Below are positions 1 to 64,000 of a DNA stretch of 64,000 nt, piece after piece. The stretch covers positions 124,001 through 188,000 of the forward strand of contig NZ_PDEQ01000002.1 in NCBI RefSeq assembly GCF_002554795.1, written 5' to 3'. How positions within the stretch are numbered: position 1 is the first letter of the stretch; each line of letters opens with the position of its first letter. The translations under genes and the position numbers were made by a program. The notes under the pieces were generated by a model. It was not told where the DNA came from and did no database searches. It saw only the letters and a program-made list of their open reading frames with translations. Origin of the DNA: Longibacter salinarum (GTDB taxonomy: Bacteria; Bacteroidota; Rhodothermia; Rhodothermales; Salinibacteraceae).

Positions 1-416
1 GGCCGAATGAGCATATTGTGCATGAACAACGCATGGTACGGCCGGGAGCAAATGATCCGTGCCTTCAGGCGGTGATTCGGGTCCCAGCCTGCAAAGCCGT
101 CGATGACGTACAGCCGGTCGCAGATGTTCAGGTAGTCCTGAGCACGTTCACGGTTGATGCGAAACGTGTGCGTGTCGATCTCCATGTTGATCGGTCCCCA
201 CCAGATTTCATCCTCGCTCTCCGGGTGGCGGACGATGCGTTTGTCGGCCGGACTACGACCGGTCTTTTCGCCGGATGCGATTCGGAGCGCACCCGATCGG
301 GTGATCTGAGCCGAAGAGTCGACGCGAATGGCCTCTTCGTACAGCTGAGCAGGCGTAGCATTACGGAGAACGTCTTTGACGTCAATTCCGTGGGCAGAAA
401 GATTAATGTCAGGCAT
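1..416 (-). CDS. pckA: Phosphoenolpyruvate carboxykinase (ATP), N-terminal part
   Basis: Reading the minus strand from an ATG at 416 gives an open frame that runs off the left edge, so about 138 N-terminal residues are present and the catalytic P-loop is outside the window. The visible part has hallmarks of ATP-type PEP carboxykinase: a segment TGRSPADKRIV, then EIWWGP, then LYVIDGFAGWDPNHRLK and RPYHALFMHNMLIRP. The family converts oxaloacetate and ATP to phosphoenolpyruvate, ADP and CO2 in the cytoplasm and is the first committed step of gluconeogenesis. It faces away from the sugar locus and is separated from it by about 600 bp. The leader before the ATG is pyrimidine-rich without a Shine-Dalgarno motif. 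Confidence 0.93.
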   Translation of the reverse strand, partial: MPDINLSAHGIDVKDVLRNATPAQLYEEAIRVDSSAQITRSGALRIASGEKTGRSPADKRIVRHPESEDEIWWGPINMEIDTHTFRINRERAQDYLNICDRLYVIDGFAGWDPNHRLKARIICSRPYHALFMHNMLIR

Positions 417-712
417 AGAGGCGATCCCTGTAGCCAGGGGTGTTCAGAAGAATGACGTGGATTGTGAGGTCGGGTGGAGGGCCAATATGCTGTCTGAGGA
501 AAGATGTGGCTCGGAGAACTCAGCGTAGCCAGGCCAGACGACACATGTCAGGTAGGGTAATACATTCGGCGATGTTCGACGCTATAATCGTGCTTCGAAT
601 GACGAACGCCAAAGCCTATTTTCATTGTAATATCCGACCTCGAAGAGAACGTTGATGTCGGTTCGGATGCGTCCTCTCCTGTGGGGGCAACTCTTACAGG
701 GTAGAGTCTAAA

Positions 713-733
713 ACTTGACGTGAACTGTCAAGT
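713..733. promoter_or_regulatory. Inverted repeat, possible operator
   Basis: A perfect 7-bp inverted repeat (ACTTGAC, 7-nt spacer, GTCAAGT) lies about 300 bp upstream of pckA. The shape and arm spacing suit a dimeric DNA-binding protein rather than a terminator, because no T-run follows on either strand. Nothing else in the window shares this motif, so the regulator is unknown. Confidence 0.3.
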
Positions 734-967
734 CGAATGAATAGATGATCTGGAGTTTGATCGTGACCGAGATGGATGGACCTGGATGTTGGCTGGGGGC
801 ATGGACCGTTCGCCACCCGAACGGTTGGACAAGGCCAGAGGCGACTTCTGTCTTTGCGTCGACCGACGCTAAGCGTTGCAGTACAGCGACATGCTGTCCT
901 GAGGTGGACGCGTGCGGAATGATGAATCGTCAATCAGCTACTTCGACTCAGTACGGACCGGATCGAT

Positions 968-984
968 CGGAGGTTGAACCTCCG
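968..984. other. Short perfect hairpin after ROK kinase gene
   Basis: CGGAGGTT and AACCTCCG form a near-perfect palindrome with a 1-3 nt turn, located about 50 bp beyond the stop codon of the minus-strand kinase gene. It could act as a weak terminator or 3'-end stabiliser. No poly-U tract follows, so it is not a canonical rho-independent terminator. Confidence 0.3.
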
Positions 985-1035
985 GCTGATGCTGGCCGGC
1001 TTGAGCGTGCGACACGAGAAATGGCGTTTGCGACC

Positions 1036-1959
1036 TCAGTCGTGCTCCGAAAGGTGCTCGTGCGAAGGGACCTGGCTGTGTGATTCAAGTGCCTTCCGCT
1101 GCGCGAGGTGGAGGGCACCGAGCACACCGGCTCTGTCGCCGAGGTGAGGCGGCACGACATACGAATCGAGGTCGCTCGTCAGGCGGGGGAGATCGACGTA
1201 GCCTGCCAGTTCCTGTCGGAGGTGGTGACGAATGCGGGGGAACAGGTGCTTCTGCTGCATAACGCCGCCACCCAGCACGAATCGTTCGGGAGAAAGGACG
1301 TAGATCAGCGTGGCACAGGCCTGGGCGAGGTATTGCGCGTGGATGGACCAGATAGGATGATCCGAAGGGAGTTTCTCCGGTTGTGTACCGACACGTGCCT
1401 CCAGTGCGGGTCCGGATGCGAGGCCCTCCAGGCAGTCGCCATGGTACGGGCAGAGGCCGTCGAACGTGTCCTCTTCGAGCCGGCGCACGCGGAGGTGACC
1501 CATTTCCGGATGGAGCAGCCCATGGTGAGGGGTGCCATCGACGACAAATCCTCCGCCGATACCCGTGCCAATCGTCAAGTAGAGGAGGCTGTCGACATCC
1601 GTGCCGGCTCCCCAGACGTACTCGGCTAGAGCTGCGGCATTCACATCTGTATCTACAGCAACCGGACAGTTGAGGGCCTGAAAGGGCTCGATGATGTCGA
1701 CGTTCGACCAGCGTGCCTTGGGCGTGTTGAGAAGGCGACCGTACGCGGGGGAGTCCGCGTGAGGGTTGATTGGACCGAACGATCCAATGCCCAGGGCGCG
1801 AAGCGGGGAAGAATGAGCCTGGAAGAAGTCCAGGACGGCCGTCAATGTTTCGTCGGGCGCGGTCGTCGGAATGCGAGTGACTCGCTGCAGGTCATTCGGT
1901 CCGGATCCAGTGGCGCACACGAATTTGGTACCGCCTGCTTCGATGGCTCCAAATGTCAT
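1036..1959 (-). CDS. ROK-family sugar kinase (fructokinase-like)
   Basis: A 307-residue ROK kinase. The N-terminus GAIEAGGTKFVCA is the phosphate-binding DxGxT-type motif in the form typical of ROK fructokinases, followed by the FGPI loop, the sugar-binding DTDVNAAALAEY region and the glycine-rich IGTGIGGGFVVDG. The metal site follows as a His in EMGHLRVRR and the cluster CPYHGDC, matching the zinc-binding HxnCxHxC pattern of the family. ROK fructokinases phosphorylate fructose, and often mannose, with ATP in the cytoplasm. It lies 95 bp downstream of the LacI-family gene on the same strand, so the two are probably co-transcribed. In this context it would phosphorylate the hexose released by the adjacent glycan locus. 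Fructose versus mannose or glucose specificity cannot be decided from sequence. Confidence 0.85.
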   Translation of the reverse strand: MTFGAIEAGGTKFVCATGSGPNDLQRVTRIPTTAPDETLTAVLDFFQAHSSPLRALGIGSFGPINPHADSPAYGRLLNTPKARWSNVDIIEPFQALNCPVAVDTDVNAAALAEYVWGAGTDVDSLLYLTIGTGIGGGFVVDGTPHHGLLHPEMGHLRVRRLEEDTFDGLCPYHGDCLEGLASGPALEARVGTQPEKLPSDHPIWSIHAQYLAQACATLIYVLSPERFVLGGGVMQQKHLFPRIRHHLRQELAGYVDLPRLTSDLDSYVVPPHLGDRAGVLGALHLAQRKALESHSQVPSHEHLSEHD

Positions 1960-2054
1960 TTCGAGTGCGCGAGAGAAAATACAGAAGAGCAGATAGAGAG
2001 GGGACCGAATCCCTGCAACAGATCGGGGCCGGATGCGAAGGCCGGCGGAATCGT

Positions 2055-3065
2055 CTAGGTGTCCATTCCGCTGCCGCAGGACGCACGGACAACAAGTTCC
2101 GGTTGGAGGACGATCAGAGCTGCAGCTCGGTCGGGAGATGCAATGCGGTCAAACAGAAGCTCCGCGGCCCGGCGTCCCATTTCGTAGCTCGGCTGGCGGA
2201 CTGTCGTCAGGGGAGGATCGAGCAACTTCGCCCAGGGCGCATCATCAAAGGTTACCACCGCGATGTCCTCTGGAACGCGCAGGTCGTGCTCGCGGACGCT
2301 CTCGAGGACACCGAGCGCGAGCTGGTTGTTTGCCGCAAACAGCGCGGAGGGAGCGTGATCCAGTCGCAAGAGTTCGTCGGTTAAGGCTTTGCCAGCGTCG
2401 CGTGTGGGACGCCCCTCCCGGACGAGCTCATCGTCGAACGGGATGCCGTGATCATGTAGGGCTCGTCGGTACCCAGCCGCTCGCTCTGCACTCGTCGCAA
2501 TCGTTTCAGGACCATTAATCAACCCGATCCGCCGGTGGCCAAGCTCGATCAGATGGTTGACGATATCGCGTGCGCCCCGTTCGTTGTCGACGACCACTGT
2601 ATCGACGGAGGCATCGGAGATGCGCCGATCGAAGAACACGAGGGGCATCCCGATATTTTTAATATCCAGATTCAGGTCGCTTCGGGCGATCGGTGGGAGA
2701 ATCACGCCATCTGCGGACTCGGCCTTAAGTACATCGACGTAGAACTGCTCGCGATCGGAGGTCTCGTCGGTATTGCAGAGGATAACCGCTGCGTCGCGTG
2801 CATAGGCAACATCCTCCACGCCGCGGACGACATCGGAATAGAACGGGTTTTGGATGTCCGGAATGAGCAGGCCGAGCATGTGGGCCCGGCCATCCAACCG
2901 GCGCAACCGACGTGCGACGCGGTTCGGGCGGTATTCCAGATCATCGATCGCAGCTTCGACGCGCGTTCGCGTGTCGGCGTTGACCATGTCCGGGCGGTTG
3001 ATGGTGCGTGACACTGTGCTGACCGAGACGCCGGCCTGGCGCGCGACGTCTTCTAACGTGGCCAT
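2055..3065 (-). CDS. LacI-family transcriptional regulator
   Basis: A 336-residue LacI/GalR repressor. Residues 1-25 form the helix-turn-helix (ATLEDVARQAGVSVSTVSR), followed by a hinge (YRPNRVARRLR) with the leucine that in PurR and LacI intercalates at a central CpG. Residues about 60-330 are the periplasmic-binding-protein-like effector domain, including LGLLIPDIQNPFYSDVVRG and a typical FDDAPWAKLLDPPLTTVRQP end. It is divergent from susC, with 450 bp between them that hold palindromes with a central CG of the type bound by PurR-like LacI proteins. The same palindrome recurs before two further units of the locus, so this protein is the best candidate for a local regulator of all of them. 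The inducer is presumably a sugar or sugar phosphate from the pathway. Confidence 0.93.
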   Translation of the reverse strand: MATLEDVARQAGVSVSTVSRTINRPDMVNADTRTRVEAAIDDLEYRPNRVARRLRRLDGRAHMLGLLIPDIQNPFYSDVVRGVEDVAYARDAAVILCNTDETSDREQFYVDVLKAESADGVILPPIARSDLNLDIKNIGMPLVFFDRRISDASVDTVVVDNERGARDIVNHLIELGHRRIGLINGPETIATSAERAAGYRRALHDHGIPFDDELVREGRPTRDAGKALTDELLRLDHAPSALFAANNQLALGVLESVREHDLRVPEDIAVVTFDDAPWAKLLDPPLTTVRQPSYEMGRRAAELLFDRIASPDRAAALIVLQPELVVRASCGSGMDT

Positions 3066-3136
3066 GGGAAAGGTGTAAGCCGTTCTTGAGGACGTTCGAC
3101 GAAAGTATCAAATGGACGAAGCGGACACAAGCACGT

Positions 3137-3150
3137 CACAAACGTTTTCA
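3137..3150. promoter_or_regulatory. LacI-type operator, proximal to lacI-like gene
   Basis: CACAAACGTTTTCA matches the 14-bp palindrome TGCAAACGTTTGCA at 11 of 14 positions, including the central AAACGTTT. It lies 72 bp upstream of the regulator's own start codon, so it may serve autoregulation. It is 96 bp centre-to-centre from the stronger site at 3233-3246, about nine helical turns, a spacing compatible with looping. Confidence 0.55.
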
Positions 3151-3232
3151 GGAAAAGAACGATCTGACGAGAATTGTTACATTGAATCGGCTGAAAAACG
3201 TTCCAGCACGCGATGAGTGAATGCCAATGTAA

Positions 3233-3246
3233 TGAAAACGTTTGCA
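3233..3246. promoter_or_regulatory. LacI-type operator upstream of susC
   Basis: TGAAAACGTTTGCA differs at one position from the perfect palindrome TGCAAACGTTTGCA that occurs at 12255-12268 and 20714-20727. It lies in the divergent region between the regulator and susC. Confidence 0.7.
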
Positions 3247-3351
3247 ACTATCCATTTCTTTGTGCACCTTAGGTACCGCAACATGATGAGGTGGCGCCCT
3301 TTTTCCCGCTCTTTCGACCACAGATCGCGTTTTCGATTTCCACCTACCGTG

Positions 3352-3361
3352 GAAGCGCTTC
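3352..3361. promoter_or_regulatory. Second-type LacI-family palindrome GAAGCGCTTC
   Basis: GAAGCGCTTC is a perfect 10-bp palindrome with a central CG, the form many LacI-family regulators bind (compare CcpA cre sites). A near copy (GAAGCGCTTT) occurs at 12273-12282 beside the strong operator of the second unit. Its presence in both promoters suggests either a second LacI-family regulator or a weaker site for the same one. Confidence 0.45.
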
Positions 3362-3517
3362 GCAGTCGAGTGCGATGATCCGCCCGCCTTTTCCACATAG
3401 CCGCATCGATGGTTTGGTGTACGTCGCTCGAGATTTGCCTGCACATCCATCGGAGCGAAGGCGTTTTCCTCTTGAGGAAATCGTCTCAACCAACGAGTGT
3501 TGATCTGACCCGATAGT

Positions 3518-6500
3518 ATGATGACACGAGTCTGGACCCTGAGCCTCTTGCTCAGTACCCTTCTGTTAATGATCACCTGGACGCCGGCGCCGGCGCAGGC
3601 GCAGTCCGACCGCGAAATATCTGGACAGGTGACCGACGCTGTCACCGGCGAAACGCTACCTGGCGTGAACGTCTTTGTCCCGAGTACGAAACAGGGAACA
3701 GCGACGGGGATCGACGGAACATACACGCTGACGGTTTCTGAAGAGGCGGATTCTCTGTCGTTCTCGTACGTGGGCTACGAGACCATGACGGTTCCGCTCG
3801 CGGGGCGAACGGAGATCGATGTTGCGCTAGCCCCGGCGACCCTCGAAGCGGGGGAGTTGGTTGTCACGGCGCTCGGCATCGAGCGAGAGTCGCGCACGAT
3901 CGGATACTCCGTGCAGGAGGTCGAGGGTTCGGATCTGAGCCAGACGGCTGAGCTCAACGTCATCAACTCCCTGCAGGGACAGCTTGCCGGGGTACAGGTT
4001 CAGCCCTCGGGAACCGGGCCGGGCGGATCGTCGCGCATCGTAATCCGCGGAATCCGCTTCCTCGGGTCGAGCAACCAACCCCTCATCGTTCTGGATGGCA
4101 TTCCCATTCAAGGGGGCGGCCGCCAGCAGACGGGCTCGTTCGGCGGGTTCGACTACGGAGGCGGGATCGGGGACATTGACCCAAACAGCATCGCCAGTCT
4201 GACGGTACTTCGCGGTGGAAACGCGGCCGCTCTATACGGGTCACGCGGCGCCAACGGGGCAATTGTCATCGAAACGAAAAAGGGAACGCAGGAGACCGAG
4301 GTGACCGTCAGTTCGCAGACGACCGCCGGTGAACCGCTCGTTCTGCCTGATCTTCAGAACGAGTACGGGCGAGGAAATAACGGTACGCTCACGCAAGGAA
4401 GCGACGGCATTCCCGTCGTCCCGGCTGGTGACATTAGCTGGGGGCCGCGTATGGAGGGGCAGGATGTGAGGGATTGGACCGGGAGCGTCCAGCCCTACAG
4501 TCCGCAGCCGAATAACGTCGAAGACCTGTTCGACACGTCGTACAGTACCAACAACAGCATCTCGTTCGCGACGGGGAACGAGACGGCGACGGCCCGCGCG
4601 ACCATCTCGAACGTGCAGAGTGCAGGCACGCTTCCCGGCAACGAGCTCGATCGCACAAACATCTCGCTGGCGAGTTCGGCGGATCTATCAGACCGATTTA
4701 CAGTGGACGGGCGTGTTGGATATGTCGCGCAGTCTGCATTCAACCGGGTAAACGTGGCAAAGAGTCCCGACAACCCGATCTACAACGCCTATTACTTCCC
4801 GAGAAACCTCCGCCTCAGCGACCTGGAGGACTTCCGGACGAGCGACGGCGATCCTCGACTCTGGTTGGATGAGTCGGCTGCCGATTTTTCGACCCGTAAC
4901 AACCCGTACTGGACGGTCAACCTGAACACGAACGAAGACGAGCGCCGTCGTGTCCTCGGGTACATGCGCTTGAAATACGACTTCGCGGACTGGCTCAACG
5001 GCTTCATCCGGGGTGGGACGGATTACAATACGCTCCGTCGTGAGGTACGCGTCGCATCGGGCACGAGCTACAAAGTCGCCCAGTGTGGATCGGACGGCAG
5101 CCGCCGATGCGGCGAGTATCTGGCCGAGCAGACCATGAGTCAGGAGACCACGTTCGATGCGCTACTTGACGGCGAGCGTGAGCTCACGGACGATGTCACT
5201 GGACGCCTGGGAGTGGGCGGCGAGTGGCGTTTCGAGCGCGGTGAGACCACCGGGACATCCGGAAGCGGACTGAGCATCCCCAACTTCTTTACGGCGGGTA
5301 ACCTGACATCGCCGACGCCGACGTACGGCTTCAGTGAGAAGGAAGTCCGGTCGCTCTACGCGCTGTTCACGATCCGGTATCGCGACTACCTCTTCCTTGA
5401 CCTCACCGCTCGTAATGAGTGGTCGTCCACGCTACCGGAGGACAACAACTCGTACTTTTACCCGTCGGCGACGGCCGGATTTATCTTCTCAGACATCTGG
5501 GGGCCGTCGTGGCTGAGCTTCGGGAAGTTTCGCGCATCGGTTGCTCAGGTGGGAAGCGACACGTTTCCGTACCGCACGATGCTCGAGTACGACGTGCAGG
5601 GGCAGGGGCATGCCGGGCAGTCGTTCGGAAGTGTTCAGGTCGCTCTGCCGGGTGTCGATCTGAAGCCGGAGATGACGACAACGACAGAGGCTGGGCTCGA
5701 CCTTGAGTTCGTCGATGGACGTTTTGCTCTTTCCAGCACCTATTACTTGACGAACACCAGGAATCAGATCTTGGATCTTCCCATTCCGCCGGCGTCCGGA
5801 TGGCGAAGCGGAATCATCAATGCTGGGAAGGTTCGAAACGAGGGCGTAGAGCTTCGCTTCGAAGCCGCCGCGGTGGACGGAGACGACTTTCAGTGGGATA
5901 TCGATGTGAACTGGTCGACCAACGCCTCCGAGATCGTCAAACTAACCGACGACATCGATACCTACGAGCTATCGTCTGATCTAGGCGTGACGATCGAGGC
6001 ACGCGAAGGCGAACCGTTCGGACAGATTTACGGCACCGCATACCAGCGGACCGACGACGGCCGGCGAATCGTCGACCAGAATGGTCTCCCCGTTGGTATT
6101 TCGTCGGACTCGCTTGCACTCCTGGGGAATTTTCAGGCGGACTGGGTCGGCGGCGTGTCCAACACATTCAGGTACAAGGGGATCGGACTGAGCGTTTTAC
6201 TGGATGTCAAGAAAGGAGGCGACATTTTCTCCCTTTCGAATGCTGTTGCGGCCCAGCAGGGAACCGCTGCCTTCACGGTCGATGGACGCGAGGCATTCTA
6301 CAATGGTAATGGCGGCATCGTCGCCGAGGGCGTCGTCAACACGGGTACGGCCAGCAACCCGACGTACGAAGAAAACACGCAAGCCGTGGATCCGCAGGCG
6401 TACTGGTCCCGCGTGGGCGGAGAAGGCGGGATTACGGAGGAGTTTGTCTACGATGCCAGCTACGTCAAGCTGCGTCAGGTGACGCTGAGTTATCGTTTGC

Positions 6501-6700
6501 CCTCGGGTTGGATTCAGCCCGCCCGCTTGCAATCGGCCCGCGTATCGGTGTTCGGTCGTAACCTGGCCTACCTCTTCAAGAATACGCCTGGATTCGATCC
6601 GGAGTCGACGTATAGTACCTCGCTCTCGAACCAGGGCCGCGAAGCATTTGCCTATCCGCCTACGCGGAGTATCGGGTTTAGTCTAAACCTGACGCTGTGA
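3518..6700 (+). CDS. SusC/RagA-type TonB-dependent outer-membrane receptor
   Basis: A 1060-residue SusC-like TonB-linked transporter. A cleavable signal peptide (residues 1 to about 29, ending APAQAQ) is followed by a carboxypeptidase-regulatory-like domain (about 33-115, ISGQVTDAVTGETLPGVNV). Next comes the plug domain (about 120-240), with the SusC signatures VIRGI, PLIVLDGIPI and GNAAALYGSRGANGAI. The rest is a long beta-barrel ending ...STSLSNQGREAFAYPPTRSIGFSLNLTL, which finishes on the hydrophobic/aromatic pattern expected of outer-membrane proteins. SusC imports oligosaccharides captured by the partner SusD, driven by TonB. It heads the first unit, 83 bp before susD, and is preceded by LacI-type operators, so induction by the locus substrate is likely. 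The substrate is not readable from the sequence. Confidence 0.96.
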   Translation: MMTRVWTLSLLLSTLLLMITWTPAPAQAQSDREISGQVTDAVTGETLPGVNVFVPSTKQGTATGIDGTYTLTVSEEADSLSFSYVGYETMTVPLAGRTEIDVALAPATLEAGELVVTALGIERESRTIGYSVQEVEGSDLSQTAELNVINSLQGQLAGVQVQPSGTGPGGSSRIVIRGIRFLGSSNQPLIVLDGIPIQGGGRQQTGSFGGFDYGGGIGDIDPNSIASLTVLRGGNAAALYGSRGANGAIVIETKKGTQETEVTVSSQTTAGEPLVLPDLQNEYGRGNNGTLTQGSDGIPVVPAGDISWGPRMEGQDVRDWTGSVQPYSPQPNNVEDLFDTSYSTNNSISFATGNETATARATISNVQSAGTLPGNELDRTNISLASSADLSDRFTVDGRVGYVAQSAFNRVNVAKSPDNPIYNAYYFPRNLRLSDLEDFRTSDGDPRLWLDESAADFSTRNNPYWTVNLNTNEDERRRVLGYMRLKYDFADWLNGFIRGGTDYNTLRREVRVASGTSYKVAQCGSDGSRRCGEYLAEQTMSQETTFDALLDGERELTDDVTGRLGVGGEWRFERGETTGTSGSGLSIPNFFTAGNLTSPTPTYGFSEKEVRSLYALFTIRYRDYLFLDLTARNEWSSTLPEDNNSYFYPSATAGFIFSDIWGPSWLSFGKFRASVAQVGSDTFPYRTMLEYDVQGQGHAGQSFGSVQVALPGVDLKPEMTTTTEAGLDLEFVDGRFALSSTYYLTNTRNQILDLPIPPASGWRSGIINAGKVRNEGVELRFEAAAVDGDDFQWDIDVNWSTNASEIVKLTDDIDTYELSSDLGVTIEAREGEPFGQIYGTAYQRTDDGRRIVDQNGLPVGISSDSLALLGNFQADWVGGVSNTFRYKGIGLSVLLDVKKGGDIFSLSNAVAAQQGTAAFTVDGREAFYNGNGGIVAEGVVNTGTASNPTYEENTQAVDPQAYWSRVGGEGGITEEFVYDASYVKLRQVTLSYRLPSGWIQPARLQSARVSVFGRNLAYLFKNTPGFDPESTYSTSLSNQGREAFAYPPTRSIGFSLNLTL

Positions 6701-6783
6701 TCGGCTGCGACCTGACGCCAAAAGCTCGATTCCGACCGGAAATGTATTCCCAATTGCTGTCCCATCCCGACGTGCACGATTCA

Positions 6784-8340
6784 ATGTCGAATACCCGACC
6801 GCCTCGTCTTCTCGTTCTCGCGTGTACAGTGCTGCTCGTCGTCCCCATGTTCTTCATCGGGTGCGACTTCGGCTCGACCAATGACGATCCGACGGCGCCC
6901 AACACGATCAACCCGGATCTGCTGTTCACGCGTTCGCTCGTGTACGGCACGCTGCGCTACGACGTGTATCAACGGAGTCAGCATCTCTTTGGCAACATGT
7001 ACGCGCAGTACGTTGCCAACCTCGTTCCCAACTTCCCGACCGACCGGTACGAAACGAGCGGTGCGTACGACAACTGGGCGGAAGCCTTCTGGAACACGTC
7101 GTACGCTGCGTACGGTGGCGGCGCGAACGTGGGGGAGAACGTCAGCAATCCGGGAATCAATATTCAGCAGGCCATCGAGCTCACACAGGATGATCCGCAG
7201 TTGGTCAACAAGACGGCCATTGCGCGCATCTGGAAAGTCTGGCTGTTGCATCGCGTGACCGATGCCTGGGGCGACGTTCCGTACAGCGAGGCCTATCAGG
7301 GGGATGAAGGAAACCGGACACCGGTTTATGATCCGCAGGAAGAGATCTACCGCGATATGCTTGCTGTCCTCGAGCAGTCCGCTGAGGCAATCGATCCGTC
7401 GATATCGGGCGGCAGCTTTCGGTTCGGGGACGCCGATGTTCTATTCAACGACGATCTGACCAGGTGGCGGCGGTTTGCGAACGCACTCCGCCTGCGCCTG
7501 GCGATCCGCGCTTCGGAGGCTGCGCCGTCACTGGCAGAACAGCATGTGCGGGATGTGCTCTCCAGCGGCGAGGTGATGCAGGGCAACGACGACTCCGCCC
7601 GCCTCATCATGGGAACAGCAGAAGGCGAGTTTGTGAACTCCAATCCGCTTTCGATTATCGCCGGCTTCGGGGACGAGCGCGTGAGTGAGCTGGCCGTTCA
7701 GATTCTGAGCGACCGCAACGATCCCCGTATCGGCGAGATCGCTGATACAACCATTACGTTCCCGCGCGACGGCGTTCTGTATCGTGGATTGCCGAATGGG
7801 CTCAGCGCATCGGAGCTGAACGGCATCCAGTCGTTTCGTTACTCGCGCATCGGGGATCGCTTCCGAGAAGCTGACAATCCCGTTCCGGTCATTCTGTACC
7901 CCGAGGTCGAGTTCCTCCAGGCCGAGGCTGCGCTTCGCGGCTGGGCCTCGACGACAGCAGAAGATCACTACGAAGCCGGCATTCGAGCGTCGCTCGAAAT
8001 GTATGGAATTGACGACCCGACGACCGTAGACAACTATTTGCAGGAGCCGAACGTGGCGTGGCCGGCATCGGGCACCTTCGAGGAGAAGCTGGAGGCGATC
8101 ATTACACAGAAATGGATTGCCATCTACACGCAGGGGTTCGAAGCGTGGGCCGAGCAGCGGCGGACCGGCTACCCCGAGCTGCTGACCATCTCCGGGCAGG
8201 GCGCAACGGGCGGTGAGGTCCCGACCCGCATTCTGTATCCCAATGTCGAGCGTTCGCTCAATTCGGCCAACGTCAACGAAGCCGCACAGCGTATGGGTGG
8301 AGACACGCCCACGACACGCGTGTGGTGGGACGTCGACTAG
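6784..8340 (+). CDS. SusD/RagB-family glycan-binding lipoprotein
   Basis: A surface lipoprotein of about 518 residues when started at the ATG at 6784. That start directly precedes a lipoprotein signal (LVLACTVLLVVPMFFIGC, lipobox FIGC), whereas an upstream ATG overlapping the susC stop would add 29 hydrophilic residues before it. The mature protein resembles the SusD-like_2 branch: NTINPDLLFTRSLVYG near the start, a tetratricopeptide-rich alpha-helical body (WKVWLLHRVTDAWGDVPYSEA, FLQAEAALRGW) and a C-terminal TTRVWWD. The DAWGDVPYSEA segment is highly characteristic of the family. It would cap the SusC barrel and bind the glycan at the cell surface. It sits between susC and a GHL10 hydrolase in one operon. 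Confidence 0.94.
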   Translation: MSNTRPPRLLVLACTVLLVVPMFFIGCDFGSTNDDPTAPNTINPDLLFTRSLVYGTLRYDVYQRSQHLFGNMYAQYVANLVPNFPTDRYETSGAYDNWAEAFWNTSYAAYGGGANVGENVSNPGINIQQAIELTQDDPQLVNKTAIARIWKVWLLHRVTDAWGDVPYSEAYQGDEGNRTPVYDPQEEIYRDMLAVLEQSAEAIDPSISGGSFRFGDADVLFNDDLTRWRRFANALRLRLAIRASEAAPSLAEQHVRDVLSSGEVMQGNDDSARLIMGTAEGEFVNSNPLSIIAGFGDERVSELAVQILSDRNDPRIGEIADTTITFPRDGVLYRGLPNGLSASELNGIQSFRYSRIGDRFREADNPVPVILYPEVEFLQAEAALRGWASTTAEDHYEAGIRASLEMYGIDDPTTVDNYLQEPNVAWPASGTFEEKLEAIITQKWIAIYTQGFEAWAEQRRTGYPELLTISGQGATGGEVPTRILYPNVERSLNSANVNEAAQRMGGDTPTTRVWWDVD

Positions 8341-8391
8341 CCAGAATCCACGTGTTGCCCTTCATTCCCTTCCCGTTTTCGCGACTGACCG

Positions 8392-10194
8392 ATGATACCG
8401 ACCGTGTTTCCTCGTTCTGCTTCCTGGGTGGCTGTTGTCGCTCTCCTCGTTCTGACGGCGGCCGCCTGCGACTCCGGCGGAGACGGGCCGTCAGATCCTG
8501 ACACGCAAGTTGCCCTCTCCTTTGCCCCTGACGCCTCGTACGTCGTAGGAAATGACGTCGGGGTGACGGCGACGGTAACGACCGTCGACGGCGATCCGGT
8601 CGAAGGCGACACCGTTGCGTTTTCGGGTGATGGCAGCTTCCAGCCATCTACGGGCACCACGGACGCGGACGGCGAGGTGGTGGCGACGTGGACGCTAGCG
8701 ACCGACAAGACCGGCGCGGATGCACAGTTCGTCCGTGTCGAAACGGCGAAGGGGAAGTCGGACGAGCAGAGCGTGTCAGTCAATCCTGGTGCCGTGGGGA
8801 GTATTACGGCGACAGTGACCGATACCGTGATCGCCGTCGACAGCACCACCACGCTCTCCGTTGTCGATGCGGCCGACGAGTTTGGCAATTCCATCAGCGA
8901 CCTCTCACGCTACACGTTCAGCTGGACGAGCGTTACACCGGATAGCGCCGCAATCGAAGGCGACAGCGTTGGGACGGAGGTGACGGTTCGCGGACTGGGC
9001 GACGGGATGGCGCACTTTTCCGTTTCCTCCGGTGCTGCGCCGGACGCGAGCGTCTCTGACATTCAAAAGGCAGAGAAGGCGGCTGCCACCGAGGTGGACG
9101 TCGATGTGCGCCGCCATGAGCTCCGGGGCGTTTGGCTGACGAACGTGGACTCGAACGTGCTCGACAGCCGGGCCAATATCCGTGAGGCGATGGAGTACCT
9201 GGAGGCAAACAACTTCAACGTCGTCTTCCCCGTGGTCTGGAATAAGGCCGCGACCATGTACCCGAGCACAGTCATGGACACGCTGCTCAACCGGCCCATC
9301 GATCCTGCCTACGCCGGACGCGATCCGCTACAGGAGATCATTGATGAGGCGAAGCCGCGTGGGATTGCGGTGATTCCGTGGTTCGAGTTCGGCTTCTCGT
9401 CTTCGTACAGTCAAAATGGAGGCCCGATTATCGACAAATATCCCAGCTGGGCCGCGAAAGACGTGAATGGCGACCTGCTGGTCAAGAATGGTTTTGACTG
9501 GATGAATCCCTACCGGCCGGAGGTGCAGAATCTATTGATGTCCCTCATCATGGAAGTCGTGAACAACTACGACATTGACGGCATCCAGGGGGACGATCGG
9601 CTTCCGGCAAATCCGGTCGAAGGCGGGTACTCCGAATACACGAAGGAGCTTTACCGTTCGGAACATAACGGCCAGAATCCGCCAACGAACGAACAGAATC
9701 CGGACTGGAAGAAGTGGCGCGCTGATAAGCTTACCGCCTTTGGAGAGCGCGTCTACAACAATGTGAAGGGCGTTGACTCAGACCTCATCGTCTCATGGTC
9801 CCCGAGCCCCTACTCGTTCGGATACGATGAGTACCTGCAGGACTATCCCGAATGGGTCGACCGTGGCATCACAGACATCGCGCATCCGCAGCTGTACCGC
9901 CGCGATGTGCCGTCGTATAAGTCGCTATTGAGCCAGCAGCTCAGCATCACGGATCGAAGCAAGCTCCTCGGCTTCTACCCGGGCATTCTCTTGAAAGTCG
10001 GCGGGTACGTTGCCGAGCCGGATGACATGGTGGCTGTGGTGAAAGAGAACCGGGCAAATGATGTGTACGGCGAGGTGTTCTTCTTCTACGAAGGCCTCCG
10101 TGCGTACAACGGCGACGTGACCCAGGCACTGGTCGATCGGACCGTCTATCGTGATCCGGCGCCGCTTCCGTTCCGTCGCGCCAGCACGAAGTGA
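8392..10194 (+). CDS. GHL10-family glycoside hydrolase-like lipoprotein
   Basis: A 600-residue lipoprotein. The signal (VALLVLTAAAC) is followed by one or two bacterial Ig-like domains (about 40-130, PVEGDTVAFSGDGSFQPSTG, and a second region to about 245). The C-terminal domain from about 248 is a family-10-like glycosyl hydrolase (GHL10, related to YngK/UPF0748). Its marks are ELRGVWLTNVDSNVL, YLEANNFNVVFPVVWNKA, AKPRGIAVIPWFEFG, GIQGDDRLPAN and VSWSPSPYSFGYDEYL, which fit a TIM-barrel with acidic residues at strand ends. It probably cleaves the locus glycan at the cell surface or in the periplasm. It lies 51 bp after susD and 57 bp before the symporter. Catalytic specificity within GHL10 is largely unknown, so the substrate is left open. 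Confidence 0.85.
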   Translation: MIPTVFPRSASWVAVVALLVLTAAACDSGGDGPSDPDTQVALSFAPDASYVVGNDVGVTATVTTVDGDPVEGDTVAFSGDGSFQPSTGTTDADGEVVATWTLATDKTGADAQFVRVETAKGKSDEQSVSVNPGAVGSITATVTDTVIAVDSTTTLSVVDAADEFGNSISDLSRYTFSWTSVTPDSAAIEGDSVGTEVTVRGLGDGMAHFSVSSGAAPDASVSDIQKAEKAAATEVDVDVRRHELRGVWLTNVDSNVLDSRANIREAMEYLEANNFNVVFPVVWNKAATMYPSTVMDTLLNRPIDPAYAGRDPLQEIIDEAKPRGIAVIPWFEFGFSSSYSQNGGPIIDKYPSWAAKDVNGDLLVKNGFDWMNPYRPEVQNLLMSLIMEVVNNYDIDGIQGDDRLPANPVEGGYSEYTKELYRSEHNGQNPPTNEQNPDWKKWRADKLTAFGERVYNNVKGVDSDLIVSWSPSPYSFGYDEYLQDYPEWVDRGITDIAHPQLYRRDVPSYKSLLSQQLSITDRSKLLGFYPGILLKVGGYVAEPDDMVAVVKENRANDVYGEVFFFYEGLRAYNGDVTQALVDRTVYRDPAPLPFRRASTK

Positions 10195-10251
10195 CACGTT
10201 AGTCGCGGACCCTACCTCCCGATCTTGTCTCCTTCAGCCCGATAACGCTGC

Positions 10252-12072
10252 ATGCTTTTTATCGACTATGCCATTGTGGTGGTGTACCTGATCGCCCTCA
10301 TCGGGATCGGGCTCTATCTGCAGCGGCGCGCTGGGTCGAGCATCGGGCACTTCTTCCTCGGCGACAACAAGATTCCCTGGTGGGCACTCGGCGCGTCGGG
10401 AATGGCGTCGAACCTCGACGTGTCGGGGACGATGATCATCGCGGCCTTGATATACGCGCTCGGGGTGCAGGGCTTCTACATCGAGATTCGCGGTGGCGTC
10501 GTTCTGCTGCTGGCCTTCTTCATGATCACGATGGGGAAGTGGAACCGGCGGGCGAAGGTCATGACGCTGGCGGAGTGGATGGAGTACCGGTTTGGCTCTG
10601 GATTCCAGGGGCAGACGGCTCGCGTCCTCGCGGCCGTAGCGAATCTCGCCTTCGCGATCGCGACGGTGACCTACTTTGCGCAGGGCGCAGGTATTTTCCT
10701 CGGTGAAATCCTGGGGATCCCGGCAGACGCAGCGGCGATAGGCATGATCGCCCTTGCCTCGATTTACACCATTGCGAGTGGTCTGTACGGCGTCGTCTAC
10801 ACGGACGTCTTCCAGGGCTTCTTCGTATTTGGAGCGATCGCCTACGTGATCTATCTCGTGGTTACCGGCTACCCGATCCCGCAGGAATTTGCCGTGTCGG
10901 TCCCGATGGGGGATGGCTCCTTTCGGGAGATTATGACCACCCGGGAGGCGTGGACGGACGTTATACCCGATTGGAAGAAGGACTTGCCGGGGACGTACGG
11001 ACAATACAGCCTCTTCGGCATCGGCATCCTGTTCTATTTGATGCGCTCGTGCATCGATGGTATGAGCGGGACCGGGGGATACGTGATCCAGCGGTTCTAT
11101 GCGGCGAAAAATGAGAGGGAGGCCGGGCTCCTCAGCATGTTCTGGATCCTCCTGCTATCGCTCCGGTGGCCCTTCGTCATCAGCATTGCCATCATGGGGA
11201 TCTCCTACGGCGCGTCGAACCAGGTCATCGCGAACCCGGAGGAAGTTCTCCCGATCGTGATTCTCGAAATGATTCCGACCGGATTGAAAGGGCTGCTCGT
11301 GGCGGGGCTTATCGCGGCCGCCATGTCGACCTTCGACTCGGTCGTGAACGCCGGGGCTGCCTACTGGGTGCGCGATATCTACCAGCGGTTCCTGAAGCCA
11401 GAGGCGACGGAGAAACGTCTGGTCTGGCATTCTCGCGCGGCCACCGCGGTTATCGTTGTCGTCGGGATGCTATCGACCTACGCGTTTGAGAGTCTGAACG
11501 ACGTGTGGGGATGGCTCACGATGGGTCTCGGCACTGGGTTGATCGTACCCCAGATGATCCGGTGGTACTGGTGGCGATTCAACGGGTACGGCTACGCCGG
11601 CGGAACCGTTATCGGCATGTCGCTCGCCATACTCCAGCAGATATTCCTTCCCGAACTATCCGAACTCTGGATCTTCGTTGGTATCGGGTCGATCACATTT
11701 ATCGCCTGCATCGTGATCGCACTGATGACCCCACCGACGGACGAAGAGGTGCTTGACGAGTTCTACCGTGAAACGAAGCCGTTCGGTTTCTGGAACACCG
11801 TACGGGACAAGATCGATGCGCTGGAGATCAAGGAGGTGAAGAAGGAAAACCGCCGCGACATCGCCGGACTGTTCCTCGCTGTGCCGTGGCAACTCGTTCT
11901 GTTTCTCACGACGATGATGTTCGTGACGCGGGAGTGGGATGCGTTCCTCACACTCCTGGGTGTGCTCATTGTCCTGAGTGTTGCGCTTTACCTCGTATGG
12001 TACCGGCACCTGCCGGGTGCCGTCGACCTCGCGCTTGCCTCCGATGGCCCGGAGGAAGAGGCAGCAGGGTAG
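10252..12072 (+). CDS. Sodium:solute symporter (SSS family)
   Basis: A 606-residue inner-membrane protein with about 13-14 hydrophobic helices. The N-terminus reads DYAIVVVYLIALIGIGLYLQ and is followed by FFLGDNKIPWWALGASGMAS, the TM1/TM2 signature of the SSS (SLC5) family. A conserved AAMSTFDSVVNAGAAYWVRDIYQRF motif in the second half is also typical. The C-terminal part adds a charged cytoplasmic stretch (about 500-550) and two more helices. It would carry a monosaccharide or small oligosaccharide into the cytoplasm with Na+. It is the last gene of the first unit, 57 bp after the GHL10 gene, and completes an outer-membrane import, cleavage and inner-membrane import series. Confidence 0.92.
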   Translation: MLFIDYAIVVVYLIALIGIGLYLQRRAGSSIGHFFLGDNKIPWWALGASGMASNLDVSGTMIIAALIYALGVQGFYIEIRGGVVLLLAFFMITMGKWNRRAKVMTLAEWMEYRFGSGFQGQTARVLAAVANLAFAIATVTYFAQGAGIFLGEILGIPADAAAIGMIALASIYTIASGLYGVVYTDVFQGFFVFGAIAYVIYLVVTGYPIPQEFAVSVPMGDGSFREIMTTREAWTDVIPDWKKDLPGTYGQYSLFGIGILFYLMRSCIDGMSGTGGYVIQRFYAAKNEREAGLLSMFWILLLSLRWPFVISIAIMGISYGASNQVIANPEEVLPIVILEMIPTGLKGLLVAGLIAAAMSTFDSVVNAGAAYWVRDIYQRFLKPEATEKRLVWHSRAATAVIVVVGMLSTYAFESLNDVWGWLTMGLGTGLIVPQMIRWYWWRFNGYGYAGGTVIGMSLAILQQIFLPELSELWIFVGIGSITFIACIVIALMTPPTDEEVLDEFYRETKPFGFWNTVRDKIDALEIKEVKKENRRDIAGLFLAVPWQLVLFLTTMMFVTREWDAFLTLLGVLIVLSVALYLVWYRHLPGAVDLALASDGPEEEAAG

Positions 12073-12126
12073 AATGCATGGCGGATCGAGACATCGATGG
12101 ATGATGTTGTTGTACGGAATATGTGA

Positions 12127-12140
12127 TGCAAAGGATTGCA
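12127..12140. promoter_or_regulatory. Degenerate LacI-type operator
   Basis: TGCAAAGGATTGCA differs from TGCAAACGTTTGCA at two central positions and loses the central CG. It lies 128 bp upstream of the perfect site at 12255-12268. It is nested in a larger dyad (GAATATG at 12117-12123, CATATTC at 12139-12145) just after the symporter gene, so it may instead be part of a 3'-end hairpin. Confidence 0.3.
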
Positions 12141-12252
12141 TATTCTGCGTAATCTTCGGTTGTTTCTACCCCGTGCTTCGTCAAAACTAGACATTTGAGA
12201 TCCTCTCCACTACCATGAGTGCAGATAGAGTGTAACACAGTCGTGACGCGCT

Positions 12253-12270
12253 ATTGCAAACGTTTGCAAT
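12253..12270. promoter_or_regulatory. Perfect 18-bp LacI-type operator
   Basis: ATTGCAAACGTTTGCAAT is a perfect 18-bp palindrome in a PurR-like LacI-family operator form. It lies 100 bp upstream of the first gene of the second unit. Its 14-bp core is repeated exactly at 20714-20727 and with one mismatch at 3233-3246. Confidence 0.8.
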
Positions 12271-12272
12271 CG

Positions 12273-12282
12273 GAAGCGCTTT
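12273..12282. promoter_or_regulatory. GAAGCGCTT-type palindrome next to the strong operator
   Basis: GAAGCGCTTT matches the GAAGCGCTTC palindrome at 3352-3361 at 9 of 10 positions. Its centre is 16 bp from the centre of the perfect operator at 12253-12270, so two regulators, or two dimers, could bind side by side. Confidence 0.4.
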
Positions 12283-12370
12283 TGACGACACTTTGGAAAG
12301 AAACGATGAACGAATAAGCCACCTGCTGCTTCTCTCGCCCGCTCGTTACGAATCAAACCCTTTTGATCTC

Positions 12371-14023
12371 ATGAAACGGACTGTTACCTCAATCCTAACG
12401 CTTCTCGTCGTCGCGGCGTGGTGTGCCGCACCGGCGTTTTCGCAAACCTCATTCGACCGTGATTGGGAGTTCTCCGCGAACGTCAACTCAGGGTCGATAC
12501 CAGCCTATCTAACGGATGCACGTGCTATCGCCTACGGGATGGTCGATGATGGATCCGGTACCATGGTTGGGCGATTGCTCGTGAGCCACGGTGGCGACAA
12601 CGTGGAGATTGTCGACCCAGCCGACGGGCAGAGCCTCGGCACGCTGAGTACGAACGGTATACAGGGCACCTCGACACGGAATATTCAGGATGTTGAGGTG
12701 ACGGGAGACAACATCATTATCGGATGCAACTCTGTAAACAACACATTCGCTCCAGGAGACGTCACAGACTTTCGGTGTTATCGATGGGATGATCTCGGGG
12801 CAGACCCGGTTCAGGTTTTAAGCTTCCCGGCTCCAGATGCAAATAATGATGGGGAGTCTGATTACATCGGACGCCTCGTCGACGTGAAGGGGAACGCCAA
12901 CGACAATACGCTCACGATTCTGACGGCAGCTTCTGCGTTTCAGGACAGTGGCGTGAACGACGTCTACCGGTTTACAACGACTGATAATGCACAGAGCTTT
13001 TCTTCTGAGACAGTTGATCGTCCAGATGGCGAGCCCTTTGACAATCTAAACGGAGTTGCCGCAATAGGCACGGGCGATGCCCCCTTCATTTACAATGCAG
13101 GAGGGGCTCCTCCGACTCGGTACGCAGCTGATGGGACGTCTCCTGAGGCCGTGCCAAGCGGTGCAGGCATCGTTTCTTCATTTACGAATTCGGTGGAGTA
13201 CTTTGAGACGAGCTCCGGTTCGTTCTTCGCAACGTTCAATTACGAGATGGGCGGAAACGGATCGAAGGCGACAGTTGTCGACGTCACAAGTGGATTCAGC
13301 GCTGCCTTGCCGTACGACTCGACGCCGTCAATGGGGGGCGGTCCGCCGAATGGTGCGGGCGACATCGATGTCCGAAACAATGGAGATGGTACGGTTACCG
13401 TATTCGTAGTTTCTGCCGACACGGGAATTGGTTCATTCACGACCAATACCGATCCTCTCCCGGTTGAACTCGCGAGCTTCGAGGCTGACCGAGATGGAAA
13501 CAACGTCGCCCTCCGCTGGGAAACGCTGTCGGAAACGGGCAACTCGGGCTTCGACATCGAGCGCTCGATCGACGGACGTGCCTTCACGAAGGTTGGCTTC
13601 GAGCCGGGACAGGGCACGACGACGGAAGCTACGTCGTACCGATTCGTCGACAACAGCATTCCGTACGGCGTTTCCGACGTCACGTACCGTCTGCGCCAGA
13701 TCGATGTGGATGGCGATGAGACGCTGACGGATGCGCGGTCCATCACGTTCACGCCCTCCTCGGTGTCGCTCGTCGGCTCTGTGCCGAACCCGGTCGCATC
13801 CGGTCAGGCAGAGATTCGCTTCGAGCTGCCGAAGGCGATGAACGTTCGCCTGTCCGTCTACGACCTCCTCGGCCGCGAGGTGGCTGTGCTGGTTGATGGA
13901 GAGCAGATGGCGAAGCAGCATCGCGTGAGTTTCGATGCGTCGACGCTCGCCAGTGGTACGTACTTGATCCGTCTGGAGACAGACCGGGGTGCCACCACGA
14001 GCAAGATGACCATCGCCCGATAA
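12371..14023 (+). CDS. Secreted beta-propeller-like protein with T9SS sorting domain (paralogue 1)
   Basis: A protein of about 550 residues started at the ATG at 12371, which opens a classic signal peptide (MKRTVTSILTLLVVAAWCAA, cleavage near AFSQT). An upstream in-frame TTG lies inside the operator and is not credible. Residues about 25-395 form a repetitive beta-rich region beginning FDRDWEFSANVNSGSIPAYL, resembling the DUF4623-type domain of Bacteroidota secreted proteins. This is followed by a fibronectin-III-like module (LPVELASFEADRDGNNVALR) and a C-terminal T9SS type A sorting domain (VPNPVASGQAEIRFELP, VYDLLGREVAVLVDG, SGTYLIRLE). It is predicted to be exported by Sec, then moved across the outer membrane by T9SS and cell-attached or released. 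It heads the second LacI-type unit. Function is unknown; a substrate-binding role is an inference. Confidence 0.85.
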   Translation: MKRTVTSILTLLVVAAWCAAPAFSQTSFDRDWEFSANVNSGSIPAYLTDARAIAYGMVDDGSGTMVGRLLVSHGGDNVEIVDPADGQSLGTLSTNGIQGTSTRNIQDVEVTGDNIIIGCNSVNNTFAPGDVTDFRCYRWDDLGADPVQVLSFPAPDANNDGESDYIGRLVDVKGNANDNTLTILTAASAFQDSGVNDVYRFTTTDNAQSFSSETVDRPDGEPFDNLNGVAAIGTGDAPFIYNAGGAPPTRYAADGTSPEAVPSGAGIVSSFTNSVEYFETSSGSFFATFNYEMGGNGSKATVVDVTSGFSAALPYDSTPSMGGGPPNGAGDIDVRNNGDGTVTVFVVSADTGIGSFTTNTDPLPVELASFEADRDGNNVALRWETLSETGNSGFDIERSIDGRAFTKVGFEPGQGTTTEATSYRFVDNSIPYGVSDVTYRLRQIDVDGDETLTDARSITFTPSSVSLVGSVPNPVASGQAEIRFELPKAMNVRLSVYDLLGREVAVLVDGEQMAKQHRVSFDASTLASGTYLIRLETDRGATTSKMTIAR

Positions 14024-14149
14024 CGGGACGATGCATCGACGGAATGTTCAGGACGGGAGCCCCGGTGACGGACCGCATCGCGCCGTCGCCGGGCCCGCCT
14101 GGATATAAAAGGGTGACCCGAAGAACGAGGGTTGCCGTTTCTTCCAACT

Positions 14150-14169
14150 GAGCCGTCACCGGACGGCTC
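14150..14169 (+). other. Intercistronic hairpin before second T9SS protein gene
   Basis: GAGCCGTC and GACGGCTC form a perfect 8-bp stem closed by an ACCG tetraloop, 20 nt before the next start codon. No U-tract follows, so it is more likely an mRNA stability, processing or translation-control element than a terminator. Confidence 0.5.
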
Positions 14170-14189
14170 TCAAATCGATACCGATGCTT

Positions 14190-15866
14190 ATGAAACGGAT
14201 TGCAACGACACTCGCGATCATACTCACGGCGCTGTCCTGGCTCGTTGTTTCGACGACGCCGGCTCAAGCTCAATCCTTCTCGACAGACTGGGAATTCTCC
14301 ACGGCGGAGGGCAATCTACCGTCGTATTTTCGAACGAACAATGACACGCGCTACCTCGCGTATGGTCAGGTGGACGACGGCAACGGAACAATGGTTGAAC
14401 GCGTCCTCATTCTGAGTGGCGGGAACGACCCCTACGAAATTCGCATCCTGGACGCTAACGACGGCACGGATCTGGGCACGCTCCCGGCGGTCACGAGTCT
14501 CCCGACGCCCAGCGACGGGCGAAAGCTCACCGACATCGAAATTTCCGACGACGGCTTCATTATCGCCTGCAACGAGGTGAACAACGCCTTTGGGACAGAT
14601 AGCACGACGGAGAACTTCAAGTGCTATCGCTGGGACAGTCTGACGGATAGCTCGCCGGAGACGGTTGTGGATTATTCGGTCCCGGACAATAGCCCGAGCA
14701 ACGGCTCAACAGAGGGCGACTGGGTCGGACGCCAGGTCACGATGGTCGGTTCGATGAGTGACAACAGCGCGACCATTCTTACGACGGCGGCGCGGGAGAG
14801 CTCATATGTGTACCGCTTTACGACATCTGACAACGGCCAGTCCTTCTCTGGGGAAGCAATCGAAAGAACAGGCCGTCCTCCAACGGGCAACATCAACGGC
14901 GTTGCGCCGCTTGGGCCTGGAGCCTCTCCATTCATCGTAAATGTATTGAACGTGGCTCCAATCCAGTACGACGCAACCGGAGCGGAGGTGGCACAGGACC
15001 AGGGTGCATTTACTGCGTTTACCAACTCAATCAAATACTTCGAAGCGGGCGGCAAACAGTGGGCCGTCTCCTTCCGATGGGATACGACCGGCGAAAATCA
15101 GTTCGCTGAGCTTGTCGACGTTTCCCTTGGTCTTGGTACCGCCCTTCCGTATGCAAGCACGCCGAACTTCGGGCGAGCGAACGAGCAGAACAACACGAAC
15201 GGGACGGGCGATGTCGCCGTCCGCGTCAACGATGACGACACGGCGACTATTTTCGTACTGGCGACAAATAACGGCGTGGGCTCGTACACGACGGGCTCGG
15301 CTCTCCCCGTTGAACTCGCAAACTTCGACGCGCGTCAGAGCGGCGACGATGTCTCCCTAACGTGGAAGACGCTGTCCGAAACCAACAACCAGCGCTTCGA
15401 AATTGAGCGTGCTATTGACGGTGGTTCTTTCGCCACGATCGGCCAGCGCGCCGGGCAGGGAACGTCTACTGAAGCCACGAGCTACTCGTTCGTCGATGCC
15501 TCAATTCCGTTCGGCGCTGAGACGATCGACTACCGTCTCCGCCAGGTGGATGTGGATGGTGGCGAATCAATGAGCGACGTGGTCACGGTGCGCCTCTCGG
15601 CCGACCGACTGCAGCTACTCGGCAGTGCGCCGAACCCGGTCATCAGTACATCCAAAATCCGATACGCGCTACCGGAGCAAGCCAATGTCCGCGTCGCGCT
15701 TTACGACGTGCTGGGTCGGGAAGTCCGTGTACTTGAGCAGGGTGCCCGTGCTGCGCGTGAGCACAGCGTGTCGTTCGACGCATCGGGTCTATCGAGCGGC
15801 GTCTACTTCATCCGCCTGGAGGCGATGGGGCAGACGAAGACCACCCGTGTCAGTGTCGTTCAGTAA
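14190..15866 (+). CDS. Secreted beta-propeller-like protein with T9SS sorting domain (paralogue 2)
   Basis: A protein of about 558 residues, paralogous along its whole length to the preceding gene. Starting at the second of two nearby ATGs (14184 or 14190) makes it begin MKR like its paralogue. Signal peptide residues run to about 30 (TTPAQAQS). The beta-rich region begins FSTDWEFSTAEGNLPSYFRT, followed by the same LPVELANFDARQSGDDVSLT module and a T9SS type A sorting domain (SAPNPVISTSKIRYALPE, LYDVLGREVRVLEQG, SGVYFIRLEA). It lies 166 bp after paralogue 1 with a strong hairpin in between, and 100 bp before the FAD enzyme with a second hairpin. The tandem duplication suggests related ligands. 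Function unknown. Confidence 0.85.
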   Translation: MKRIATTLAIILTALSWLVVSTTPAQAQSFSTDWEFSTAEGNLPSYFRTNNDTRYLAYGQVDDGNGTMVERVLILSGGNDPYEIRILDANDGTDLGTLPAVTSLPTPSDGRKLTDIEISDDGFIIACNEVNNAFGTDSTTENFKCYRWDSLTDSSPETVVDYSVPDNSPSNGSTEGDWVGRQVTMVGSMSDNSATILTTAARESSYVYRFTTSDNGQSFSGEAIERTGRPPTGNINGVAPLGPGASPFIVNVLNVAPIQYDATGAEVAQDQGAFTAFTNSIKYFEAGGKQWAVSFRWDTTGENQFAELVDVSLGLGTALPYASTPNFGRANEQNNTNGTGDVAVRVNDDDTATIFVLATNNGVGSYTTGSALPVELANFDARQSGDDVSLTWKTLSETNNQRFEIERAIDGGSFATIGQRAGQGTSTEATSYSFVDASIPFGAETIDYRLRQVDVDGGESMSDVVTVRLSADRLQLLGSAPNPVISTSKIRYALPEQANVRVALYDVLGREVRVLEQGARAAREHSVSFDASGLSSGVYFIRLEAMGQTKTTRVSVVQ

Positions 15867-15883
15867 AGCCTGAGTTTCGCTCG

Positions 15884-15920
15884 CCGGGGTTCGCACGTCT
15901 TGTGAAGAGGCGAACCCCGG
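15884..15920 (+). other. Intercistronic hairpin between T9SS protein and FAD oxidoreductase genes
   Basis: CCGGGGTTCG (15884-15893) and CGAACCCCGG (15911-15920) form a perfect 10-bp GC-rich stem with a 17-nt loop. There is no U-tract after it. In this operon it could protect the upstream mRNA from 3' exonucleases, giving more secreted protein than enzyme, or terminate partially. Confidence 0.5.
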
Positions 15921-15966
15921 AAGCGGCTTCGGCCATCCGTCATTTCGCCTCATTCCCCCTTCGAAG

Positions 15967-17802
15967 ATGAAGCGCCGCGACTTTCTCCGTAATGCAGGGC
16001 TTGGCCTCGCCGGGCTCGCGGCTCGTCCGTATGTTCACGGCCCATGGTTTCAGGGCCGAGCGAGCCGGGAAACGGATATCGTGATCTTTGGCGGTGGCGC
16101 CGGCGGACTGTGTGCCGGGATTCAGGCAGCGCGGCAGGGAGCAGAGGTCGTGGTGCTGGAACCGTCACCCTGGGTCGGCGGCATGCTAACGGCCGCTGGC
16201 GTCAGCGCCCTCGACGGCAATAAGTATGGTGCGGGCGGCGGCCTCGTCCACGAGTTTCGCGAGGCACTCGCCGACCACTACGGTTCGATCGATGCACTCT
16301 TTACCGGGTGGATCAGTCTCTACTGTTACGAGCCGCACGTCGGACACGGCATTCTGAAGGAGATGATCGCCCCGCTCGACACGCTGACCGTCCTCCGGGG
16401 CGTGGAGGCGACCGGATACGAGCGCGTGGGACCGCGAGAGCGGCGCATTCGCGTCACGGAAGCGGATCCGGCGTACGGGCCGCCCGTCTGCACCGATGCC
16501 GATCAGACGATCACCTGCTCGGTGTTTGTGGATGCAACCGAGTACGGCGACGGCCTGAAGCTGGCCGGGATTCCGTACCGCCTCGGACGCGAGAGCCAGG
16601 CGCAGACCGGAGAAGAGGCTGCACCCGAGACGCCCGACAAGGAGATGCAGGACCTCACCTATGCCGCCACGCTGGTCAAACAGCCGGGTGCAGAGGCCCT
16701 GCCGGTGTCGGCGCTGGACCGGGAGCACTTCGATTTCTTCCAGTGCAGCACAAAACTGGATTGCCCGAATCCGGACGAGAAGCTTCTCGGGCACACGGTC
16801 CACAGTTGGGAGCGATTTATCACGTATGCTGAGCTCCCGAACAACAAAGTTCTGCTCAACTGGCCGCATCACGCGAACGACTTTCCGTCTCCGGTGGCCA
16901 TGTTTGAGGATCGGTATTACCGTCGCCGACACCTGGCTGCCGCAAAGCAGCACACCATGCAGTTCGTGCGCTACATGCAGACGGAGCTGGGGCATTCGGA
17001 GTGGCAACTCGCGACGGACGAGTACCCGACCGCTGACAATCTGCCGCCCATTCCGTACATCCGGGAGAGCCGCCGGCTGGTCAACGACCACGTGATGAAG
17101 CAGTCCGACGTGGTGCCGGACGGGGATAACCCGCGTGCACCGGTGATCGAGGACAGCATTGCGGTTGGCGACTACTTCCTGGACCATCATCACTCGAAGC
17201 ACCATCTCCCACCGGACTGCCGTCTGGACGAAGACTTCCCTGACAACGAACCATTCCAGGTTTCACCGAACGTCTTTTTCCCGGAGAATGGAGATGATAG
17301 CTTTCTCGTCGGGGAAAAGAGCATCGCCGTGACGCACATCGTGAATGGCTGCACGCGCCTGCAACCCGTCGTGATGCTAATGGGACAGGCCATCGGGGCC
17401 ATCGCAGCGCATGCTGTGTCCGATGGCAGCGCTCCTGCGGATGTCCCGGTGCCGCGCGTACAGGAGAGTCTGCTCGATGCTGGCTGTCAGCTATACATCA
17501 TGTACGACGTCCCGACGGGGCATGATCTCTTTCGCCCGGTGCAAAACCTCGCGCTTCAGGGTGTGCTTCGCGCGGACGATCCGACCCGACTCCATCCCGA
17601 TCAACCCATGCCGGCAGAGTGGGCGGTCAAGTGGGCAACGCGCGCGGGAATGCCGGATGCCGTTACCACGAACGAGACGACAGACTCACTTACGCAAGAG
17701 GATGTCTCGGGTCGTCTTGCTGAGGCACTTCCGATGGATTACGGGTCATCCTCGATTTCGCGCGGCGCCTTTGTGACGGCCCTGAACAGTCTCACACAAT
17801 AG
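15967..17802 (+). CDS. Tat-exported FAD-dependent oxidoreductase
   Basis: A 611-residue flavoprotein of the FAD_oxidored (PF12831-like) type. The N-terminus MKRRDFLRNAGLGLAGLAAR is a twin-arginine signal. Immediately after it comes the Rossmann dinucleotide motif DIVIFGGGAGGLCAGIQAA, then a conserved glutamate/PSPWVGGMLTAAGVSALDG segment. A second conserved block (FVDATEYGDGLKLAGIPYRLGRE) and a C-terminal VTHIVNGCTRLQPVVMLMGQAIGAIAAH block bind FAD. Such enzymes are common in Bacteroidota polysaccharide loci and are often mislabelled xanthan lyase; their reactions are largely uncharacterised. Being folded with cofactor before export, it would oxidise a sugar or aglycone in the periplasm. It is followed 47 bp later by the GH38 enzyme, in the same unit. 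Confidence 0.85.
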   Translation: MKRRDFLRNAGLGLAGLAARPYVHGPWFQGRASRETDIVIFGGGAGGLCAGIQAARQGAEVVVLEPSPWVGGMLTAAGVSALDGNKYGAGGGLVHEFREALADHYGSIDALFTGWISLYCYEPHVGHGILKEMIAPLDTLTVLRGVEATGYERVGPRERRIRVTEADPAYGPPVCTDADQTITCSVFVDATEYGDGLKLAGIPYRLGRESQAQTGEEAAPETPDKEMQDLTYAATLVKQPGAEALPVSALDREHFDFFQCSTKLDCPNPDEKLLGHTVHSWERFITYAELPNNKVLLNWPHHANDFPSPVAMFEDRYYRRRHLAAAKQHTMQFVRYMQTELGHSEWQLATDEYPTADNLPPIPYIRESRRLVNDHVMKQSDVVPDGDNPRAPVIEDSIAVGDYFLDHHHSKHHLPPDCRLDEDFPDNEPFQVSPNVFFPENGDDSFLVGEKSIAVTHIVNGCTRLQPVVMLMGQAIGAIAAHAVSDGSAPADVPVPRVQESLLDAGCQLYIMYDVPTGHDLFRPVQNLALQGVLRADDPTRLHPDQPMPAEWAVKWATRAGMPDAVTTNETTDSLTQEDVSGRLAEALPMDYGSSSISRGAFVTALNSLTQ

Positions 17803-17849
17803 AATTGGTCGACGCCTCCCCGGCAAAAACATTCTCCCCTTTCCGCATC

Positions 17850-20606
17850 ATGGACGCCCCTCTCCACGGCATTGTTGTCTCCCACACGCACTGGGACCGG
17901 GCCTGGTACCTGCCGTTTCAGGTCTTTCGGCACCGGCTTGTGCGACTCGTCGACCGGCTCATCGAGCTGCTGGAGACGAACGAGGAGTACCGTGCCTTCA
18001 CGCTGGATGGGCAAACCGTTCTACTCGACGACTATCTCGAGATTCGCCCCGACCAGGAGGAGCGACTCCGTACACTGATCGACGAAGGGCGTCTTCTCAT
18101 CGGTCCGTGGTACACGCTGCCGGACCTGTTTCTCGTCTCGGCCGAATCCGTCGTGCGCAACCTGCAGGTTGGCCGCGCGCACTGCGACGAATTTGGTGGC
18201 GGGATGACGGTCGGATACATTCCAGATCCGTTCGGACATTTCGCTCAGATGCCGCAGATCCTCCGCGGTTTCGGCATGCAGACGTACATCTTCATGCGCG
18301 GTCTCGGGCGCGAGGAGAAGGAACGTCTGGGGGGCACGTTCGACTGGCGGGCGCCGGATGGGTCCACGGTGCGAGCAATCTACCAGCCACAGGGCTACTT
18401 CCCGGCCGGGAATCTCGGACATCCGGAGGTCTACGGCCGGTTCGACGGTCACACGCCGACGGTCGACCTCGCCGAGGAGCGGGTCCGCGAGGCGGTGGAG
18501 ACGCTCAGCGACGTTCAGCAGGAAAAGACACTCCTCCTGAGCAACGGCTTCGATCACATGCCGGAGCAGCCGGAGCTACCCGATCTCCTCACGTCGTTGA
18601 ATAAGCGAATGACGGATGTGGACCTGGAGCACGGCACGCTCCCCCAGTTTGTCGATCTTCTGCTTGCGGAGTATGGGACGCACGAGACGTATGAAGGGGA
18701 TCTTGTCGGAAATGCCGATCATCCCATTCTGCTCAATGTCTACTCGACTCGCATCTACCTGAAGCAGCAGAACCACCGAGCGCAGTCGCTCCTGACGCGC
18801 CATGTCGAGCCGATGAGCGCGTGGCTTGAGACGGAGTCCGTTGGTCCGGACGCGCGGCCCTTTCTCGATCAGGCGTGGCGCCTTCTTCTCCGTAATCATC
18901 CGCATGACGACATCTGTGGATGTAGTGTCGACGCCGTTCATGATGACGACGAGCAACGCTTTCGGCAGATTGACGAGATTGGAACGTCGCTTCTTCGCGA
19001 ACACCTCGAGTCACTCGTTCTGTCCGGAGGATTTGAGGAACCGCAGGGGAACGAAGAATGGCCGTCTGACGACCGGCTGGACGAGGGGGCACCTGACCTT
19101 GGTACCACAGACGTGTTCGTGTTTAATCCGCACCCCTTCGCGCACAGGCAGCGCGTGGAGGCCACCATCATGATGCCCGAACCCGAGGGCACGCGGTCCG
19201 ACGATCCACGCCCGGCTCGACCTCTCGCTGGGTTGATGCCCGACGGCACGCCCGTTGACATCCAAACGCTCGAAACGGAGGGCGATGTCGTCCGCAGCAA
19301 CTATCTGGAGGCGACCTGGGGACGGCGATACCGCGTCTCCTTCGACGTCGAACTTCCGCCCTTGGGCTACCAGGTCGTTCGCATTGCCGAAACGCTACAA
19401 GCTATCGAGGACAAGAACGACCCCGCGGAGGTCCTACTTGAGAATGACGCGTACCGCGTGTGGGTTGAGGGTGAACGCCTGCAGATTCTCGAGAAGGAAA
19501 CCGGGACTCGTTTCGGTGACGCACTCGGATTCGAGTACCATCTCGACGCCGGCGACACCTACTCATACGGTCCGGTTCCTGACCATGGGCCGTGGAACGC
19601 AGAGTTTGTTTCGAGTCAGCACCATCCTGATCGCCGGGAGACGCTACAGCTTCAGTATGCTCTCGCCGTACCGGAGCAGTACGATCGTGACGCCGAACAG
19701 CCGATTGGGACGACGACGCTCGATCTAACGGTCGATATCACGCTCACGCTGCAGCAGGCCGTTGGCATCTCGGTTCGTTATGAGAACACGGCTCGGGACG
19801 GGCGCCTTCGCATCGTTCTCCCGACGGGCCTGATTCGGGACGAGTCGCTGGCGGATGGCCACTTCGCGCTGCGTCCGAGGAAGAAGCCGCCATGGCTTAC
19901 CCCCGAGGACGAGCCGGAGCGCCACGACGGCTATCCCGGCGAACTGAACTATCCGACACAGCACCAGGGGGATTTTGTGATGGTAGAACAGACATCCGAT
20001 GATTCCGACCAGGGCCGACGGACGTGGATCGCAAACCGTGGGCTCCCGGAGTACGAATTGTTGACCGACGGTGAGCAGGCGCAGGTTGCCGTGACGCTTC
20101 ATCGCGCCGTTGGATGGCTCTCCGTTGCGGATGGACGCATCCGAGGCTGTCAGGCCGGACCGACGGTTCCAACACCCGGTGCGCAGTGTCAGCGCGAGAT
20201 GCACGCCGAGCTCGCCTGGGGACATGGCATCATACCCCGATTCGAGGCGGTGCGCCGCGCTCGTGCCTTCGCACACCCGGCCCGTGCGACTGAAATTCCG
20301 TACCTCCCGTACGCCGAGTCGAGGGGACGCTGGTCGCGCTCACGTTCCATCGCCAGGATTGACAATCCAGCCATCGATCTTACGGCGCTCCGTCCTTCCG
20401 TTACGGACGACGCTCAGGCGATTCGACTTTGCAATTTGTCGGCCGACGAGCAAACGGCCCGCCTTTCGATCGGACTCCAGGTGGAAGAATGGTGCGTCTC
20501 GACGCTGCAGGAGGGATGGGACGAGGCCTCCGTTCGCGATGTAAACAGAGGGACGATCGACATCACGGTAGGGCCGCACGAAGTGGTGACGTTGCTTCTC
20601 CGATAA
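17850..20606 (+). CDS. GH38 alpha-mannosidase-like glycoside hydrolase
   Basis: An enzyme of about 918 residues, started at the ATG at 17850 because the catalytic domain begins 10 residues later; an upstream TTG would only add an unconserved tail. The zinc and substrate motif SHTHWDRAWYLPF (residues 11-23), the nucleophile region GYIPDPFGHFAQMPQIL (nucleophile Asp about 126) and the late metal-binding motif NHPHDDICGCSVDAVH are the GH38 signature, in the form of the MngB/bacterial alpha-mannosidase subgroup. The middle helical and large C-terminal beta domains are present, so the length is normal. No signal peptide is visible, so it should be cytoplasmic. It would remove alpha-linked mannose, or mannosyl-glycerate-like units, from imported oligosaccharides. 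It is the last gene of the second unit. Confidence 0.9.
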   Translation: MDAPLHGIVVSHTHWDRAWYLPFQVFRHRLVRLVDRLIELLETNEEYRAFTLDGQTVLLDDYLEIRPDQEERLRTLIDEGRLLIGPWYTLPDLFLVSAESVVRNLQVGRAHCDEFGGGMTVGYIPDPFGHFAQMPQILRGFGMQTYIFMRGLGREEKERLGGTFDWRAPDGSTVRAIYQPQGYFPAGNLGHPEVYGRFDGHTPTVDLAEERVREAVETLSDVQQEKTLLLSNGFDHMPEQPELPDLLTSLNKRMTDVDLEHGTLPQFVDLLLAEYGTHETYEGDLVGNADHPILLNVYSTRIYLKQQNHRAQSLLTRHVEPMSAWLETESVGPDARPFLDQAWRLLLRNHPHDDICGCSVDAVHDDDEQRFRQIDEIGTSLLREHLESLVLSGGFEEPQGNEEWPSDDRLDEGAPDLGTTDVFVFNPHPFAHRQRVEATIMMPEPEGTRSDDPRPARPLAGLMPDGTPVDIQTLETEGDVVRSNYLEATWGRRYRVSFDVELPPLGYQVVRIAETLQAIEDKNDPAEVLLENDAYRVWVEGERLQILEKETGTRFGDALGFEYHLDAGDTYSYGPVPDHGPWNAEFVSSQHHPDRRETLQLQYALAVPEQYDRDAEQPIGTTTLDLTVDITLTLQQAVGISVRYENTARDGRLRIVLPTGLIRDESLADGHFALRPRKKPPWLTPEDEPERHDGYPGELNYPTQHQGDFVMVEQTSDDSDQGRRTWIANRGLPEYELLTDGEQAQVAVTLHRAVGWLSVADGRIRGCQAGPTVPTPGAQCQREMHAELAWGHGIIPRFEAVRRARAFAHPARATEIPYLPYAESRGRWSRSRSIARIDNPAIDLTALRPSVTDDAQAIRLCNLSADEQTARLSIGLQVEEWCVSTLQEGWDEASVRDVNRGTIDITVGPHEVVTLLLR

Positions 20607-20632
20607 ATTGGCGCAGTTTCTCGCTTGCCAAT
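20607..20632 (+). other. Weak hairpin after GH38 gene
   Basis: ATTGGC and GCCAAT form a 6-bp stem right after the GH38 stop codon. No U-tract follows. It could mark the end of the second unit but is weak evidence alone. Confidence 0.25.
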
Positions 20633-20711
20633 CAGTACACGCGGCCTGCGGGCGACATCCTTTTTTCTTCCCCTGCAAATTCGGAACCCGGCTTCAGCCG
20701 ACAGATTCGAT

Positions 20712-20729
20712 ATTGCAAACGTTTGCAGT
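20712..20729. promoter_or_regulatory. LacI-type operator of the third unit
   Basis: ATTGCAAACGTTTGCAGT shares a perfect 14-bp palindromic core with the site at 12253-12270. It ends 21 bp before the ATG at 20751, so it overlaps the expected promoter or 5' leader. This placement also fixes that ATG as the start, since longer upstream reading frames would run through the operator. Confidence 0.78.
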
Positions 20730-20750
20730 CTTTACTGCACACCCAAGATC

Positions 20751-21413
20751 ATGGCTCAATATTCTCCTTCGAACATCGACGCTCGCAGTTTCCTTCGGGT
20801 CGTCACGACAGAGCATCAGGGACGGTTTCTTGTTCGATTTCCGGAAGGGTATCGTACGGATCCGTCGCGCAGATGGCCGTTTCTGCTCTTTCTCCACGGG
20901 GCGGGGGAGCGGGGGCGCGACCTCAACCTTGTGCAGCGGCACGGACCGCTTTCCGATAGCGCACCGGATGAGATCCCAGCGATCATCGTGGCACCGCAGT
21001 GCGATCTGGAGGATTGGTGGAATGCTGCCGCTCTAGAGGCCCTGGTTGAGTCGTGCCTGGAGCGCTACCGTGTCGACGAGGCGAGAATGGCGTTGACCGG
21101 CATCAGCATGGGCGGGAGCGCCGCGTGGGAGCTGGCGGCGCGTACGCCTGAGCGCTGGACAGCCGTTGCACCCATTTGCGGTCGCGCCGATCCACTGCGG
21201 GCTCCCTCGCTCGTGGATGTGCCGGTGTGGGCATTCCACGGTGCGCAGGATACCGTCATTCCGGCGGAGCAATCCAAAACGATGGTCGACGCCATCCGGT
21301 CCGTTGACGGGGAGGCGAAACTCACGATTGACCCCGACGCCGCACACGAGGTCTGGACGGATGTGTACCGTGGGACGGAAATCTATGATTGGCTCTTAAA
21401 GCCGCGCGATTAG
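20751..21413 (+). CDS. Alpha/beta-hydrolase (phospholipase/carboxylesterase or dienelactone-hydrolase type)
   Basis: A hydrolase of 220 residues. Start 20751 was chosen because the operator lies immediately upstream. It shows the alpha/beta-hydrolase plan: an oxyanion strand RWPFLLFLHGAGERGRD, the nucleophile elbow GISMGGSAAW (GxSxG), an acid in GAQDTVIPAEQ and a catalytic His in PDAAHEVWTDVY. No signal peptide is present, so it is probably cytoplasmic. In glycan loci such enzymes usually remove acetyl or other ester groups from sugars, which would fit here, but the ester is unknown. It is the first gene of the third LacI-type unit and is followed 49 bp later by the DUF4434 gene. Confidence 0.82.
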   Translation: MAQYSPSNIDARSFLRVVTTEHQGRFLVRFPEGYRTDPSRRWPFLLFLHGAGERGRDLNLVQRHGPLSDSAPDEIPAIIVAPQCDLEDWWNAAALEALVESCLERYRVDEARMALTGISMGGSAAWELAARTPERWTAVAPICGRADPLRAPSLVDVPVWAFHGAQDTVIPAEQSKTMVDAIRSVDGEAKLTIDPDAAHEVWTDVYRGTEIYDWLLKPRD

Positions 21414-21462
21414 CGATGCGGATCCTGTAGAAGCTTTCCTCTGAACTCGCTCTTCCTGAACG

Positions 21463-22425
21463 ATGCAGCTGACCGGGACTTTTCTCGACGAGATTACCCA
21501 TGATATTCCGTCTCAAAACTGGGGCGCGAGGGAGTGGGCACGTGATTTCGACGCCATGAAGGCCGTCGGGATCGATACCGTCATTCTGATTCGTGCCGGC
21601 TACCGGGACCGTGCTGTCTTCGACTCGGAGGTGCTGTCGGATGCTCGTGATATGATGCCGGCCTACGACGACCTGGTCGATCTCTTTTTACGAGAAGCGG
21701 AGCGGTGCGGCATGGACTTCTGGTTCGGCACGTACGATGCCGGCACGTTCTGGGACGAGGGCGACTATCGGCACGAGGTTGACATCAACAAACCGTTCTG
21801 TGCAGAGGTCGCGGAGAAGTACGGCGATAGAGAGGCATTCGCCGGCTGGTACATCAGTCACGAGATCAACGCCTACGATGACGGGATGCTGAACGTCTAC
21901 GAGGAGCTCTCCGATCATCTTCGCGAGCTGGTCGATGTGCCAATCCTGATGTCACCGTACATGAAGGGAGTGAAGCAATTCGGGGACGAGGCGCTTGGAT
22001 TTGACGAGCACGTCCGCGAGTGGAGTACGGCCTTCGAGCGGCTCGAGGGCCTCGTTGATGTCGTCGCATTCCAGGATGGCAATGTGCCGCTGACCGAGCT
22101 TCCGCGCTACCTCGCGGCCAACCGGGAGCTCGCCGCCGCCCACGGAATCGAGAGCTGGGGGAACGTCGAGACGTTCGATCGCGATGTCCGAATTAAATTT
22201 CCCCCGATCGATTTTCGGAAGCTTCGCTACAAGATTGAACAGGCTGCTGAGGCAGGGCTCGACAAGCTGATTACGTTCGAGTTCTCCCACTTCCTGAGTC
22301 CGAACGCCGATCACCCCGCCGCTCGTGCCCTGCATCGCCGGTACCGTGAGTGGATCGATGTGGACAAATCTCCACAGGCAGCCGAACCGTCCGTAGAGGA
22401 CCGCTCCTCCATCACGCAGTCGTAA
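21463..22425 (+). CDS. DUF4434-family TIM-barrel protein, possible glycosidase
   Basis: A 320-residue protein matching the DUF4434 type: it opens LTGTFLDEITHDIPSQNWGAREW, then FDAMKAVGIDTVILIRAGY, EKYGDREAFAGWYISHEIN and VDVPILMSPYMKG, the regular strand-helix pattern of a TIM barrel. Conserved acidic and aromatic residues (WYISHEIN, AFQDG, ITFEFSHFLSP) could form a sugar site. There is no signal peptide. Relatives occur in Bacteroidota glycan loci, but I know of no defined reaction. It is embedded between the hydrolase and the epimerase (33 bp downstream), so a role in breaking down the same substrate in the cytoplasm is inferred. Confidence 0.72.
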   Translation: MQLTGTFLDEITHDIPSQNWGAREWARDFDAMKAVGIDTVILIRAGYRDRAVFDSEVLSDARDMMPAYDDLVDLFLREAERCGMDFWFGTYDAGTFWDEGDYRHEVDINKPFCAEVAEKYGDREAFAGWYISHEINAYDDGMLNVYEELSDHLRELVDVPILMSPYMKGVKQFGDEALGFDEHVREWSTAFERLEGLVDVVAFQDGNVPLTELPRYLAANRELAAAHGIESWGNVETFDRDVRIKFPPIDFRKLRYKIEQAAEAGLDKLITFEFSHFLSPNADHPAARALHRRYREWIDVDKSPQAAEPSVEDRSSITQS

Positions 22426-22458
22426 ACCCTTTCTTTTCGATCGACTCGACGCACGCAC

Positions 22459-23679
22459 ATGCGCCTACCTACACCGACGCTCGATCCGGCGACTCTTTCG
22501 CCCGACCGGCGCACTCAGATTTCGTCCATTCGCCAGCGGTACCGGAGTGAACTGTATGACCGCGTGCTTCCGTTTTGGATGGAGCACTCCATCGATCGTG
22601 AGAACGGTGGATACTACAACTGTCTGGATCGCGACGGCGCGGTATACGACACGACAAAGCACAGCTGGCTTCAGGGTCGACAGGTATGGATGTTTTCAGC
22701 TCTGTATCGCACCGTCGAACCACGCGATGAATGGCTCGACATCGCACAACACGGCCTCAAATTTCTCCGCGATCATGCGCTTCGCCCGAACGGACAGGTG
22801 TTTTTCTCGCTCACAGCGGACGGCCGGCCGATTTACCAGCAGCGGAAGATCTTCTCGGAATGCTTCTACGTGATGGCTCTCGCCGAGTATGCCCGCGCAG
22901 CTGACCGGCCGGACCTCCTGAAAGAGGCCGAAGAAGGATTGGGTCGGCTGTGGGAATGGTCCTCGGATTTGACAAAAGTGGGCCGCCCGCAGCACGAGGG
23001 ACAGGCGGATGCACGGTCACTGGCCATCCCAATGATTCTGCTGAATCTGATTGATGTCGTAGCGGGCGAGAATACGTCCGACTACGCGTCCAGCGTCGAC
23101 AAACTACTCGAGCGAATCCTGCTCCACGTCCATGCAGACGACAAGATGGTGCTTGAATCCGTGGCGCCAGACGGCTCTCGACTCGACGGTGCCGATGGTC
23201 GGGTCCTGAATCCAGGCCACGCGATTGAAGCCGGCTGGTTCGTCCAACACTGGGCGCAACGACTCTCTCGGCCGGACCTTCAGGAGACCGCACGTGACAT
23301 CGTGCGATGGTCATTCGATCGAGGGTGGGACGACGAGCACGGTGGAATCTTCTATTTCCTCGACGCCGACGGCTACAGCCCGATGCAACTCGAGTGGTTC
23401 ATGAAGCTCTGGTGGCCGCACTGCGAAGCCCTCTACGCCCATCTTCTCAACTACGCTCTCTTCGGTGACGAGGAAGATTGGCAGGCCTTCAAGACCGTGG
23501 ATACTTACACCTTTGATCACTTTTCCGATCCCGAACACGGCGAGTGGTTTGGCTATCTCGACCGCGAGGGTCGCGTGACGCACAGATTCAAAGGTGCAGC
23601 CTACAAAGGCTGCTTCCACGTTCCGCGGACGCTCTGGCTGTGTGAACGCCTTCTGGGTATGCTCGACGCATCCGATTGA
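22459..23679 (+). CDS. AGE-family sugar epimerase/isomerase (N-acylglucosamine 2-epimerase type)
   Basis: A 406-residue protein of the (alpha/alpha)6-barrel AGE family. Diagnostic segments are FWMEHSIDRENGGYYNCLDRDG, TKHSWLQGRQVWMFSALY, KIFSECFYVMALAEYARA, NPGHAIEAGWFVQHWA, WWPHCEALYAHLLNY and HRFKGAAYKGCFHVPRTLW. These carry the conserved Arg, His and Glu residues of the active site. Family members interconvert GlcNAc and ManNAc, mannose and fructose or glucose, or epimerise cellobiose or mannobiose. With an alpha-mannosidase and a ROK kinase in the same locus, a mannose isomerase or ManNAc epimerase role is plausible, but sequence alone does not decide. It lies in the third unit, 33 bp after DUF4434 and 60 bp before the NagB fusion. 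Confidence 0.87.
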   Translation: MRLPTPTLDPATLSPDRRTQISSIRQRYRSELYDRVLPFWMEHSIDRENGGYYNCLDRDGAVYDTTKHSWLQGRQVWMFSALYRTVEPRDEWLDIAQHGLKFLRDHALRPNGQVFFSLTADGRPIYQQRKIFSECFYVMALAEYARAADRPDLLKEAEEGLGRLWEWSSDLTKVGRPQHEGQADARSLAIPMILLNLIDVVAGENTSDYASSVDKLLERILLHVHADDKMVLESVAPDGSRLDGADGRVLNPGHAIEAGWFVQHWAQRLSRPDLQETARDIVRWSFDRGWDDEHGGIFYFLDADGYSPMQLEWFMKLWWPHCEALYAHLLNYALFGDEEDWQAFKTVDTYTFDHFSDPEHGEWFGYLDREGRVTHRFKGAAYKGCFHVPRTLWLCERLLGMLDASD

Positions 23680-23739
23680 CACCGGAACAGCTCCTTTTCG
23701 CATCGCTCCGACCTTCTCGCTCAACCGACCTCTGAAACG

Positions 23740-25713
23740 ATGAATGCCAAGACCGCCTCTCAAACGTCCAAAGCCCAGAACGAGCCCGCGTTCGAAGCAT
23801 CGCGTCAGGCCTCTAACCGAGGAACCCAGCGCGAACGGCTGCCCGTGTTGATCTTTGAGAAGCCCTCAGAGATGTCCCATCGCGTGGCCCGACGGATCGC
23901 CAACCTGATCGAAGAACGCCAGGCGGTCGGGCAAGAGCTCGTCCTCGGCCTGCCGACAGGCTCGACGCCCATTGGCGTCTATCAGGAGCTCGTCCGCATG
24001 CATCAGGAGGAAGGTCTTGACTTCTCTAATGTCGTGACCTTCAATCTCGACGAGTACTATCCGATGGATCCAGAGAGCCTTCAGAGCTATCACCGGTTCA
24101 TGGAGGAGAATTTCTTCAATCACGTCAATATCCCGGAGTCGCAGATTCACATTCCGGAAGGCGACATCCCGCGAGAGGAGGTCGAGCGGCACTGCATTGA
24201 ATACGAACATGCGATCGAAAAGGCCGGTGGCATTGACCTTATCTTGCTCGGCATCGGGCGAAGCGGGCACGTCGGCTTCAACGAGCCGGGATCGAGCCGG
24301 CAAACGCGAACGCGCTTGATCATTCTGGACGAGATCACGCGGAAGGATGCGGCGAGCGACTTCTTCGGCGAGGAGAACGTGCCACAGGAGGCGATCACGA
24401 TGGGCGTAGGGACGATCCTCGACGCCGACGAGATTATCCTGATGGCAACCGGTGAGCACAAGGCTCCGATCGTCCGGGAGGCTGTGGAGGAAGAGGCGAA
24501 CCGATCCGTCACGGCGAGTTACCTGCAGGATCACCCGAACGCAAGCTTCTACCTCGACCGGGCCGCGGCTGGCGAACTGACGCGAGTGAAGACGCCGTGG
24601 CTGGTGCGCGACATCGAGTGGAACGAGCAGCTCGAAAAGCAGGCCGTGATTTGGCTATCCAAGAAGCTGAACAAGGCGATTCCGCGTCTGGAGTCAGGTG
24701 ACTTCTACCGCAACCAGATGCATGGCGTCGTCCATCGCTATGACAGCATTGACGACCTGACTCGCAAGATATTTGAGGACCTCCGACAGAGGATTGTTTA
24801 CAGCGACAATCTGATCAAGAACGAGCGGGTCATCCTCTTTAGTCCGCATCCGGACGACGACGTCATCTCGATGGGAGGGATGCTTGACAAACTTGTCGCC
24901 AATGGCAACGACGTCACGGTAGCCTACATGACGAATGGCTCCGTGGCCGTCTTCGATTCCGACGTTCGACGGTACCTCCGCTTTATCGAGATGTGCGGCC
25001 CGACGATGGGACTCGAAGGGGAGGCGTTCGAACACTTCAACGCAAAGCGGGCGGAGATCGAGAGCTTCCTGGATCAGAAAAGTCCGGGCGAGGTGGATAT
25101 TCAGGAGGTGCAGGAGCTGAAAGCCTACATCCGGTACGGTGAAGCGGTCGCGGCGACGGAGGTGATGGGCCTCGGGCCGGAGCACTGCCGCTTCCTCGAC
25201 ATGCCCTTCTACAAGACGGGCCGCGTGCGCAAGGATCCGGTCACGCAGGCAGATGTCGATGTCGTCCGAAACCTGCTAGAGGAGGTCGAGCCGACCAATG
25301 TTTTCGTTGCCGGTGACCTCTCGGATCCGCACGGCACGCACCGAATGTGTTACCAGGCCATCCGCGACGCGCTCGGTGAATATCGTGATGCACGAGCTGG
25401 ATCGGATGGGCAACCTGCTGCTAACGCTGCTCCGCTCGTCTGGCTGTACCGTGGTGCGTGGCAGGAGTGGGAGATCGACCGCGCGGATATTTTCGTGCCG
25501 CTCTCGAAGGCGGATCTTGGTCGAAAGGTCGAAGCGATCTTCAAGCACGAGAGCCAGAAGGACCGGGCCATGTTCCCCGGCGCCTACGACGAACGCGAGT
25601 TCTGGCAGCGCGCCCGGGACCGAAACTGCGACACCGCAGATACCCTGAACGGTCTGGGGCTGCCGGAATTCTATGCAGCGGAAGCGTTCGTGACGACGCA
25701 CGAGATGCCGTAA
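23740..25713 (+). CDS. Glucosamine-6-phosphate deaminase-like / PIG-L (LmbE) deacetylase fusion
   Basis: A 657-residue two-domain protein. Residues about 35-300 are NagB-like: LPTGSTPIGVYQELVRMH, TFNLDEYYPM (catalytic base Asp), LLGIGRSGHVGFNEPGSS and ITMGVGTILDADEIILMATG. From about 365 a PIG-L/LmbE deacetylase domain begins (LFSPHPDDDVISMGGMLDKL), with the AHPDD-type zinc motif and later DPHGTHRMCYQAI. NagB converts glucosamine-6-P to fructose-6-P and ammonia; PIG-L enzymes remove N-acetyl groups from GlcNAc derivatives. The fusion is a known Bacteroidota architecture. In the NagB loop the usual Asp before GH is Ser (GRSGH), so the substrate or mechanism may differ. It is the last gene of the third unit, followed by a terminator. 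Confidence 0.9.
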   Translation: MNAKTASQTSKAQNEPAFEASRQASNRGTQRERLPVLIFEKPSEMSHRVARRIANLIEERQAVGQELVLGLPTGSTPIGVYQELVRMHQEEGLDFSNVVTFNLDEYYPMDPESLQSYHRFMEENFFNHVNIPESQIHIPEGDIPREEVERHCIEYEHAIEKAGGIDLILLGIGRSGHVGFNEPGSSRQTRTRLIILDEITRKDAASDFFGEENVPQEAITMGVGTILDADEIILMATGEHKAPIVREAVEEEANRSVTASYLQDHPNASFYLDRAAAGELTRVKTPWLVRDIEWNEQLEKQAVIWLSKKLNKAIPRLESGDFYRNQMHGVVHRYDSIDDLTRKIFEDLRQRIVYSDNLIKNERVILFSPHPDDDVISMGGMLDKLVANGNDVTVAYMTNGSVAVFDSDVRRYLRFIEMCGPTMGLEGEAFEHFNAKRAEIESFLDQKSPGEVDIQEVQELKAYIRYGEAVAATEVMGLGPEHCRFLDMPFYKTGRVRKDPVTQADVDVVRNLLEEVEPTNVFVAGDLSDPHGTHRMCYQAIRDALGEYRDARAGSDGQPAANAAPLVWLYRGAWQEWEIDRADIFVPLSKADLGRKVEAIFKHESQKDRAMFPGAYDEREFWQRARDRNCDTADTLNGLGLPEFYAAEAFVTTHEMP

Positions 25714-25771
25714 TCGCCTGTGCAATCATGTAGCGAATCGAGCGGCAGCCCTCGGTCGTCTCAACATACAC

Positions 25772-25815
25772 ACGGCGCGACGGTGCGGTCGGAATCGCAC
25801 CCTCGCGCCGTTTTC
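25772..25815. terminator. Terminator between NagB fusion and alpha-2-macroglobulin genes
   Basis: ACGGCGCGA (25772-25780) pairs with TCGCGCCGT (25803-25811), with an inner stem GGTGCG/CGCACC, followed by a short T-run (GTTTTCTG). It ends the third unit of the sugar locus and may also serve the convergent gene on the other strand. Confidence 0.75.
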
Positions 25816-25847
25816 TGTGTGCCCGTTCGGCGAAAGCCTCCCATGAA

Positions 25848-28800
25848 CTAGCGACCGGCCTGCGCGGGCGGCTCGGTGACGATCAGTGTGCCGGTGGCGG
25901 TGCGACCGCGGGTCTCCGGTTCGTACATCATTTCTGCTTCCGCCGGAGGATGGGTGTACGTGCCGCGCGTCGTGGCGCGAGCGACGTACGTGTACGCGTG
26001 CTCTCCCTGCTGGAGATAATCGGCAAAGAGCAGCACGCGGTCATCACGCTTCTCCGTGTGATTGAACGAGCCCCACCAGCGGTCGGAGCCTGTCTCTGCA
26101 TTCTCCGATATCTCGCCTGAGGTCGTCGCGAAGGCAGCATTGATGGGTTCGAGTCCGGCGGGGAGCGCATCATCCACGACGACGTAATTGCGAGACGTCG
26201 GAGAAGAGACCCGCAGCCGCACGCGCACGAGCTGGCCCGGCGTGAGCGAAACGTTTCCTTCACCTGTCGTCATCCACTCGCCGACGGGCGACCCGCTGTC
26301 ATCGAGTCGCTGAATTCGACGCTCGACAACCATGCCCTGCTCCCGTGCTGGCACGGGATCCGCTGTGTACGCTTCGAGCCGGAGGGAGTAGTAGACCGTT
26401 CCGGTTCCGTCCTTTGATACGGTAACCGGCACTTCGCGGCCCGACGGTACGGCGCCGAGTCCAACGGTGTCCGTAGCGGCACGCAGGCTGCGTCCTTCGA
26501 ACGATTCCTGGAGGACCGTTCGGCCAGCGAGTTTGATTTCGGCGCGGAAGTCGGGGTTTGCTGTTTCGAAGGCGTCGTAGTAGGCCCGGAGGGCGTCCAC
26601 GGCTGCCGCGTTGTCCTGTGTCGACGCCCAGTGTCCGTTCTGTCGTTCGGCCATGAGGTAGCGCACCATTCGCTGGGCGACTTGCTGGAATCCATCGCCA
26701 CCGCCGTGTTCGATGAGGGCGCTGAGCCCGAACGCCGTGGCACGCACGTCGCTGGAGAAGATCCAGCGGTAGTCGTCGCGATCCGGCGCGTCAAGGTATG
26801 CTCGCGTCGCCTCCACTCGAATCATGCTACGGAGACGCTCGGCGATGGACGGCTCGAAGCGGGAGAGGGCATCGTGGTCGGCTGCGACAAGAGCGCGCAG
26901 CAGGAAGCTGAGCCCTTCCGGTGAGGCGGGCGGATCGGATGCGAGGGCGTCGATTTCACTTTCCAGCACGTGCCCATGCCGTGTCAGGGCATACAGCATC
27001 TGGGCTCGCGTGGTTTTCCACACGTCACGCGAGTAGAAGGCGGGACGTTCGCTGCGATTGCGGACGTACGCCTCAACGGCTTCAATCGTCTTCCTCGTCA
27101 GGGATGACGGCGTGTCGTAGCCCGCGTCCTGGGCCTCCGCGAGACCGAGCAGTACGTAGCCGGTGACGTACGGATTGTCGTGGCGGCTGCCTTCCCAGAG
27201 CGAGAACCCGTTACCGGCCCAGAAGGACCTCAGGGAGCGAAGCCACGACTGCACCGCTGCGTTGCGATCGCCGTCCATGACTTCGATATCGAAAGCATCC
27301 ACCACATCGTTCGCGAGGAGCAGCGGACGAACGCGGGAGGTCGTCTGCTCCAGACAGCCGTACGGATACTCGAACAGGTGCTCGATTGCGCCGTCGAGTC
27401 CCACGAGGGCCGTGCTCGAGAGCTTCATGCTGAACTCCCCGGCGCCCGGGATACGGTTGCCCGCCAGCACGATCGCCTCTTCCTGCGTGCCGTCCGTCGA
27501 CGAGAACGTGCCGTCGGCCAGCTTCGTGCGTGGGAGCTGAACGGGTACGGTCGTCTCGAAGGCATCGGTCTCACCGTTTAGAGAAGCGCGGAAGCGGACG
27601 GCCGCGTTGCCCGGCTGGTCGGCACTCCAGTCGAAACGGACCTCGCGCGTGGCTCCTGCTGGAAGGTTTATGGATTGCGTCGAGGCGCCCGCGAGCGCGA
27701 GTCCACCCTCGGGTTCGGCCGTGACCTCTACAGTGCCGTCTTCGTCCGTTCGGTTCGACACGAGAACGCCCGCCTGGAAATCATCATTCAGCCGCGCGAA
27801 GCGAGGCATGGCCTGTTGCAGCACGAGTGGCTTGGTCACGACGATGTTTGCCTGACCCTTCCCAAAGGCCTGGTCACGCGACGCCGCAGCGGCCATGAGT
27901 CGGAACGTCGTCAGGCTCTCCGGGAGCTTGAAGGTCAGCTGTGCGCGCCCATCGTTGCCGGTCCGCACCGATGGTGCCCAGTGGGCAAGCGGTCGGAAAT
28001 CGGTCCGGACGGCGTTTCGTCCGACGCCACCGCCTCCGCCCGGGTCTTCCGTCTTCTGTCCGTAGTCGCGCTGCTCGACGAGTTCCGCACGGAGCTCGCT
28101 CGTGGTTACGTTCAGCGCGCGGGGCCCGTAGAACGTGTCAAATGGATCGGGTAGCGAGTAGCCGATGAGGTCGAGGACACCGGCATCTGCGGCCGAGAAC
28201 GCGATCTCGCCTGATACGCCGCTCCCCGACGCATCTGTCAGGCGTAAGTCAACGGTGATCTCCTCGCCGGGCCGGTACTGCGTCTCCTCCGGTGACACGT
28301 CGACGCGAAGATGCTTCTCATTCGCATCGACGCGCAGACTTGTGTACCCGATCTTGAATCCGGGCGCGCCCGGATCACTGGTTTTCTGCGGCGGCGCTGT
28401 ACGACCGCTGAGCAGGATCACGCTGACGTAAATGTTCGGCAGGTGCTTCGCTTCGATCGGAATGTTGATCTGCGGCGCTGTCTTGTCGATCTGCATCACG
28501 CGGCTGGAGATGATGCCTTCCCGCTCGACCGTGACGAGAGCAGTCGCATCCTCGTACGGTGACTGGACCAGCAACTTCGCGGTTTCTCCGGGAGCGTACG
28601 TCTCCTTGTTTGGGACAATGTCGATCCGGTCATCGTCGTCGCGGCGCCAGGCCACGTACCCGCGACCGGTTGCGTAGGCGTGCGTGTCGGTTCGAATCTC
28701 GTTGCCCCGCAGGTCTTGAGCCTTCGCCCGAATCTCGTAGCGCCCGCCCCGAGGGAGAACCATGCTCAGGCGCTGGGCCTTCGACGCAGACGTGGTTATG

Positions 28801-31535
28801 CTGGTGTTGTAGATGACCTCTTCGGTGCGCTCACTTCGCCAGCGCAGGCGTCCATCGGCTCCGACCTCTTGTACGCTGTTCCACTGGACGTGGACAACCT
28901 CGATGTCGACATCCTTGCCGCCGACGGGCACACCGCCGGGATCGGTCGTCATAATGTCGACCGTGAACGTGGTGTCGGTCTTGAGGTCCAGGAACGTCGT
29001 TTCGGCCTTCAGCCCAATGTAGAACAGGCCGGGATGCATGGTGGCCGACGTCGCTGCGCTCATGGTCTGGTCGGTCGGGCTCGTCACCGTGCCACTCCAC
29101 GTTAGGCGGACGGGCGTGCCTTCGTTATTTCCCTCGAGCTGGTGCCGAATCGTTACGGCGCCGGTCGAGTCGAGCGGTTGTTCGCCGCGAAGAAGGGTGC
29201 CGTACTCGCGTGCATCCGTTGGGCCGAAGCGATAGGACGGGTAGCCAGGCGGCGTGTAGCGTGTGTCAGATTTAGAGAGGCGGAACTGGGCCGGCTGTCC
29301 TTCCATGCTGGCCCCGAAGAGATAGCGGCCCGAGATCGAGCCTTCGAAGAAGTCACCGGCGACATACTGTTTTGCCGTTGTCGTGGCGTCGACGTCCATG
29401 GTAGCACGACGGAAGTCCTCCACGCGGAAGGACGCGTATTCGATCGTCTCATCCTCGTGGTGGACGCGAACCGTGTACCGGCCGCGGGCACCGTCCTCCG
29501 GGACATCCCACGAGAGATCGAACGAACCCATCGTGCCCGGTGAGACCGTCGAATCCAGTACGTCCTCATTTCTGGGATCATTGATGTCGATGTCGATCGG
29601 GTCCGTCAGGTTGGACCACGCACCGTCCGTTTTCTGTCGCACGAAGCCTTTCAGGTGAACGGTTTCGCCCACTTTGTACAGGCCACGGTCGGAGAAGACG
29701 ATCGCTTTTTCCGACTGCGCCTCCGGTCCGCGATCATAGTTGATGCCGAAGCGGTACGGCTCGACGCCATCGTCGAACTCGCTGCTCGTAACGGCGAGGT
29801 CTTCACCGTGCTCAACAATGACAAATTGCTTCGGCGCTCGATACGATGACGTGCGCTCGATACCCAGCGCCCACCAGCCAGGCGTCTTCGCACGACCATT
29901 GGCATCCGTCGTACCGCTCCAGAGCACTTTGTTTGTCTCATCGCGGATCTCGACGGAGGCGCCCCGTACCGGCTCGGCATTGTTGAGCCGCGTGACGAAG
30001 ACCAAGTTCTCGTATGGGCTGAATTTCCCGGTGACCCCCAGCGACGTGACTTGAGCGAGCGCCTCGTATTCGGCGTCGTAATCTGAGTTCGGCCGGTCCC
30101 ACCGCATGTTGATTCCGACAAGACCCGTGCTGTCGGTGAGCATCGAGTCGAGCCGCATCGGCACAACGCTCGGCGCATTGCGCTCAAGGCCGAAGTCCCA
30201 GTACCGATTTCGGGGGATCGTTTGCTGAAAATACTCCTCGCGATCGTCGCCATATCGGTTCAAGTTGCTCAGGAGCGGTACCACATCGTCCTTTGAAAAG
30301 GAACGCATGCCGATATCGACACCGCCCGCGTTTGTCGCCTGAACCGGGATGATGGGATACTGGTCGGCCTCGATGACCATCATGCCCTGGTCTGCCTGAA
30401 GCTGCGGGCGGTACGGTCGCGTCTGAAAGCTACGTGCGAAGACGGACATAGACTGGCCAAAGACATCTGTCAGGCCCTCGATTCGGACGCGATAGGAGGT
30501 TTCCGGTTCGAATGTGACGGGCAGCCGGTGAACCGTCTTCTCGCTCCCCGAACGGGAGTCGATGTTGTCGGGCCACTGGACGTCAGGATCGAAGCTGATG
30601 GCCTCCTTTAGCTTGCCAAACTCGACCGGCGTGCTGAATCCGACGTACATGCCGTTGCCCGGGTAGAACCTGCTGTCGAAGCCGCGACCGCCCTGGTTCA
30701 TCTCTACGACGGACAGATCGGGGCGAACACGGAATGCAACCTCTCTGTCTTCGGCAAACCCGAGTTCGCCAGCCGACGTCGGTAGGCCTTTCTTCATGAT
30801 GATGCGCACATTGGCACCTTTCGGAAGAGCGCGCTGTGGAGTAAGCGTGATTAGTGTGTCATTCGCCTGCTCGATCGTGTACGGGTTGGAGGTCCGGGAG
30901 GCGTCAATCGAAAGATAGGGGCGGATGTCGTCGACGCTCACTGGAAGTGAAAAAGACAGCTTTACCGTCGCACTCGGGTCGGCATATCGAGCTCCATCTT
31001 CCGGCGTGGATGCAGTAAGGCGAGGACGCGGGGTCTCGAACGACCAGGTGTACGTATCGTCCAGGGATTCGCCGTCGAGGGACGTGATGTCTGCACGTAC
31101 GGTGGCCGTCATCGTGGTCGCCACCGGAAGGTCTCTGGCAGGCTGAAAAACGAGTGTCTGCGTACCTTCCCACCGCAGCGAGCCCGGCACGGCGGGGGCC
31201 AGCTCGATTGCGTCCTCGGGAATCGCCGGGTCCGGACCTATGGGCACCATCGGCTTGGAAAAAGTCACCGTGATCGGCTGGCGACGATTCTGGGAGTGCA
31301 TCGATCCCGTCGGTGATGAACTCAGCACGCGAAGCGGGCCCTGAAGCGTGGGCGTGTAGTTCGTCGCGCCATTCGCCCGCTCCGGCAGGTCGGCCGTTCC
31401 TATATCATAGCCTCTCTCTCGAAGGGCAGCCTGCGACGCCTCCTTGTTGCTTCCGCCGCAGTGGGCAAGCGTCAGCCCGAGGAGGATGGCTGCGAGAAAG
31501 ACAGTGAAACGTGGTAAAGCAGAGGGGCCCGACAT
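25848..31535 (-). CDS. Bacterial alpha-2-macroglobulin lipoprotein
   Basis: A protein of about 1895 residues started at 31535, where a lipoprotein signal begins (FTVFLAAILLGLTLAHC, lipobox LAHC). The upstream in-frame extension has no such signal. Successive beta-sandwich macroglobulin-like domains are seen (SDRGLYKVGETVHLKGFVR is the typical MG/bait-region lead-in). Later come VKTDFRPLAHWAP-like bait-flanking and a thioester motif PYGCLEQTTSRV, with Cys near residue 1394, followed by the alpha-helical thioester domain and a C-terminal receptor-like domain. The intact CxEQ motif places it with protease-trapping, YfhM-like members rather than the thioester-less type. It would trap attacking proteases in the periplasm. 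It follows pbpC on the same strand, the classic A2M-PbpC pairing, which suggests joint defence and repair of the cell envelope. Confidence 0.95.
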   Translation of the reverse strand: MSGPSALPRFTVFLAAILLGLTLAHCGGSNKEASQAALRERGYDIGTADLPERANGATNYTPTLQGPLRVLSSSPTGSMHSQNRRQPITVTFSKPMVPIGPDPAIPEDAIELAPAVPGSLRWEGTQTLVFQPARDLPVATTMTATVRADITSLDGESLDDTYTWSFETPRPRLTASTPEDGARYADPSATVKLSFSLPVSVDDIRPYLSIDASRTSNPYTIEQANDTLITLTPQRALPKGANVRIIMKKGLPTSAGELGFAEDREVAFRVRPDLSVVEMNQGGRGFDSRFYPGNGMYVGFSTPVEFGKLKEAISFDPDVQWPDNIDSRSGSEKTVHRLPVTFEPETSYRVRIEGLTDVFGQSMSVFARSFQTRPYRPQLQADQGMMVIEADQYPIIPVQATNAGGVDIGMRSFSKDDVVPLLSNLNRYGDDREEYFQQTIPRNRYWDFGLERNAPSVVPMRLDSMLTDSTGLVGINMRWDRPNSDYDAEYEALAQVTSLGVTGKFSPYENLVFVTRLNNAEPVRGASVEIRDETNKVLWSGTTDANGRAKTPGWWALGIERTSSYRAPKQFVIVEHGEDLAVTSSEFDDGVEPYRFGINYDRGPEAQSEKAIVFSDRGLYKVGETVHLKGFVRQKTDGAWSNLTDPIDIDINDPRNEDVLDSTVSPGTMGSFDLSWDVPEDGARGRYTVRVHHEDETIEYASFRVEDFRRATMDVDATTTAKQYVAGDFFEGSISGRYLFGASMEGQPAQFRLSKSDTRYTPPGYPSYRFGPTDAREYGTLLRGEQPLDSTGAVTIRHQLEGNNEGTPVRLTWSGTVTSPTDQTMSAATSATMHPGLFYIGLKAETTFLDLKTDTTFTVDIMTTDPGGVPVGGKDVDIEVVHVQWNSVQEVGADGRLRWRSERTEEVIYNTSITTSASKAQRLSMVLPRGGRYEIRAKAQDLRGNEIRTDTHAYATGRGYVAWRRDDDDRIDIVPNKETYAPGETAKLLVQSPYEDATALVTVEREGIISSRVMQIDKTAPQINIPIEAKHLPNIYVSVILLSGRTAPPQKTSDPGAPGFKIGYTSLRVDANEKHLRVDVSPEETQYRPGEEITVDLRLTDASGSGVSGEIAFSAADAGVLDLIGYSLPDPFDTFYGPRALNVTTSELRAELVEQRDYGQKTEDPGGGGGVGRNAVRTDFRPLAHWAPSVRTGNDGRAQLTFKLPESLTTFRLMAAAASRDQAFGKGQANIVVTKPLVLQQAMPRFARLNDDFQAGVLVSNRTDEDGTVEVTAEPEGGLALAGASTQSINLPAGATREVRFDWSADQPGNAAVRFRASLNGETDAFETTVPVQLPRTKLADGTFSSTDGTQEEAIVLAGNRIPGAGEFSMKLSSTALVGLDGAIEHLFEYPYGCLEQTTSRVRPLLLANDVVDAFDIEVMDGDRNAAVQSWLRSLRSFWAGNGFSLWEGSRHDNPYVTGYVLLGLAEAQDAGYDTPSSLTRKTIEAVEAYVRNRSERPAFYSRDVWKTTRAQMLYALTRHGHVLESEIDALASDPPASPEGLSFLLRALVAADHDALSRFEPSIAERLRSMIRVEATRAYLDAPDRDDYRWIFSSDVRATAFGLSALIEHGGGDGFQQVAQRMVRYLMAERQNGHWASTQDNAAAVDALRAYYDAFETANPDFRAEIKLAGRTVLQESFEGRSLRAATDTVGLGAVPSGREVPVTVSKDGTGTVYYSLRLEAYTADPVPAREQGMVVERRIQRLDDSGSPVGEWMTTGEGNVSLTPGQLVRVRLRVSSPTSRNYVVVDDALPAGLEPINAAFATTSGEISENAETGSDRWWGSFNHTEKRDDRVLLFADYLQQGEHAYTYVARATTRGTYTHPPAEAEMMYEPETRGRTATGTLIVTEPPAQAGR

Positions 31536-31614
31536 GGGAAACAGAGAGGTGCAAGAAGGAGGAGGGTGCACACGCCATCGCATCGAACAGGCGGTAGGGC
31601 GAGTACAGGTTGAA

Positions 31615-31753
31615 AACCTATTTGACGGATCATTTCGGTGACGAGATTCACGCGCCAGAACCCACGCCATCACAGCGCTCGGGCGCGGGGAGGGTCGAGC
31701 GTTGGAACGTCAGTATTCCCCGGATCAGCCCTAGATTGCCCGCCAAATCGGTT
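31615..31753. repeat. Palindromic intergenic repeat, copy A
   Basis: The left end AACCTATTTGACGGATC (31615-31631) and the inverted right end GCCCGCCAAATCGGTT (31738-31753) match the two ends of copies at 54182-54319 and 57164-57242. It is 139 bp long, almost the same as copy B (138 bp), and in the opposite orientation to B and C. It lies between pbpC and the alpha-2-macroglobulin gene. No coding capacity or clear target duplication is visible. Confidence 0.65.
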
Positions 31754-31856
31754 CTTAATGTATGAAATCGTGTGCTTTTGTCCAATCCTTCTCTTGCACC
31801 TTTTTCCGGAAAGGGCGAATGGAAGTGTGTCACCCGGCTCGACATGAACGCTTTAC

Positions 31857-31869
31857 AACCTGTTTGGCG
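31857..31869. repeat. Palindromic repeat, single end (D)
   Basis: AACCTGTTTGGCG is identical to the first 13 bases of the type-1 end in copies B and C. It starts 17 bp beyond the pbpC stop codon and has no partner end, so it looks like a truncated copy or a preferred insertion point. Confidence 0.45.
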
Positions 31870-31885
31870 TCGGACGTGAAGTGAT

Positions 31886-34396
31886 CTATCTGCTCCAGCC
31901 CGCGGTCTTGGGCATGTCGTGTACGACGATTGGAGCGCTGCGGCTACGATAGCGAGTCCCATCGGGGCCGATCGCGCGGAGGTGGAGGGTGTGGCGTCCC
32001 GGCGAGAGGCGCCATTGTGCGGTTTGGTAATCGACGGACAGCCGTTCGCCGTCCACGACCCAGTGGACATCGTGCCACGTGGTCGGTGCGGTGCCCTGCA
32101 GATGGATCTGCTGAAATTGATCGTGCAGCACCGGGTTGACGTGAAAGTTCATACCCGGCAGCGGATAATGAATCTGGAGTCGGTTTGTCTTCTGCCAGGC
32201 TCGTTCATCGTCGTTTCGACGGGCCTCGGCATGCGTCACACGTGGAGGAAGCGGGACGTCGTTGTCGCGCATCCACGCGTGGTATTTTTCAGGGTAGACG
32301 GTGAAAAGCCTCTGATCAACGGCATCGGCGGGCGTATCGTCTGACGCGAGCAAGCCGGATCGCCGGTCGATCGGGATTCTCCGATGCACGGTGCACGTGT
32401 CGGTTGCGGCGGGGGCAGTGCCTGGGAGGAACCATTCGGAGCGAGGGCTCGGGCAATGGGCGCCGGGACGGTTGCCGCTCGCGGGACAGACGTCGACCGA
32501 TTGCAGGCCGGCGCGAGTGGGATCGCGAAAGGCGCCGCCCGGGCCGAGGTGCGACATGATCGCGTGGAAGAGGGGGCCCGCGCCCGTGACGCCGCTCACA
32601 CGTCGCATCGGAGAACCGTCGAAATTACCTACCCACACGACGACGGTATGCGTCGGGGTAAAGCCAGCCGTCCAGTTATCCCGGTAATCCTTCGACGTGC
32701 CGGTTTTTGCGGCGACTGGAAAGGGGAATTCGAGTGGCCCGTGCCGGCCAAAAGCTTCTGCGCGGGCGAATGGATCGGCCAGGATATCCGTGATGATGCG
32801 GACGGCACCGGGTGAGAGGTCCATCGCCTTTTCAGTGCGGGGCGACACGTACAGCGTGTCTTCTTGCGCCGTCCGAGTCCAGTACACCGAGCGCAAGCCG
32901 GGAAGCATTCCGCCCCGGGCCAGGCCGGCGTATGCACGGGCGAGGTGGAGCATGCGTACTTCGCCGTTCCCAAGGGTCAGGCCGACGCCGTAGTGCTCCG
33001 GAGACCGATCGAGCGAGGTAAGGCCGACATCTTTCATCGTGGCAAGCACGTCACCAGCACCGAGCTCCTGCGCGACACGCACCGCGGGGATGTTGTAGCT
33101 GTTCGCAAGGGCCTCCCGCAGCGGCGTCGGACCGTGGAGCGTCCCGTCGTAATTCGTAGGGGTGAAGGCGCCGCCAGCTTCGGGGACGTTGAGCTCGATG
33201 TCTGGCAAGACGGAGGCCGCGGTATGCAGGCGAGCGTCGAGGGCGCGAGCGTACGTGAATGGTTTCAGAGCGCTTCCGGGCTGTCGACGCATCCGCACGC
33301 CGTCGTTCTGCCCACCAATCTCTGCGTTCCAGAAATCCGCGCTTCCGACGTACGCCCGAATGGCGCCCGTCCGATTCTCAATCACGACGGCGGCTCCGTT
33401 CGTGACTTTTTCGTTGTCGAGGCGCCGGACGTGCGAGCGAACAAGTTGCACTACCGTGTGCTGCAATCGCGCATCAAGGGTCGTGCGAACCTCGACGGGT
33501 TGAGAATGCCCGGGACCTGTGCGAGCACGATTGGGATCGTCGAGGCCACGAGTCACGCGCAACCACTCGGTAAAATGCGGGGCTCGAAAAATGTGTCGCG
33601 GCTCATTCAGGTCCAGCGGAAGCGTAGCGAGACGGTCGGCCTCGGCGCTGGAGAGATCGCCCGCGGACGCCATCGCACGAAGGACCTGCCGCTGTCGCTC
33701 ACGCGCTCGATCGAGGTGCCGGAAGGGATTATACCGCGTCGGGCTCTGCGGCAGGCCCACCAGCAGAGCCGATTCGGCCAGGGTGAGGTCGATCGCGCTC
33801 TTTCCAAAGTAGAGCTGGGCCGCCGCTTCGATGCCGTGCGCCCGGTTACCATACGACACGCGATTCAGCCAGGCTGCGAGAACGCGATCCTTTGACCATC
33901 GCAGGTCGATACGCAGGGCGAGATGCGCTTCGGCTAATTTGTCCCACCATCCGCGATGAGACGCATTGCGGATGCGCCGAGCCACCTGCATCGTGAGAGT
34001 GGAGGCCCCGCTGACGATTCGCCCCTGTGAGAGGTTGGACCAGATGGCCCGGGCGACGGCAACCGGGTCGATGCCCGGGTGACGATAGAAGCGCTGATCC
34101 TCCGTAGCGATCAGTGCGGCTCTCACGGACGGGTCGACCGCCTCCAGCGGCACGGGGCGCCCGCGACCGGCAGGCCGAATTTCGCGCAGCAACAGTCCTG
34201 ATCGATCGGTGACGTGCAGGCTGACGACGTTCGTCTGCGGGTCGGCCGTTTCAGGTAGGGGCCACGCGAGGGAGAGGAGGAGAAAGATGAGAAGACATGC
34301 TGCTACAACGCCGTATGGACGCCTGCGAGCGACGGCGCGAAGACGAACCAACCCACGGCGGAGATGTCGAGAGATGGCAGCAGGGTCGATCCTCAT
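31886..34396 (-). CDS. pbpC: Penicillin-binding protein 1C
   Basis: An 836-residue bifunctional peptidoglycan synthase. One N-terminal membrane helix (VVAACLLIFLLLSLAWPL) is followed by the GT51 glycosyltransferase domain (ATEDQRFYRHPGIDPVAVAR, GASTLTMQVARRI, WLNRVSYGNRAHGIEAAA). The transpeptidase follows, with SxxK in QPGSALKPFTYA, SYN in ALANSYNIPAVR and KTGT in AAKTGTSKDYRDNW. The C-terminal BiPBP_C-like domain (about 760-836) is the extra beta domain typical of PbpC. It polymerises and cross-links glycan strands at the inner membrane. It is 350 bp upstream of the alpha-2-macroglobulin gene, its usual genomic partner, and 61 bp downstream of queE. Confidence 0.95.
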   Translation of the reverse strand: MRIDPAAISRHLRRGLVRLRAVARRRPYGVVAACLLIFLLLSLAWPLPETADPQTNVVSLHVTDRSGLLLREIRPAGRGRPVPLEAVDPSVRAALIATEDQRFYRHPGIDPVAVARAIWSNLSQGRIVSGASTLTMQVARRIRNASHRGWWDKLAEAHLALRIDLRWSKDRVLAAWLNRVSYGNRAHGIEAAAQLYFGKSAIDLTLAESALLVGLPQSPTRYNPFRHLDRARERQRQVLRAMASAGDLSSAEADRLATLPLDLNEPRHIFRAPHFTEWLRVTRGLDDPNRARTGPGHSQPVEVRTTLDARLQHTVVQLVRSHVRRLDNEKVTNGAAVVIENRTGAIRAYVGSADFWNAEIGGQNDGVRMRRQPGSALKPFTYARALDARLHTAASVLPDIELNVPEAGGAFTPTNYDGTLHGPTPLREALANSYNIPAVRVAQELGAGDVLATMKDVGLTSLDRSPEHYGVGLTLGNGEVRMLHLARAYAGLARGGMLPGLRSVYWTRTAQEDTLYVSPRTEKAMDLSPGAVRIITDILADPFARAEAFGRHGPLEFPFPVAAKTGTSKDYRDNWTAGFTPTHTVVVWVGNFDGSPMRRVSGVTGAGPLFHAIMSHLGPGGAFRDPTRAGLQSVDVCPASGNRPGAHCPSPRSEWFLPGTAPAATDTCTVHRRIPIDRRSGLLASDDTPADAVDQRLFTVYPEKYHAWMRDNDVPLPPRVTHAEARRNDDERAWQKTNRLQIHYPLPGMNFHVNPVLHDQFQQIHLQGTAPTTWHDVHWVVDGERLSVDYQTAQWRLSPGRHTLHLRAIGPDGTRYRSRSAPIVVHDMPKTAGWSR

Positions 34397-34457
34397 GGCA
34401 CATGGGGTCGACCGTCAGGGGAGGACAGTGGTGAAAAGGCGTTCACGCAACGCAGCG

Positions 34458-35249
34458 TCATTCGACACCGAGAACCTTGTGTGTTTGAACGCTCACGCGC
34501 CAGGCAGGGTGCTGGAGTGCGAGGTTGATTGCCGAATCCTTCGCCTCCTCCAGGCGGGGTCCGTCCTCCGGCTGCAGCCACAGGAGCCGACGGAGCCCGG
34601 GACCGATCTCGTGACGGGTCGCGCGCTCGGCAAAATCGCCGTATGCATCAGGGTGATAGTCCGGCACGACCAACTTCAGTTCGTCGAATCGTTCCAGGAC
34701 GAGCTCGTCTTCTGGAAGCTTCGGGCTGCACACAATCCAGTCCGGCATCACGACGCGTTGCTCCTTGTCATCCCAGAAGGTTTCCTCGATCTTGATCGTT
34801 CCGTTCGTTTCACACGCGACCTCGTATCCCGCGTCCTGCATGGCGCGGACCAGTGTCGCGTCGAGTTGGAGAAACGGTTCGCCCCCGGTCACGACGCAGA
34901 AATCGATGGGACCGCCGGTCGTCTTCATTCGGTCGACGACCTCGGCGGCCTCTAGCGACTCGGAGCCCTCTTTCGTAAAGTCGGTGTCGCACCAGGTGGG
35001 ACAGTCGGCTCCGGTGCGTTCGGCATCCCGCGCACGGTCTTCCTCGTACCCCGTCCACATGTTGCATCCGACCATGCGCACGAAGACAGCCGGTCGCCCG
35101 GCCCAGAATCCTTCTCCCTGCACCGTCCGGAAGATCTCTTTTACCCGGTAAACGGGGTCCTGTGAACCGGACGAACTGTTGGGATGCCGTTCATCGAGGG
35201 ATGCCGGAGACGAGGGCCGTGACCCATCGCTAGACGGTGAGTCGATCAT
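34458..35249 (-). CDS. queE: 7-carboxy-7-deazaguanine synthase (radical SAM)
   Basis: A 263-residue protein when started at 35249; the upstream in-frame extension is arginine-rich and unconserved. VKEIFRTVQGEGFWAGRPAVFVR is the QueE opening. The cluster-binding region has Cys in GCNMWTG, then a 20-residue insertion, then CPTWCDTDF. This resembles the Burkholderia-type QueE with an inserted cluster loop, although the last two Cys are three residues apart. FCVVTGGEPFLQLD is the radical-SAM GGE motif. QueE makes 7-carboxy-7-deazaguanine from carboxytetrahydropterin using S-adenosylmethionine, on the way to queuosine. queF is divergent 230 bp away, supporting the assignment. Confidence 0.92.
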   Translation of the reverse strand: MIDSPSSDGSRPSSPASLDERHPNSSSGSQDPVYRVKEIFRTVQGEGFWAGRPAVFVRMVGCNMWTGYEEDRARDAERTGADCPTWCDTDFTKEGSESLEAAEVVDRMKTTGGPIDFCVVTGGEPFLQLDATLVRAMQDAGYEVACETNGTIKIEETFWDDKEQRVVMPDWIVCSPKLPEDELVLERFDELKLVVPDYHPDAYGDFAERATRHEIGPGLRRLLWLQPEDGPRLEEAKDSAINLALQHPAWRVSVQTHKVLGVE

Positions 35250-35479
35250 TGGTGTGGGGCGAAGGGGGGAGGAGCGAATCCGGACACACTTCGTTGGAGG
35301 GCGTGAAGGCGGACGGAAAACCACCGCAAGAAGCGAACCGAAGCGTGCGATGGCAGGTTTCCGTCTCATCACAACACGGGTCGGATGTGAAGCAGCAGTC
35401 GGTGGCGGTAGATCCTTGCAACCGAAGGTGGTGAAGCGACCGGCCCAAGTATTTTATTCGCTTCTATGTTACGACAAAT

Positions 35480-35980
35480 ATGAGCGCGTCAAACAACACA
35501 GATCTCGAACAGGTTTATCGGGAAATGGAGGAGGAGGCCGTGCGGCATACCCGCATTGCGCTGGAGCACATGAAGGAGTACGGCATCGAGCCGGAAGGGG
35601 AGGTGCGACCGTTCCTACCGCCATCGGAGCGCAACGAGGAGATCAAGCGTCTCCCGTACGAGCATGAGACTCGACAGGTCGTGACCTACGAAACGGAGCC
35701 CGGCGAATTTTCGGCGCTCTGCCCATTCTCGGGACTGCCCGACTTCGGCACGCTGCGCATCGAGTACGTTCCCGGTGACTGGATCGTCGAGCTGAAGAGC
35801 CTGAAGTACTACGTCGTGTCGTGGCGGCAGATTGGCGCAGCACAGGAGGATCTGACGCCGATTATCTTCCAGGATTTGATGAAGCACCTGAAGAATCCGG
35901 AGTATCTCGTCGTCGAAACGGAGTACAACGTCCGCGGCGGCATCAACACGACGTGTACGATCGACTCACGCGAGCAGTAA
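35480..35980 (+). CDS. queF: NADPH-dependent 7-cyano-7-deazaguanine reductase
   Basis: A 166-residue unimodular QueF. The nucleophile Cys lies in FSALCPFSGLPDFG, and the family motif ELKSLKYY supplies the NADPH-binding and substrate-binding residues. The C-terminus ends NVRGGINTTCTIDS. It reduces preQ0 to preQ1 with two NADPH in the cytoplasm. It is divergent from queE across 230 bp; I could not recognise a preQ1 riboswitch there. Length and motifs match the YkvM-type short form. Confidence 0.94.
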   Translation: MSASNNTDLEQVYREMEEEAVRHTRIALEHMKEYGIEPEGEVRPFLPPSERNEEIKRLPYEHETRQVVTYETEPGEFSALCPFSGLPDFGTLRIEYVPGDWIVELKSLKYYVVSWRQIGAAQEDLTPIIFQDLMKHLKNPEYLVVETEYNVRGGINTTCTIDSREQ

Positions 35981-35988
35981 AGGGCCGA

Positions 35989-36732
35989 TTACTGCCACTC
36001 GCGCATGTTGGAGGTTCCATCTGCGTTTTTCTCCGTGACATCCTGGCCCGGCGTCGGCTCATTGCTCTCGTCCGTCCGACGAATGACGCGCAGGGAGCGC
36101 CACCCGGTGTCCGTTAGAGCGACGGTTTCACGGCCTGATTTTGTTTGGTTCGTTTCGCGAAGAATGTCCGGTACGTCTCTGTAGTTGCGCTGGATATCGT
36201 CCCGGCGGGCCCAATCTTCGACATCGGTCAACTCGTATGAGTACTGCACCTCTGCAAGGGGTTGCTGGGCGCGCTGGCGGAGGGCGAAAATGGTGTCGAT
36301 CTCCGTCACCTCCGGCGTAGCGTAGCAGAAGGCCGAGCGCCACCCGCGGAACTGGTACACGGTCTTGAGAGATTTCTGGCCGTCATCCGTGAGCGTGAAC
36401 GTGTTTTTGACGAGACCGCGTTCGTCCACGATGCGATTCGAGGAGAGAAGTTCTGCGTCTTCGAGCGTCAGAAACTGACGTACGGCAACAGTAGGTCTCG
36501 TTGTGTCCGGCTCGATCAGCGTGACGGGGAAAGTTTCTCCCTGTGAAAGCGCCTGCGGGTTGATGCAGGCGTCATTGAACGCGATCAGCGACTCTGTGAT
36601 CGCATCCTCGGCGGCACTTTCAGACGGCATCGGGCGACCGCTTTCGTCCGTCGTGGTTTCCGCGCCGGAGCAGGCAACGAACAGGCCGGTGAGGCAGAGG
36701 GCACAAACAAGCGCGAGGGGGCGAATCGTCAT
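35989..36732 (-). CDS. Hypothetical lipoprotein
   Basis: A 247-residue protein with a lipoprotein signal (PLALVCALCLTGLFVAC). The rest is soluble, rich in acidic residues, with DDGQKSLKTVYQFRGWRSAFCYATPEVTEID in the middle and two spaced blocks of the form LTDDGQKSLK and LTDTGWRSLR that look like an internal repeat of a small domain. I do not recognise the family. It converges with queF (8 bp gap), and its own promoter would lie next to the heptad repeat at 36811-36873. Confidence 0.7.
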   Translation of the reverse strand: MTIRPLALVCALCLTGLFVACSGAETTTDESGRPMPSESAAEDAITESLIAFNDACINPQALSQGETFPVTLIEPDTTRPTVAVRQFLTLEDAELLSSNRIVDERGLVKNTFTLTDDGQKSLKTVYQFRGWRSAFCYATPEVTEIDTIFALRQRAQQPLAEVQYSYELTDVEDWARRDDIQRNYRDVPDILRETNQTKSGRETVALTDTGWRSLRVIRRTDESNEPTPGQDVTEKNADGTSNMREWQ

Positions 36733-36810
36733 GGATTTCGTGGCATTCGGCAGGCGAGGGTCTTCTCAAGGGTATTGCCACGCTCCGAAAAGTACAAGTC
36801 GGGGGGCGAG

Positions 36811-36873
36811 TTCAGGGTTCAGAGTTCAAGGTTCAGAGTTCAAGGTTCAGAGTTCAGGGTTCACAGTTCAGGG
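36811..36873. repeat. Nine-copy 7-bp tandem repeat (TTCAGGG family)
   Basis: Nine contiguous heptamers read TTCAGGG, TTCAGAG, TTCAAGG, TTCAGAG, TTCAAGG, TTCAGAG, TTCAGGG, TTCACAG, TTCAGGG. It lies about 80 bp upstream of the hypothetical lipoprotein gene on the minus strand, in the promoter zone. A 7-bp unit does not keep a reading frame, and no protein is encoded. Such short tandem repeats can change in copy number by slippage. Confidence 0.85.
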
Positions 36874-36920
36874 TTCGACAGGTTGCCGAATAACCTGAAG
36901 GGAGTGCCTACTGAGATATT

Positions 36921-36948
36921 AAAAAAAACGTCGCACGGCTGTGCGACG
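36921..36948 (-). terminator. Rho-independent terminator, minus strand
   Basis: CGTCGCAC and GTGCGACG form a perfect 8-bp stem with a 4-nt loop. On the minus strand the stem is followed by eight U. It ends transcripts coming from the FG-GAP lipoprotein gene whose stop is at 37092. Confidence 0.85.
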
Positions 36949-37091
36949 CTTGATCCCGTCAAAAGTGCAAGGCGGGATGAGTGTCCAACCGAACCGGAAA
37001 AGACGCGTCAGGATGGTCCTGAGATGTTACCCATGGTGCCGGGACCACGGGGGGCAGCGTTGGGGGCGTGGTTGGGCTCTAGATAATTGGC

Positions 37092-38912
37092 CTATCGGAG
37101 GTTCCAGAAGAGGAGGCCCCCGCCGTCGCCACCGCTCAGAAGCTCTGGTGCGCCGTCGCCGTCGAGGTCGGCGCGGAACGGCGCGGTTAATTTGGGCGCA
37201 TCGACCGAAAGCTCCCCATTCGCTTCAAAGGAGCCGTCGCCCGCACCACGATAGACGAAAATCCCGGCCAGTTCAGAGCCAACCAGTAGATCGAGGTGGC
37301 CGTCGCCATCGAGGTCCGTGAGGTGCGGAGCACTTCGCGCCTTCACCGAGACGCCCTCCAGGTCTTCCGTCTGCAGCGTGAAATCTGGTGCTTCGGGCGA
37401 GCCGTCGTTACGGAAGACATTGATGGTGCCGGAACCTTCGCCTACCAGCAGGTCCAGATCACCATCTCCATCGATATCGCCGAGGGATGGGACGGCATTG
37501 CTTCCCCGCGGAATGCTAACGATCGGTGTTTCGTTGACGGTGAAGGATCCCGCATCATTTTCGGCGAAGAGCAGGTCGCCATTCCACGTGCCGACGATCA
37601 TGTCCGGATCACCGTCGCCGTCGAGGTCGCCAAGTGCCGGTGCGAACCGGTAGGCGTCCGGCATGTCGATCTGGCCTCTCATCTGGAACGCAGGTGAATC
37701 CGTCGATCCGACATTTTCGATGATTCGGATCTGAGACGAAATGCCGGTCGACGGTTCGATCTTGTTCGACAGAAGAAGATCAATATCGCCATCTCCATCA
37801 ATGTCACCGGCTGCACCGACGCTCTCGTTTCCGACGTCGAGTCCGCCCACGTACTGCCGGGTCTGGAGGGTGTAATTCGAGCCGTCGTTCTCGTAGAAAT
37901 AGAGGTTGTTCGTTAGCGTTTTCGTCGCGTCGTACGCGCCGCCCAGTACTCCAACGAGTACGTCGAGGTCACCATTTTTCGTCACGTCGCCGAGGGTCGG
38001 AGCGTTGTAGCCGCTCGTACTCATCGGGTTGTTCGGCGGAAAGGGTTGAGGCGTACCGCGCAGATCCGGCGTGGCGCAGGCCCGGCCCCGATTTTCGATT
38101 AGGAGAAGGCCTGGCTCGAAAAAGTCGCCCCAGAAGAGGTCGAGGTCGCCGTCCTGATCCGGGTCGGCGAAGGCCAGAGTGTTGGCCCCGTGCAACGTGC
38201 CGATCTGGTTGACAATCTCAATGTCTTCGTACTTCTCCGTCACCAGTTCGAACATGGGCATCGTGCCCGCCTGCATTTCCTCAGAGGCTTCGTAGCGGTC
38301 GACCGTCCCATCGAGGCGACCGATGAATAGATCGAGCCGATTGTTGCAGTCCACATCGGCGACGGTCGGGATATTCTGTCGGTCGGAAAAGACCGCTTCC
38401 CCACCGGGCGTCTTCAGTGTGTCTGTGATCATCGAAAACTCGGGCTGACCGCTCGATCCGGTGTTTTCGTACATCCGGATGTAGCTGAACGGCTTCTCGG
38501 CGAGCAGATCTGCATCTCCATCGCCATCAAGATCGGCAAACCGAAACCATTCCCCGATGTCGAGCCCTTTGTAGTGATCGGTGCGCCACACAAGACGGCT
38601 ACTGTCCGCGCCCACGTCCACGCGCTCGAAGAAGCGCAGCTCGTTTGTGTCCTCCTGAAGGAAGAGGTCCTGGTCGCCGTCGTTATCGATGTCGACCAGC
38701 TGGGGCCGCGGTACGTTGAGCCCCCCGAGGAACGGGTGCTGGATGGGCGTGCCCGACGAGTCGTTGACTGCAAACGGGGATACGTCGCGCACCCAGTCGG
38801 AGCCAGAATCGCGATCGCTTGCTGCTGGAGTTCCCGTGCATCCAGCGAGCACCGGAAGAACGAGCGCGAAAACGAGGAGGAGGGCGGCGCAGTCGAGGGC
38901 GCGACGCGGCAT
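37092..38912 (-). CDS. FG-GAP/VCBS-repeat beta-propeller lipoprotein
   Basis: A 606-residue lipoprotein (signal LLLVFALVLPVLAGC). The mature part is built of many FG-GAP/VCBS repeats with the calcium-binding type motif DxDGDGDxDL, for example LGDIDGDGDLDLLVGEGSG, DLDGDGDPDMIVGTWNG and AGDIDGDGDIDLLLSN. One or more seven-bladed propellers are expected. Such proteins sit at the cell surface and often mediate adhesion or ligand binding, but no specific partner is visible. It stands alone on the minus strand between two terminators, next to two other beta-propeller genes. Confidence 0.85.
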   Translation of the reverse strand: MPRRALDCAALLLVFALVLPVLAGCTGTPAASDRDSGSDWVRDVSPFAVNDSSGTPIQHPFLGGLNVPRPQLVDIDNDGDQDLFLQEDTNELRFFERVDVGADSSRLVWRTDHYKGLDIGEWFRFADLDGDGDADLLAEKPFSYIRMYENTGSSGQPEFSMITDTLKTPGGEAVFSDRQNIPTVADVDCNNRLDLFIGRLDGTVDRYEASEEMQAGTMPMFELVTEKYEDIEIVNQIGTLHGANTLAFADPDQDGDLDLFWGDFFEPGLLLIENRGRACATPDLRGTPQPFPPNNPMSTSGYNAPTLGDVTKNGDLDVLVGVLGGAYDATKTLTNNLYFYENDGSNYTLQTRQYVGGLDVGNESVGAAGDIDGDGDIDLLLSNKIEPSTGISSQIRIIENVGSTDSPAFQMRGQIDMPDAYRFAPALGDLDGDGDPDMIVGTWNGDLLFAENDAGSFTVNETPIVSIPRGSNAVPSLGDIDGDGDLDLLVGEGSGTINVFRNDGSPEAPDFTLQTEDLEGVSVKARSAPHLTDLDGDGHLDLLVGSELAGIFVYRGAGDGSFEANGELSVDAPKLTAPFRADLDGDGAPELLSGGDGGGLLFWNLR

Positions 38913-39029
38913 AGCGGGGCGGGTTGAACAGTAAGAGTGTAGGCGATGAAACGAGGGGAGAGAGTGCCGTGGCTTTTAACAAAGCATTTCGGTCACTCTC
39001 TCCCCCTATGCTCGGTGTGCGTCCGTTCG

Positions 39030-40154
39030 TTACGGCGCAAGAGTTTGCGTCGCGTTCTGGCCACCGAAAGTGCCGATCCCCGTGGGGTTTCTTCCGGTTT
39101 CGACGACCTTCACGATCTCACGTGTTTCCGTGTCGATAACGACGACCGTGCCGCTTTGCTTATCGTCGCCTTCCGGGGCGTAAGACTCGTTCTGGTTGTT
39201 GTTCGTGACAAAGAGGTACGTGCCATCTGCTGACAGTGCAGAGCCGTGAGGCTGCGCGAGACCATTTCCAGTGATTCTCGCGATCTCCGCGCGCTCCTCT
39301 ATGTCGATCACGGCCACGGCATTGTCTCCTTTGATCGGAACGTATGCGGTCTTACCATCGGGAGAGATGACCGGGTGCCACGGCATATTTCCGACGTCGA
39401 GTGTGTCCGTGACTGTGATGTTCGCGGGGTCGGACGCGTCGAAAAACAGAAGCTGCCCTGTGACCTGTCCGCCGCCGATCAGGGTCGAACCATCCGGCGT
39501 GGAGGCAAACTGAACAAGTGTCTGGTTGTCGCCGCCGAGTCGCGTGAGGGAAATGTCGCGGGTGTCGGCATCGAGCGAGAGCAACTGATTCGTCGCAAGG
39601 CTGGCAACATAGGCGCGCTTGCCGTCGGGCGATGTGGTCAGGGCGTGCGGCCGCGGAAAGAATGTGTCGATCATTTCCAGGCTCATATCCGCTCGGTTGA
39701 TCACGCCGAGGCTCTTGGGCGGGTTCACGGCGCTCATGGAGCGTCCGACGAAGAGCAGCTCGCCCTCCGGCTGAATGGCCATCATGCCCGGCACGTCCAT
39801 GTCGGCTTGTCCGACGATCTCGTTCTCTGAATTAAATTTGAGCACCGTGTTCTCCGCGATGAGCGACAGGTACCAGAACGATCCGTCGGGTTCAGCGACA
39901 GCATGGTGGGGCTTCGCGTTCGCCGAAAAGCCAAGTTCTTGAAGGTCGATGGTGTCGATGACGTCGTGCGTGGCGGCGTCGAGCACCGTCACCGTCGCCG
40001 AGCCCTGGTTGCAGACGTACACGCGCGGAGTCACGGCGGTCGCACTCGACTCAGCGGTGTCCGTCGGGGCAGTCGACGGTTGAGCGGTAGCACAGCCGAC
40101 GAAAAAGAGGAAGACCGTAAGCCACGTCGCGGTCAGTGAGAGCAGTCGAGTCAT
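39030..40154 (-). CDS. YncE-like/YVTN beta-propeller lipoprotein
   Basis: A protein of about 374 residues started at 40154, where a lipoprotein signal begins (LTVFLFFVGC); the longer frame runs through a terminator hairpin and is not used. YVTN-type repeats are clear: RVYVCNQGSATVTVLDAATHDVID, GKRAYVASLATNQLLSLDADT, GKTAYVPIKGDNAVAVIDIEE and GTYLFVTNNNQNE. This predicts a seven-bladed propeller outside the cytoplasm. Proteins of this kind bind varied ligands and no reaction can be named. It lies 117 bp downstream of the start of the FG-GAP gene's upstream region and after the terminator at 40176-40218, so it is probably transcribed alone. Confidence 0.85.
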   Translation of the reverse strand: MTRLLSLTATWLTVFLFFVGCATAQPSTAPTDTAESSATAVTPRVYVCNQGSATVTVLDAATHDVIDTIDLQELGFSANAKPHHAVAEPDGSFWYLSLIAENTVLKFNSENEIVGQADMDVPGMMAIQPEGELLFVGRSMSAVNPPKSLGVINRADMSLEMIDTFFPRPHALTTSPDGKRAYVASLATNQLLSLDADTRDISLTRLGGDNQTLVQFASTPDGSTLIGGGQVTGQLLFFDASDPANITVTDTLDVGNMPWHPVISPDGKTAYVPIKGDNAVAVIDIEERAEIARITGNGLAQPHGSALSADGTYLFVTNNNQNESYAPEGDDKQSGTVVVIDTETREIVKVVETGRNPTGIGTFGGQNATQTLAP

Positions 40155-40175
40155 GATCCAGATATCGTAATGTGG

Positions 40176-40218
40176 AAAAACAAAAATGCCGGCGGCAGCG
40201 ATCATCGCGCCGCCGGCA
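40176..40218 (-). terminator. Strong rho-independent terminator, minus strand
   Basis: TGCCGGCGGC (40187-40196) and GCCGCCGGCA (40209-40218) form a perfect 10-bp stem. On the minus strand it is followed by UUUUUGUUUUU. It ends the choice-of-anchor B gene, whose stop codon is 38 bp upstream. Confidence 0.92.
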
Positions 40219-40255
40219 GATCCAGCAGGTGTTCAGGAAAGCGCGTGAGCAGCGG

Positions 40256-42622
40256 TTAGAGGCCTTGCTCGGAGCGCTTCAGGATGAACAGGCCTTCGTT
40301 CATGCTGCTGACGACGATCGTACCGCTCTCGAAGAACGGGTAGTTGCTCCACGAGCCGCCGAAGCCCGGGCCGTTGTCGCCAAACGGTACCGTGTCGAAG
40401 TGGCCGATCTCGACCGGCTCCGTCCGGTTGCTGATGTCAATCATCCGCAGACCGCTCTGATAGTTCGACTGGTACATCACGTCGTCGATGATGTACAGGT
40501 TGTGATCCGAAGAGCGTTCCGGGAGGAAGTACTCCTTCACCAGCTGCGGGTCATCGAGGTCCGAGACGTCCCAGACGAGGGTCCGCGTGTTGTCGGCGAG
40601 ACCGTTGATTTCGTCCAGCTCGTCGTTCACGTAGTAGTACTGGTGCTCGTCGTCCAACCAGCCCTGGTGCACGTAGGCGTGATCCGGGTACGAACCAGTC
40701 GAAATCGCCTTCGGGTTTTCCTTGTCGCTTACGTCCGCGATGCTGATGGCGGTCTCGTTCGCGCCGAAGCAGATTTCTTTGCCCTGGTGATCGGTGTCGG
40801 GGCCGTTGTAGACGACGCACTGCGCGTCGTGGCTGTAGCCGGTGCCTGTGCGACCCGTGGAGGGGTCGGCGAAGCAACCCGCGAAGCTCGGCTCGGCCGG
40901 CGTGCGGATGTCCACCATGTGGAGTCCGCCACCGCATGTTTCTCCACCGCCACCGGCGCCCACGATGTAGGCGTAGCCGGTGTCCTCGTTGATGACGACG
41001 TTATGCGCGCTGTTGACGTTGTCGTAGTGCGCCGTCTGATCGAACGTGACCGGCATGTCGTCAGAGGTCACGTCGCGGAGTTGCGTGAGGTCGAAGACCT
41101 GCATGCCGTGATCGCCAGCATTGTCAGCGACGACGTAGACGTGGTTCTTGTAGACCTTCATGTCACGCCATACGTTCGCGCGGGACCCTTCCGTCATCGG
41201 CAGGTTGCCGACGTACTTCGGAGCGCCCGGGTCGGTCACGTCGACGAACGAGGTGCCGTTGAACCGGCCGACGAGAGCATACTCGCGTCCGGTCTCGGGG
41301 TCGGTCCAGCCCCAGATGTCGTTCAGGCCATTGCCGCGCCCGCCGCCAACTTCATGGACGGGGAGGAAGGCCGACATGTCGACCTGTTCGCAGCTGAAGC
41401 GTCCGGCCGTGCCGCCTTCGCAGCGGACTTTATCGCCGGTATGGCGGGAGAGCACATCGTACGGTCCGGGATCGAGAACCGAACTCATCGCCCAGTTGCC
41501 GTCGGCGTTCGGTGTGAAGATGGCTGCCGTTCCCGTACGGTTGACCGCACCAGGCTGGCCGGCAACGAGCAATCCGTTGGAGGCGGCGAGGCTGGCACCC
41601 AGCCCGATGTTTGGTTTGACGTCGTTGGCGGCAATGCGACGAACCGATCCCCAGACGTCACCATCCCGCTTGTCGAAGCGGTAGATGGCGCCGGACCGGT
41701 CTGAAGCGCCCGGAGCGCTGATCCAGAGGCTTTCGCCGTCGAAGGCGAGGCTCGAACCGAAGGCGTGTGGGCTTTCGCCGTCGAACGGGAGGAGGCGGTC
41801 GTCCGCGCGCCAGGCGTCGGCATCCGCGTCAAAGACGAACGTATAGGCGGCACCGGTGCGGCTTCCTTCGCGGGGTGCGCCGATGAGGAGGCGGAGGATG
41901 TTCTGCGAATCGCGCTGCATGGCGAGGGAAGCGCCAAACTGGGCGCCGCGCTCGATGGCATCACGCGTAACCTGACCTGCTTCGGACCAGGTGCCGGTGT
42001 CGGCATCGTACTGGAAGGCGTAGACGGTGCCACTGCGGCTTGCCGGTGCACCCACGAGGAGGTGGTCTCCACTCAGGGCAACGGAGGCGCCAAACTGGGA
42101 GCCTTCACGTGCTTCGCTACCCGTTAAGACGGCGGATTCGCTCCAGCCGTCCGTGCCGCGTTCGTAGATGAAGGCACTGCCGTCGCCGGAGCTTGTGGCG
42201 GCCGTCACGACGGCGCGCGAGCCGTCAATGGCAACGCGCGTGCCGTACCCCTCGGTGGTGTCGGACGGGGCGAGCTGGGCCGTTTGCGTCCACGAACCGT
42301 CTGCGTCACTCTCGAAGATGTAAGCCGCCTGCGCGCCTGGGGCGCCGACGATCATCCGGTTTTCGCTAACGGCAATGGATGTGCCGAAGCCGTTTTCCAG
42401 ATCCCCGTTCTCCGCGCGGACGAACGACGACTGGTTCCACGTGCCGTCGTCCTCTTTCGAAAAAACGTAGACGCGGCCAGAATCGTGTGGGTGGGAGGGT
42501 GCCCCGACCAAGACATCGTCACCGTGAATCGCAAGGGACGAGGAGAAGGGGCCGGATCGTTGAGCAAGGCTTGGCGGCGCGAATAACAGCGCCGTTACGA
42601 GGGCAAGTAAAAACGTGCGCAT
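40256..42622 (-). CDS. Secreted protein: FG-GAP-like propeller fused to choice-of-anchor B domain
   Basis: About 788 residues from the ATG at 42622, which starts a signal peptide (LLALVTALLFAPPSLAQ); upstream in-frame codons lack one. Residues about 25-400 carry integrin-alpha-like FG-GAP repeats (DVLVGAPSHPHDSGRVYVF, GFGTSIAVSENRMIVGAPG, LLVGAPASRSGTVYAF). From about 410 to the end there is a choice-of-anchor B (LVIVD-like) domain: LNDIWGWTDPETGREYALVG, WRDMKVYKNHVYVVADNAG, AHNVVINEDTGYAYIVGAG and SDHNLYIIDDVMYQSNYQSG. It has no obvious C-terminal sorting tail, so it may be periplasmic or use another anchor. Two propellers in one chain suggest a binding or scaffold role; function is unknown. 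It is bounded downstream by a strong terminator. Confidence 0.85.
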   Translation of the reverse strand: MRTFLLALVTALLFAPPSLAQRSGPFSSSLAIHGDDVLVGAPSHPHDSGRVYVFSKEDDGTWNQSSFVRAENGDLENGFGTSIAVSENRMIVGAPGAQAAYIFESDADGSWTQTAQLAPSDTTEGYGTRVAIDGSRAVVTAATSSGDGSAFIYERGTDGWSESAVLTGSEAREGSQFGASVALSGDHLLVGAPASRSGTVYAFQYDADTGTWSEAGQVTRDAIERGAQFGASLAMQRDSQNILRLLIGAPREGSRTGAAYTFVFDADADAWRADDRLLPFDGESPHAFGSSLAFDGESLWISAPGASDRSGAIYRFDKRDGDVWGSVRRIAANDVKPNIGLGASLAASNGLLVAGQPGAVNRTGTAAIFTPNADGNWAMSSVLDPGPYDVLSRHTGDKVRCEGGTAGRFSCEQVDMSAFLPVHEVGGGRGNGLNDIWGWTDPETGREYALVGRFNGTSFVDVTDPGAPKYVGNLPMTEGSRANVWRDMKVYKNHVYVVADNAGDHGMQVFDLTQLRDVTSDDMPVTFDQTAHYDNVNSAHNVVINEDTGYAYIVGAGGGGETCGGGLHMVDIRTPAEPSFAGCFADPSTGRTGTGYSHDAQCVVYNGPDTDHQGKEICFGANETAISIADVSDKENPKAISTGSYPDHAYVHQGWLDDEHQYYYVNDELDEINGLADNTRTLVWDVSDLDDPQLVKEYFLPERSSDHNLYIIDDVMYQSNYQSGLRMIDISNRTEPVEIGHFDTVPFGDNGPGFGGSWSNYPFFESGTIVVSSMNEGLFILKRSEQGL

Positions 42623-43254
42623 AGATCGGGGCACGAGTTTAGGAGAGTGAGATCGAAGACCCGGCGCGCGGGGCACAGGGTGAGGCGTCGCGAGGAAAAC
42701 GAACCAGGTGGCCCATTTCGTATGCGGCGCCGTGCCGGGACAATACAGATGGAGCACGGCAGAGAGAACATGCCAACCCGGACAATGACGAGTAGCCGGT
42801 CGGCGTCGAGAAAGTGATAGCAGTTGCAGGGATGTCGGTTCCGCCGCTCATGACGCGAGAGCGTAGTTGATAACGAGCATTGTCATTCGGACGCTGGCTC
42901 ATGGGTCGTTGACCGTGCTTACGGCCGTGCGATGACGGTCGCTTCACTGTCGAGACGGGTGTTGCATCTCGTTTTGAATACAGTGACTCACCAGCAAGGA
43001 ATCCATATTCGTTTTTTTCGCGACACAATGTGGGCGACGACAAAAAAGAGGACACGCCTGAGCGGCATGCCCTCTGTCGATTGCCTAATTGTACGACTCC
43101 CGTCAGAGCACAGCGGGGATTTAGTGCTCCGAAAGCATGACCCTGGGGATACGTCCCCCGGCTGTACCGGGAAACGAAACGTAAAAGGTGTCGTCCGTGT
43201 GAGCTGGTAATGACCGTCACACGCGACGTACTGATCGTACGTCAGCAGGTCGTT
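42623..43254. other. Gene-poor region with no credible coding sequence
   Basis: About 630 bp with only short frames that lack protein character, one of which runs through the terminator at 43042-43075. It contains the promoter of the choice-of-anchor B gene (minus strand) and the 3' region of the small Phd-like gene. A 7-bp inverted repeat (GACGTAC/GTACGTC) at 43225-43243 lies just after that gene's stop. Confidence 0.45.
43042..43075 (-). terminator. Rho-independent terminator, minus strand
   Basis: On the minus strand AGAGGGCATGCC pairs with GGCGTGTCCTCT (12 pairs including two G-U), with loop GCTCA, and is followed by six U. It lies 180 bp downstream of the Phd-like gene at 43255-43449 and suggests that gene is transcribed alone with a long 3' region. 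Confidence 0.75.
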
Positions 43255-43449
43255 CTAGAGTTCGTCGAGGTTGACCTTGTCCTTGATTGCCTTGTACATG
43301 GACCACGATATAAGAACAGCGTGCGGCTCGTTATTTTTCTGAATCAGCACACCTGTTTTCGAGTCTCGTACATGATCGATGAGTTCAGACGTCTCAGCCC
43401 GCAATTCAGTGATGGTAGCGATAGAATCAACGCCTTCTGTATGATACAT
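43255..43449 (-). CDS. Solitary Phd/YefM-like antitoxin-type protein (paralogue 1)
   Basis: A 64-residue protein from the ATG at 43449; the longer in-frame extension is unlike the two paralogues, which both start MY(K/Q)TEG. The sequence MYHTEGVDSIATITELRAET...KNNEPHAVLISWSMYKAIKD follows the Phd/YefM antitoxin pattern: an N-terminal DNA-binding domain, with N(N/R)xPxAVLISxxxY at its end. Normal Phd antitoxins have a further 15-25 C-terminal residues that neutralise the toxin; here the protein stops at that point. No toxin gene (RelE, YoeB, Doc) is on either side. By my count it is about two-thirds identical to paralogue 2. It may be a free-standing DNA-binding regulator. Confidence 0.75.
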   Translation of the reverse strand: MYHTEGVDSIATITELRAETSELIDHVRDSKTGVLIQKNNEPHAVLISWSMYKAIKDKVNLDEL

Positions 43450-43764
43450 TTCTGTAGTGAGAATCTGGTCGTAGCGAAGTCGTGAAGGGAGCAGTCCCTT
43501 TATCTTTGTCAACAAAACATACGTGTGCAACCCTTAAATCAGCGTTTCGTGGGTATAATACATTGCAGAAAGACGTAGTATGATATGGGAATAGAGTGTG
43601 AAGTATGGCTTTTCTCGTCGTCACTGACGGATTTTTGGCTTCTTGTAAAGCGATAAACGGCGAGGAAGCTTAATTTCCTCTTCGATACTCAAAAGTTTAT
43701 TCGAATCGCGATCGGTTACATATTAATTATCTTGGGATGCTAAATATTACTCCGGTTGACCATG

Positions 43765-43858
43765 GTAACGACGGCTCATTCACCGGGCGAGCCCATCTGG
43801 AGTGATTCAGGTCTCGGCTCACGAGAAGGGAAGCCTGAACTGGGATACCGAACGTTAC
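43765..43858. ncRNA. Possible structured RNA (multi-branched fold)
   Basis: A GC-rich patch in an AT-rich gap can fold as a closed junction. The outer stem is GTAACG (43765-43770) with CGTTAC (43853-43858). Hairpin 1 is GGCTC (43773-43777) with GAGCC (43789-43793). Hairpin 2 is TTCAGG-TCTCG (43806-43816) with CGAGA (43822-43826) and CCTGAA (43834-43839), with a 7-nt bulge. It lies between two divergent Phd-like genes. No tRNA features or known riboswitch signature was recognised; the strand and existence of a transcript are unproven. Confidence 0.4.
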
Positions 43859-44029
43859 TTCGGAGTGCGCTGCGATCCGTTGTTTTAATACCCCACCCGT
43901 TAACAGATGAATAAAATCTGTATGTAGCGTATGGCAAAATAAATTGACTTCGAGTGATTATATATCTATATTTATGAACTCAGGGGGGGTAGCCTCCGTC
44001 ACCATCTGATCCTTAGCCAATCAACCACC

Positions 44030-44224
44030 ATGTATAAGACGGAAGGTGTTGACGCGATTGCGACCATTACAGAAGTCCGGAGTCAGACATCTGAACTGAT
44101 CGATCAGGTTCAGGGGAGCAAGCGTGGAATTATGATTCAGCGTAATAACGATCCACAGGCGGTGCTCATTTCCTGGGATCTCTACAAGCAGATTAAGGAT
44201 CGAGTCGATCTGCGTAATTTGTAG
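44030..44224 (+). CDS. Solitary Phd/YefM-like antitoxin-type protein (paralogue 2)
   Basis: A 64-residue protein beginning MYKTEGVDAIATITEVRSQT and containing IMIQRNNDPQAVLISWDLY, the Phd/YefM core. A credible promoter (TTGACT, then TATATT-like AT-rich sequence) lies about 60 bp upstream, and a strong terminator follows 62 bp after the stop. The transcript therefore appears to hold only this gene, with no toxin. It is divergent from paralogue 1 (580 bp apart) and about 63% identical to paralogue 3 at 53936, by my count. The usual toxin-neutralising C-terminal tail is absent. An autonomous DNA-binding role is inferred. Confidence 0.78.
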   Translation: MYKTEGVDAIATITEVRSQTSELIDQVQGSKRGIMIQRNNDPQAVLISWDLYKQIKDRVDLRNL

Positions 44225-44286
44225 AATCGCTTTGTTCTCCGGGTACGTCGTGGCACTGGCACCCGGGGAAGACATTTCGCACGGGT

Positions 44287-44320
44287 ATCCCGCTCATCGC
44301 GCTGATGAGCGGGATTTTTT
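44287..44320 (+). terminator. Strong rho-independent terminator after Phd-like paralogue 2
   Basis: ATCCCGCTCATC (44287-44298) and GATGAGCGGGAT (44304-44315) form a perfect 12-bp stem with a 5-nt loop, followed directly by six T. It ends the solitary Phd-like gene and isolates it from anything downstream. Confidence 0.93.
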
Positions 44321-44483
44321 ATTGGTCATAAAGGTCATAGGTGGGCTGAATCGGTGAAAAGAGCGGTATCTCAACGGCTGTGGATCATTCGAGTGAACGT
44401 CGTTGATACGGATTTTTAAAAGATGATCGTTCAGCGTTCGCTTTCGCGTATAGGAGAGTACGTGGGACGCAGCACGTTTCAGT

Positions 44484-44667
44484 CATGTAGCGGGGCGTCA
44501 CGCGACCGTCACGGTGCCATGATCATTTGCACTGGACCCGGTGTATCCCGAAACCTCCGCTACATGGTCCGGGAGCGGTTCTAGGCCGATGAAGTCCGTC
44601 GCGGAACCGGGCTCAACGCTGGGTCGTCAAGATTTTCATGTTGATCGATGTTGGTCAACATTTTTTT
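44484..44667 (+). ncRNA. Candidate small RNA ending at an orphan terminator
   Basis: This stretch has no gene but is densely paired. CATGTAGCGG (44484-44493) matches CCGCTACATG (44557-44566). GAGC-GGTTC (44573-44581) matches GAACC (44604-44608) with GCTC (44611-44614). A terminator follows at 44638-44667. Since the previous transcript stops at 44320, a separate promoter between about 44330 and 44480 is implied. Sequence resembles no RNA family I recognise. Confidence 0.42.
44638..44667 (+). terminator. Orphan rho-independent terminator
   Basis: ATGTTGATC and GGTCAACAT pair over 9 bp (one G-U) with a 6-nt loop and are followed by seven T. No coding gene lies between it and the previous terminator at 44287-44320, so it points to an unannotated transcript. 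Confidence 0.75.
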
Positions 44668-44862
44668 CTGTATATGCCAGGTTTAAAACCTCTGAGGGGG
44701 ATGGATCGCGAAAACGTGAGCGCGGTCGTTCATATCTAGTCGTAGGCCGGATGATCGTCCTTTGGCACGTACGCAGTAGACACGATGTGTAAAATCAACG
44801 AGGCATGGTGTTACGAGCATTGCGAGGACCGAACGCCGGGAGGTCCGTCCTTTTGGATGGCC

Positions 44863-44885
44863 GAAGGCTGTCCGCCAAACAGGCT
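44863..44885. repeat. Palindromic repeat, single end (E), inverted
   Basis: GAAGGCTGTCCGCCAAACAG plus the next G (44863-44883) is an exact 21-base reverse complement of 57166-57186 in copy C. Only the type-1 end is recognisable; the partner end is not found upstream. It lies between the candidate RNA and the sensor kinase gene. Confidence 0.6.
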
Positions 44886-45024
44886 CTTGAATGTGATGTC
44901 GCCATTCTACAGAAGTGCAGTCTGGTTGCTGAGCCGATACGGTTCGCTAACAGCACCTCCATCGCCGGTACACGATCGGTGCATCTTCGATGGCGACCGT
45001 GATACATATTTTGCGTGACGTCTT

Positions 45025-47004
45025 ATGGCCTCTGTACGACCGAATCCGCCCGACGATGACGCCCTAGTCCAGCTGCAGAGTGCAGCCCTGGATCAGGCGG
45101 GCGAAGCGATGATTCTCCTTGAAGATGATTCCGACGGTCACCCGGGTCGACGCGTGGTGTTGGTCAACCACGCCTTTACGAAATTAACGGGTTACGAGGC
45201 CCAGGAGGTCATTGGGAAAAGCCTGTTCCTGTTGAAGGGACCTCAGACGAATCAGGATGCGCTGGACCGGATCGCCGAAGCGATGGAGCAGGGCGATCGA
45301 ATCTCGGAGGATATTTTGAACTATCGCCGCGACGGCTCGACATTCTGGGCGCGGTGTACGATTGCTCCGATGCAGATGGATCCAACCGGTCCACGGTACT
45401 GGGTTTCCGTTCAGCGCGACATCACGTTCGAGCGAGAGGCACGAGATCGGGCACGAAATAGTGAAGCGCGGTATCATGCGCTCGTCGATAGCTTTCCCAA
45501 CGGCGCAATCTTTCTTTTCAACGATGACCTGGTGTTCGAGCTGGCTGGGGGAGAAGCGTTGCGGTCCGCGGGTTTCATTCCGTCGGACGTTGTAGGCAAA
45601 TCCCTACGGGAGGTTGTGCCGGATGGCGTCGGACGGGAGCTTGAGAAGGTCTATCGCGCCACGCTGGACGGAACCGGAAGCTGCGAGCAAGTCACGTACA
45701 AAGACCGCGTTTACGAGACGCAATTCGTTCCGATCACGGGTGATGAAGGAAGCATTGCGGCCGGGATGGTCGTCGCCGTGGACGTGACGGAGCGCCGAAC
45801 GGCGAAGCGAAAGCTTCAAGAGAGCGAAACGCGTTATCGCATTGTTGCGGAAAACATGCGTGATCTCGTATGTCTACACCAGCTCGACGGAAGCATTGAG
45901 TGGGTTAGCCCGTCCGTAGAACAGCTGACGGGCTACACGCCGGACGAATTCTGCCAGCGAAAGCTCGAAGACATTGTCCATGCGGACGATCTGCCCGCGC
46001 TCTGGGCCGACGCCTACGACCCGGTACTTGCCGGAGACGCCGGCGCGCGCGGGACGTTTCGCCTGAAAGGGAAAAACGGGCAGTCCGTCTGGTTCGAGAC
46101 GCTCACTCGACCCGTGGAGGATGACGAGGGACGTGTGGTCAAGCTTCTGACCACGTCGCGCGATGTAACCGAGCGGAAGTCGTTCGAAGAACGGCTCATC
46201 CGGGCGAAAGAGTACGCGGAGAGAATGAATCGATTGAAGTCCGCATTTCTCGCCAACATGAGTCACGAGATTCGAACGCCGCTCACGAATGTGATTGGCT
46301 TCGCGGATGTGCTCGCCCAGGAGGTGCCCGATTCACAGCGCTCCCTCGTGTTACACATTCAGAAAGGTGGGCGACGGCTCCTGCAGACCCTCAACTCGGT
46401 TCTTGATCATGCGCAGTTGGAAAGCGAAACGGTACGTATTCGTCCGAGCCGGGTCGACATTTGCGAACTGGTCGCTGATGCCGTCAGCTTTTTTCGACCG
46501 CACGCGGAGCAGAACGGGGTGAGTCTATCTGTACGTGTCCCTAAGGATGAGGTGTTCGTTTATACCGACGCCGCTGCACTCGAGCGCGTCGTGAATAACC
46601 TCATTTCGAATGCTCTAAAATTTACGCCCGAAGGAAGCGTCGTTGTCGAAGTGAGCGTAGGTACTGAAGATCGTCCCGAGGCCCTCTCCGCGGCGACCGA
46701 TGGGGCTCGATCATTGCAGCGAAGCAGGCGGTATGGTGTGGCGGTCGGACGCACGGACGCGGAGCATCTCCCGGTAGAAATTCTGGTACGGGACACGGGC
46801 GTGGGTATCGACCAAGACTTTCTGCCCAACCTGTTTGTCCCGTTTGAGCAGGAGTCTACGGGACTCCGTCGGTCTTTTGAGGGGACCGGGCTCGGTCTAA
46901 GTATCTCGGCGCGCCTTGTTGAAATGCTCGGTGGCGTTATCGCTGTGGATACAGAGAAAGGAAGCGGGAGCACGTTTCGCGTGAATCTTCCACGCTCCGT
47001 TTGA
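45025..47004 (+). CDS. PAS-domain sensor histidine kinase, orphan (kinase 1)
   Basis: A 659-residue cytoplasmic kinase with no membrane helix. Three PAS domains come first (about 20-135, 150-255, 270-390). PAS-1 has the LOV-like frame GYEAQEVIGKSLFLLKGPQTN, but where LOV proteins have the flavin-binding Cys (GRNCRFLQG) it has Leu, so it is not a classical photosensor. HisKA follows (FLANMSHEIRTPLTNVIGF, phospho-acceptor His), then the HATPase with NNLISNALKFTPEG, RDTGVGID and GTGLGLSISARLVEM. No receiver domain and no response regulator is adjacent. It is related to kinase 2 at 54740. A soluble signal is presumably sensed. It is preceded by an 800-bp gap with a Phd-like gene. Confidence 0.92.
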   Translation: MASVRPNPPDDDALVQLQSAALDQAGEAMILLEDDSDGHPGRRVVLVNHAFTKLTGYEAQEVIGKSLFLLKGPQTNQDALDRIAEAMEQGDRISEDILNYRRDGSTFWARCTIAPMQMDPTGPRYWVSVQRDITFEREARDRARNSEARYHALVDSFPNGAIFLFNDDLVFELAGGEALRSAGFIPSDVVGKSLREVVPDGVGRELEKVYRATLDGTGSCEQVTYKDRVYETQFVPITGDEGSIAAGMVVAVDVTERRTAKRKLQESETRYRIVAENMRDLVCLHQLDGSIEWVSPSVEQLTGYTPDEFCQRKLEDIVHADDLPALWADAYDPVLAGDAGARGTFRLKGKNGQSVWFETLTRPVEDDEGRVVKLLTTSRDVTERKSFEERLIRAKEYAERMNRLKSAFLANMSHEIRTPLTNVIGFADVLAQEVPDSQRSLVLHIQKGGRRLLQTLNSVLDHAQLESETVRIRPSRVDICELVADAVSFFRPHAEQNGVSLSVRVPKDEVFVYTDAAALERVVNNLISNALKFTPEGSVVVEVSVGTEDRPEALSAATDGARSLQRSRRYGVAVGRTDAEHLPVEILVRDTGVGIDQDFLPNLFVPFEQESTGLRRSFEGTGLGLSISARLVEMLGGVIAVDTEKGSGSTFRVNLPRSV

Positions 47005-47037
47005 GGGTGCCCGACCCTCGGTCACATCTGTCTCCGC

Positions 47038-47397
47038 TCACGTCCGGCAGGTCGCGTAGTAGACCCAGGCGATCAGGACGAACTGTAGAGGCAATCGCGC
47101 CCAGAGCGCCCAGCCGGGAATCTTGCTGAAGTCTCCTGGATGGAGGGCCATGTGCACGTTCGCAGGGAAGACAGCGAGCAGGAGTATAATAAGGCCCCAA
47201 CCGGCATAGACCCGATACCCGGGCAACAGTACGCCGACCCCGCCCAATATCTCGAAGAAGCCGCTGATGTAGACCAGCGTCATCGGGGCGGGAAGGTACG
47301 GCGGCATGATACGGACGTACATCTCAGGCCAGACGAAATGCCCGATACCGGCCGCGATAAAAATGAGAGCGATGGCGAGAACGGAGATCGAGGGCAT
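47038..47397 (-). CDS. DoxX-like integral membrane protein
   Basis: 119 residues from the ATG at 47397; upstream in-frame codons are arginine- and histidine-rich and unconserved. Four hydrophobic helices are visible (SVLAIALIFIAAGIGHF, LVYISGFFEILGGVGVLL, YAGWGLIILLLAVFPANV, LPLQFVLIAWVYYAT). The pattern AAGIGHFVWPEMYVRIMPPYLP and GFFEILGGVGVL is that of DoxX-like (DoxX_2/DUF-type) inner-membrane proteins. Their biochemical role is poorly defined, with some linked to redox or quinone processes. It converges with kinase 1 and lies 90 bp downstream of the methyltransferase gene on the same strand. Confidence 0.8.
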   Translation of the reverse strand: MPSISVLAIALIFIAAGIGHFVWPEMYVRIMPPYLPAPMTLVYISGFFEILGGVGVLLPGYRVYAGWGLIILLLAVFPANVHMALHPGDFSKIPGWALWARLPLQFVLIAWVYYATCRT

Positions 47398-47487
47398 ACG
47401 GAAGAGTTGATAGGGATGGGACGAGTGGTGTGCCCGTCTACTCGCGCGGGGAACGCGGGCTCCAATGAGCCGCAAACGTAATATAGG

Positions 47488-48171
47488 TTACTTCATCGTC
47501 CCGGCATCTTGTACGCGGTCCAGGTTGGTTGAGTCGGAGGGAATGGGGATGGAGGTCGAGTCGCGGATGACCCAGAGGTGAATGACGTGATCCGGCCCAA
47601 CACGCTCGCTGCGGTCCGGCGTCCACAGCTTGTCGCCGTAGTTGTGGGACACGATGCGGTCGCCGGGATCCATTTCCCGCCGGATCTTCGGAAGTAGTTT
47701 CTCGATGACATCGGGAAGCAGGTAGATGGACAGCACCGTCGCTTCACTCAGGTCCGTGTCGAAGAGGTTCGCTCGATAAAAATCGACCCGGTCGGCAACG
47801 CCGGCGAGCCGGGCATACGATCGAGACTGCTCCACGAGTTCGGGTACGATCTCGATACCGACGCCACGAGCGCCATGCTGCTGGGCCGCGGTGATAATCA
47901 TTCGCCCGTCTCCGCTTCCGAGGTCATAGACGACGTCGTCCTCGGTGACCTCCGCCATCGCCAACATTTTCTCGACGACCTTCTGCGGCGTTGCGACATA
48001 GGGCACGTCGGTGGTGTACGGCGTCCCCTCACTGTACACGGAGTCCACCGGCATGGGGCGCTCGGAGTTCGAATCGGACGTACATCCACTTGCGAGCCAG
48101 GACATGGCCACGGACAGAAGGATGAGTACCGGGATGAAACCGCTCGAAGCGGAGCGCGATAATCGTGACAT
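47488..48171 (-). CDS. Class I SAM-dependent methyltransferase with lipoprotein signal
   Basis: A 227-residue protein. The N-terminus carries a strong signal and lipobox (IPVLILLSVAMSWLASGC), followed by a linker and a Rossmann methyltransferase fold: VYDLGSGDGRMIITAAQQHG (motif I), GVGIEIVPELVEQSR and LSIYLLPDVIEKLLPKI. PYVATPQKVVEKMLAMAEV just before motif I is typical of a family of small bacterial methyltransferases. The combination is odd because SAM is cytoplasmic. Either the lipobox is misread, the protein stays as an inner-membrane-anchored enzyme facing the wrong side, or it no longer uses SAM. No substrate is suggested by the neighbours. Confidence 0.82.
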   Translation of the reverse strand: MSRLSRSASSGFIPVLILLSVAMSWLASGCTSDSNSERPMPVDSVYSEGTPYTTDVPYVATPQKVVEKMLAMAEVTEDDVVYDLGSGDGRMIITAAQQHGARGVGIEIVPELVEQSRSYARLAGVADRVDFYRANLFDTDLSEATVLSIYLLPDVIEKLLPKIRREMDPGDRIVSHNYGDKLWTPDRSERVGPDHVIHLWVIRDSTSIPIPSDSTNLDRVQDAGTMK

Positions 48172-48252
48172 TTCGGGTTGTGCAGGCTGCGTCGGGGGGA
48201 GAGGGTCTTCGACAAAAGGCGTGCGGATGTGATTCGGTGAACCGAGCCGCGG

Positions 48253-48465
48253 TCAATCGACCGTAAGCGATCGCATGTAGCGGTTGAATCGACACCGCTC
48301 GTCCTCAACGTCCTGACTCAGTTTCCGGATGTCGGACCCATCCTCTCGGGTTACGCCGTGCAGGTCAACCTGAGTTATTGCTATCGTCCGGGCGAACGGG
48401 TGATGGGAGGGAAAGATGGTTAGCCTGGCCGTGCGGCGGTCCGGATCCTGAATGATAGAGTACAC
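48253..48465 (-). CDS. Possible small hypothetical protein
   Basis: A 70-residue frame from a GTG at 48465. It lies between the terminator at 48511-48542 and the methyltransferase gene, on the same strand. Codon third positions are mostly G or C like genuine genes here, and the C-terminal half (DLHGVTREDGSDIRKLSQDVEDE) could be helical, but there is no recognisable family or start signal. It may equally be chance. Confidence 0.25.
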   Translation of the reverse strand: MYSIIQDPDRRTARLTIFPSHHPFARTIAITQVDLHGVTREDGSDIRKLSQDVEDERCRFNRYMRSLTVD

Positions 48466-48510
48466 TGTTACGAAAGTCTAGAATCGCGACTGTTCGGCAC
48501 ACGGTCCATC

Positions 48511-48542
48511 AAACAAAAAAAGCCGGTCCTGACAGACCGGCT
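48511..48542 (-). terminator. Rho-independent terminator, minus strand
   Basis: AGCCGGTC (48521-48528) and GACCGGCT (48535-48542) form a perfect 8-bp stem. On the minus strand the stem is followed by a run of U interrupted once. It ends the small membrane-protein gene at 48633-48878. Confidence 0.88.
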
Positions 48543-48632
48543 CATCGGTGCGATGTCGAGAGCAGACGCGTGCATCACAGGGACAGTGCGTTCGCGTACC
48601 TACGCTGAGCGATCGCTATCTGTTGTCGGACA

Positions 48633-48878
48633 TCAATTTACATTTACTCCCGTCTCTTCGTCGTACGCCGGGGCACGAAATGAATGTGCATGACCGGCCG
48701 AAAGGTCGATATCTTGAGCAGACTCGGAGACGAAGTCCGGTACGTCTGAGCCGGATTCCTCCGGCGAGCCGCGAAGCACGACGTAGAAGAACGTGGCGAA
48801 AAGTCCGGACGTCACGAGGAAGCAAAGGATACTGAACGCGAGAGCGAACGGATGAAGGTCGTAGTCGATTGTGGGCAT
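48633..48878 (-). CDS. Small single-pass membrane protein
   Basis: 81 residues from the ATG at 48878. One clear transmembrane helix (FALAFSILCFLVTSGLFATFFYVVL) is preceded by a short N-terminus (MPTIDYDLHP) and followed by an acidic tail (SPEESGSDVPDFVSESAQDID). The helix and tail suggest a small inner-membrane protein with the tail probably outside. Its family is not recognised. It has its own terminator, about 90 bp after the stop, so it is probably monocistronic. Confidence 0.65.
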   Translation of the reverse strand: MPTIDYDLHPFALAFSILCFLVTSGLFATFFYVVLRGSPEESGSDVPDFVSESAQDIDLSAGHAHSFRAPAYDEETGVNVN

Positions 48879-49294
48879 GGGAGAGGGTTGGGTGGTGGGT
48901 TCGGCTACATGCAAACGTGGAAGATGTGGTACGAGTGGAATCTAACCTAAAGTTGCCCGTCGAGGACATCCTTACGGAAGGTCGGAAGCCAAAGATGACC
49001 CGGGGCAAAGCTTCTTGTTCGTTCCTGGGGCGAAGCGATGCAAACCGAGCGGGGGATTGCACGAAGCGAAGCCACAGGAGCCGGGCGGCGTCCGTGCGAA
49101 GCGCGCATCCCGAGGCGACGAAAACTGATGGATCATCGGTCGTCTTCTGGCGCGGGAAGTGACAGTTGCGTCCGCGCCGTTGGTGAATAGACAGGAGCGC
49201 CGCTTTACCTGCACCATGGCGTATGGACGAGAAACACCGGCGCGCTCGCATCGTGCCACGCGAACCGACATTGATCTATCTCTCTACGTCGACT
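48879..49294. other. Divergent promoter region
   Basis: About 415 bp between the small membrane-protein gene (minus) and the parvulin gene (plus). It must hold promoters for both. No clear gene, repeat or operator was seen; TGCAAACGTGG at 48909 is only half of the LacI-type palindrome and is treated as chance. Confidence 0.45.
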
Positions 49295-50329
49295 ATGACT
49301 CGTTCTCGCTGTATTTTCGCTGCGCTCCTCGGCGTTCTCGCCATATTGAGCGTGTATCCGCACAGTACGTTCGGTCAGTCTCCCGATCCTCCGGTTGCCT
49401 CGGATGGAGACCTGCCCTTCCAGATCGGTGAGCCGGTCGCCGACACGTCTGTCGCTCTGATTCTGACATACAACAATGCGACGCGCACGGTAAGCGCAGA
49501 ATCGTACGAACAGTCGGTGCAGTCGATGACGCGCGGGCGACCGATTCCGTCGGGGCAGGAAACCGCCGTCCACCGCCAGGCCGTGATCAGCCAGGTCGTC
49601 CGGATGGCGACCACCCATGCTGATGAGATCCAGAGTCTCGACGTCGACACGGCCGCTGTTGGCGAACAGTTTCGGCAGCAGCGCGCACGCTTTCCCGATA
49701 GCACGGCCTTTTCGGACGCTCTCTCGCAGGCCGGAATGACGGAGGACTCGCTGCGGTCGATGATCGCTTCGAGCCTTCGCATGAACGCCTACCGGGACAC
49801 GGTAGCAGAGACGGTCGAAGCGCCGCCGGCAGACAGTGTTGAATCCTACGCAGAAGAACAGGGAACCGTCGGCGCACGGCATATCCTTCTGCAGGTCGAG
49901 CCGGGTATGAGCGAAGAGAACATCGACTCTTTACGCACGGTCGCGGCGTCCTTGATTGATAGCGTGAACGCCGGCGCGGACTTCGCACGGCTCGCCGAAG
50001 AATACAGCGATGGACCCTCCAGTTCGCGAGGCGGCGACCTCGGCACGTTCAGCAGGGAGCGAATGGTTAAACCGTTCGCTGATGCGGCGTTTTCGATGCA
50101 GGACAGTAGCGAGGTTTACCCGGATCCGGTTCGCACCGAGTACGGATTCCACGTGATTCAATTGACTGAAGCCCCGCAGCCGATGGAGATGGAGGAGGCC
50201 CGCGGTGCCTTGATGGAGGAGCGTGTACAGACGGCCTTCCGAGAAGAGATGGAGCGGCTCATGGAAGACGTGATGGTCCGCATGAATCCGGACCTTGTCC
50301 CGCTTGCAACGTCGGATCTTCGCAAGTAA
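49295..50329 (+). CDS. SurA/PrsA-type peptidyl-prolyl isomerase (parvulin)
   Basis: 344 residues from the ATG at 49295, which opens a signal peptide (IFAALLGVLAILSVYPHSTFGQ); an upstream ATG would add an unconserved basic stretch. A helical N-terminal chaperone region (about 40-190) precedes one rotamase (PPIC) domain: VGARHILLQVEPGMSEE, DFARLAEEYSDGPSSSRGGDLGTF, MVKPFADAAF and VRTEYGFHVIQL. This is the typical parvulin core. The C-terminus is a helix. It would assist folding of outer-membrane or exported proteins in the periplasm, relevant for the many barrels and lipoproteins of this bacterium. It is convergent with the DUF3817 gene, with a GC-rich hairpin between. Confidence 0.9.
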   Translation: MTRSRCIFAALLGVLAILSVYPHSTFGQSPDPPVASDGDLPFQIGEPVADTSVALILTYNNATRTVSAESYEQSVQSMTRGRPIPSGQETAVHRQAVISQVVRMATTHADEIQSLDVDTAAVGEQFRQQRARFPDSTAFSDALSQAGMTEDSLRSMIASSLRMNAYRDTVAETVEAPPADSVESYAEEQGTVGARHILLQVEPGMSEENIDSLRTVAASLIDSVNAGADFARLAEEYSDGPSSSRGGDLGTFSRERMVKPFADAAFSMQDSSEVYPDPVRTEYGFHVIQLTEAPQPMEMEEARGALMEERVQTAFREEMERLMEDVMVRMNPDLVPLATSDLRK

Positions 50330-50386
50330 AGGCGCGAGCACGGCGGTGTTGATGACCTTCCGTGCGTTGAGACAAGTAATAATGCG

Positions 50387-50423
50387 ACCGGCCGGGGAGG
50401 CTTTTCTGTCTTCACCGGCCGGT
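50387..50423. terminator. Possible bidirectional terminator between convergent genes
   Basis: ACCGGCCGG (50387-50395) and CCGGCCGGT (50415-50423) form a perfect 9-bp stem with a 19-nt loop, centred between two convergent genes. The U-tract is weak on both strands (TTGTGTT on the plus), so the role is less certain than for the other terminators. Confidence 0.5.
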
Positions 50424-50429
50424 TGTGTT

Positions 50430-50720
50430 CTATGCCGGGACGCGCTGGCGAATGTAGTGGTCGAATACGAACGCACCGAACGGGATCACGGAGGCAATGA
50501 ACGCCATGACGCACTGCTTCAACGTCATGGTGTCGCGAAGATAGACTACCGCCAGGAGCGCCATAAACACGACGAAGAGGAGGCCGTGGATCGACCCAAC
50601 GAGTCTCACGGCTTCGGGCATGCCGTAGATGTACTTCATCGGCATGGCGATGAAGAGCAGGACGATGTAAGATATGCCTTCAATGATGGCGCTCATGCGC
50701 CAGGAGAAGAAGAGCGACAT
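50430..50720 (-). CDS. DUF3817 family small membrane protein
   Basis: A 96-residue inner-membrane protein with three helices. AIIEGISYIVLLFIAMPMKY, MPEAVRLVGSIHGLLFVVFM and KQCVMAFIASVIPFGAFVFDHYIRQR match DUF3817 closely, including the conserved EG near the start and the HG motif. The family's function is not known; it is widespread and often next to transporter or housekeeping genes. It is convergent with the parvulin gene and stands 100 bp from it. Confidence 0.87.
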   Translation of the reverse strand: MSLFFSWRMSAIIEGISYIVLLFIAMPMKYIYGMPEAVRLVGSIHGLLFVVFMALLAVVYLRDTMTLKQCVMAFIASVIPFGAFVFDHYIRQRVPA

Positions 50721-50888
50721 GGGAGCTTGAGGTCAGGGGGGCGGGGGGCGGTTGGGCTCGGTCCGGCAGAGACGAATCCAGGCATAATGACACGGCACGT
50801 ACGACAGATCAGTCTGCCGCGATTCGTCGGGAGGTGCATCTCCCAGCGGTTTTCGCCGGGGGTTCGAAAATAATCTGCCCCCTACGCT

Positions 50889-51971
50889 CTAGTTCAACGC
50901 GGGCTTCAGCGAAGAAAGGGAGACGCGCTCGCGGAGCAGGAGCGTATCTTTTCGGCCTCGGAGCTCAAGGAGGACGTGGGGATCGGGAGCTTCGAATGAT
51001 AAATCGATTCGTCCGTAGTGGAGGACCTCCACGAGGTCGCCGACGCGATGCTTGTTGACTTCGCCTGGGGCCGGCGTCGTATGCGTCAGTCCACTTGAGG
51101 TCAACTCATAGAGTGGGTATCCGATCGCTGTGTCGTGGCGAGACAGCTCTCCGCGGTGGCGGTCGCCGCTGAGTAGGATTACGCCGGACGCGCCACTCTC
51201 TCGGATCGTGCGAAACAGTCGGTCACGCTCGGCCGGCACATCGGCCCATTTCTCCCATCGATGCTCCGTGCCAATCGCCTGGATACTGGTGCCGATCAGG
51301 TTAACGCGCGCCTCAGACTCGCGTAATTCCTGCTCAAGCCATCTCCACTGCTCCTCGCCAAGAAGCCGGGCACTTGAGTCCGGTGCGTAGAGTCGACTCG
51401 GGGTGTCCAGCTTGGTGAGCGGGTCGCGATGAAACCGGGTATCCAAAAGAACTATCTTGACCTGTTTTCCGGGTGGTCCAAATGTGTGAGACGAATAGAC
51501 GCCTTTACGGTCGCGGCGTGGGCTGTCAGCCGACACACCCAGGAAGTCCAGAAACAGTTGCTGACTGCTGTCACGCTTGGCATACGTTCGGTCGCCGTCG
51601 TTCACGCCGTAGTCGTGATCGTCCCATGTGCCCAGAACGTGCGCCTTCTCGCGTAGGGCTTCGTATCCTGGTTGGCTTTTCTGGTGGTCGTACTCCGCCT
51701 CCATCTTCGCCATGTTCTCTGTATCGGCGTAAATGTTGTCGCCCATCCAGATCCAGAGGTCGGGTGAGGACTCGCCAATCGGGGACCAGAGGGGTTGCTT
51801 CAGCCGCTGGTTGTTGCAGGAGCCGAATGCGATGCGCGTGATAACAGAATCTGACGAGGACGTCGTGGTGCGATGGGTCTGCGGGCTCTCGGGGGCCTGA
51901 CATCCGAGAGGCCATGCTACGAGCACGGCCATAGCAAGCAGACGCAGGCGACAAATATGCGACGATGCCAT
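50889..51971 (-). CDS. PhoD-like metallophosphatase lipoprotein
   Basis: 360 residues from the ATG at 51971, where a lipoprotein signal begins (LLAMAVLVAWPLGC). The mature protein has the PhoD-like (alkaline phosphatase D, metallophos) motifs: ITRIAFGSCNNQ, LWIWMGDNIYADTENM, VLGTWDDHDYGVNDGD, IVLLDTRFHRDPL and VILLSGDRHRGELS. The Asp, Asn and His of these blocks hold the metal centre. The enzyme is expected to be a phosphodiesterase or phosphatase at the cell surface or in the periplasm. No phosphate-regulation site was recognised upstream. It is divergent from the LolA-like gene. Confidence 0.9.
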   Translation of the reverse strand: MASSHICRLRLLAMAVLVAWPLGCQAPESPQTHRTTTSSSDSVITRIAFGSCNNQRLKQPLWSPIGESSPDLWIWMGDNIYADTENMAKMEAEYDHQKSQPGYEALREKAHVLGTWDDHDYGVNDGDRTYAKRDSSQQLFLDFLGVSADSPRRDRKGVYSSHTFGPPGKQVKIVLLDTRFHRDPLTKLDTPSRLYAPDSSARLLGEEQWRWLEQELRESEARVNLIGTSIQAIGTEHRWEKWADVPAERDRLFRTIRESGASGVILLSGDRHRGELSRHDTAIGYPLYELTSSGLTHTTPAPGEVNKHRVGDLVEVLHYGRIDLSFEAPDPHVLLELRGRKDTLLLRERVSLSSLKPALN

Positions 51972-52337
51972 GGGAGCGGGAGCGTTTCTGCGGAACGTTA
52001 TCTTGTCAACCCTCCCGGGGAAAAGTGCGTTCCGTCCGCCGGAGTCCAAAGAAGACCTCGCATGCTATGATCGTTGACAACCAACGTTCGTTTTGATCGT
52101 GTTCACGGGTGTTGGTATGTTACGAACCGAGCGCGAGTAGCGGCTTGTAGAATCCGAGGGGCCACGTCCAGGCATCTTCTGCCTGGCTGCTCTGGATACG
52201 GACCGCAAACATGGGACACTCATGTGGGTACGTGCTCATGTTTTCGTGAAGCACATGCTCAAGCGGTCGACGTGCTATGTAGCGGCGATCGTCCCTCAGC
52301 GTTGAACCTCGATTTCTGTCATTGCATCTGAACCGTT
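51972..52337. other. Divergent intergenic region
   Basis: About 365 bp between the PhoD-like gene (minus) and the LolA-like gene (plus). No gene, repeat or recognisable operator was seen. It must hold both promoters. Confidence 0.4.
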
Positions 52338-53129
52338 ATGAAAACCGAGACCACCTCGCCCCGCATGCAGTCGATGATGCGCCGCTGGACCCTGGTGATG
52401 GCCGTTGTCGCCATGCTGTCAGGCTTTGCAGCGGCACCCGCCACAGCGCAGGACGCGGCGTCGATCATGGACGACGTTCGTTCGTCGTACGTTGAAATGT
52501 TCGACGGCGTAGACAATTATATCGTTGAAAGCGACCTGTACACAACCTACTACAAGCGAGAAAACGGAGGAGGCCCGCTTGCTTTCAAAACATCGACTCA
52601 ATTGAAGGGGCAGTCCTCTCCGATGGGCGGTCAGACGGTCCAAAATCAATTTGAGCAGTTTGACAAGCTCGCCGAGCATGGAACGTACAGTGGGACGGAG
52701 ACCATCGACGGCGTCGAGTGCTACGTCATCACCGTGGGTGATCCGAGCAAGATCGATCCGAACCTGTCGTCTATGAACGAGATGAAGTACTTCATCGGAG
52801 TTGACGACAACCACATCCATCGCATGGAGATGTCTGGCAATGGTGCTCAGCAGGGAATGTCAGGCATGACGATCCACCTCGGTGATTATCGCACGACGGA
52901 TGGGGTGACGCTGCCGTGGAAGATGACGTTTGAAACGCAGATGTCGGAGGCGCAGCGCCAGCAGATGCAGCAGATGAAGAAGCGCATGGAGCAGATGCCG
53001 GAGGCTCAGCGCGAGCGGATGGAAAGCATGATGGGTAAGCAGATGGAAGCCATCATGAGTGGCGATCCTGTTGTCGTTACAGTCCAGAGCGTGACCGTCA
53101 ACGCCGACTTGCCGGAGGGTGCATTTTAA
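52338..53129 (+). CDS. LolA-like periplasmic protein
   Basis: A 263-residue protein with a signal peptide (WTLVMAVVAMLSGFAAAPATAQ). The mature part resembles outer-membrane lipoprotein-sorting/LolA-like proteins: a beta-sheet core with YIVESDLYTTYY, TETIDGVECYVITVGDP, YFIGVDDNHIHRMEMSGN and YRTTDGVTLPWKMTFET. The C-terminal part (about 205-245) is an unusual Met/Gln-rich helix, EAQRQQMQQMKKRMEQMPEA and onward. Such proteins carry lipids or lipoproteins or bind lipophilic ligands in the periplasm. It is probably transcribed alone, with a terminator 34 bp after its stop. Confidence 0.75.
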   Translation: MKTETTSPRMQSMMRRWTLVMAVVAMLSGFAAAPATAQDAASIMDDVRSSYVEMFDGVDNYIVESDLYTTYYKRENGGGPLAFKTSTQLKGQSSPMGGQTVQNQFEQFDKLAEHGTYSGTETIDGVECYVITVGDPSKIDPNLSSMNEMKYFIGVDDNHIHRMEMSGNGAQQGMSGMTIHLGDYRTTDGVTLPWKMTFETQMSEAQRQQMQQMKKRMEQMPEAQRERMESMMGKQMEAIMSGDPVVVTVQSVTVNADLPEGAF

Positions 53130-53935
53130 TCACGGCGGAGCGATTCGCTGCGTACGAAGGCAAAACCCCCTCTCTTCCAGCATGGAAGGGAGGGGTTTGT
53201 TTTATCGACGAAAAGACAGCTCGGCCACGTCTAGCTCATCAGACGAGTTGAATGGATCCAAGATGTGAAACGCATCAGGGAAAGCCGATTGACGAATGTA
53301 GATGTGTAGTCATGGCAAGGCAGATTAGGGCAATAAAAGCGGCTCTAATCGCCTGTTTGGGTATCTTTGTGTCGTAGGTGAAAGACGTAGATCACTGATA
53401 CGGGTGTTGTGATACGCCGCAGAGGAATAGGTTTACGTGTATGATTTTAGTGCTATCGGCGATAATGTATTAACAGTCAGTCGTATCTCAGCTTCTCGGG
53501 CAGCGGATTATATTCGGTGCGATAACTCGATCTTGACAGCACCTTATAAAGATCACCATTGCGCCGGTTGAATCTATCTTTATTCGTGCAATACGTAGAA
53601 CGTCGTCGTCCGGTATCCAGGATTATGCACGATCGATGGCGTCTCGGTGAAGGGGGGAAATCTAGGTCGAGGTGTAGGGTCGATTGGGGCTATCGTGGTA
53701 GTGATATCGTTGTGGTGCCATAAAAGAAACAATATATCGTATTCCACTCTGATCGGTTACTCGGCACATGGCATGGTATTCTCATATGGAATAGGTAAGC
53801 CTCGTAGGCATTAACGTGAAGAATTAGATAGGTACGAGTGTGCGTTCGGGATGTACTTATTTCTTTTTGTCACTTTTTGTATGATACGAGCGTTGATAGC
53901 AAAATATTTTCTTTCCCCATACAGACCTTTTTCCA
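53130..53935. other. AT-richer gene-poor region
   Basis: About 800 bp without a credible gene after the terminator at 53163-53203. Base composition is clearly poorer in G+C than the surrounding genes. The final 100 bp contain runs such as TTTTTGTCACTTTTTGTATG upstream of the third Phd-like gene and probably its promoter. Confidence 0.45.
53163..53203 (+). terminator. Terminator after the LolA-like gene
   Basis: An imperfect GC-rich stem (AAACCCCCTCTCTTCC with GGAAGGGAGGGGTTT, one bulge and one mismatch) with loop AGCAT is followed by TTTGTTTTAT. It ends the LolA-like transcript. Confidence 0.8.
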
Positions 53936-54130
53936 ATGTACCAGACTGAAGGCGTTGACGCCATTGCTACCGTCACTGAGATCAGAATGGAAACGGCAGC
54001 TCTGATTGATGCAGTGAATAAGAGTTCGCGAGGTATCGCGATTCAGCGGAATAACACACCGGAAGCGGTGCTGATTTCGTGGGAGCTCTACCGCAAGCTC
54101 TCGAAAGTCGTAGACTTCGAAGAGTTGTAG
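53936..54130 (+). CDS. Solitary Phd/YefM-like antitoxin-type protein (paralogue 3)
   Basis: A 64-residue protein, MYQTEGVDAIATVTEIRMET...RNNTPEAVLISWELYRKLSK, of the same family as the genes at 43255 and 44030 and the same exact length. The conserved positions are those of the Phd/YefM DNA-binding domain; the variable ones cluster in the helices. No toxin gene is near: downstream lies the palindromic repeat copy B and then a sensor kinase, upstream an 800-bp gene-poor region. The C-terminal toxin-binding tail is absent. It probably binds DNA on its own, perhaps as a local regulator. Confidence 0.77.
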   Translation: MYQTEGVDAIATVTEIRMETAALIDAVNKSSRGIAIQRNNTPEAVLISWELYRKLSKVVDFEEL

Positions 54131-54181
54131 GACGCTGAGGGCAGACTGAGCAGGGAGTCTGTGATAAATGTGCCGTTTTAG

Positions 54182-54319
54182 AACCTGTTTGGCGGACGAT
54201 CTCTGGCCTACGACTTCGTGGATCTTGTCCCGTGGAGCTACTGCGCTTGCCCGGTAGTTCCCCACGGGGTAACCTCCTTTCAGTCGGCCCCGGCAACCGA
54301 TCCATCCACTAAACAGGTT
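54182..54319. repeat. Palindromic intergenic repeat, copy B
   Basis: The left end AACCTGTTTGGCGGAC and inverted right end CACTAAACAGGTT (54307-54319) match the ends of copies A and C. The length is 138 bp. It starts 52 bp after the third Phd-like gene and lies before sensor kinase 2. The right end, extended outwards, shares GTTGAAAACCT with copy A's left end on the reverse complement. No coding content. Confidence 0.68.
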
Positions 54320-54739
54320 TTCAACTGATCGCACCCGCAACCGAGCGCTAATGGATGGTTGCGTTGCAGGGGGAAAGGGCACGACACCTGTTGTTTCTGT
54401 ACACTACTTCCTTTTTACTGTTGGAAGCGGTTTTAAGACCAAGTCAGCCGGTGCCGAACTGGGCCTAACTTGAGCGTAGCCGTTACCTTAAGTGGATGGA
54501 TTATTACTCTGGAAGGCTTTTTGTGACGACGTGAGGTCAATGCGTTGGAGTGTGGCTTGGTGCGCGACGTAGTGCCACGACTCCTTCCCGGAATCCCGGA
54601 CGCCCACGTACTCGTGCGCCCGCTCCGCGTTAACTCGTTGGATTGGCGCCGTCTTGGCTTTTAACCTCTCTGCCTAGTAGCGGACGTGTATTCCCCGCAC
54701 GCACGCCGTCTCCCGACTCGCGTCACCCCCTTGATACAC
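54320..54739. other. Intergenic region before sensor kinase 2
   Basis: About 420 bp without a credible gene. A 7-bp inverted repeat CGCAACC (54336-54342) / GGTTGCG (54357-54363) with a 14-nt spacer follows repeat copy B. A sequence GGAAGCGGTTTT near 54425 only loosely resembles the LacI-type sites. The promoter of the kinase gene is presumably here. Confidence 0.4.
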
Positions 54740-56734
54740 ATGCTACCCGTTTCGTCGTCGTCCTCTGTGGACTCGACCCTTTCTGATGCGTCATCACCGG
54801 ATCCTTTAGATCCTGTCTACCGCGTTCTGCGAGCAGCGGTCAATGTTGCCTCTGCGACGGGAGCGGCACTTTTAGGCCGCTCGAAGCGAACCGTCGTTGC
54901 TGATCTCGATGTCTCGCCGGCCATAGCTGAGGCCTTGATTGGACTTGCTGATTCAGTCGACGGCCCGTACGTGTCCGAAACACAGAATGTCTCGGATCGA
55001 GCAGCTTCCGAGGAGAGCGGTGTGTCACGCTTGAAGCCATTTCGCGACTTGGGCATAGGAGGTGTGGCACTTTTTCCCATCCGCCCTCCATCCGCTGACG
55101 GCGCTAGCGCGGACGACGCGATCGGGACGCTCTGTGTTGTGTGTGAGCAGCCGGATGAGTGCTGGCTCACGTCCGCGGCGCAGATCGAAGATATTGCCGC
55201 ACTCGCCTATTCGACCCTGGAAGATCGGGTGGAATCGCACGACGACACTCACGGTGCAGCCCCGAAAATAGCGCACGGCGATCTGCCGGCGCTTTTTGAC
55301 GACGCGCCCATTCTATGCTGTACCTTGGACGACCAGGGCCGCTTATTGCACGTGAACTCGGAGCTCGAATCGTTGTCCGGCTACGAGCGGGAGACACTAC
55401 CGGATACGAGAGCCTTCGTTGAGGCGTTGCTACCAGATCACGAAGTGCGACAAGAGGCGGTTGATTTCCTTAAGGAGGCTCCGGCCCGGTGGATTTCGCT
55501 CGACATGCACACCTCGTGTGGGTCCACCGTGACGACGCAGTGGATGTGTGTCGTACTCCCCGGCGGACGCCGTTTGGCCCTCGGGTTCGACGATACGGAG
55601 CGCAAGTCGTACGAGAACGCCCTCCGCGAAGAGCGGGATCGCTTTGCCACGCTGTTTCAAAATCTGCCGACCCCTGTCGTTCACGGCGTTCCAAAGAACG
55701 ACTCGTTTATCGTTCGCACGCTGAACCCGGCATTCGAATCGGTATTTGACATCACCGCCGATGAGCTCGAGGGTCGCGATTTACACGCTGCGATCGTGCC
55801 TGTGCATGATCGAAAAAACGCCGTGGTGATCAACCGTACCGTGGTGGAGAAAGCGACGGTGCGAGCGGAGGTTCGTCGGATTGCGGGCGGCGAAGAGCGT
55901 GACTTCCGCGTCCGGGCGGCTCTGCGACCCGGCTCCACCGGGAGCGACAGCGAAGTGTACGCGATTTATACCGACATCACGGATCACAAGACGTATGAGC
56001 GGAAGTTGCGCCAGGCGAAGGAGAGCGCAGAAGAGGCTGCACGGCTCAAGTCCGCTATGCTTGCGAATATGAGCCACGAGGTTCGGACACCCCTTACCGC
56101 GATCATCGGTTTCGCGGAAATTCTCCACGCGTCCCTCGACGCCGAAAATGCACGTTTTGCCCAGACCATTCGGCGTAGCAGTCACCGGTTGATGAATACG
56201 CTGGACTCGGTACTTGAGCTCTCGAAGTTGGACGCAGGTGCCTACGCGCTTCGTCGGTCCGACGTAAGCGTAACCGACCACGTGTGCGAAACCGTGGAAA
56301 TGATGATGCCGATGGCTGAAAATGCCGACATCGATCTTTCCGTTGCCACACCAGACGACGATGTTCGGGGGCGGCTCGATTCAAACGCAGTGGATCGCAT
56401 TCTGACGAACCTCATCAGCAACGCGATCAAGTTCACGCCAGGAGGTGGAGCGGTCCGTGTTCAGGTATCGCGCGACGAGGGAGCTGCGACCCAGCCCGTT
56501 GCGCGGATTACGGTCGCTGATACCGGCGTGGGTATCGACGCCAGTTTCGTTCCGCATCTCTTCGAAGCGTTTCGGCAAGAGTCGGACGGTGTGGGACGCA
56601 CCCATGAAGGTGCCGGACTCGGGCTGGCGATTACGAAGCGCCTCACTGAAATGATGAACGGCACCGTTCACGTGGATAGCGAAAAGGGTGAGGGTACGCG
56701 GTTTACCGTGACGTTGCCGCTCGACAATGGGTGA
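54740..56734 (+). CDS. GAF/PAS-domain sensor histidine kinase, orphan (kinase 2)
   Basis: About 664 residues from the ATG at 54740; an in-frame GTG at 54686 is possible but its extension is basic and unconserved. A GAF-like domain (about 15-165, VYRVLRAAVNVASATGAALL to IEDIAALAYSTLEDRV) is followed by two PAS domains (about 180-290 and 310-430), HisKA (MLANMSHEVRTPLTAIIGF) and HATPase (ILTNLISNAIKFTPGG, ADTGVGID, GAGLGLAITKRLTEM). No membrane segment, no receiver domain, no adjacent response regulator. The kinase core is clearly related to kinase 1 at 45025. Both kinases follow a Phd-like gene and a palindromic repeat, which looks like a duplicated arrangement. Confidence 0.92.
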   Translation: MLPVSSSSSVDSTLSDASSPDPLDPVYRVLRAAVNVASATGAALLGRSKRTVVADLDVSPAIAEALIGLADSVDGPYVSETQNVSDRAASEESGVSRLKPFRDLGIGGVALFPIRPPSADGASADDAIGTLCVVCEQPDECWLTSAAQIEDIAALAYSTLEDRVESHDDTHGAAPKIAHGDLPALFDDAPILCCTLDDQGRLLHVNSELESLSGYERETLPDTRAFVEALLPDHEVRQEAVDFLKEAPARWISLDMHTSCGSTVTTQWMCVVLPGGRRLALGFDDTERKSYENALREERDRFATLFQNLPTPVVHGVPKNDSFIVRTLNPAFESVFDITADELEGRDLHAAIVPVHDRKNAVVINRTVVEKATVRAEVRRIAGGEERDFRVRAALRPGSTGSDSEVYAIYTDITDHKTYERKLRQAKESAEEAARLKSAMLANMSHEVRTPLTAIIGFAEILHASLDAENARFAQTIRRSSHRLMNTLDSVLELSKLDAGAYALRRSDVSVTDHVCETVEMMMPMAENADIDLSVATPDDDVRGRLDSNAVDRILTNLISNAIKFTPGGGAVRVQVSRDEGAATQPVARITVADTGVGIDASFVPHLFEAFRQESDGVGRTHEGAGLGLAITKRLTEMMNGTVHVDSEKGEGTRFTVTLPLDNG

Positions 56735-56889
56735 GCAAGCGAGACTGGGACCGTGTGGACATCCAGATGCGCCAAAGGCTTCGATAGCCGGCATACGTCC
56801 GCGGTATCCTGCGGACGGAGCATGTCCTTGAGTCACGTTGGCGTCCGGCGCCGGATTCTACTCCAACGTTCACCTAGAACGCGGCGGAG

Positions 56890-57126
56890 ATGCAGTTCGA
56901 GTTCTCCTCTGATGGAGATTTGGCGTGTCTCGACGACATCGAGATCAACGAAAACGTGGTCATCGCTCACGCGGACGTGAGACCGGCACTTGAACGATAT
57001 GGTCCTGGGTCGGAGCTCGCGCGTGAGGCGATCGATTATGCACAAAGCAACGAACTGCCCGGCAATCTAATTTGTCCGTTTGCGCGCAGAGAGACTCGAC
57101 GTAAGCCCGACGCTTACACCCGTTGA
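56890..57126 (+). CDS. Small GNAT-type protein (YjdJ/GNAT_acetyltr_2-like)
   Basis: A 78-residue protein. The order is that of the short YjdJ-type acetyltransferase fold: MQFEFSSDGDLACLDDIEI, VVIAHADVRPALERYGPGSE (normally IxHTEVPxxLxGxGIGSxL), LAREAIDYAQSNELPGNLIC, PFARRETRRKP. The conserved Cys-Pro-Phe is kept, and the acetyl-CoA loop reads RYGPGS, a looser version of the usual RGxGxG/A. The family is small, usually 90-100 residues, of unknown substrate, so this one is slightly short. It stands alone after kinase 2, before repeat copy C. Confidence 0.6.
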   Translation: MQFEFSSDGDLACLDDIEINENVVIAHADVRPALERYGPGSELAREAIDYAQSNELPGNLICPFARRETRRKPDAYTR

Positions 57127-57163
57127 GTTCGTTACCGAGCACGTGAGTGGATGACACTGTGAG

Positions 57164-57242
57164 AACCTGTTTGGCGGACAGCCTTCAGTCCTACCTCAGA
57201 CGTAGCGTTCTGCCTTCCTCGCGACCCATCCGCCAAATAGGT
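57164..57242. repeat. Palindromic intergenic repeat, copy C
   Basis: The left end AACCTGTTTGGCGGACAGCC and the inverted right end CATCCGCCAAATAGGT share both end types with copies A and B, in the same orientation as B. It is only 79 bp, about 60 bp shorter in the middle. It lies 37 bp after the GNAT-like gene and 67 bp before a small membrane-protein gene. Confidence 0.68.
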
Positions 57243-57309
57243 ATGAACGTACTGGCACACGTCGCGTACTGCAGCCCACGCTAAATCCACGGAGAAGAAA
57301 AGACTCGCT

Positions 57310-57525
57310 ATGAGAAAGGTCGGAATCGCTCTCGTTGTACTCGGAATCGTCGGAATGATACTCACGAGCGTATCATTCAGCACGGAGGAGACGGTCGTTG
57401 ACGCCGGTCCGTTGGAGATTCAGAAGGAAGAAGAGCGTACGCTTCCGATTCCAACATATGCTGCTGGCGGCCTCATCCTGGTCGGCGGCGTGCTGCTTGT
57501 GGTCGACTGGCAGCAGAAGCAGTGA
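57310..57525 (+). CDS. Small two-helix membrane protein
   Basis: A 71-residue protein with two hydrophobic helices, VGIALVVLGIVGMILTSVSF and AAGGLILVGGVLLVVDW, joined by a charged loop (TEETVVDAGPLEIQKEEERTLPIP). Similar small proteins with the same helix-loop-helix layout are common in Bacteroidota and related phyla, but I know of no assigned function. It converges with the radical SAM gene, separated by 17 bp. Confidence 0.75.
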   Translation: MRKVGIALVVLGIVGMILTSVSFSTEETVVDAGPLEIQKEEERTLPIPTYAAGGLILVGGVLLVVDWQQKQ

Positions 57526-57542
57526 GTGAGAATGAGGGGGCC

Positions 57543-58646
57543 TCAGGTGTCAAACAGAGACATCTGTCCACCGGGCAGGCGGCGAAATTCGTTCGTCTTC
57601 AGCGCGTCGGTGCGTACGTCAAGGCCCGCCGATCGTCTGGCGCTATGGAAGAGCTGGTTGAGAACGGACGCCCACTCGCCCTGACCGCGGAAGCGACGAC
57701 CGAATGTGGAGTCGTTCAGCTTGCCGTCTCGAAGCTCCCGAAGACGTCCCAGGATCCGGTTCTTCCGGTCGGGAGCATGCTCATCGAGCCAGTCTTTAAA
57801 TATATCCTCGACGGGTCCGGGCAAACGTAGCAAGATGTAGCTCGCCGCCCGAGCGCCGTTTTCGGCAGCGGAGGATAGAATCTCCGGGATCTCTTCGTCA
57901 TTCAGTCCCGGGATAAGCGGTGCGAGAAGGATACGGACCGGAATGCCGGCTTCGCTCAGCGTTCGAATCGTTTTCAGGCGAAGAGAGGGACGTGCGGCTC
58001 GTGGCTCCAGCGTGCCAGCGAGCGAATCATCGACGCTCGTGAGGGAAATGTTGACGGTCACGAGGTCGTATTCCGCCATTTCGGCCAGCAGATCGACATC
58101 CCGGCGGATCAGCGCCGACTTCGTCACGATCGACACCGGATTTCGGTGTCGGAGAAACACCTCCAGGCAGCGCCGTGTGATTTCTAGCTCGCGTTCGACC
58201 GGTTGATACGGATCCGTGTTGCCGGAGAGAGCCACCGGCTGAGGCGTCCAGGACGGTTTCTGCAGCGTCTCCGCGAGAAGGGTGGGCGCCTGTGTCTTGA
58301 CGAAGATCTTCGATTCGAAGTCGATGCCTGCCGAGAGGCCCCAGTACTCGTGTGACGGACGGGCGTAGCAGTAGGGACAACCATGCTCGCATCCCTTATA
58401 CGGGTTCAGCGAGAACTCGAAAGGGACATCCGGGCTGTCATTTTTCGATAGAATGGAGGTCGAGGGGTCGGTGAAAAATGTGGTGTCGACGCTTCTCCGC
58501 TCATCTTCATCCAGTTCACCCGGGTCGAGATCCACGTACATCGGTTCAAAACGGTTCGGCACATTGCGGCGTGCCCCACGACCTCGGCGCCACGGCATCT
58601 CGTCGTTCATGACCGGTTCGATCTTCGGGAGAAAGGGTCGACTCAC
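57543..58646 (-). CDS. PA0069-family radical SAM protein
   Basis: A 367-residue protein with the radical-SAM cluster motif KGCEHGCPYCYARPSHEYW (CX3CX2C), preceded by GRGARRNVPNRFE and followed by GIDFESKIFVKTQAPTLL and VALSGNTDPYQPVERELEITR. These features are typical of the PA0069/SplB-like group. Its reaction is not established; some relatives are DNA-repair-like lyases, others unknown. The start at 58646 gives MSRPFLPKIEP; a later ATG (58610, MNDEMPWRRG) is also possible. It is isolated on the minus strand between convergent and divergent neighbours. Confidence 0.87.
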   Translation of the reverse strand: MSRPFLPKIEPVMNDEMPWRRGRGARRNVPNRFEPMYVDLDPGELDEDERRSVDTTFFTDPSTSILSKNDSPDVPFEFSLNPYKGCEHGCPYCYARPSHEYWGLSAGIDFESKIFVKTQAPTLLAETLQKPSWTPQPVALSGNTDPYQPVERELEITRRCLEVFLRHRNPVSIVTKSALIRRDVDLLAEMAEYDLVTVNISLTSVDDSLAGTLEPRAARPSLRLKTIRTLSEAGIPVRILLAPLIPGLNDEEIPEILSSAAENGARAASYILLRLPGPVEDIFKDWLDEHAPDRKNRILGRLRELRDGKLNDSTFGRRFRGQGEWASVLNQLFHSARRSAGLDVRTDALKTNEFRRLPGGQMSLFDT

Positions 58647-58920
58647 GTACCAATGTACGATATGTGCAATACATGTTCAATCGCGTGAGGGGAGATCCTC
58701 GCGACGCAATTCTCGATGAGAAGGTGATGGATGAGATTACGCGCCGATGGATCTGATCGCCCGTCGTCGACATGGACGAACGGCGCAGGTTGATGTAAGA
58801 CCGCACGGTTCCCGTTGCAGGTGTGCATGTTTTGACTCACGATGGCGAACCCGCGGAAACATCCAATTGTGAGTCAGTTTCATCCGGCATCGATGGCTTG
58901 TTTCCCCATGAAAATGCCAC

Positions 58921-60009
58921 GTGACCTATTTCTGGATCGCTTTGCACGTTGTGACGGTCAGTCTCGGACTGTCGATGGCCGTTGGTACAGCCCTCAGTTT
59001 GAGCCGGCATCCCCACTGGTTCATTCGCGGTTGGGACTTTCCGCGTCCGCTTATTGCGTCACTGGCCGCGATCTCTGGAATCATCTTCATGCTCCGATTC
59101 TACAACGGCGGCTTCTGGGACATCGCCTTTCTTGCTGTCATGGGATTGACGGTGGCATGGCAGATTCGCCGCATTGCACCCTACCTCCCGGTGATGCCGC
59201 GTCCGGTCGACTGGGCGCGTCGGCCGCGTCAGGAAAATACGCTCCGTATCGTGAGCTCAAACGTGATGCAGGAAAACGAGGGGTATCAGACCTGGATCGA
59301 CGTTGTGCGCGCGGCCGATCCGGATGTCATTTTGGCACTCGAGGTGGATGCGGAGTGGGAGAAAGCGATGCTATCGCTGCGGGACGACTACCCTCACGTC
59401 GTCGCACAGCCTCAGGACAATTACTACGGGATGATGCTGCTCTCGCGCCTGCCCCTCGTAGACCCTGAGATCCGCACGTTGGTGGAGGACGACGTACCAT
59501 CGCTCAAGACTCAAATCGAGATGCGCAACGGCCAAACGGTCACATTCTATGGTGTGCATCCTCGCCCCCCCGAGCCGATCCGCGACAATCACGCCGAAGA
59601 GCGTGATGCAGAAGTGGTGTTGCTCGGCCGCGAGATGAAAGAAGTCGATGGCAGCGTTCCGACCGTCGTTGCGGGCGACTTCAACGACGTCGCCTGGTCA
59701 CATACGACAGACCTCTTCATTCAACTAAGTGGCTTGCTCGATCCTCGCAAGGGTCGGGGCATTTTCAATACCTTTCATGCGGAGTACCCGATCTTCCGCT
59801 TCCCACTTGATCACATATTTCACTCCAACCACTTCAAGCTCGTCAACCTGCAGCTTTTAGACTACGTCGGATCGGACCACTTTCCAGTTTGTACGGAGCT
59901 CCACTATGAGTGGCGAGCCCCTGAAGACCAACCGGAGCCAGAGCCCTCCTCGGATGATGTTGAGGAGGCCCAGGAGAAAGTGGAACGCGCCGCAGAATCG
60001 CAGCACTGA
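58921..60009 (+). CDS. Membrane-anchored endonuclease/exonuclease/phosphatase-family protein
   Basis: A 362-residue protein started at a GTG at 58921, since no in-frame ATG precedes the first membrane helix. Three N-terminal helices (about 1-20, 42-62, 66-84) precede an EEP domain (about 108-335): LRIVSSNVMQENEGY, ADPDVILALEVDAEW, VTFYGVHPRPP, PTVVAGDFNDVAWSHT and LDHIFHSNHF with a final GSDHFPVCTEL. The Asn, Glu, Asp and His residues are those of the catalytic centre. It likely acts on a phosphodiester or phospholipid at the outer face of the inner membrane. The C-terminal tail is acidic and unstructured. It lies 97 bp before the coiled-coil lipoprotein gene. Confidence 0.85.
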   Translation: MTYFWIALHVVTVSLGLSMAVGTALSLSRHPHWFIRGWDFPRPLIASLAAISGIIFMLRFYNGGFWDIAFLAVMGLTVAWQIRRIAPYLPVMPRPVDWARRPRQENTLRIVSSNVMQENEGYQTWIDVVRAADPDVILALEVDAEWEKAMLSLRDDYPHVVAQPQDNYYGMMLLSRLPLVDPEIRTLVEDDVPSLKTQIEMRNGQTVTFYGVHPRPPEPIRDNHAEERDAEVVLLGREMKEVDGSVPTVVAGDFNDVAWSHTTDLFIQLSGLLDPRKGRGIFNTFHAEYPIFRFPLDHIFHSNHFKLVNLQLLDYVGSDHFPVCTELHYEWRAPEDQPEPEPSSDDVEEAQEKVERAAESQH

Positions 60010-60106
60010 CGGAGGCATGGCTCGAGCCGTTCACAAGATAGGCTCAACCTGCGTGCCTTCCGTTCCGTTTCGGACTCACATCGGACTCGAACAAGCGCTT
60101 GATGCC

Positions 60107-60856
60107 ATGAAGACGTTATCGATGACTCTAAGCACCGCAGTGTTCGCCGTATTCATCCTCTTCGCGGGGTGCCAGGAGGCCGGCGACGCGGACGAGGCCT
60201 CCACGGAGACAGCAGAAAACGGTGAGGTGGCTGCTGAAATGGAGGATATGGAGCAGGACTTCGAGCAAGTCTTCCAGGGTATCGACAATGATATCGAGGC
60301 TCTGGGACAGGAGTTCGAACAGGCCGGGGAGGCTGCCGGAGACGAGATGCAGCAGGAGTATCAAGAGCAATATCAAGAGATTCAGCAGCAGCGTCAGGAG
60401 CTCGACAATCAGATGAATCAACTCGAGCAGGCCAGCGAAGAGGAGGCGGCCGAGCTCCGAGCGAATATCCGTCAGAATCGTCGGGAGCTGCAGCAAAACG
60501 TCGACCGCCTTGTTCTTGAAGCCGCAGAGGAGCAGGATGAGTTCGTCGCCGCGGCGGAGGAACGTTTGCAGCGACTAGACAGCGAGATCAACGAGCTCCA
60601 ACAGCAAGCGCAGATGGCGGAGAACGAAATGGAAGCCGAGACGCGCGAAGAAATTCAAGAGTTGCAGCAGCAACGCGACGAATTGCAGCAGCAGCTCGAA
60701 CAGGCCGAACAGGCAACGGAAGAGGAGTTCGCTGAGATGCGTTCAGGCCTGGTCGATGGCATCGTAGAGGCACGTTCCGAGACGGCCCAGGCTCTGGATG
60801 AGATGGAAGAGGGAATCGAGCCGAATAGAGAGATGTCCAATCCAGATAACCAATAA
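60107..60856 (+). CDS. Coiled-coil lipoprotein
   Basis: 249 residues from the ATG at 60107; the longer frame upstream overlaps the previous gene's tail and is not credible. The lipoprotein signal is MTLSTAVFAVFILFAGC. Nearly all the rest is a long charged coiled coil rich in Glu and Gln (EEIQELQQQRDELQQQLEQA and similar heptads). No enzymatic motif is seen. Such proteins may span the periplasm or pack against the peptidoglycan as spacers. A strong terminator follows 130 bp after the stop. Confidence 0.75.
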   Translation: MKTLSMTLSTAVFAVFILFAGCQEAGDADEASTETAENGEVAAEMEDMEQDFEQVFQGIDNDIEALGQEFEQAGEAAGDEMQQEYQEQYQEIQQQRQELDNQMNQLEQASEEEAAELRANIRQNRRELQQNVDRLVLEAAEEQDEFVAAAEERLQRLDSEINELQQQAQMAENEMEAETREEIQELQQQRDELQQQLEQAEQATEEEFAEMRSGLVDGIVEARSETAQALDEMEEGIEPNREMSNPDNQ

Positions 60857-60988
60857 TCACCTCGGACTCCACACCTTTTGGTTCCGTTCGCGTGCTCGGG
60901 AGAAAGCGTACGCTCTGATGCCGTCGCATCATCGCAGAATCACGAGACGTAGCGTGTAGCAGAACGGAGGAGGAATGGACACACGATG

Positions 60989-61025
60989 AGGCCTCCCGTC
61001 GTTACGGCGGGAGGCCTTTTTTTTT
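60989..61025 (+). terminator. Strong rho-independent terminator
   Basis: AGGCCTCCCGTCG (60989-61001) pairs with CGGCGGGAGGCCT (61005-61017) over 13 bp (one G-U) around a 3-nt loop, followed by nine T. It ends transcription from the coiled-coil lipoprotein gene and shields the next gene. Confidence 0.94.
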
Positions 61026-61080
61026 ACTGCATCACAGCGAACGGTACCCCGATGCCGTTCGAGGCGAGTTTCGAATCCAG

Positions 61081-61881
61081 ATGGGAGTGCGTATGTTATC
61101 CTGCGTTCCCTCCAACGTCGCAACGTACCTTTCCCACGTGTCCACTACCTCGACCGAATCCATGACGCTCTGCGGCCGCGAGATCACCTATCGTGTCCGT
61201 CGAAGCAAGCGGGCAAAACGCGTTCGTATCCGAGCGAATCTGAAGGGAATTACCGTCGTTCTTCCGCACCGTGCCTCCGTTGACCCAGCCGTCATTCTGC
61301 AACGGAAGGCGTCCTGGGTGCAAAAGCATCTGGACAAGTTCGCCCGGCTCCGTGACCGGCTCCCGGTGCGAACGTTTGAGCCCGGAGCGGTTTTTCCGCT
61401 ACTCGGGCGGGACCGTACCGTCCGCGTCGAGCCATGCGACCAGTCTCACGTGTCCGGCGACACGCTGCTGGACGGCGATTCGCTGGTTTTGTGCCGCGAC
61501 CGGGTCCAGGCCACCTCCGTGCATGCCGAGTTGGAGCATCTATACCGGGAGACTGCCCGCGCCCATTACGCGGATCGGGCACAGCATTTCGGAAGCGTGA
61601 TGGGACTCACGTACGATCGCCTGCAGATTCGCAATCAGAAGACGCGGTGGGGGAGTTACTCGCCTCGAACCGGTACCCTGAGCATGAATTACCGGCTGTT
61701 GATGGCACCTCCGGCAATCGTGGACTATGTCATCGTGCACGAACTCGCCCACGTTCTGCATGCAAACCACAGTGCCAAATTCTGGCGCGTGGTCGAGCGC
61801 TATGATCCGACGTACCGGGAGAAAGAGCGGTGGCTGGACGAGCATGGTCCGACGCTCATTTTCGATGGTCGTCACGTATAG
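61081..61881 (+). CDS. YgjP-like (DUF45) metal-dependent hydrolase
   Basis: A 266-residue protein from 61081, or about 239 from an ATG at 61162, which matches the usual start of the family better (MTLCGREITYRVRRSKRAKR). The zinc site is VIVHELAHVLHANHSAKFW with the HExxH-type motif in the form HELAH plus a downstream His. QIRNQKTRWGSYSPRTGTLSMNYRL is the conserved block of the YgjP/DUF45 family, which has an M48-like core. The family's substrate is not well defined; members may act as intracellular zinc proteases. It is separated from the preceding transcript by a strong terminator. Confidence 0.85.
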   Translation: MGVRMLSCVPSNVATYLSHVSTTSTESMTLCGREITYRVRRSKRAKRVRIRANLKGITVVLPHRASVDPAVILQRKASWVQKHLDKFARLRDRLPVRTFEPGAVFPLLGRDRTVRVEPCDQSHVSGDTLLDGDSLVLCRDRVQATSVHAELEHLYRETARAHYADRAQHFGSVMGLTYDRLQIRNQKTRWGSYSPRTGTLSMNYRLLMAPPAIVDYVIVHELAHVLHANHSAKFWRVVERYDPTYREKERWLDEHGPTLIFDGRHV

Positions 61882-62031
61882 CCGAATTGCGATACTGCGT
61901 CCATGGCGCATGTCGGAATGCGCAAAATACCGGGGTGCGAGAGTTCAGGCGCGTTGATATTGGACCGAGTCTCCAGGCCTGGGCGGCGTGTCTACGTGGT
62001 TCACATCGCCCGTTTCGACGGTCTCTAAAGA

Positions 62032-63459
62032 ATGGGTGGTGGTTCGATGTCCGAGTCTGATCGTGTGGATGATATCCCGTTTTTTTCTCGATGGATGGTT
62101 TCTCGCTGCCGCACGCTGGGCCGGTGGAGGATGATGCTCATTCTCGTGCTTGTGGGGGCTGTGACGCTGGGCAGTGGTGAGCATGAGCGAAAATGGCAGG
62201 CGACGGGTCCGCCCGATGCGATCGCAGAAATGCCATCGGCCGAGGATCATGTCTTGACGCTGCGTCGAGCCGTCCGTGCGCCCGGGGAAACCGCGTACAG
62301 GGGAAAGACGCTTCCGGCAGGCACCATCATCGTTGTGTATCAGGAGTACGGCGACGAACCGCACACCATCGACCGGCAAGGGTATAGTTCGCGTGACGCC
62401 CTTGTCCATCAGATCGTGGGCACAGTCACGGGAACAGGGCAGCGGGGGCTTGGCAGCAACGTGCGGGTAGACACACTGAACGGTCTGGGGCGGTCGCGAG
62501 AACGGTATGCGGGCACGGCACCTCGCGGCTCGGGGGTGTCACCGTCGACATTCATTACGTACGTAGCGGCTCGCCTTCCAAATGGTGAACTCCTCGAAAG
62601 CTACGTCAATGCGGGGAAGGATGGCTACACACCAGGGTTCGATGCCGTCTGGTCAGGGCGGATGACGATGGGGCCGGTGCCCCATGATTCGGTCGACGCC
62701 ATCAACCGTCTCTTTGACAGCGTCTTGTTTCCCGTTGGTTTGCCCGAGGTCGCTTCATCGGCCTTGGCTGCTGTATCTGGGGGGCTGCCACGTGTGTCAG
62801 GGGGCACGTCGAGTCCTTTCGAGAGAGAACGGGGAGATACGGCACGAGCGAGCAACCGCCAATCCGTTGAGCGAACATCGAGCCGGACCGCGAACGATCG
62901 AGTCCAAGAGAAGAAGCGCACCCCGCGGCAGCAGGAATCGAATACAGAGATTCCGTTCGTCAGGCCACCCGACGACGAGTTCGCGAGCCGGGGCGGCCGT
63001 CCTGCCGACCAGGTGAGGGATCGCGATCCCATTCCGCTGGAATCCGATGACCCGGAGCTTCGACATTCCTCCCGCGAGGACGTTCGGTCGGTTGCTCGTG
63101 TCGAGGGGATCCCGCCGACGAAGCGGGTGCCACGCGAATCCACGGCCGGGGTGAATGGATGGTGGCTTCTCCTCGTTGGAATATTGATGGGCATGGTGGG
63201 CGTAGCGATCGGCGTGAAGTATCGCGAGCAGATTATCCGCTTACCGAACCTGATAAAATCAGAGGAGGACGAGGAGCCACCGACCGATCTGGTTCCACAG
63301 TCGCAGGAAATGATGACAGCCCGGTTGCAGCCGCCCTTCACGGATACGGCTCCGGAGTTCAATCTCGACGACAGCTTCTGGGATGTCCGTGGCGAATCCC
63401 AGGCGGAATCCAGGGGCCAGGAGGGTCTGGACGATCTCCGATTCCAGGAAGATCGTTGA
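62032..63459 (+). CDS. Hypothetical two-helix membrane protein with disordered middle
   Basis: A 475-residue protein. One N-terminal helix (WRMMLILVLVGAVTLGSG), then a folded region of about 70-235 with no match to a family I know, then a long low-complexity stretch (about 235-375, rich in Arg, Ser and Pro). A second helix (WWLLLVGILMGMVGVAIGV) and an acidic C-terminal tail follow. Charge distribution suggests the middle region faces the periplasm. Starts at 62032 or 62047 (MSES) are equally possible. It precedes an SGNH-like gene by 124 bp on the same strand. No function can be named. Confidence 0.6.
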   Translation: MGGGSMSESDRVDDIPFFSRWMVSRCRTLGRWRMMLILVLVGAVTLGSGEHERKWQATGPPDAIAEMPSAEDHVLTLRRAVRAPGETAYRGKTLPAGTIIVVYQEYGDEPHTIDRQGYSSRDALVHQIVGTVTGTGQRGLGSNVRVDTLNGLGRSRERYAGTAPRGSGVSPSTFITYVAARLPNGELLESYVNAGKDGYTPGFDAVWSGRMTMGPVPHDSVDAINRLFDSVLFPVGLPEVASSALAAVSGGLPRVSGGTSSPFERERGDTARASNRQSVERTSSRTANDRVQEKKRTPRQQESNTEIPFVRPPDDEFASRGGRPADQVRDRDPIPLESDDPELRHSSREDVRSVARVEGIPPTKRVPRESTAGVNGWWLLLVGILMGMVGVAIGVKYREQIIRLPNLIKSEEDEEPPTDLVPQSQEMMTARLQPPFTDTAPEFNLDDSFWDVRGESQAESRGQEGLDDLRFQEDR

Positions 63460-63583
63460 GCGAATGAGGGTGTGGCACATCGAATGGGAGAGCGGCGGCT
63501 TTCTTCTACGCGCCGCATTCCGTACTCTCTTGATTCCATTCGACCCGAGCGTTTCGCTCTGTCCTCGTCTCCTGCCTGTCTAC

Positions 63584-64000
63584 ATGCACATTACGCTGAT
63601 TGGCGACTCGACGCTTGATAATGCCGCCTACACCGCCGGCGGCCCGCACGTGACTGCTATTCTCAACGACCTGCTTGGCCCCGACGGCTCTGCGTCCCTG
63701 GCGGCGGTGGACGGAGCTCGGATGCGGGACGTCGGCTACCAGGTTGATACGGTCAAGGATGAAGCCACTCACGCCGTCCTGAGCGTCGGAGGGAACGACG
63801 CACTTCTCAGCGTCAATGCGTTGACGCAATCCGTGGATACGATCGCGGATGCTCTGCTCGAACTGGAGGACATCGTCGACGACTTCGCCGGCAGCTATCG
63901 CCGATGCCTCAAGCAAGTGCTCAACCTCGGGCTGCCGACGACGGTCTGCACGATCTATCCCGGCGACTTCAGCGAGGAGGGTCAGCAGCGCGTCATCTCG
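63584..64000 (+). CDS. SGNH/GDSL-type hydrolase, N-terminal part
   Basis: The frame begins at the ATG at 63584 and runs off the right edge, giving about 139 residues. MHITLIGDSTLDNAAYTAGG carries the GDS block I with the nucleophile Ser near residue 9; VLSVGGNDALLSVNALTQ carries the GGND block III with its Asn. This is the start of an SGNH hydrolase or lipase-like esterase of the small cytoplasmic kind; there is no signal peptide. The Asp-His pair of block V lies beyond the window. Confidence 0.82.
   Translation, partial: MHITLIGDSTLDNAAYTAGGPHVTAILNDLLGPDGSASLAAVDGARMRDVGYQVDTVKDEATHAVLSVGGNDALLSVNALTQSVDTIADALLELEDIVDDFAGSYRRCLKQVLNLGLPTTVCTIYPGDFSEEGQQRVIS

Follow-up and report, generated by a model that had tools for sequence, protein, structure and literature searches.

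A LacI-family protein (2055–3065, − strand) probably governs the adjoining glycan-use locus as an autoregulated local regulon of four units, namely its own LacI–ROK unit and three + strand units (units 1–3), in the window (the whole 64,000-nt stretch of DNA analysed). We infer binding, repression, effector and operon boundaries from sequence, and consider it very likely that this protein is the local repressor of the locus, acting through TGCAAACGTTTGCA-type sites. The prediction of a local LacI regulon is well supported, and the switch is of a textbook kind, already known. A second palindrome, GGAAGCGCTT, suggests a global LacI-type carbon regulator.

A LacI regulator beside a glycan-use locus

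The proposed repressor combines a helix-turn-helix with a periplasmic-binding-protein-like domain (Pfam LacI, 68 bits against a cut-off of 27; Peripla_BP_3, 144 bits), and its closest PDB chains are CcpA, RbsR and PurR. Its recognition helix reads VSVSTVSR and its hinge VARRL. The hinge leucine that the initial annotation linked to a central CpG step is present as Leu54, with surroundings like those of its counterpart in CcpA (VARGL). The second gene of the unit encodes a ROK-family sugar kinase (1036–1959, − strand; Pfam ROK, 206 bits) whose best NCBIfam model, fructokinase ScrK, scores below its cut-off. This LacI–ROK pair forms a divergent fourth unit (unit 0) and lies outside the interval 3137–25815 covered by the initial annotation.

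The locus comprises about 14 genes in about four units: LacI–ROK and the three + strand units. It had been described as three collinear units with a site at the head of each; these are real gene clusters, but there are four units and five sites, the LacI–ROK pair not having been counted as a unit and a site at 12127 having been missed. Scans for promoters and terminators returned nothing usable.

All genes of units 1–3 lie on the + strand. Unit 1 encodes a SusC-type TonB-dependent receptor (3518–6700; TIGR04056, 608 bits, above cut-off) and a SusD-like lipoprotein (6781–8340, likely start Met at 6781; Pfam SusD-like_2, 309 bits; N-terminal lipobox), an adjacent susC–susD pair of the kind that marks polysaccharide utilization loci. 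It also encodes a GHL10 glycoside-hydrolase-like lipoprotein (8392–10194; Pfam GHL10, 208 bits; distant PDB relative Cwp19) and a sodium:solute symporter (10252–12072; Pfam SSF).

Unit 2 begins with two paralogous T9SS-sorted proteins, a (12371–14023; Pfam Por_Secre_tail, with an N-terminal domain lacking a PDB relative) and b (14184–15866; 46% identical to a). The initial annotation assigned surface cleavage to this pair, a role that their domains do not bear out: those recognisable are FnIII/Ig-like and sorting domains only, and structure prediction from five sequences gave a low-confidence all-beta model of the N-terminal part (mean pLDDT 61.7), whose fold matches (FnIII, propeller-like; TM at most about 0.4) identified no enzyme. 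The gap after gene b holds a strong hairpin without a T-run (15884–15920, + strand; fold −38.2 kcal/mol, z −2.0). Beyond it lie a FAD-dependent oxidoreductase with a Tat-like signal (15967–17802; Pfam PF12831, 266 bits; N-terminus MKRRDFLRNAG) and a GH38 alpha-mannosidase family protein (17805–20606; three GH38 Pfam domains).

Unit 3 encodes an alpha/beta hydrolase (20751–21413; Pfam S9/DLH/esterase), a DUF4434 protein (21463–22425; Pfam, 220 bits; PDB 4h41, 'putative alpha-L-fucosidase'), an N-acylglucosamine 2-epimerase family protein (22459–23679; Pfam, 189 bits; NCBIfam, 404 bits, below the equivalog cut-off of 600) and a glucosamine-6-phosphate deaminase-like NagB–PIG-L fusion (23740–25713; NF002557, 961 bits against a cut-off of 384), the only copy found in the genome. 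As candidate glycan-degrading enzymes the locus has the GH38 and GHL10 proteins; GHL10, DUF4434 and the T9SS pair have no assigned substrate.

A rare palindrome precedes the units

Pattern searches of the 4.406 Mb genome found two perfect copies of TGCAAACGTTTGCA, both in this locus: the predicted operators of unit 2 (12255–12268) and unit 3 (20714–20727). At up to one mismatch there were five copies and at up to two mismatches 15, against mononucleotide expectations of 0.0086 (perfect), 0.40 and 8.7; a reversed-pattern control in the same genome gave one match at up to one mismatch and 22 at up to two. Counts at zero and one mismatch are thus far above chance, and those at up to two are background. 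Three of the five copies at up to one mismatch fall inside the LacI locus; the other two lie within coding genes, for a glycosyltransferase and a sensor kinase, and are not among the matches in the same-genus genome compared below. The two-mismatch matches, when followed up, proved to be background, mostly in coding frames.

The third of the locus copies, TGAAAACGTTTGCA (3233–3246, one mismatch), is the predicted operator in the divergent gap between LacI and susC. Two further sites complete the set: CACAAACGTTTTCA (3137–3150, three mismatches), a likely autoregulatory site 71 bp before the LacI ATG, and TGCAAAGGATTGCA (12127–12140), a putative auxiliary pair of half-sites, both intact but without the central CpG, that lies 128 bp before the 12255 operator. 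By count, the three-mismatch site at 3137 is not significant (1.6–1.7 expected per 64,000-nt window). Direct checking confirmed the coordinates and mismatch counts first given for the four sites at 3137, 3233, 12255 and 20714, and in the genome scan unrelated genes did not have more matches than expected, so the refuting outcome named by the initial annotation, many such matches, did not occur.

The predicted operators upstream of the target operons are even, CG-centred palindromes, and they are confined to one functional locus, copies elsewhere being coding or background. LacI sites are typically of this even CG-centred form and mostly autoregulatory, and usually lie 30–140 bp from their genes (PMC4052901). 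Operators stand 23 bp before the ATG of unit 3 and 102 bp before that of unit 2; together with LacI, both fall within about 200 bp, and the 271 bp from 3233 to susC exceed the usual range. This distance makes unit 1 the least secure of the targets, and its site could serve LacI–ROK alone. A predicted operator does lie in the LacI/susC gap, as first proposed, but the certainty attached to unit 1 as a target was overstated.

Site sequences persist in diverged intergenic DNA

The sole close genome compared, G003, is a same-genus, 83%-complete MAG in which LacI is 97% and the neighbouring ROK 93% identical. The three gaps add up to 894 bp of intergenic DNA that has diverged, and exact blocks of at least 12 bp common to both genomes remain there at the five sites only: a 14-bp block at 3137, kept exactly despite its non-significant count, and blocks of 15 bp at 3233, 16 bp at 12127, 32 bp around the 12255 operator and 18 bp at 20714. 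They keep the same gene boundaries although the locus is rearranged in G003. The gap from T9SS gene b to the oxidoreductase gene, with its hairpin, is near-identical there.

That the palindromes are chance matches or some repeated element, such as a repeat family, and play no part in regulation is hardly credible. At up to two mismatches the genome count is indeed at background level (15 copies, with 8.7 expected and 22 in the control), but perfect copies occur here only, are base-exact in diverged gaps, always lie upstream of genes and sit beside a LacI gene.

Another LacI-family protein of the genome could instead read these operators, alone or jointly with others, the adjacent LacI not being the reader. 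The genome has three other LacI genes, two of them beside susC genes, and LacI operators resemble one another. We regard this as quite improbable: the C6 LacI protein is matched with a perfect palindrome of its own, TGAAACCGGTTTCA, unique in the genome at up to one mismatch; around the other LacI genes we found no copy of the TGCAAACGTTTGCA palindrome; and in G003 the sites accompany the LacI orthologue. The site distribution supports the original proposal that one LacI-family regulator acts through one palindrome over several units.

The two sites of unit 2 are 128 bp apart here and 126 bp apart in G003, about 12 turns in both genomes. DNA looping was considered, but the 3137–3233 spacing differs (96 bp against 331 bp), so we make no general looping claim.

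Among 11 distant LacI homologues (49–55% identity), five show a related palindrome directly upstream of the LacI gene itself (TGAAAACGTTTACA, TGTAAACGATTACA, TGTAAACCTTTACA, AGAAAACGTTTTC and GGAAACGTTTCG), in three a nearby susC-like gene is preceded by one, and three have no convincing site near LacI; none carries the same locus. A GHL10–T9SS–symporter–oxidoreductase core occurs in another family (G105–G107); the stretches of it that we examined contain neither this LacI nor the palindrome. As a regulon, the system is therefore seen only in this genus.

A second palindrome recurs beyond the locus

The shared operator sequence stands, but it is not the single palindrome of the initial annotation: a different one, GGAAGCGCTT, occurs at two of the promoters. 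At unit 2 it abuts the operator (12272–12281), within the same 32-bp block conserved in G003. At unit 1 it takes the form GAAGCGCTT (3351–3359) within TGGAAGCGCTT (3350–3360), distinct from the LacI operator; G003 keeps it upstream of susC and has further copies. Unit 3 lacks the motif.

We found 17 copies of GGAAGCGCTT in this genome and 22 in G003, more than in the controls (10 and 3), with about 11 orthologous loci in common, some of them coding. The motif also stands upstream of susC genes that have other LacI partners and lack the AACGTT operator, and it lies at central-carbon genes in both genomes.

These positions bear on unit 1. A regulon of units 2, 3 and LacI–ROK only, with 3233 serving LacI–ROK and unit 1 under another factor such as the reader of GGAAGCGCTT, would fit the 271 bp between 3233 and susC, the nearer position of GGAAGCGCTT (about 158 bp before susC) and its recurrence before other susC genes; the second susC of G003 has GGAAGCGCTT and no recognisable operator. 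We nevertheless rate this narrower regulon as rather unlikely, since the 3233-type site is conserved in G003 at 403 bp from LacI, far for pure autoregulation, and unit 1 provides the uptake on which units 2 and 3 depend.

GGAAGCGCTT might also bind the same LacI more weakly, as the second site of a tandem operator. It abuts the 12255 operator, at a centre-to-centre distance of 16 bp, and is likewise a CG-centred palindrome, and tandem LacI sites are common (PMC4052901). Yet many of its 17 and 22 genomic copies lie at unrelated metabolic genes and at susC genes of other LacI proteins, and unit 3 lacks it, so we think a tandem role unlikely.

We propose tentatively, at somewhat less than even confidence, that glycan-uptake loci of this lineage pair local LacI operators with a second shared LacI-type palindrome, TGGAAGCGCTT(CCA), whose reader would be a global carbon regulator not yet described. 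Such a regulator would exert CcpA-like control over several susC loci, a glycerol-kinase-like gene, a 2-oxoacid dehydrogenase E1 gene, an aldehyde dehydrogenase, fatty-acid oxidation genes and an alpha-glucan phosphorylase-like gene. An orphan LacI at C1:462674 of this genome is only a candidate for the reader of GGAAGCGCTT.

Proposed mechanism and known systems

In the proposed mechanism, a LacI dimer would bind the even, CpG-centred TGCAAACGTTTGCA at 12255 to control the T9SS pair, the FAD oxidoreductase and GH38; at 20714 it would control the hydrolase, DUF4434, epimerase and NagB–PIG-L genes, and at 3233 susC–susD–GHL10–symporter and/or LacI–ROK. It would bind its own promoter at 3137 more weakly, and 12127 would be an auxiliary site. 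A sugar from the imported glycan, probably of mannose or hexosamine type, would release LacI and derepress the units together. The coordinated induction of the initial annotation was overstated in this respect, as sequence does not tell induction from another mode of control.

CcpA of Firmicutes, acting at cre, has the closest solved DNA-binding domain to the present LacI, and cre palindromes have the same general form as the LacI operator. CcpA is global, whereas the present LacI has no supported target outside its locus; the CcpA-like part of this system is the second motif, not the LacI.

Local LacI-family sugar regulons (RegPrecise; Ravcheev et al. 2014, PMC4052901) likewise have an even CG-centred palindrome, the regulator beside its targets, an autoregulatory site, one carbohydrate locus, and tandem or auxiliary sites. 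Most span 1–2 operons and 2–7 genes, against about four units and 14 genes here, and that survey hardly covers the present lineage. In the sux locus of Xanthomonas campestris, the adjoining LacI/GalR repressor SuxR controls a TonB-dependent sugar receptor, an inner-membrane transporter, an enzyme and itself, as demonstrated by mutants; the locus differs in serving sucrose, in being a single small locus and in having no SusC/SusD pair and no T9SS or amino-sugar genes (PMC1790865). KdgR, UxaR, UxmR and UxuR of Bacteroides thetaiotaomicron show LacI-family carbohydrate control in the same broad group but are listed for uronate monosaccharide pathways, polysaccharide loci being placed under HTCS and SusR-like regulators (PMC3878776).

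For a halophilic lineage in which transcriptional control has received little study, our analysis names a predicted regulator of a glycan-use locus together with its predicted operator and targets. The regulon would link T9SS-secreted proteins, a Tat-type flavoprotein and the sole NagB fusion of the genome to a single substrate. Should a global regulator read the second palindrome, a lineage for which our literature search returned no catabolite-control system would gain one.

Predicted operators in the glycan-uptake locus

The glycan-uptake locus comprises four units. Unit 0, on the minus strand, holds the LacI-family gene and a ROK kinase gene. The other three lie on the plus strand: unit 1 encodes SusC, a SusD-like protein, a GHL10 protein and a sodium symporter; unit 2 two T9SS-sorted paralogues, an FAD oxidoreductase with a Tat-like signal and a GH38 protein; and unit 3 an alpha/beta hydrolase, a DUF4434 protein, an epimerase-family protein and a NagB-PIG-L fusion. 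The initial annotation had placed a 14-bp palindrome perfectly at 12255-12268 (before unit 2) and 20714-20727 (before unit 3), with one mismatch at 3233-3246 (the LacI/susC side) and three at 3137-3150 (before LacI). Re-scanning the window returned the same positions and mismatch numbers.

The genome-wide scan that it proposed, at up to two mismatches, showed no surplus of matches at unrelated genes. Only two perfect copies occur in the 4.406-Mb Longibacter salinarum genome, both within this locus, where a mononucleotide model expects 0.0086. At up to one mismatch there are five copies (0.40 expected; one match for a reversed-pattern control), and the two outside the locus sit within reading frames, one for a glycosyltransferase (C2:548722) and one for a GAF/histidine kinase (C6:162513). 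At up to two mismatches, 15 copies compare with 8.7 expected and 22 in the reversed control. Judged by these counts, copies with no or one mismatch are genuine signal and two-mismatch matches are background. The three-mismatch site at 3137 is credible only by conservation, which the closest other genome, a same-genus MAG (G003), supplies.

In G003 the regulator is 97% identical and the locus is rearranged across four contigs. Its matching gene boundaries carry two perfect copies of the palindrome together with TGAAAACGTTTGCA, CACAAACGTTTTCA and TGCAAAGGATTGCA; the last corresponds to a fifth site, at window position 12127, that the initial annotation overlooked. Across three gaps (894 bp), the five sites are the only exact blocks of at least 12 bp shared with G003, the strongest evidence that these predicted sites are functional.

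On one G003 contig (C255; L050, L051), LacI is separated from the closer of the unit 1 counterparts by an additional susC-susD-GHL10-symporter set and by a 96-residue piece of an oxidoreductase that matches the window's oxidoreductase at 99% identity. The additional set would reflect a tandem module that was gained or lost within the genus.

The predicted regulator and its reach

There are good grounds, short of proof, for assigning the palindrome to the adjacent LacI gene. The protein's closest PDB relative is CcpA, followed by RbsR and PurR; its recognition helix reads VSVSTVSRTIN, and the hinge leucine noted earlier is Leu54 within VARRL. Homologues at 49-55% identity occur in 11 further genomes of the order, none of which carries the glycan locus. 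Five have a related palindrome directly 5' of their own LacI gene (TGAAAACGTTTACA, TGTAAACGATTACA, TGTAAACCTTTACA, AGAAAACGTTTTC, GGAAACGTTTCG). Another three have one about 4.7 kb from LacI, in two cases 140-180 bp upstream of a susC-like gene (AGAAAACGTTTTCA, TGAAAACGTTTGCG). L. salinarum has three other LacI-family genes, two adjoining susC genes. Of these two, the one on C6 has its own perfect palindrome, TGAAACCGGTTTCA (C6:85586-85599; L254), the sole genome copy at up to one mismatch.

The predicted operators lie 23 bp upstream of the unit 3 ATG, 102 bp upstream of unit 2 and 271 bp upstream of susC in unit 1; site 3137 is 71 bp from the LacI ATG. Published LacI sites are mostly 30-140 bp upstream, about 7% being farther than 200 bp (PMC4052901), which makes unit 1 the weakest regulon member. 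Between the second T9SS gene (b) and the oxidoreductase, a strong hairpin without a T-run (15884-15920), near-identical in G003, may serve in processing or stability; unit 2 is accordingly not necessarily a single simple transcript. Convergent with unit 3, positions 25848-34396 of the window encode a bacterial alpha-2-macroglobulin and then a transglycosylase/transpeptidase, a common gene pair that likely marks the locus end.

A second palindromic motif

A different palindrome, GGAAGCGCTT, abuts the 12255 operator (12272-12281) and recurs at 3351 (3350-3360) before susC, with counterparts at corresponding places in G003. L. salinarum has 17 placements of TGGAAGCGCTT and G003 has 22, against 10 and 3, respectively, for the reversed pattern, and about 11 loci are common to both. 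These include a glycerol-kinase-like FGGY kinase, an aldehyde dehydrogenase, a 2-oxoacid dehydrogenase E1, a TetR regulator, an acyl-CoA dehydrogenase and a TonB receptor divergent from a DUF3417 gene. The shared copies are partly intergenic and partly coding; in the coding ones conservation is less informative. The motif also lies upstream of susC genes adjoining other LacI genes (L. salinarum C6, G003 C38), and each genome has it at central-carbon genes too. It looks like the site of a genome-wide LacI-type regulator separate from the local LacI; the protein that reads it could be the orphan LacI encoded at C1:462674, which is no more than a candidate.

Substrate and place among known systems

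The gene set fits import and degradation of a glycan that contains mannose- or hexosamine-type sugars, as the GH38, epimerase-family, ROK kinase and NagB memberships suggest. Surface cleavage by the T9SS pair (12371-15866), as first proposed, is unsupported: full-length relatives were seen in this genus only, in two or three copies (G003 has a third), a search of the PDB found no relative, and the genus-restricted, all-beta N-terminal domain has a putative fold from a poor model. For outer cleavage the GHL10 lipoprotein makes the stronger candidate. No second copy of the NagB fusion was found in the genome, so the regulator's influence may extend to amino-sugar catabolism as a whole. Three genomes from another family of the order (G105-G107; L218-L223) have a core GHL10-GHL10-T9SS-symporter-FAD oxidoreductase module, with no copy of this LacI in the regions inspected and the oxidoreductase directly following the symporter.

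By its sequence features, the predicted regulon is of an already known local LacI type. It resembles the Xanthomonas sux locus, where LacI repression of a TonB-dependent receptor locus was shown experimentally (PMC1790865), and shares palindrome type, predicted autoregulation and local scope with LacI-family rules (PMC4052901). With four units and about 14 genes it is rather large for a local regulon. The two-tier arrangement of local operator and second motif is the part that could prove new.
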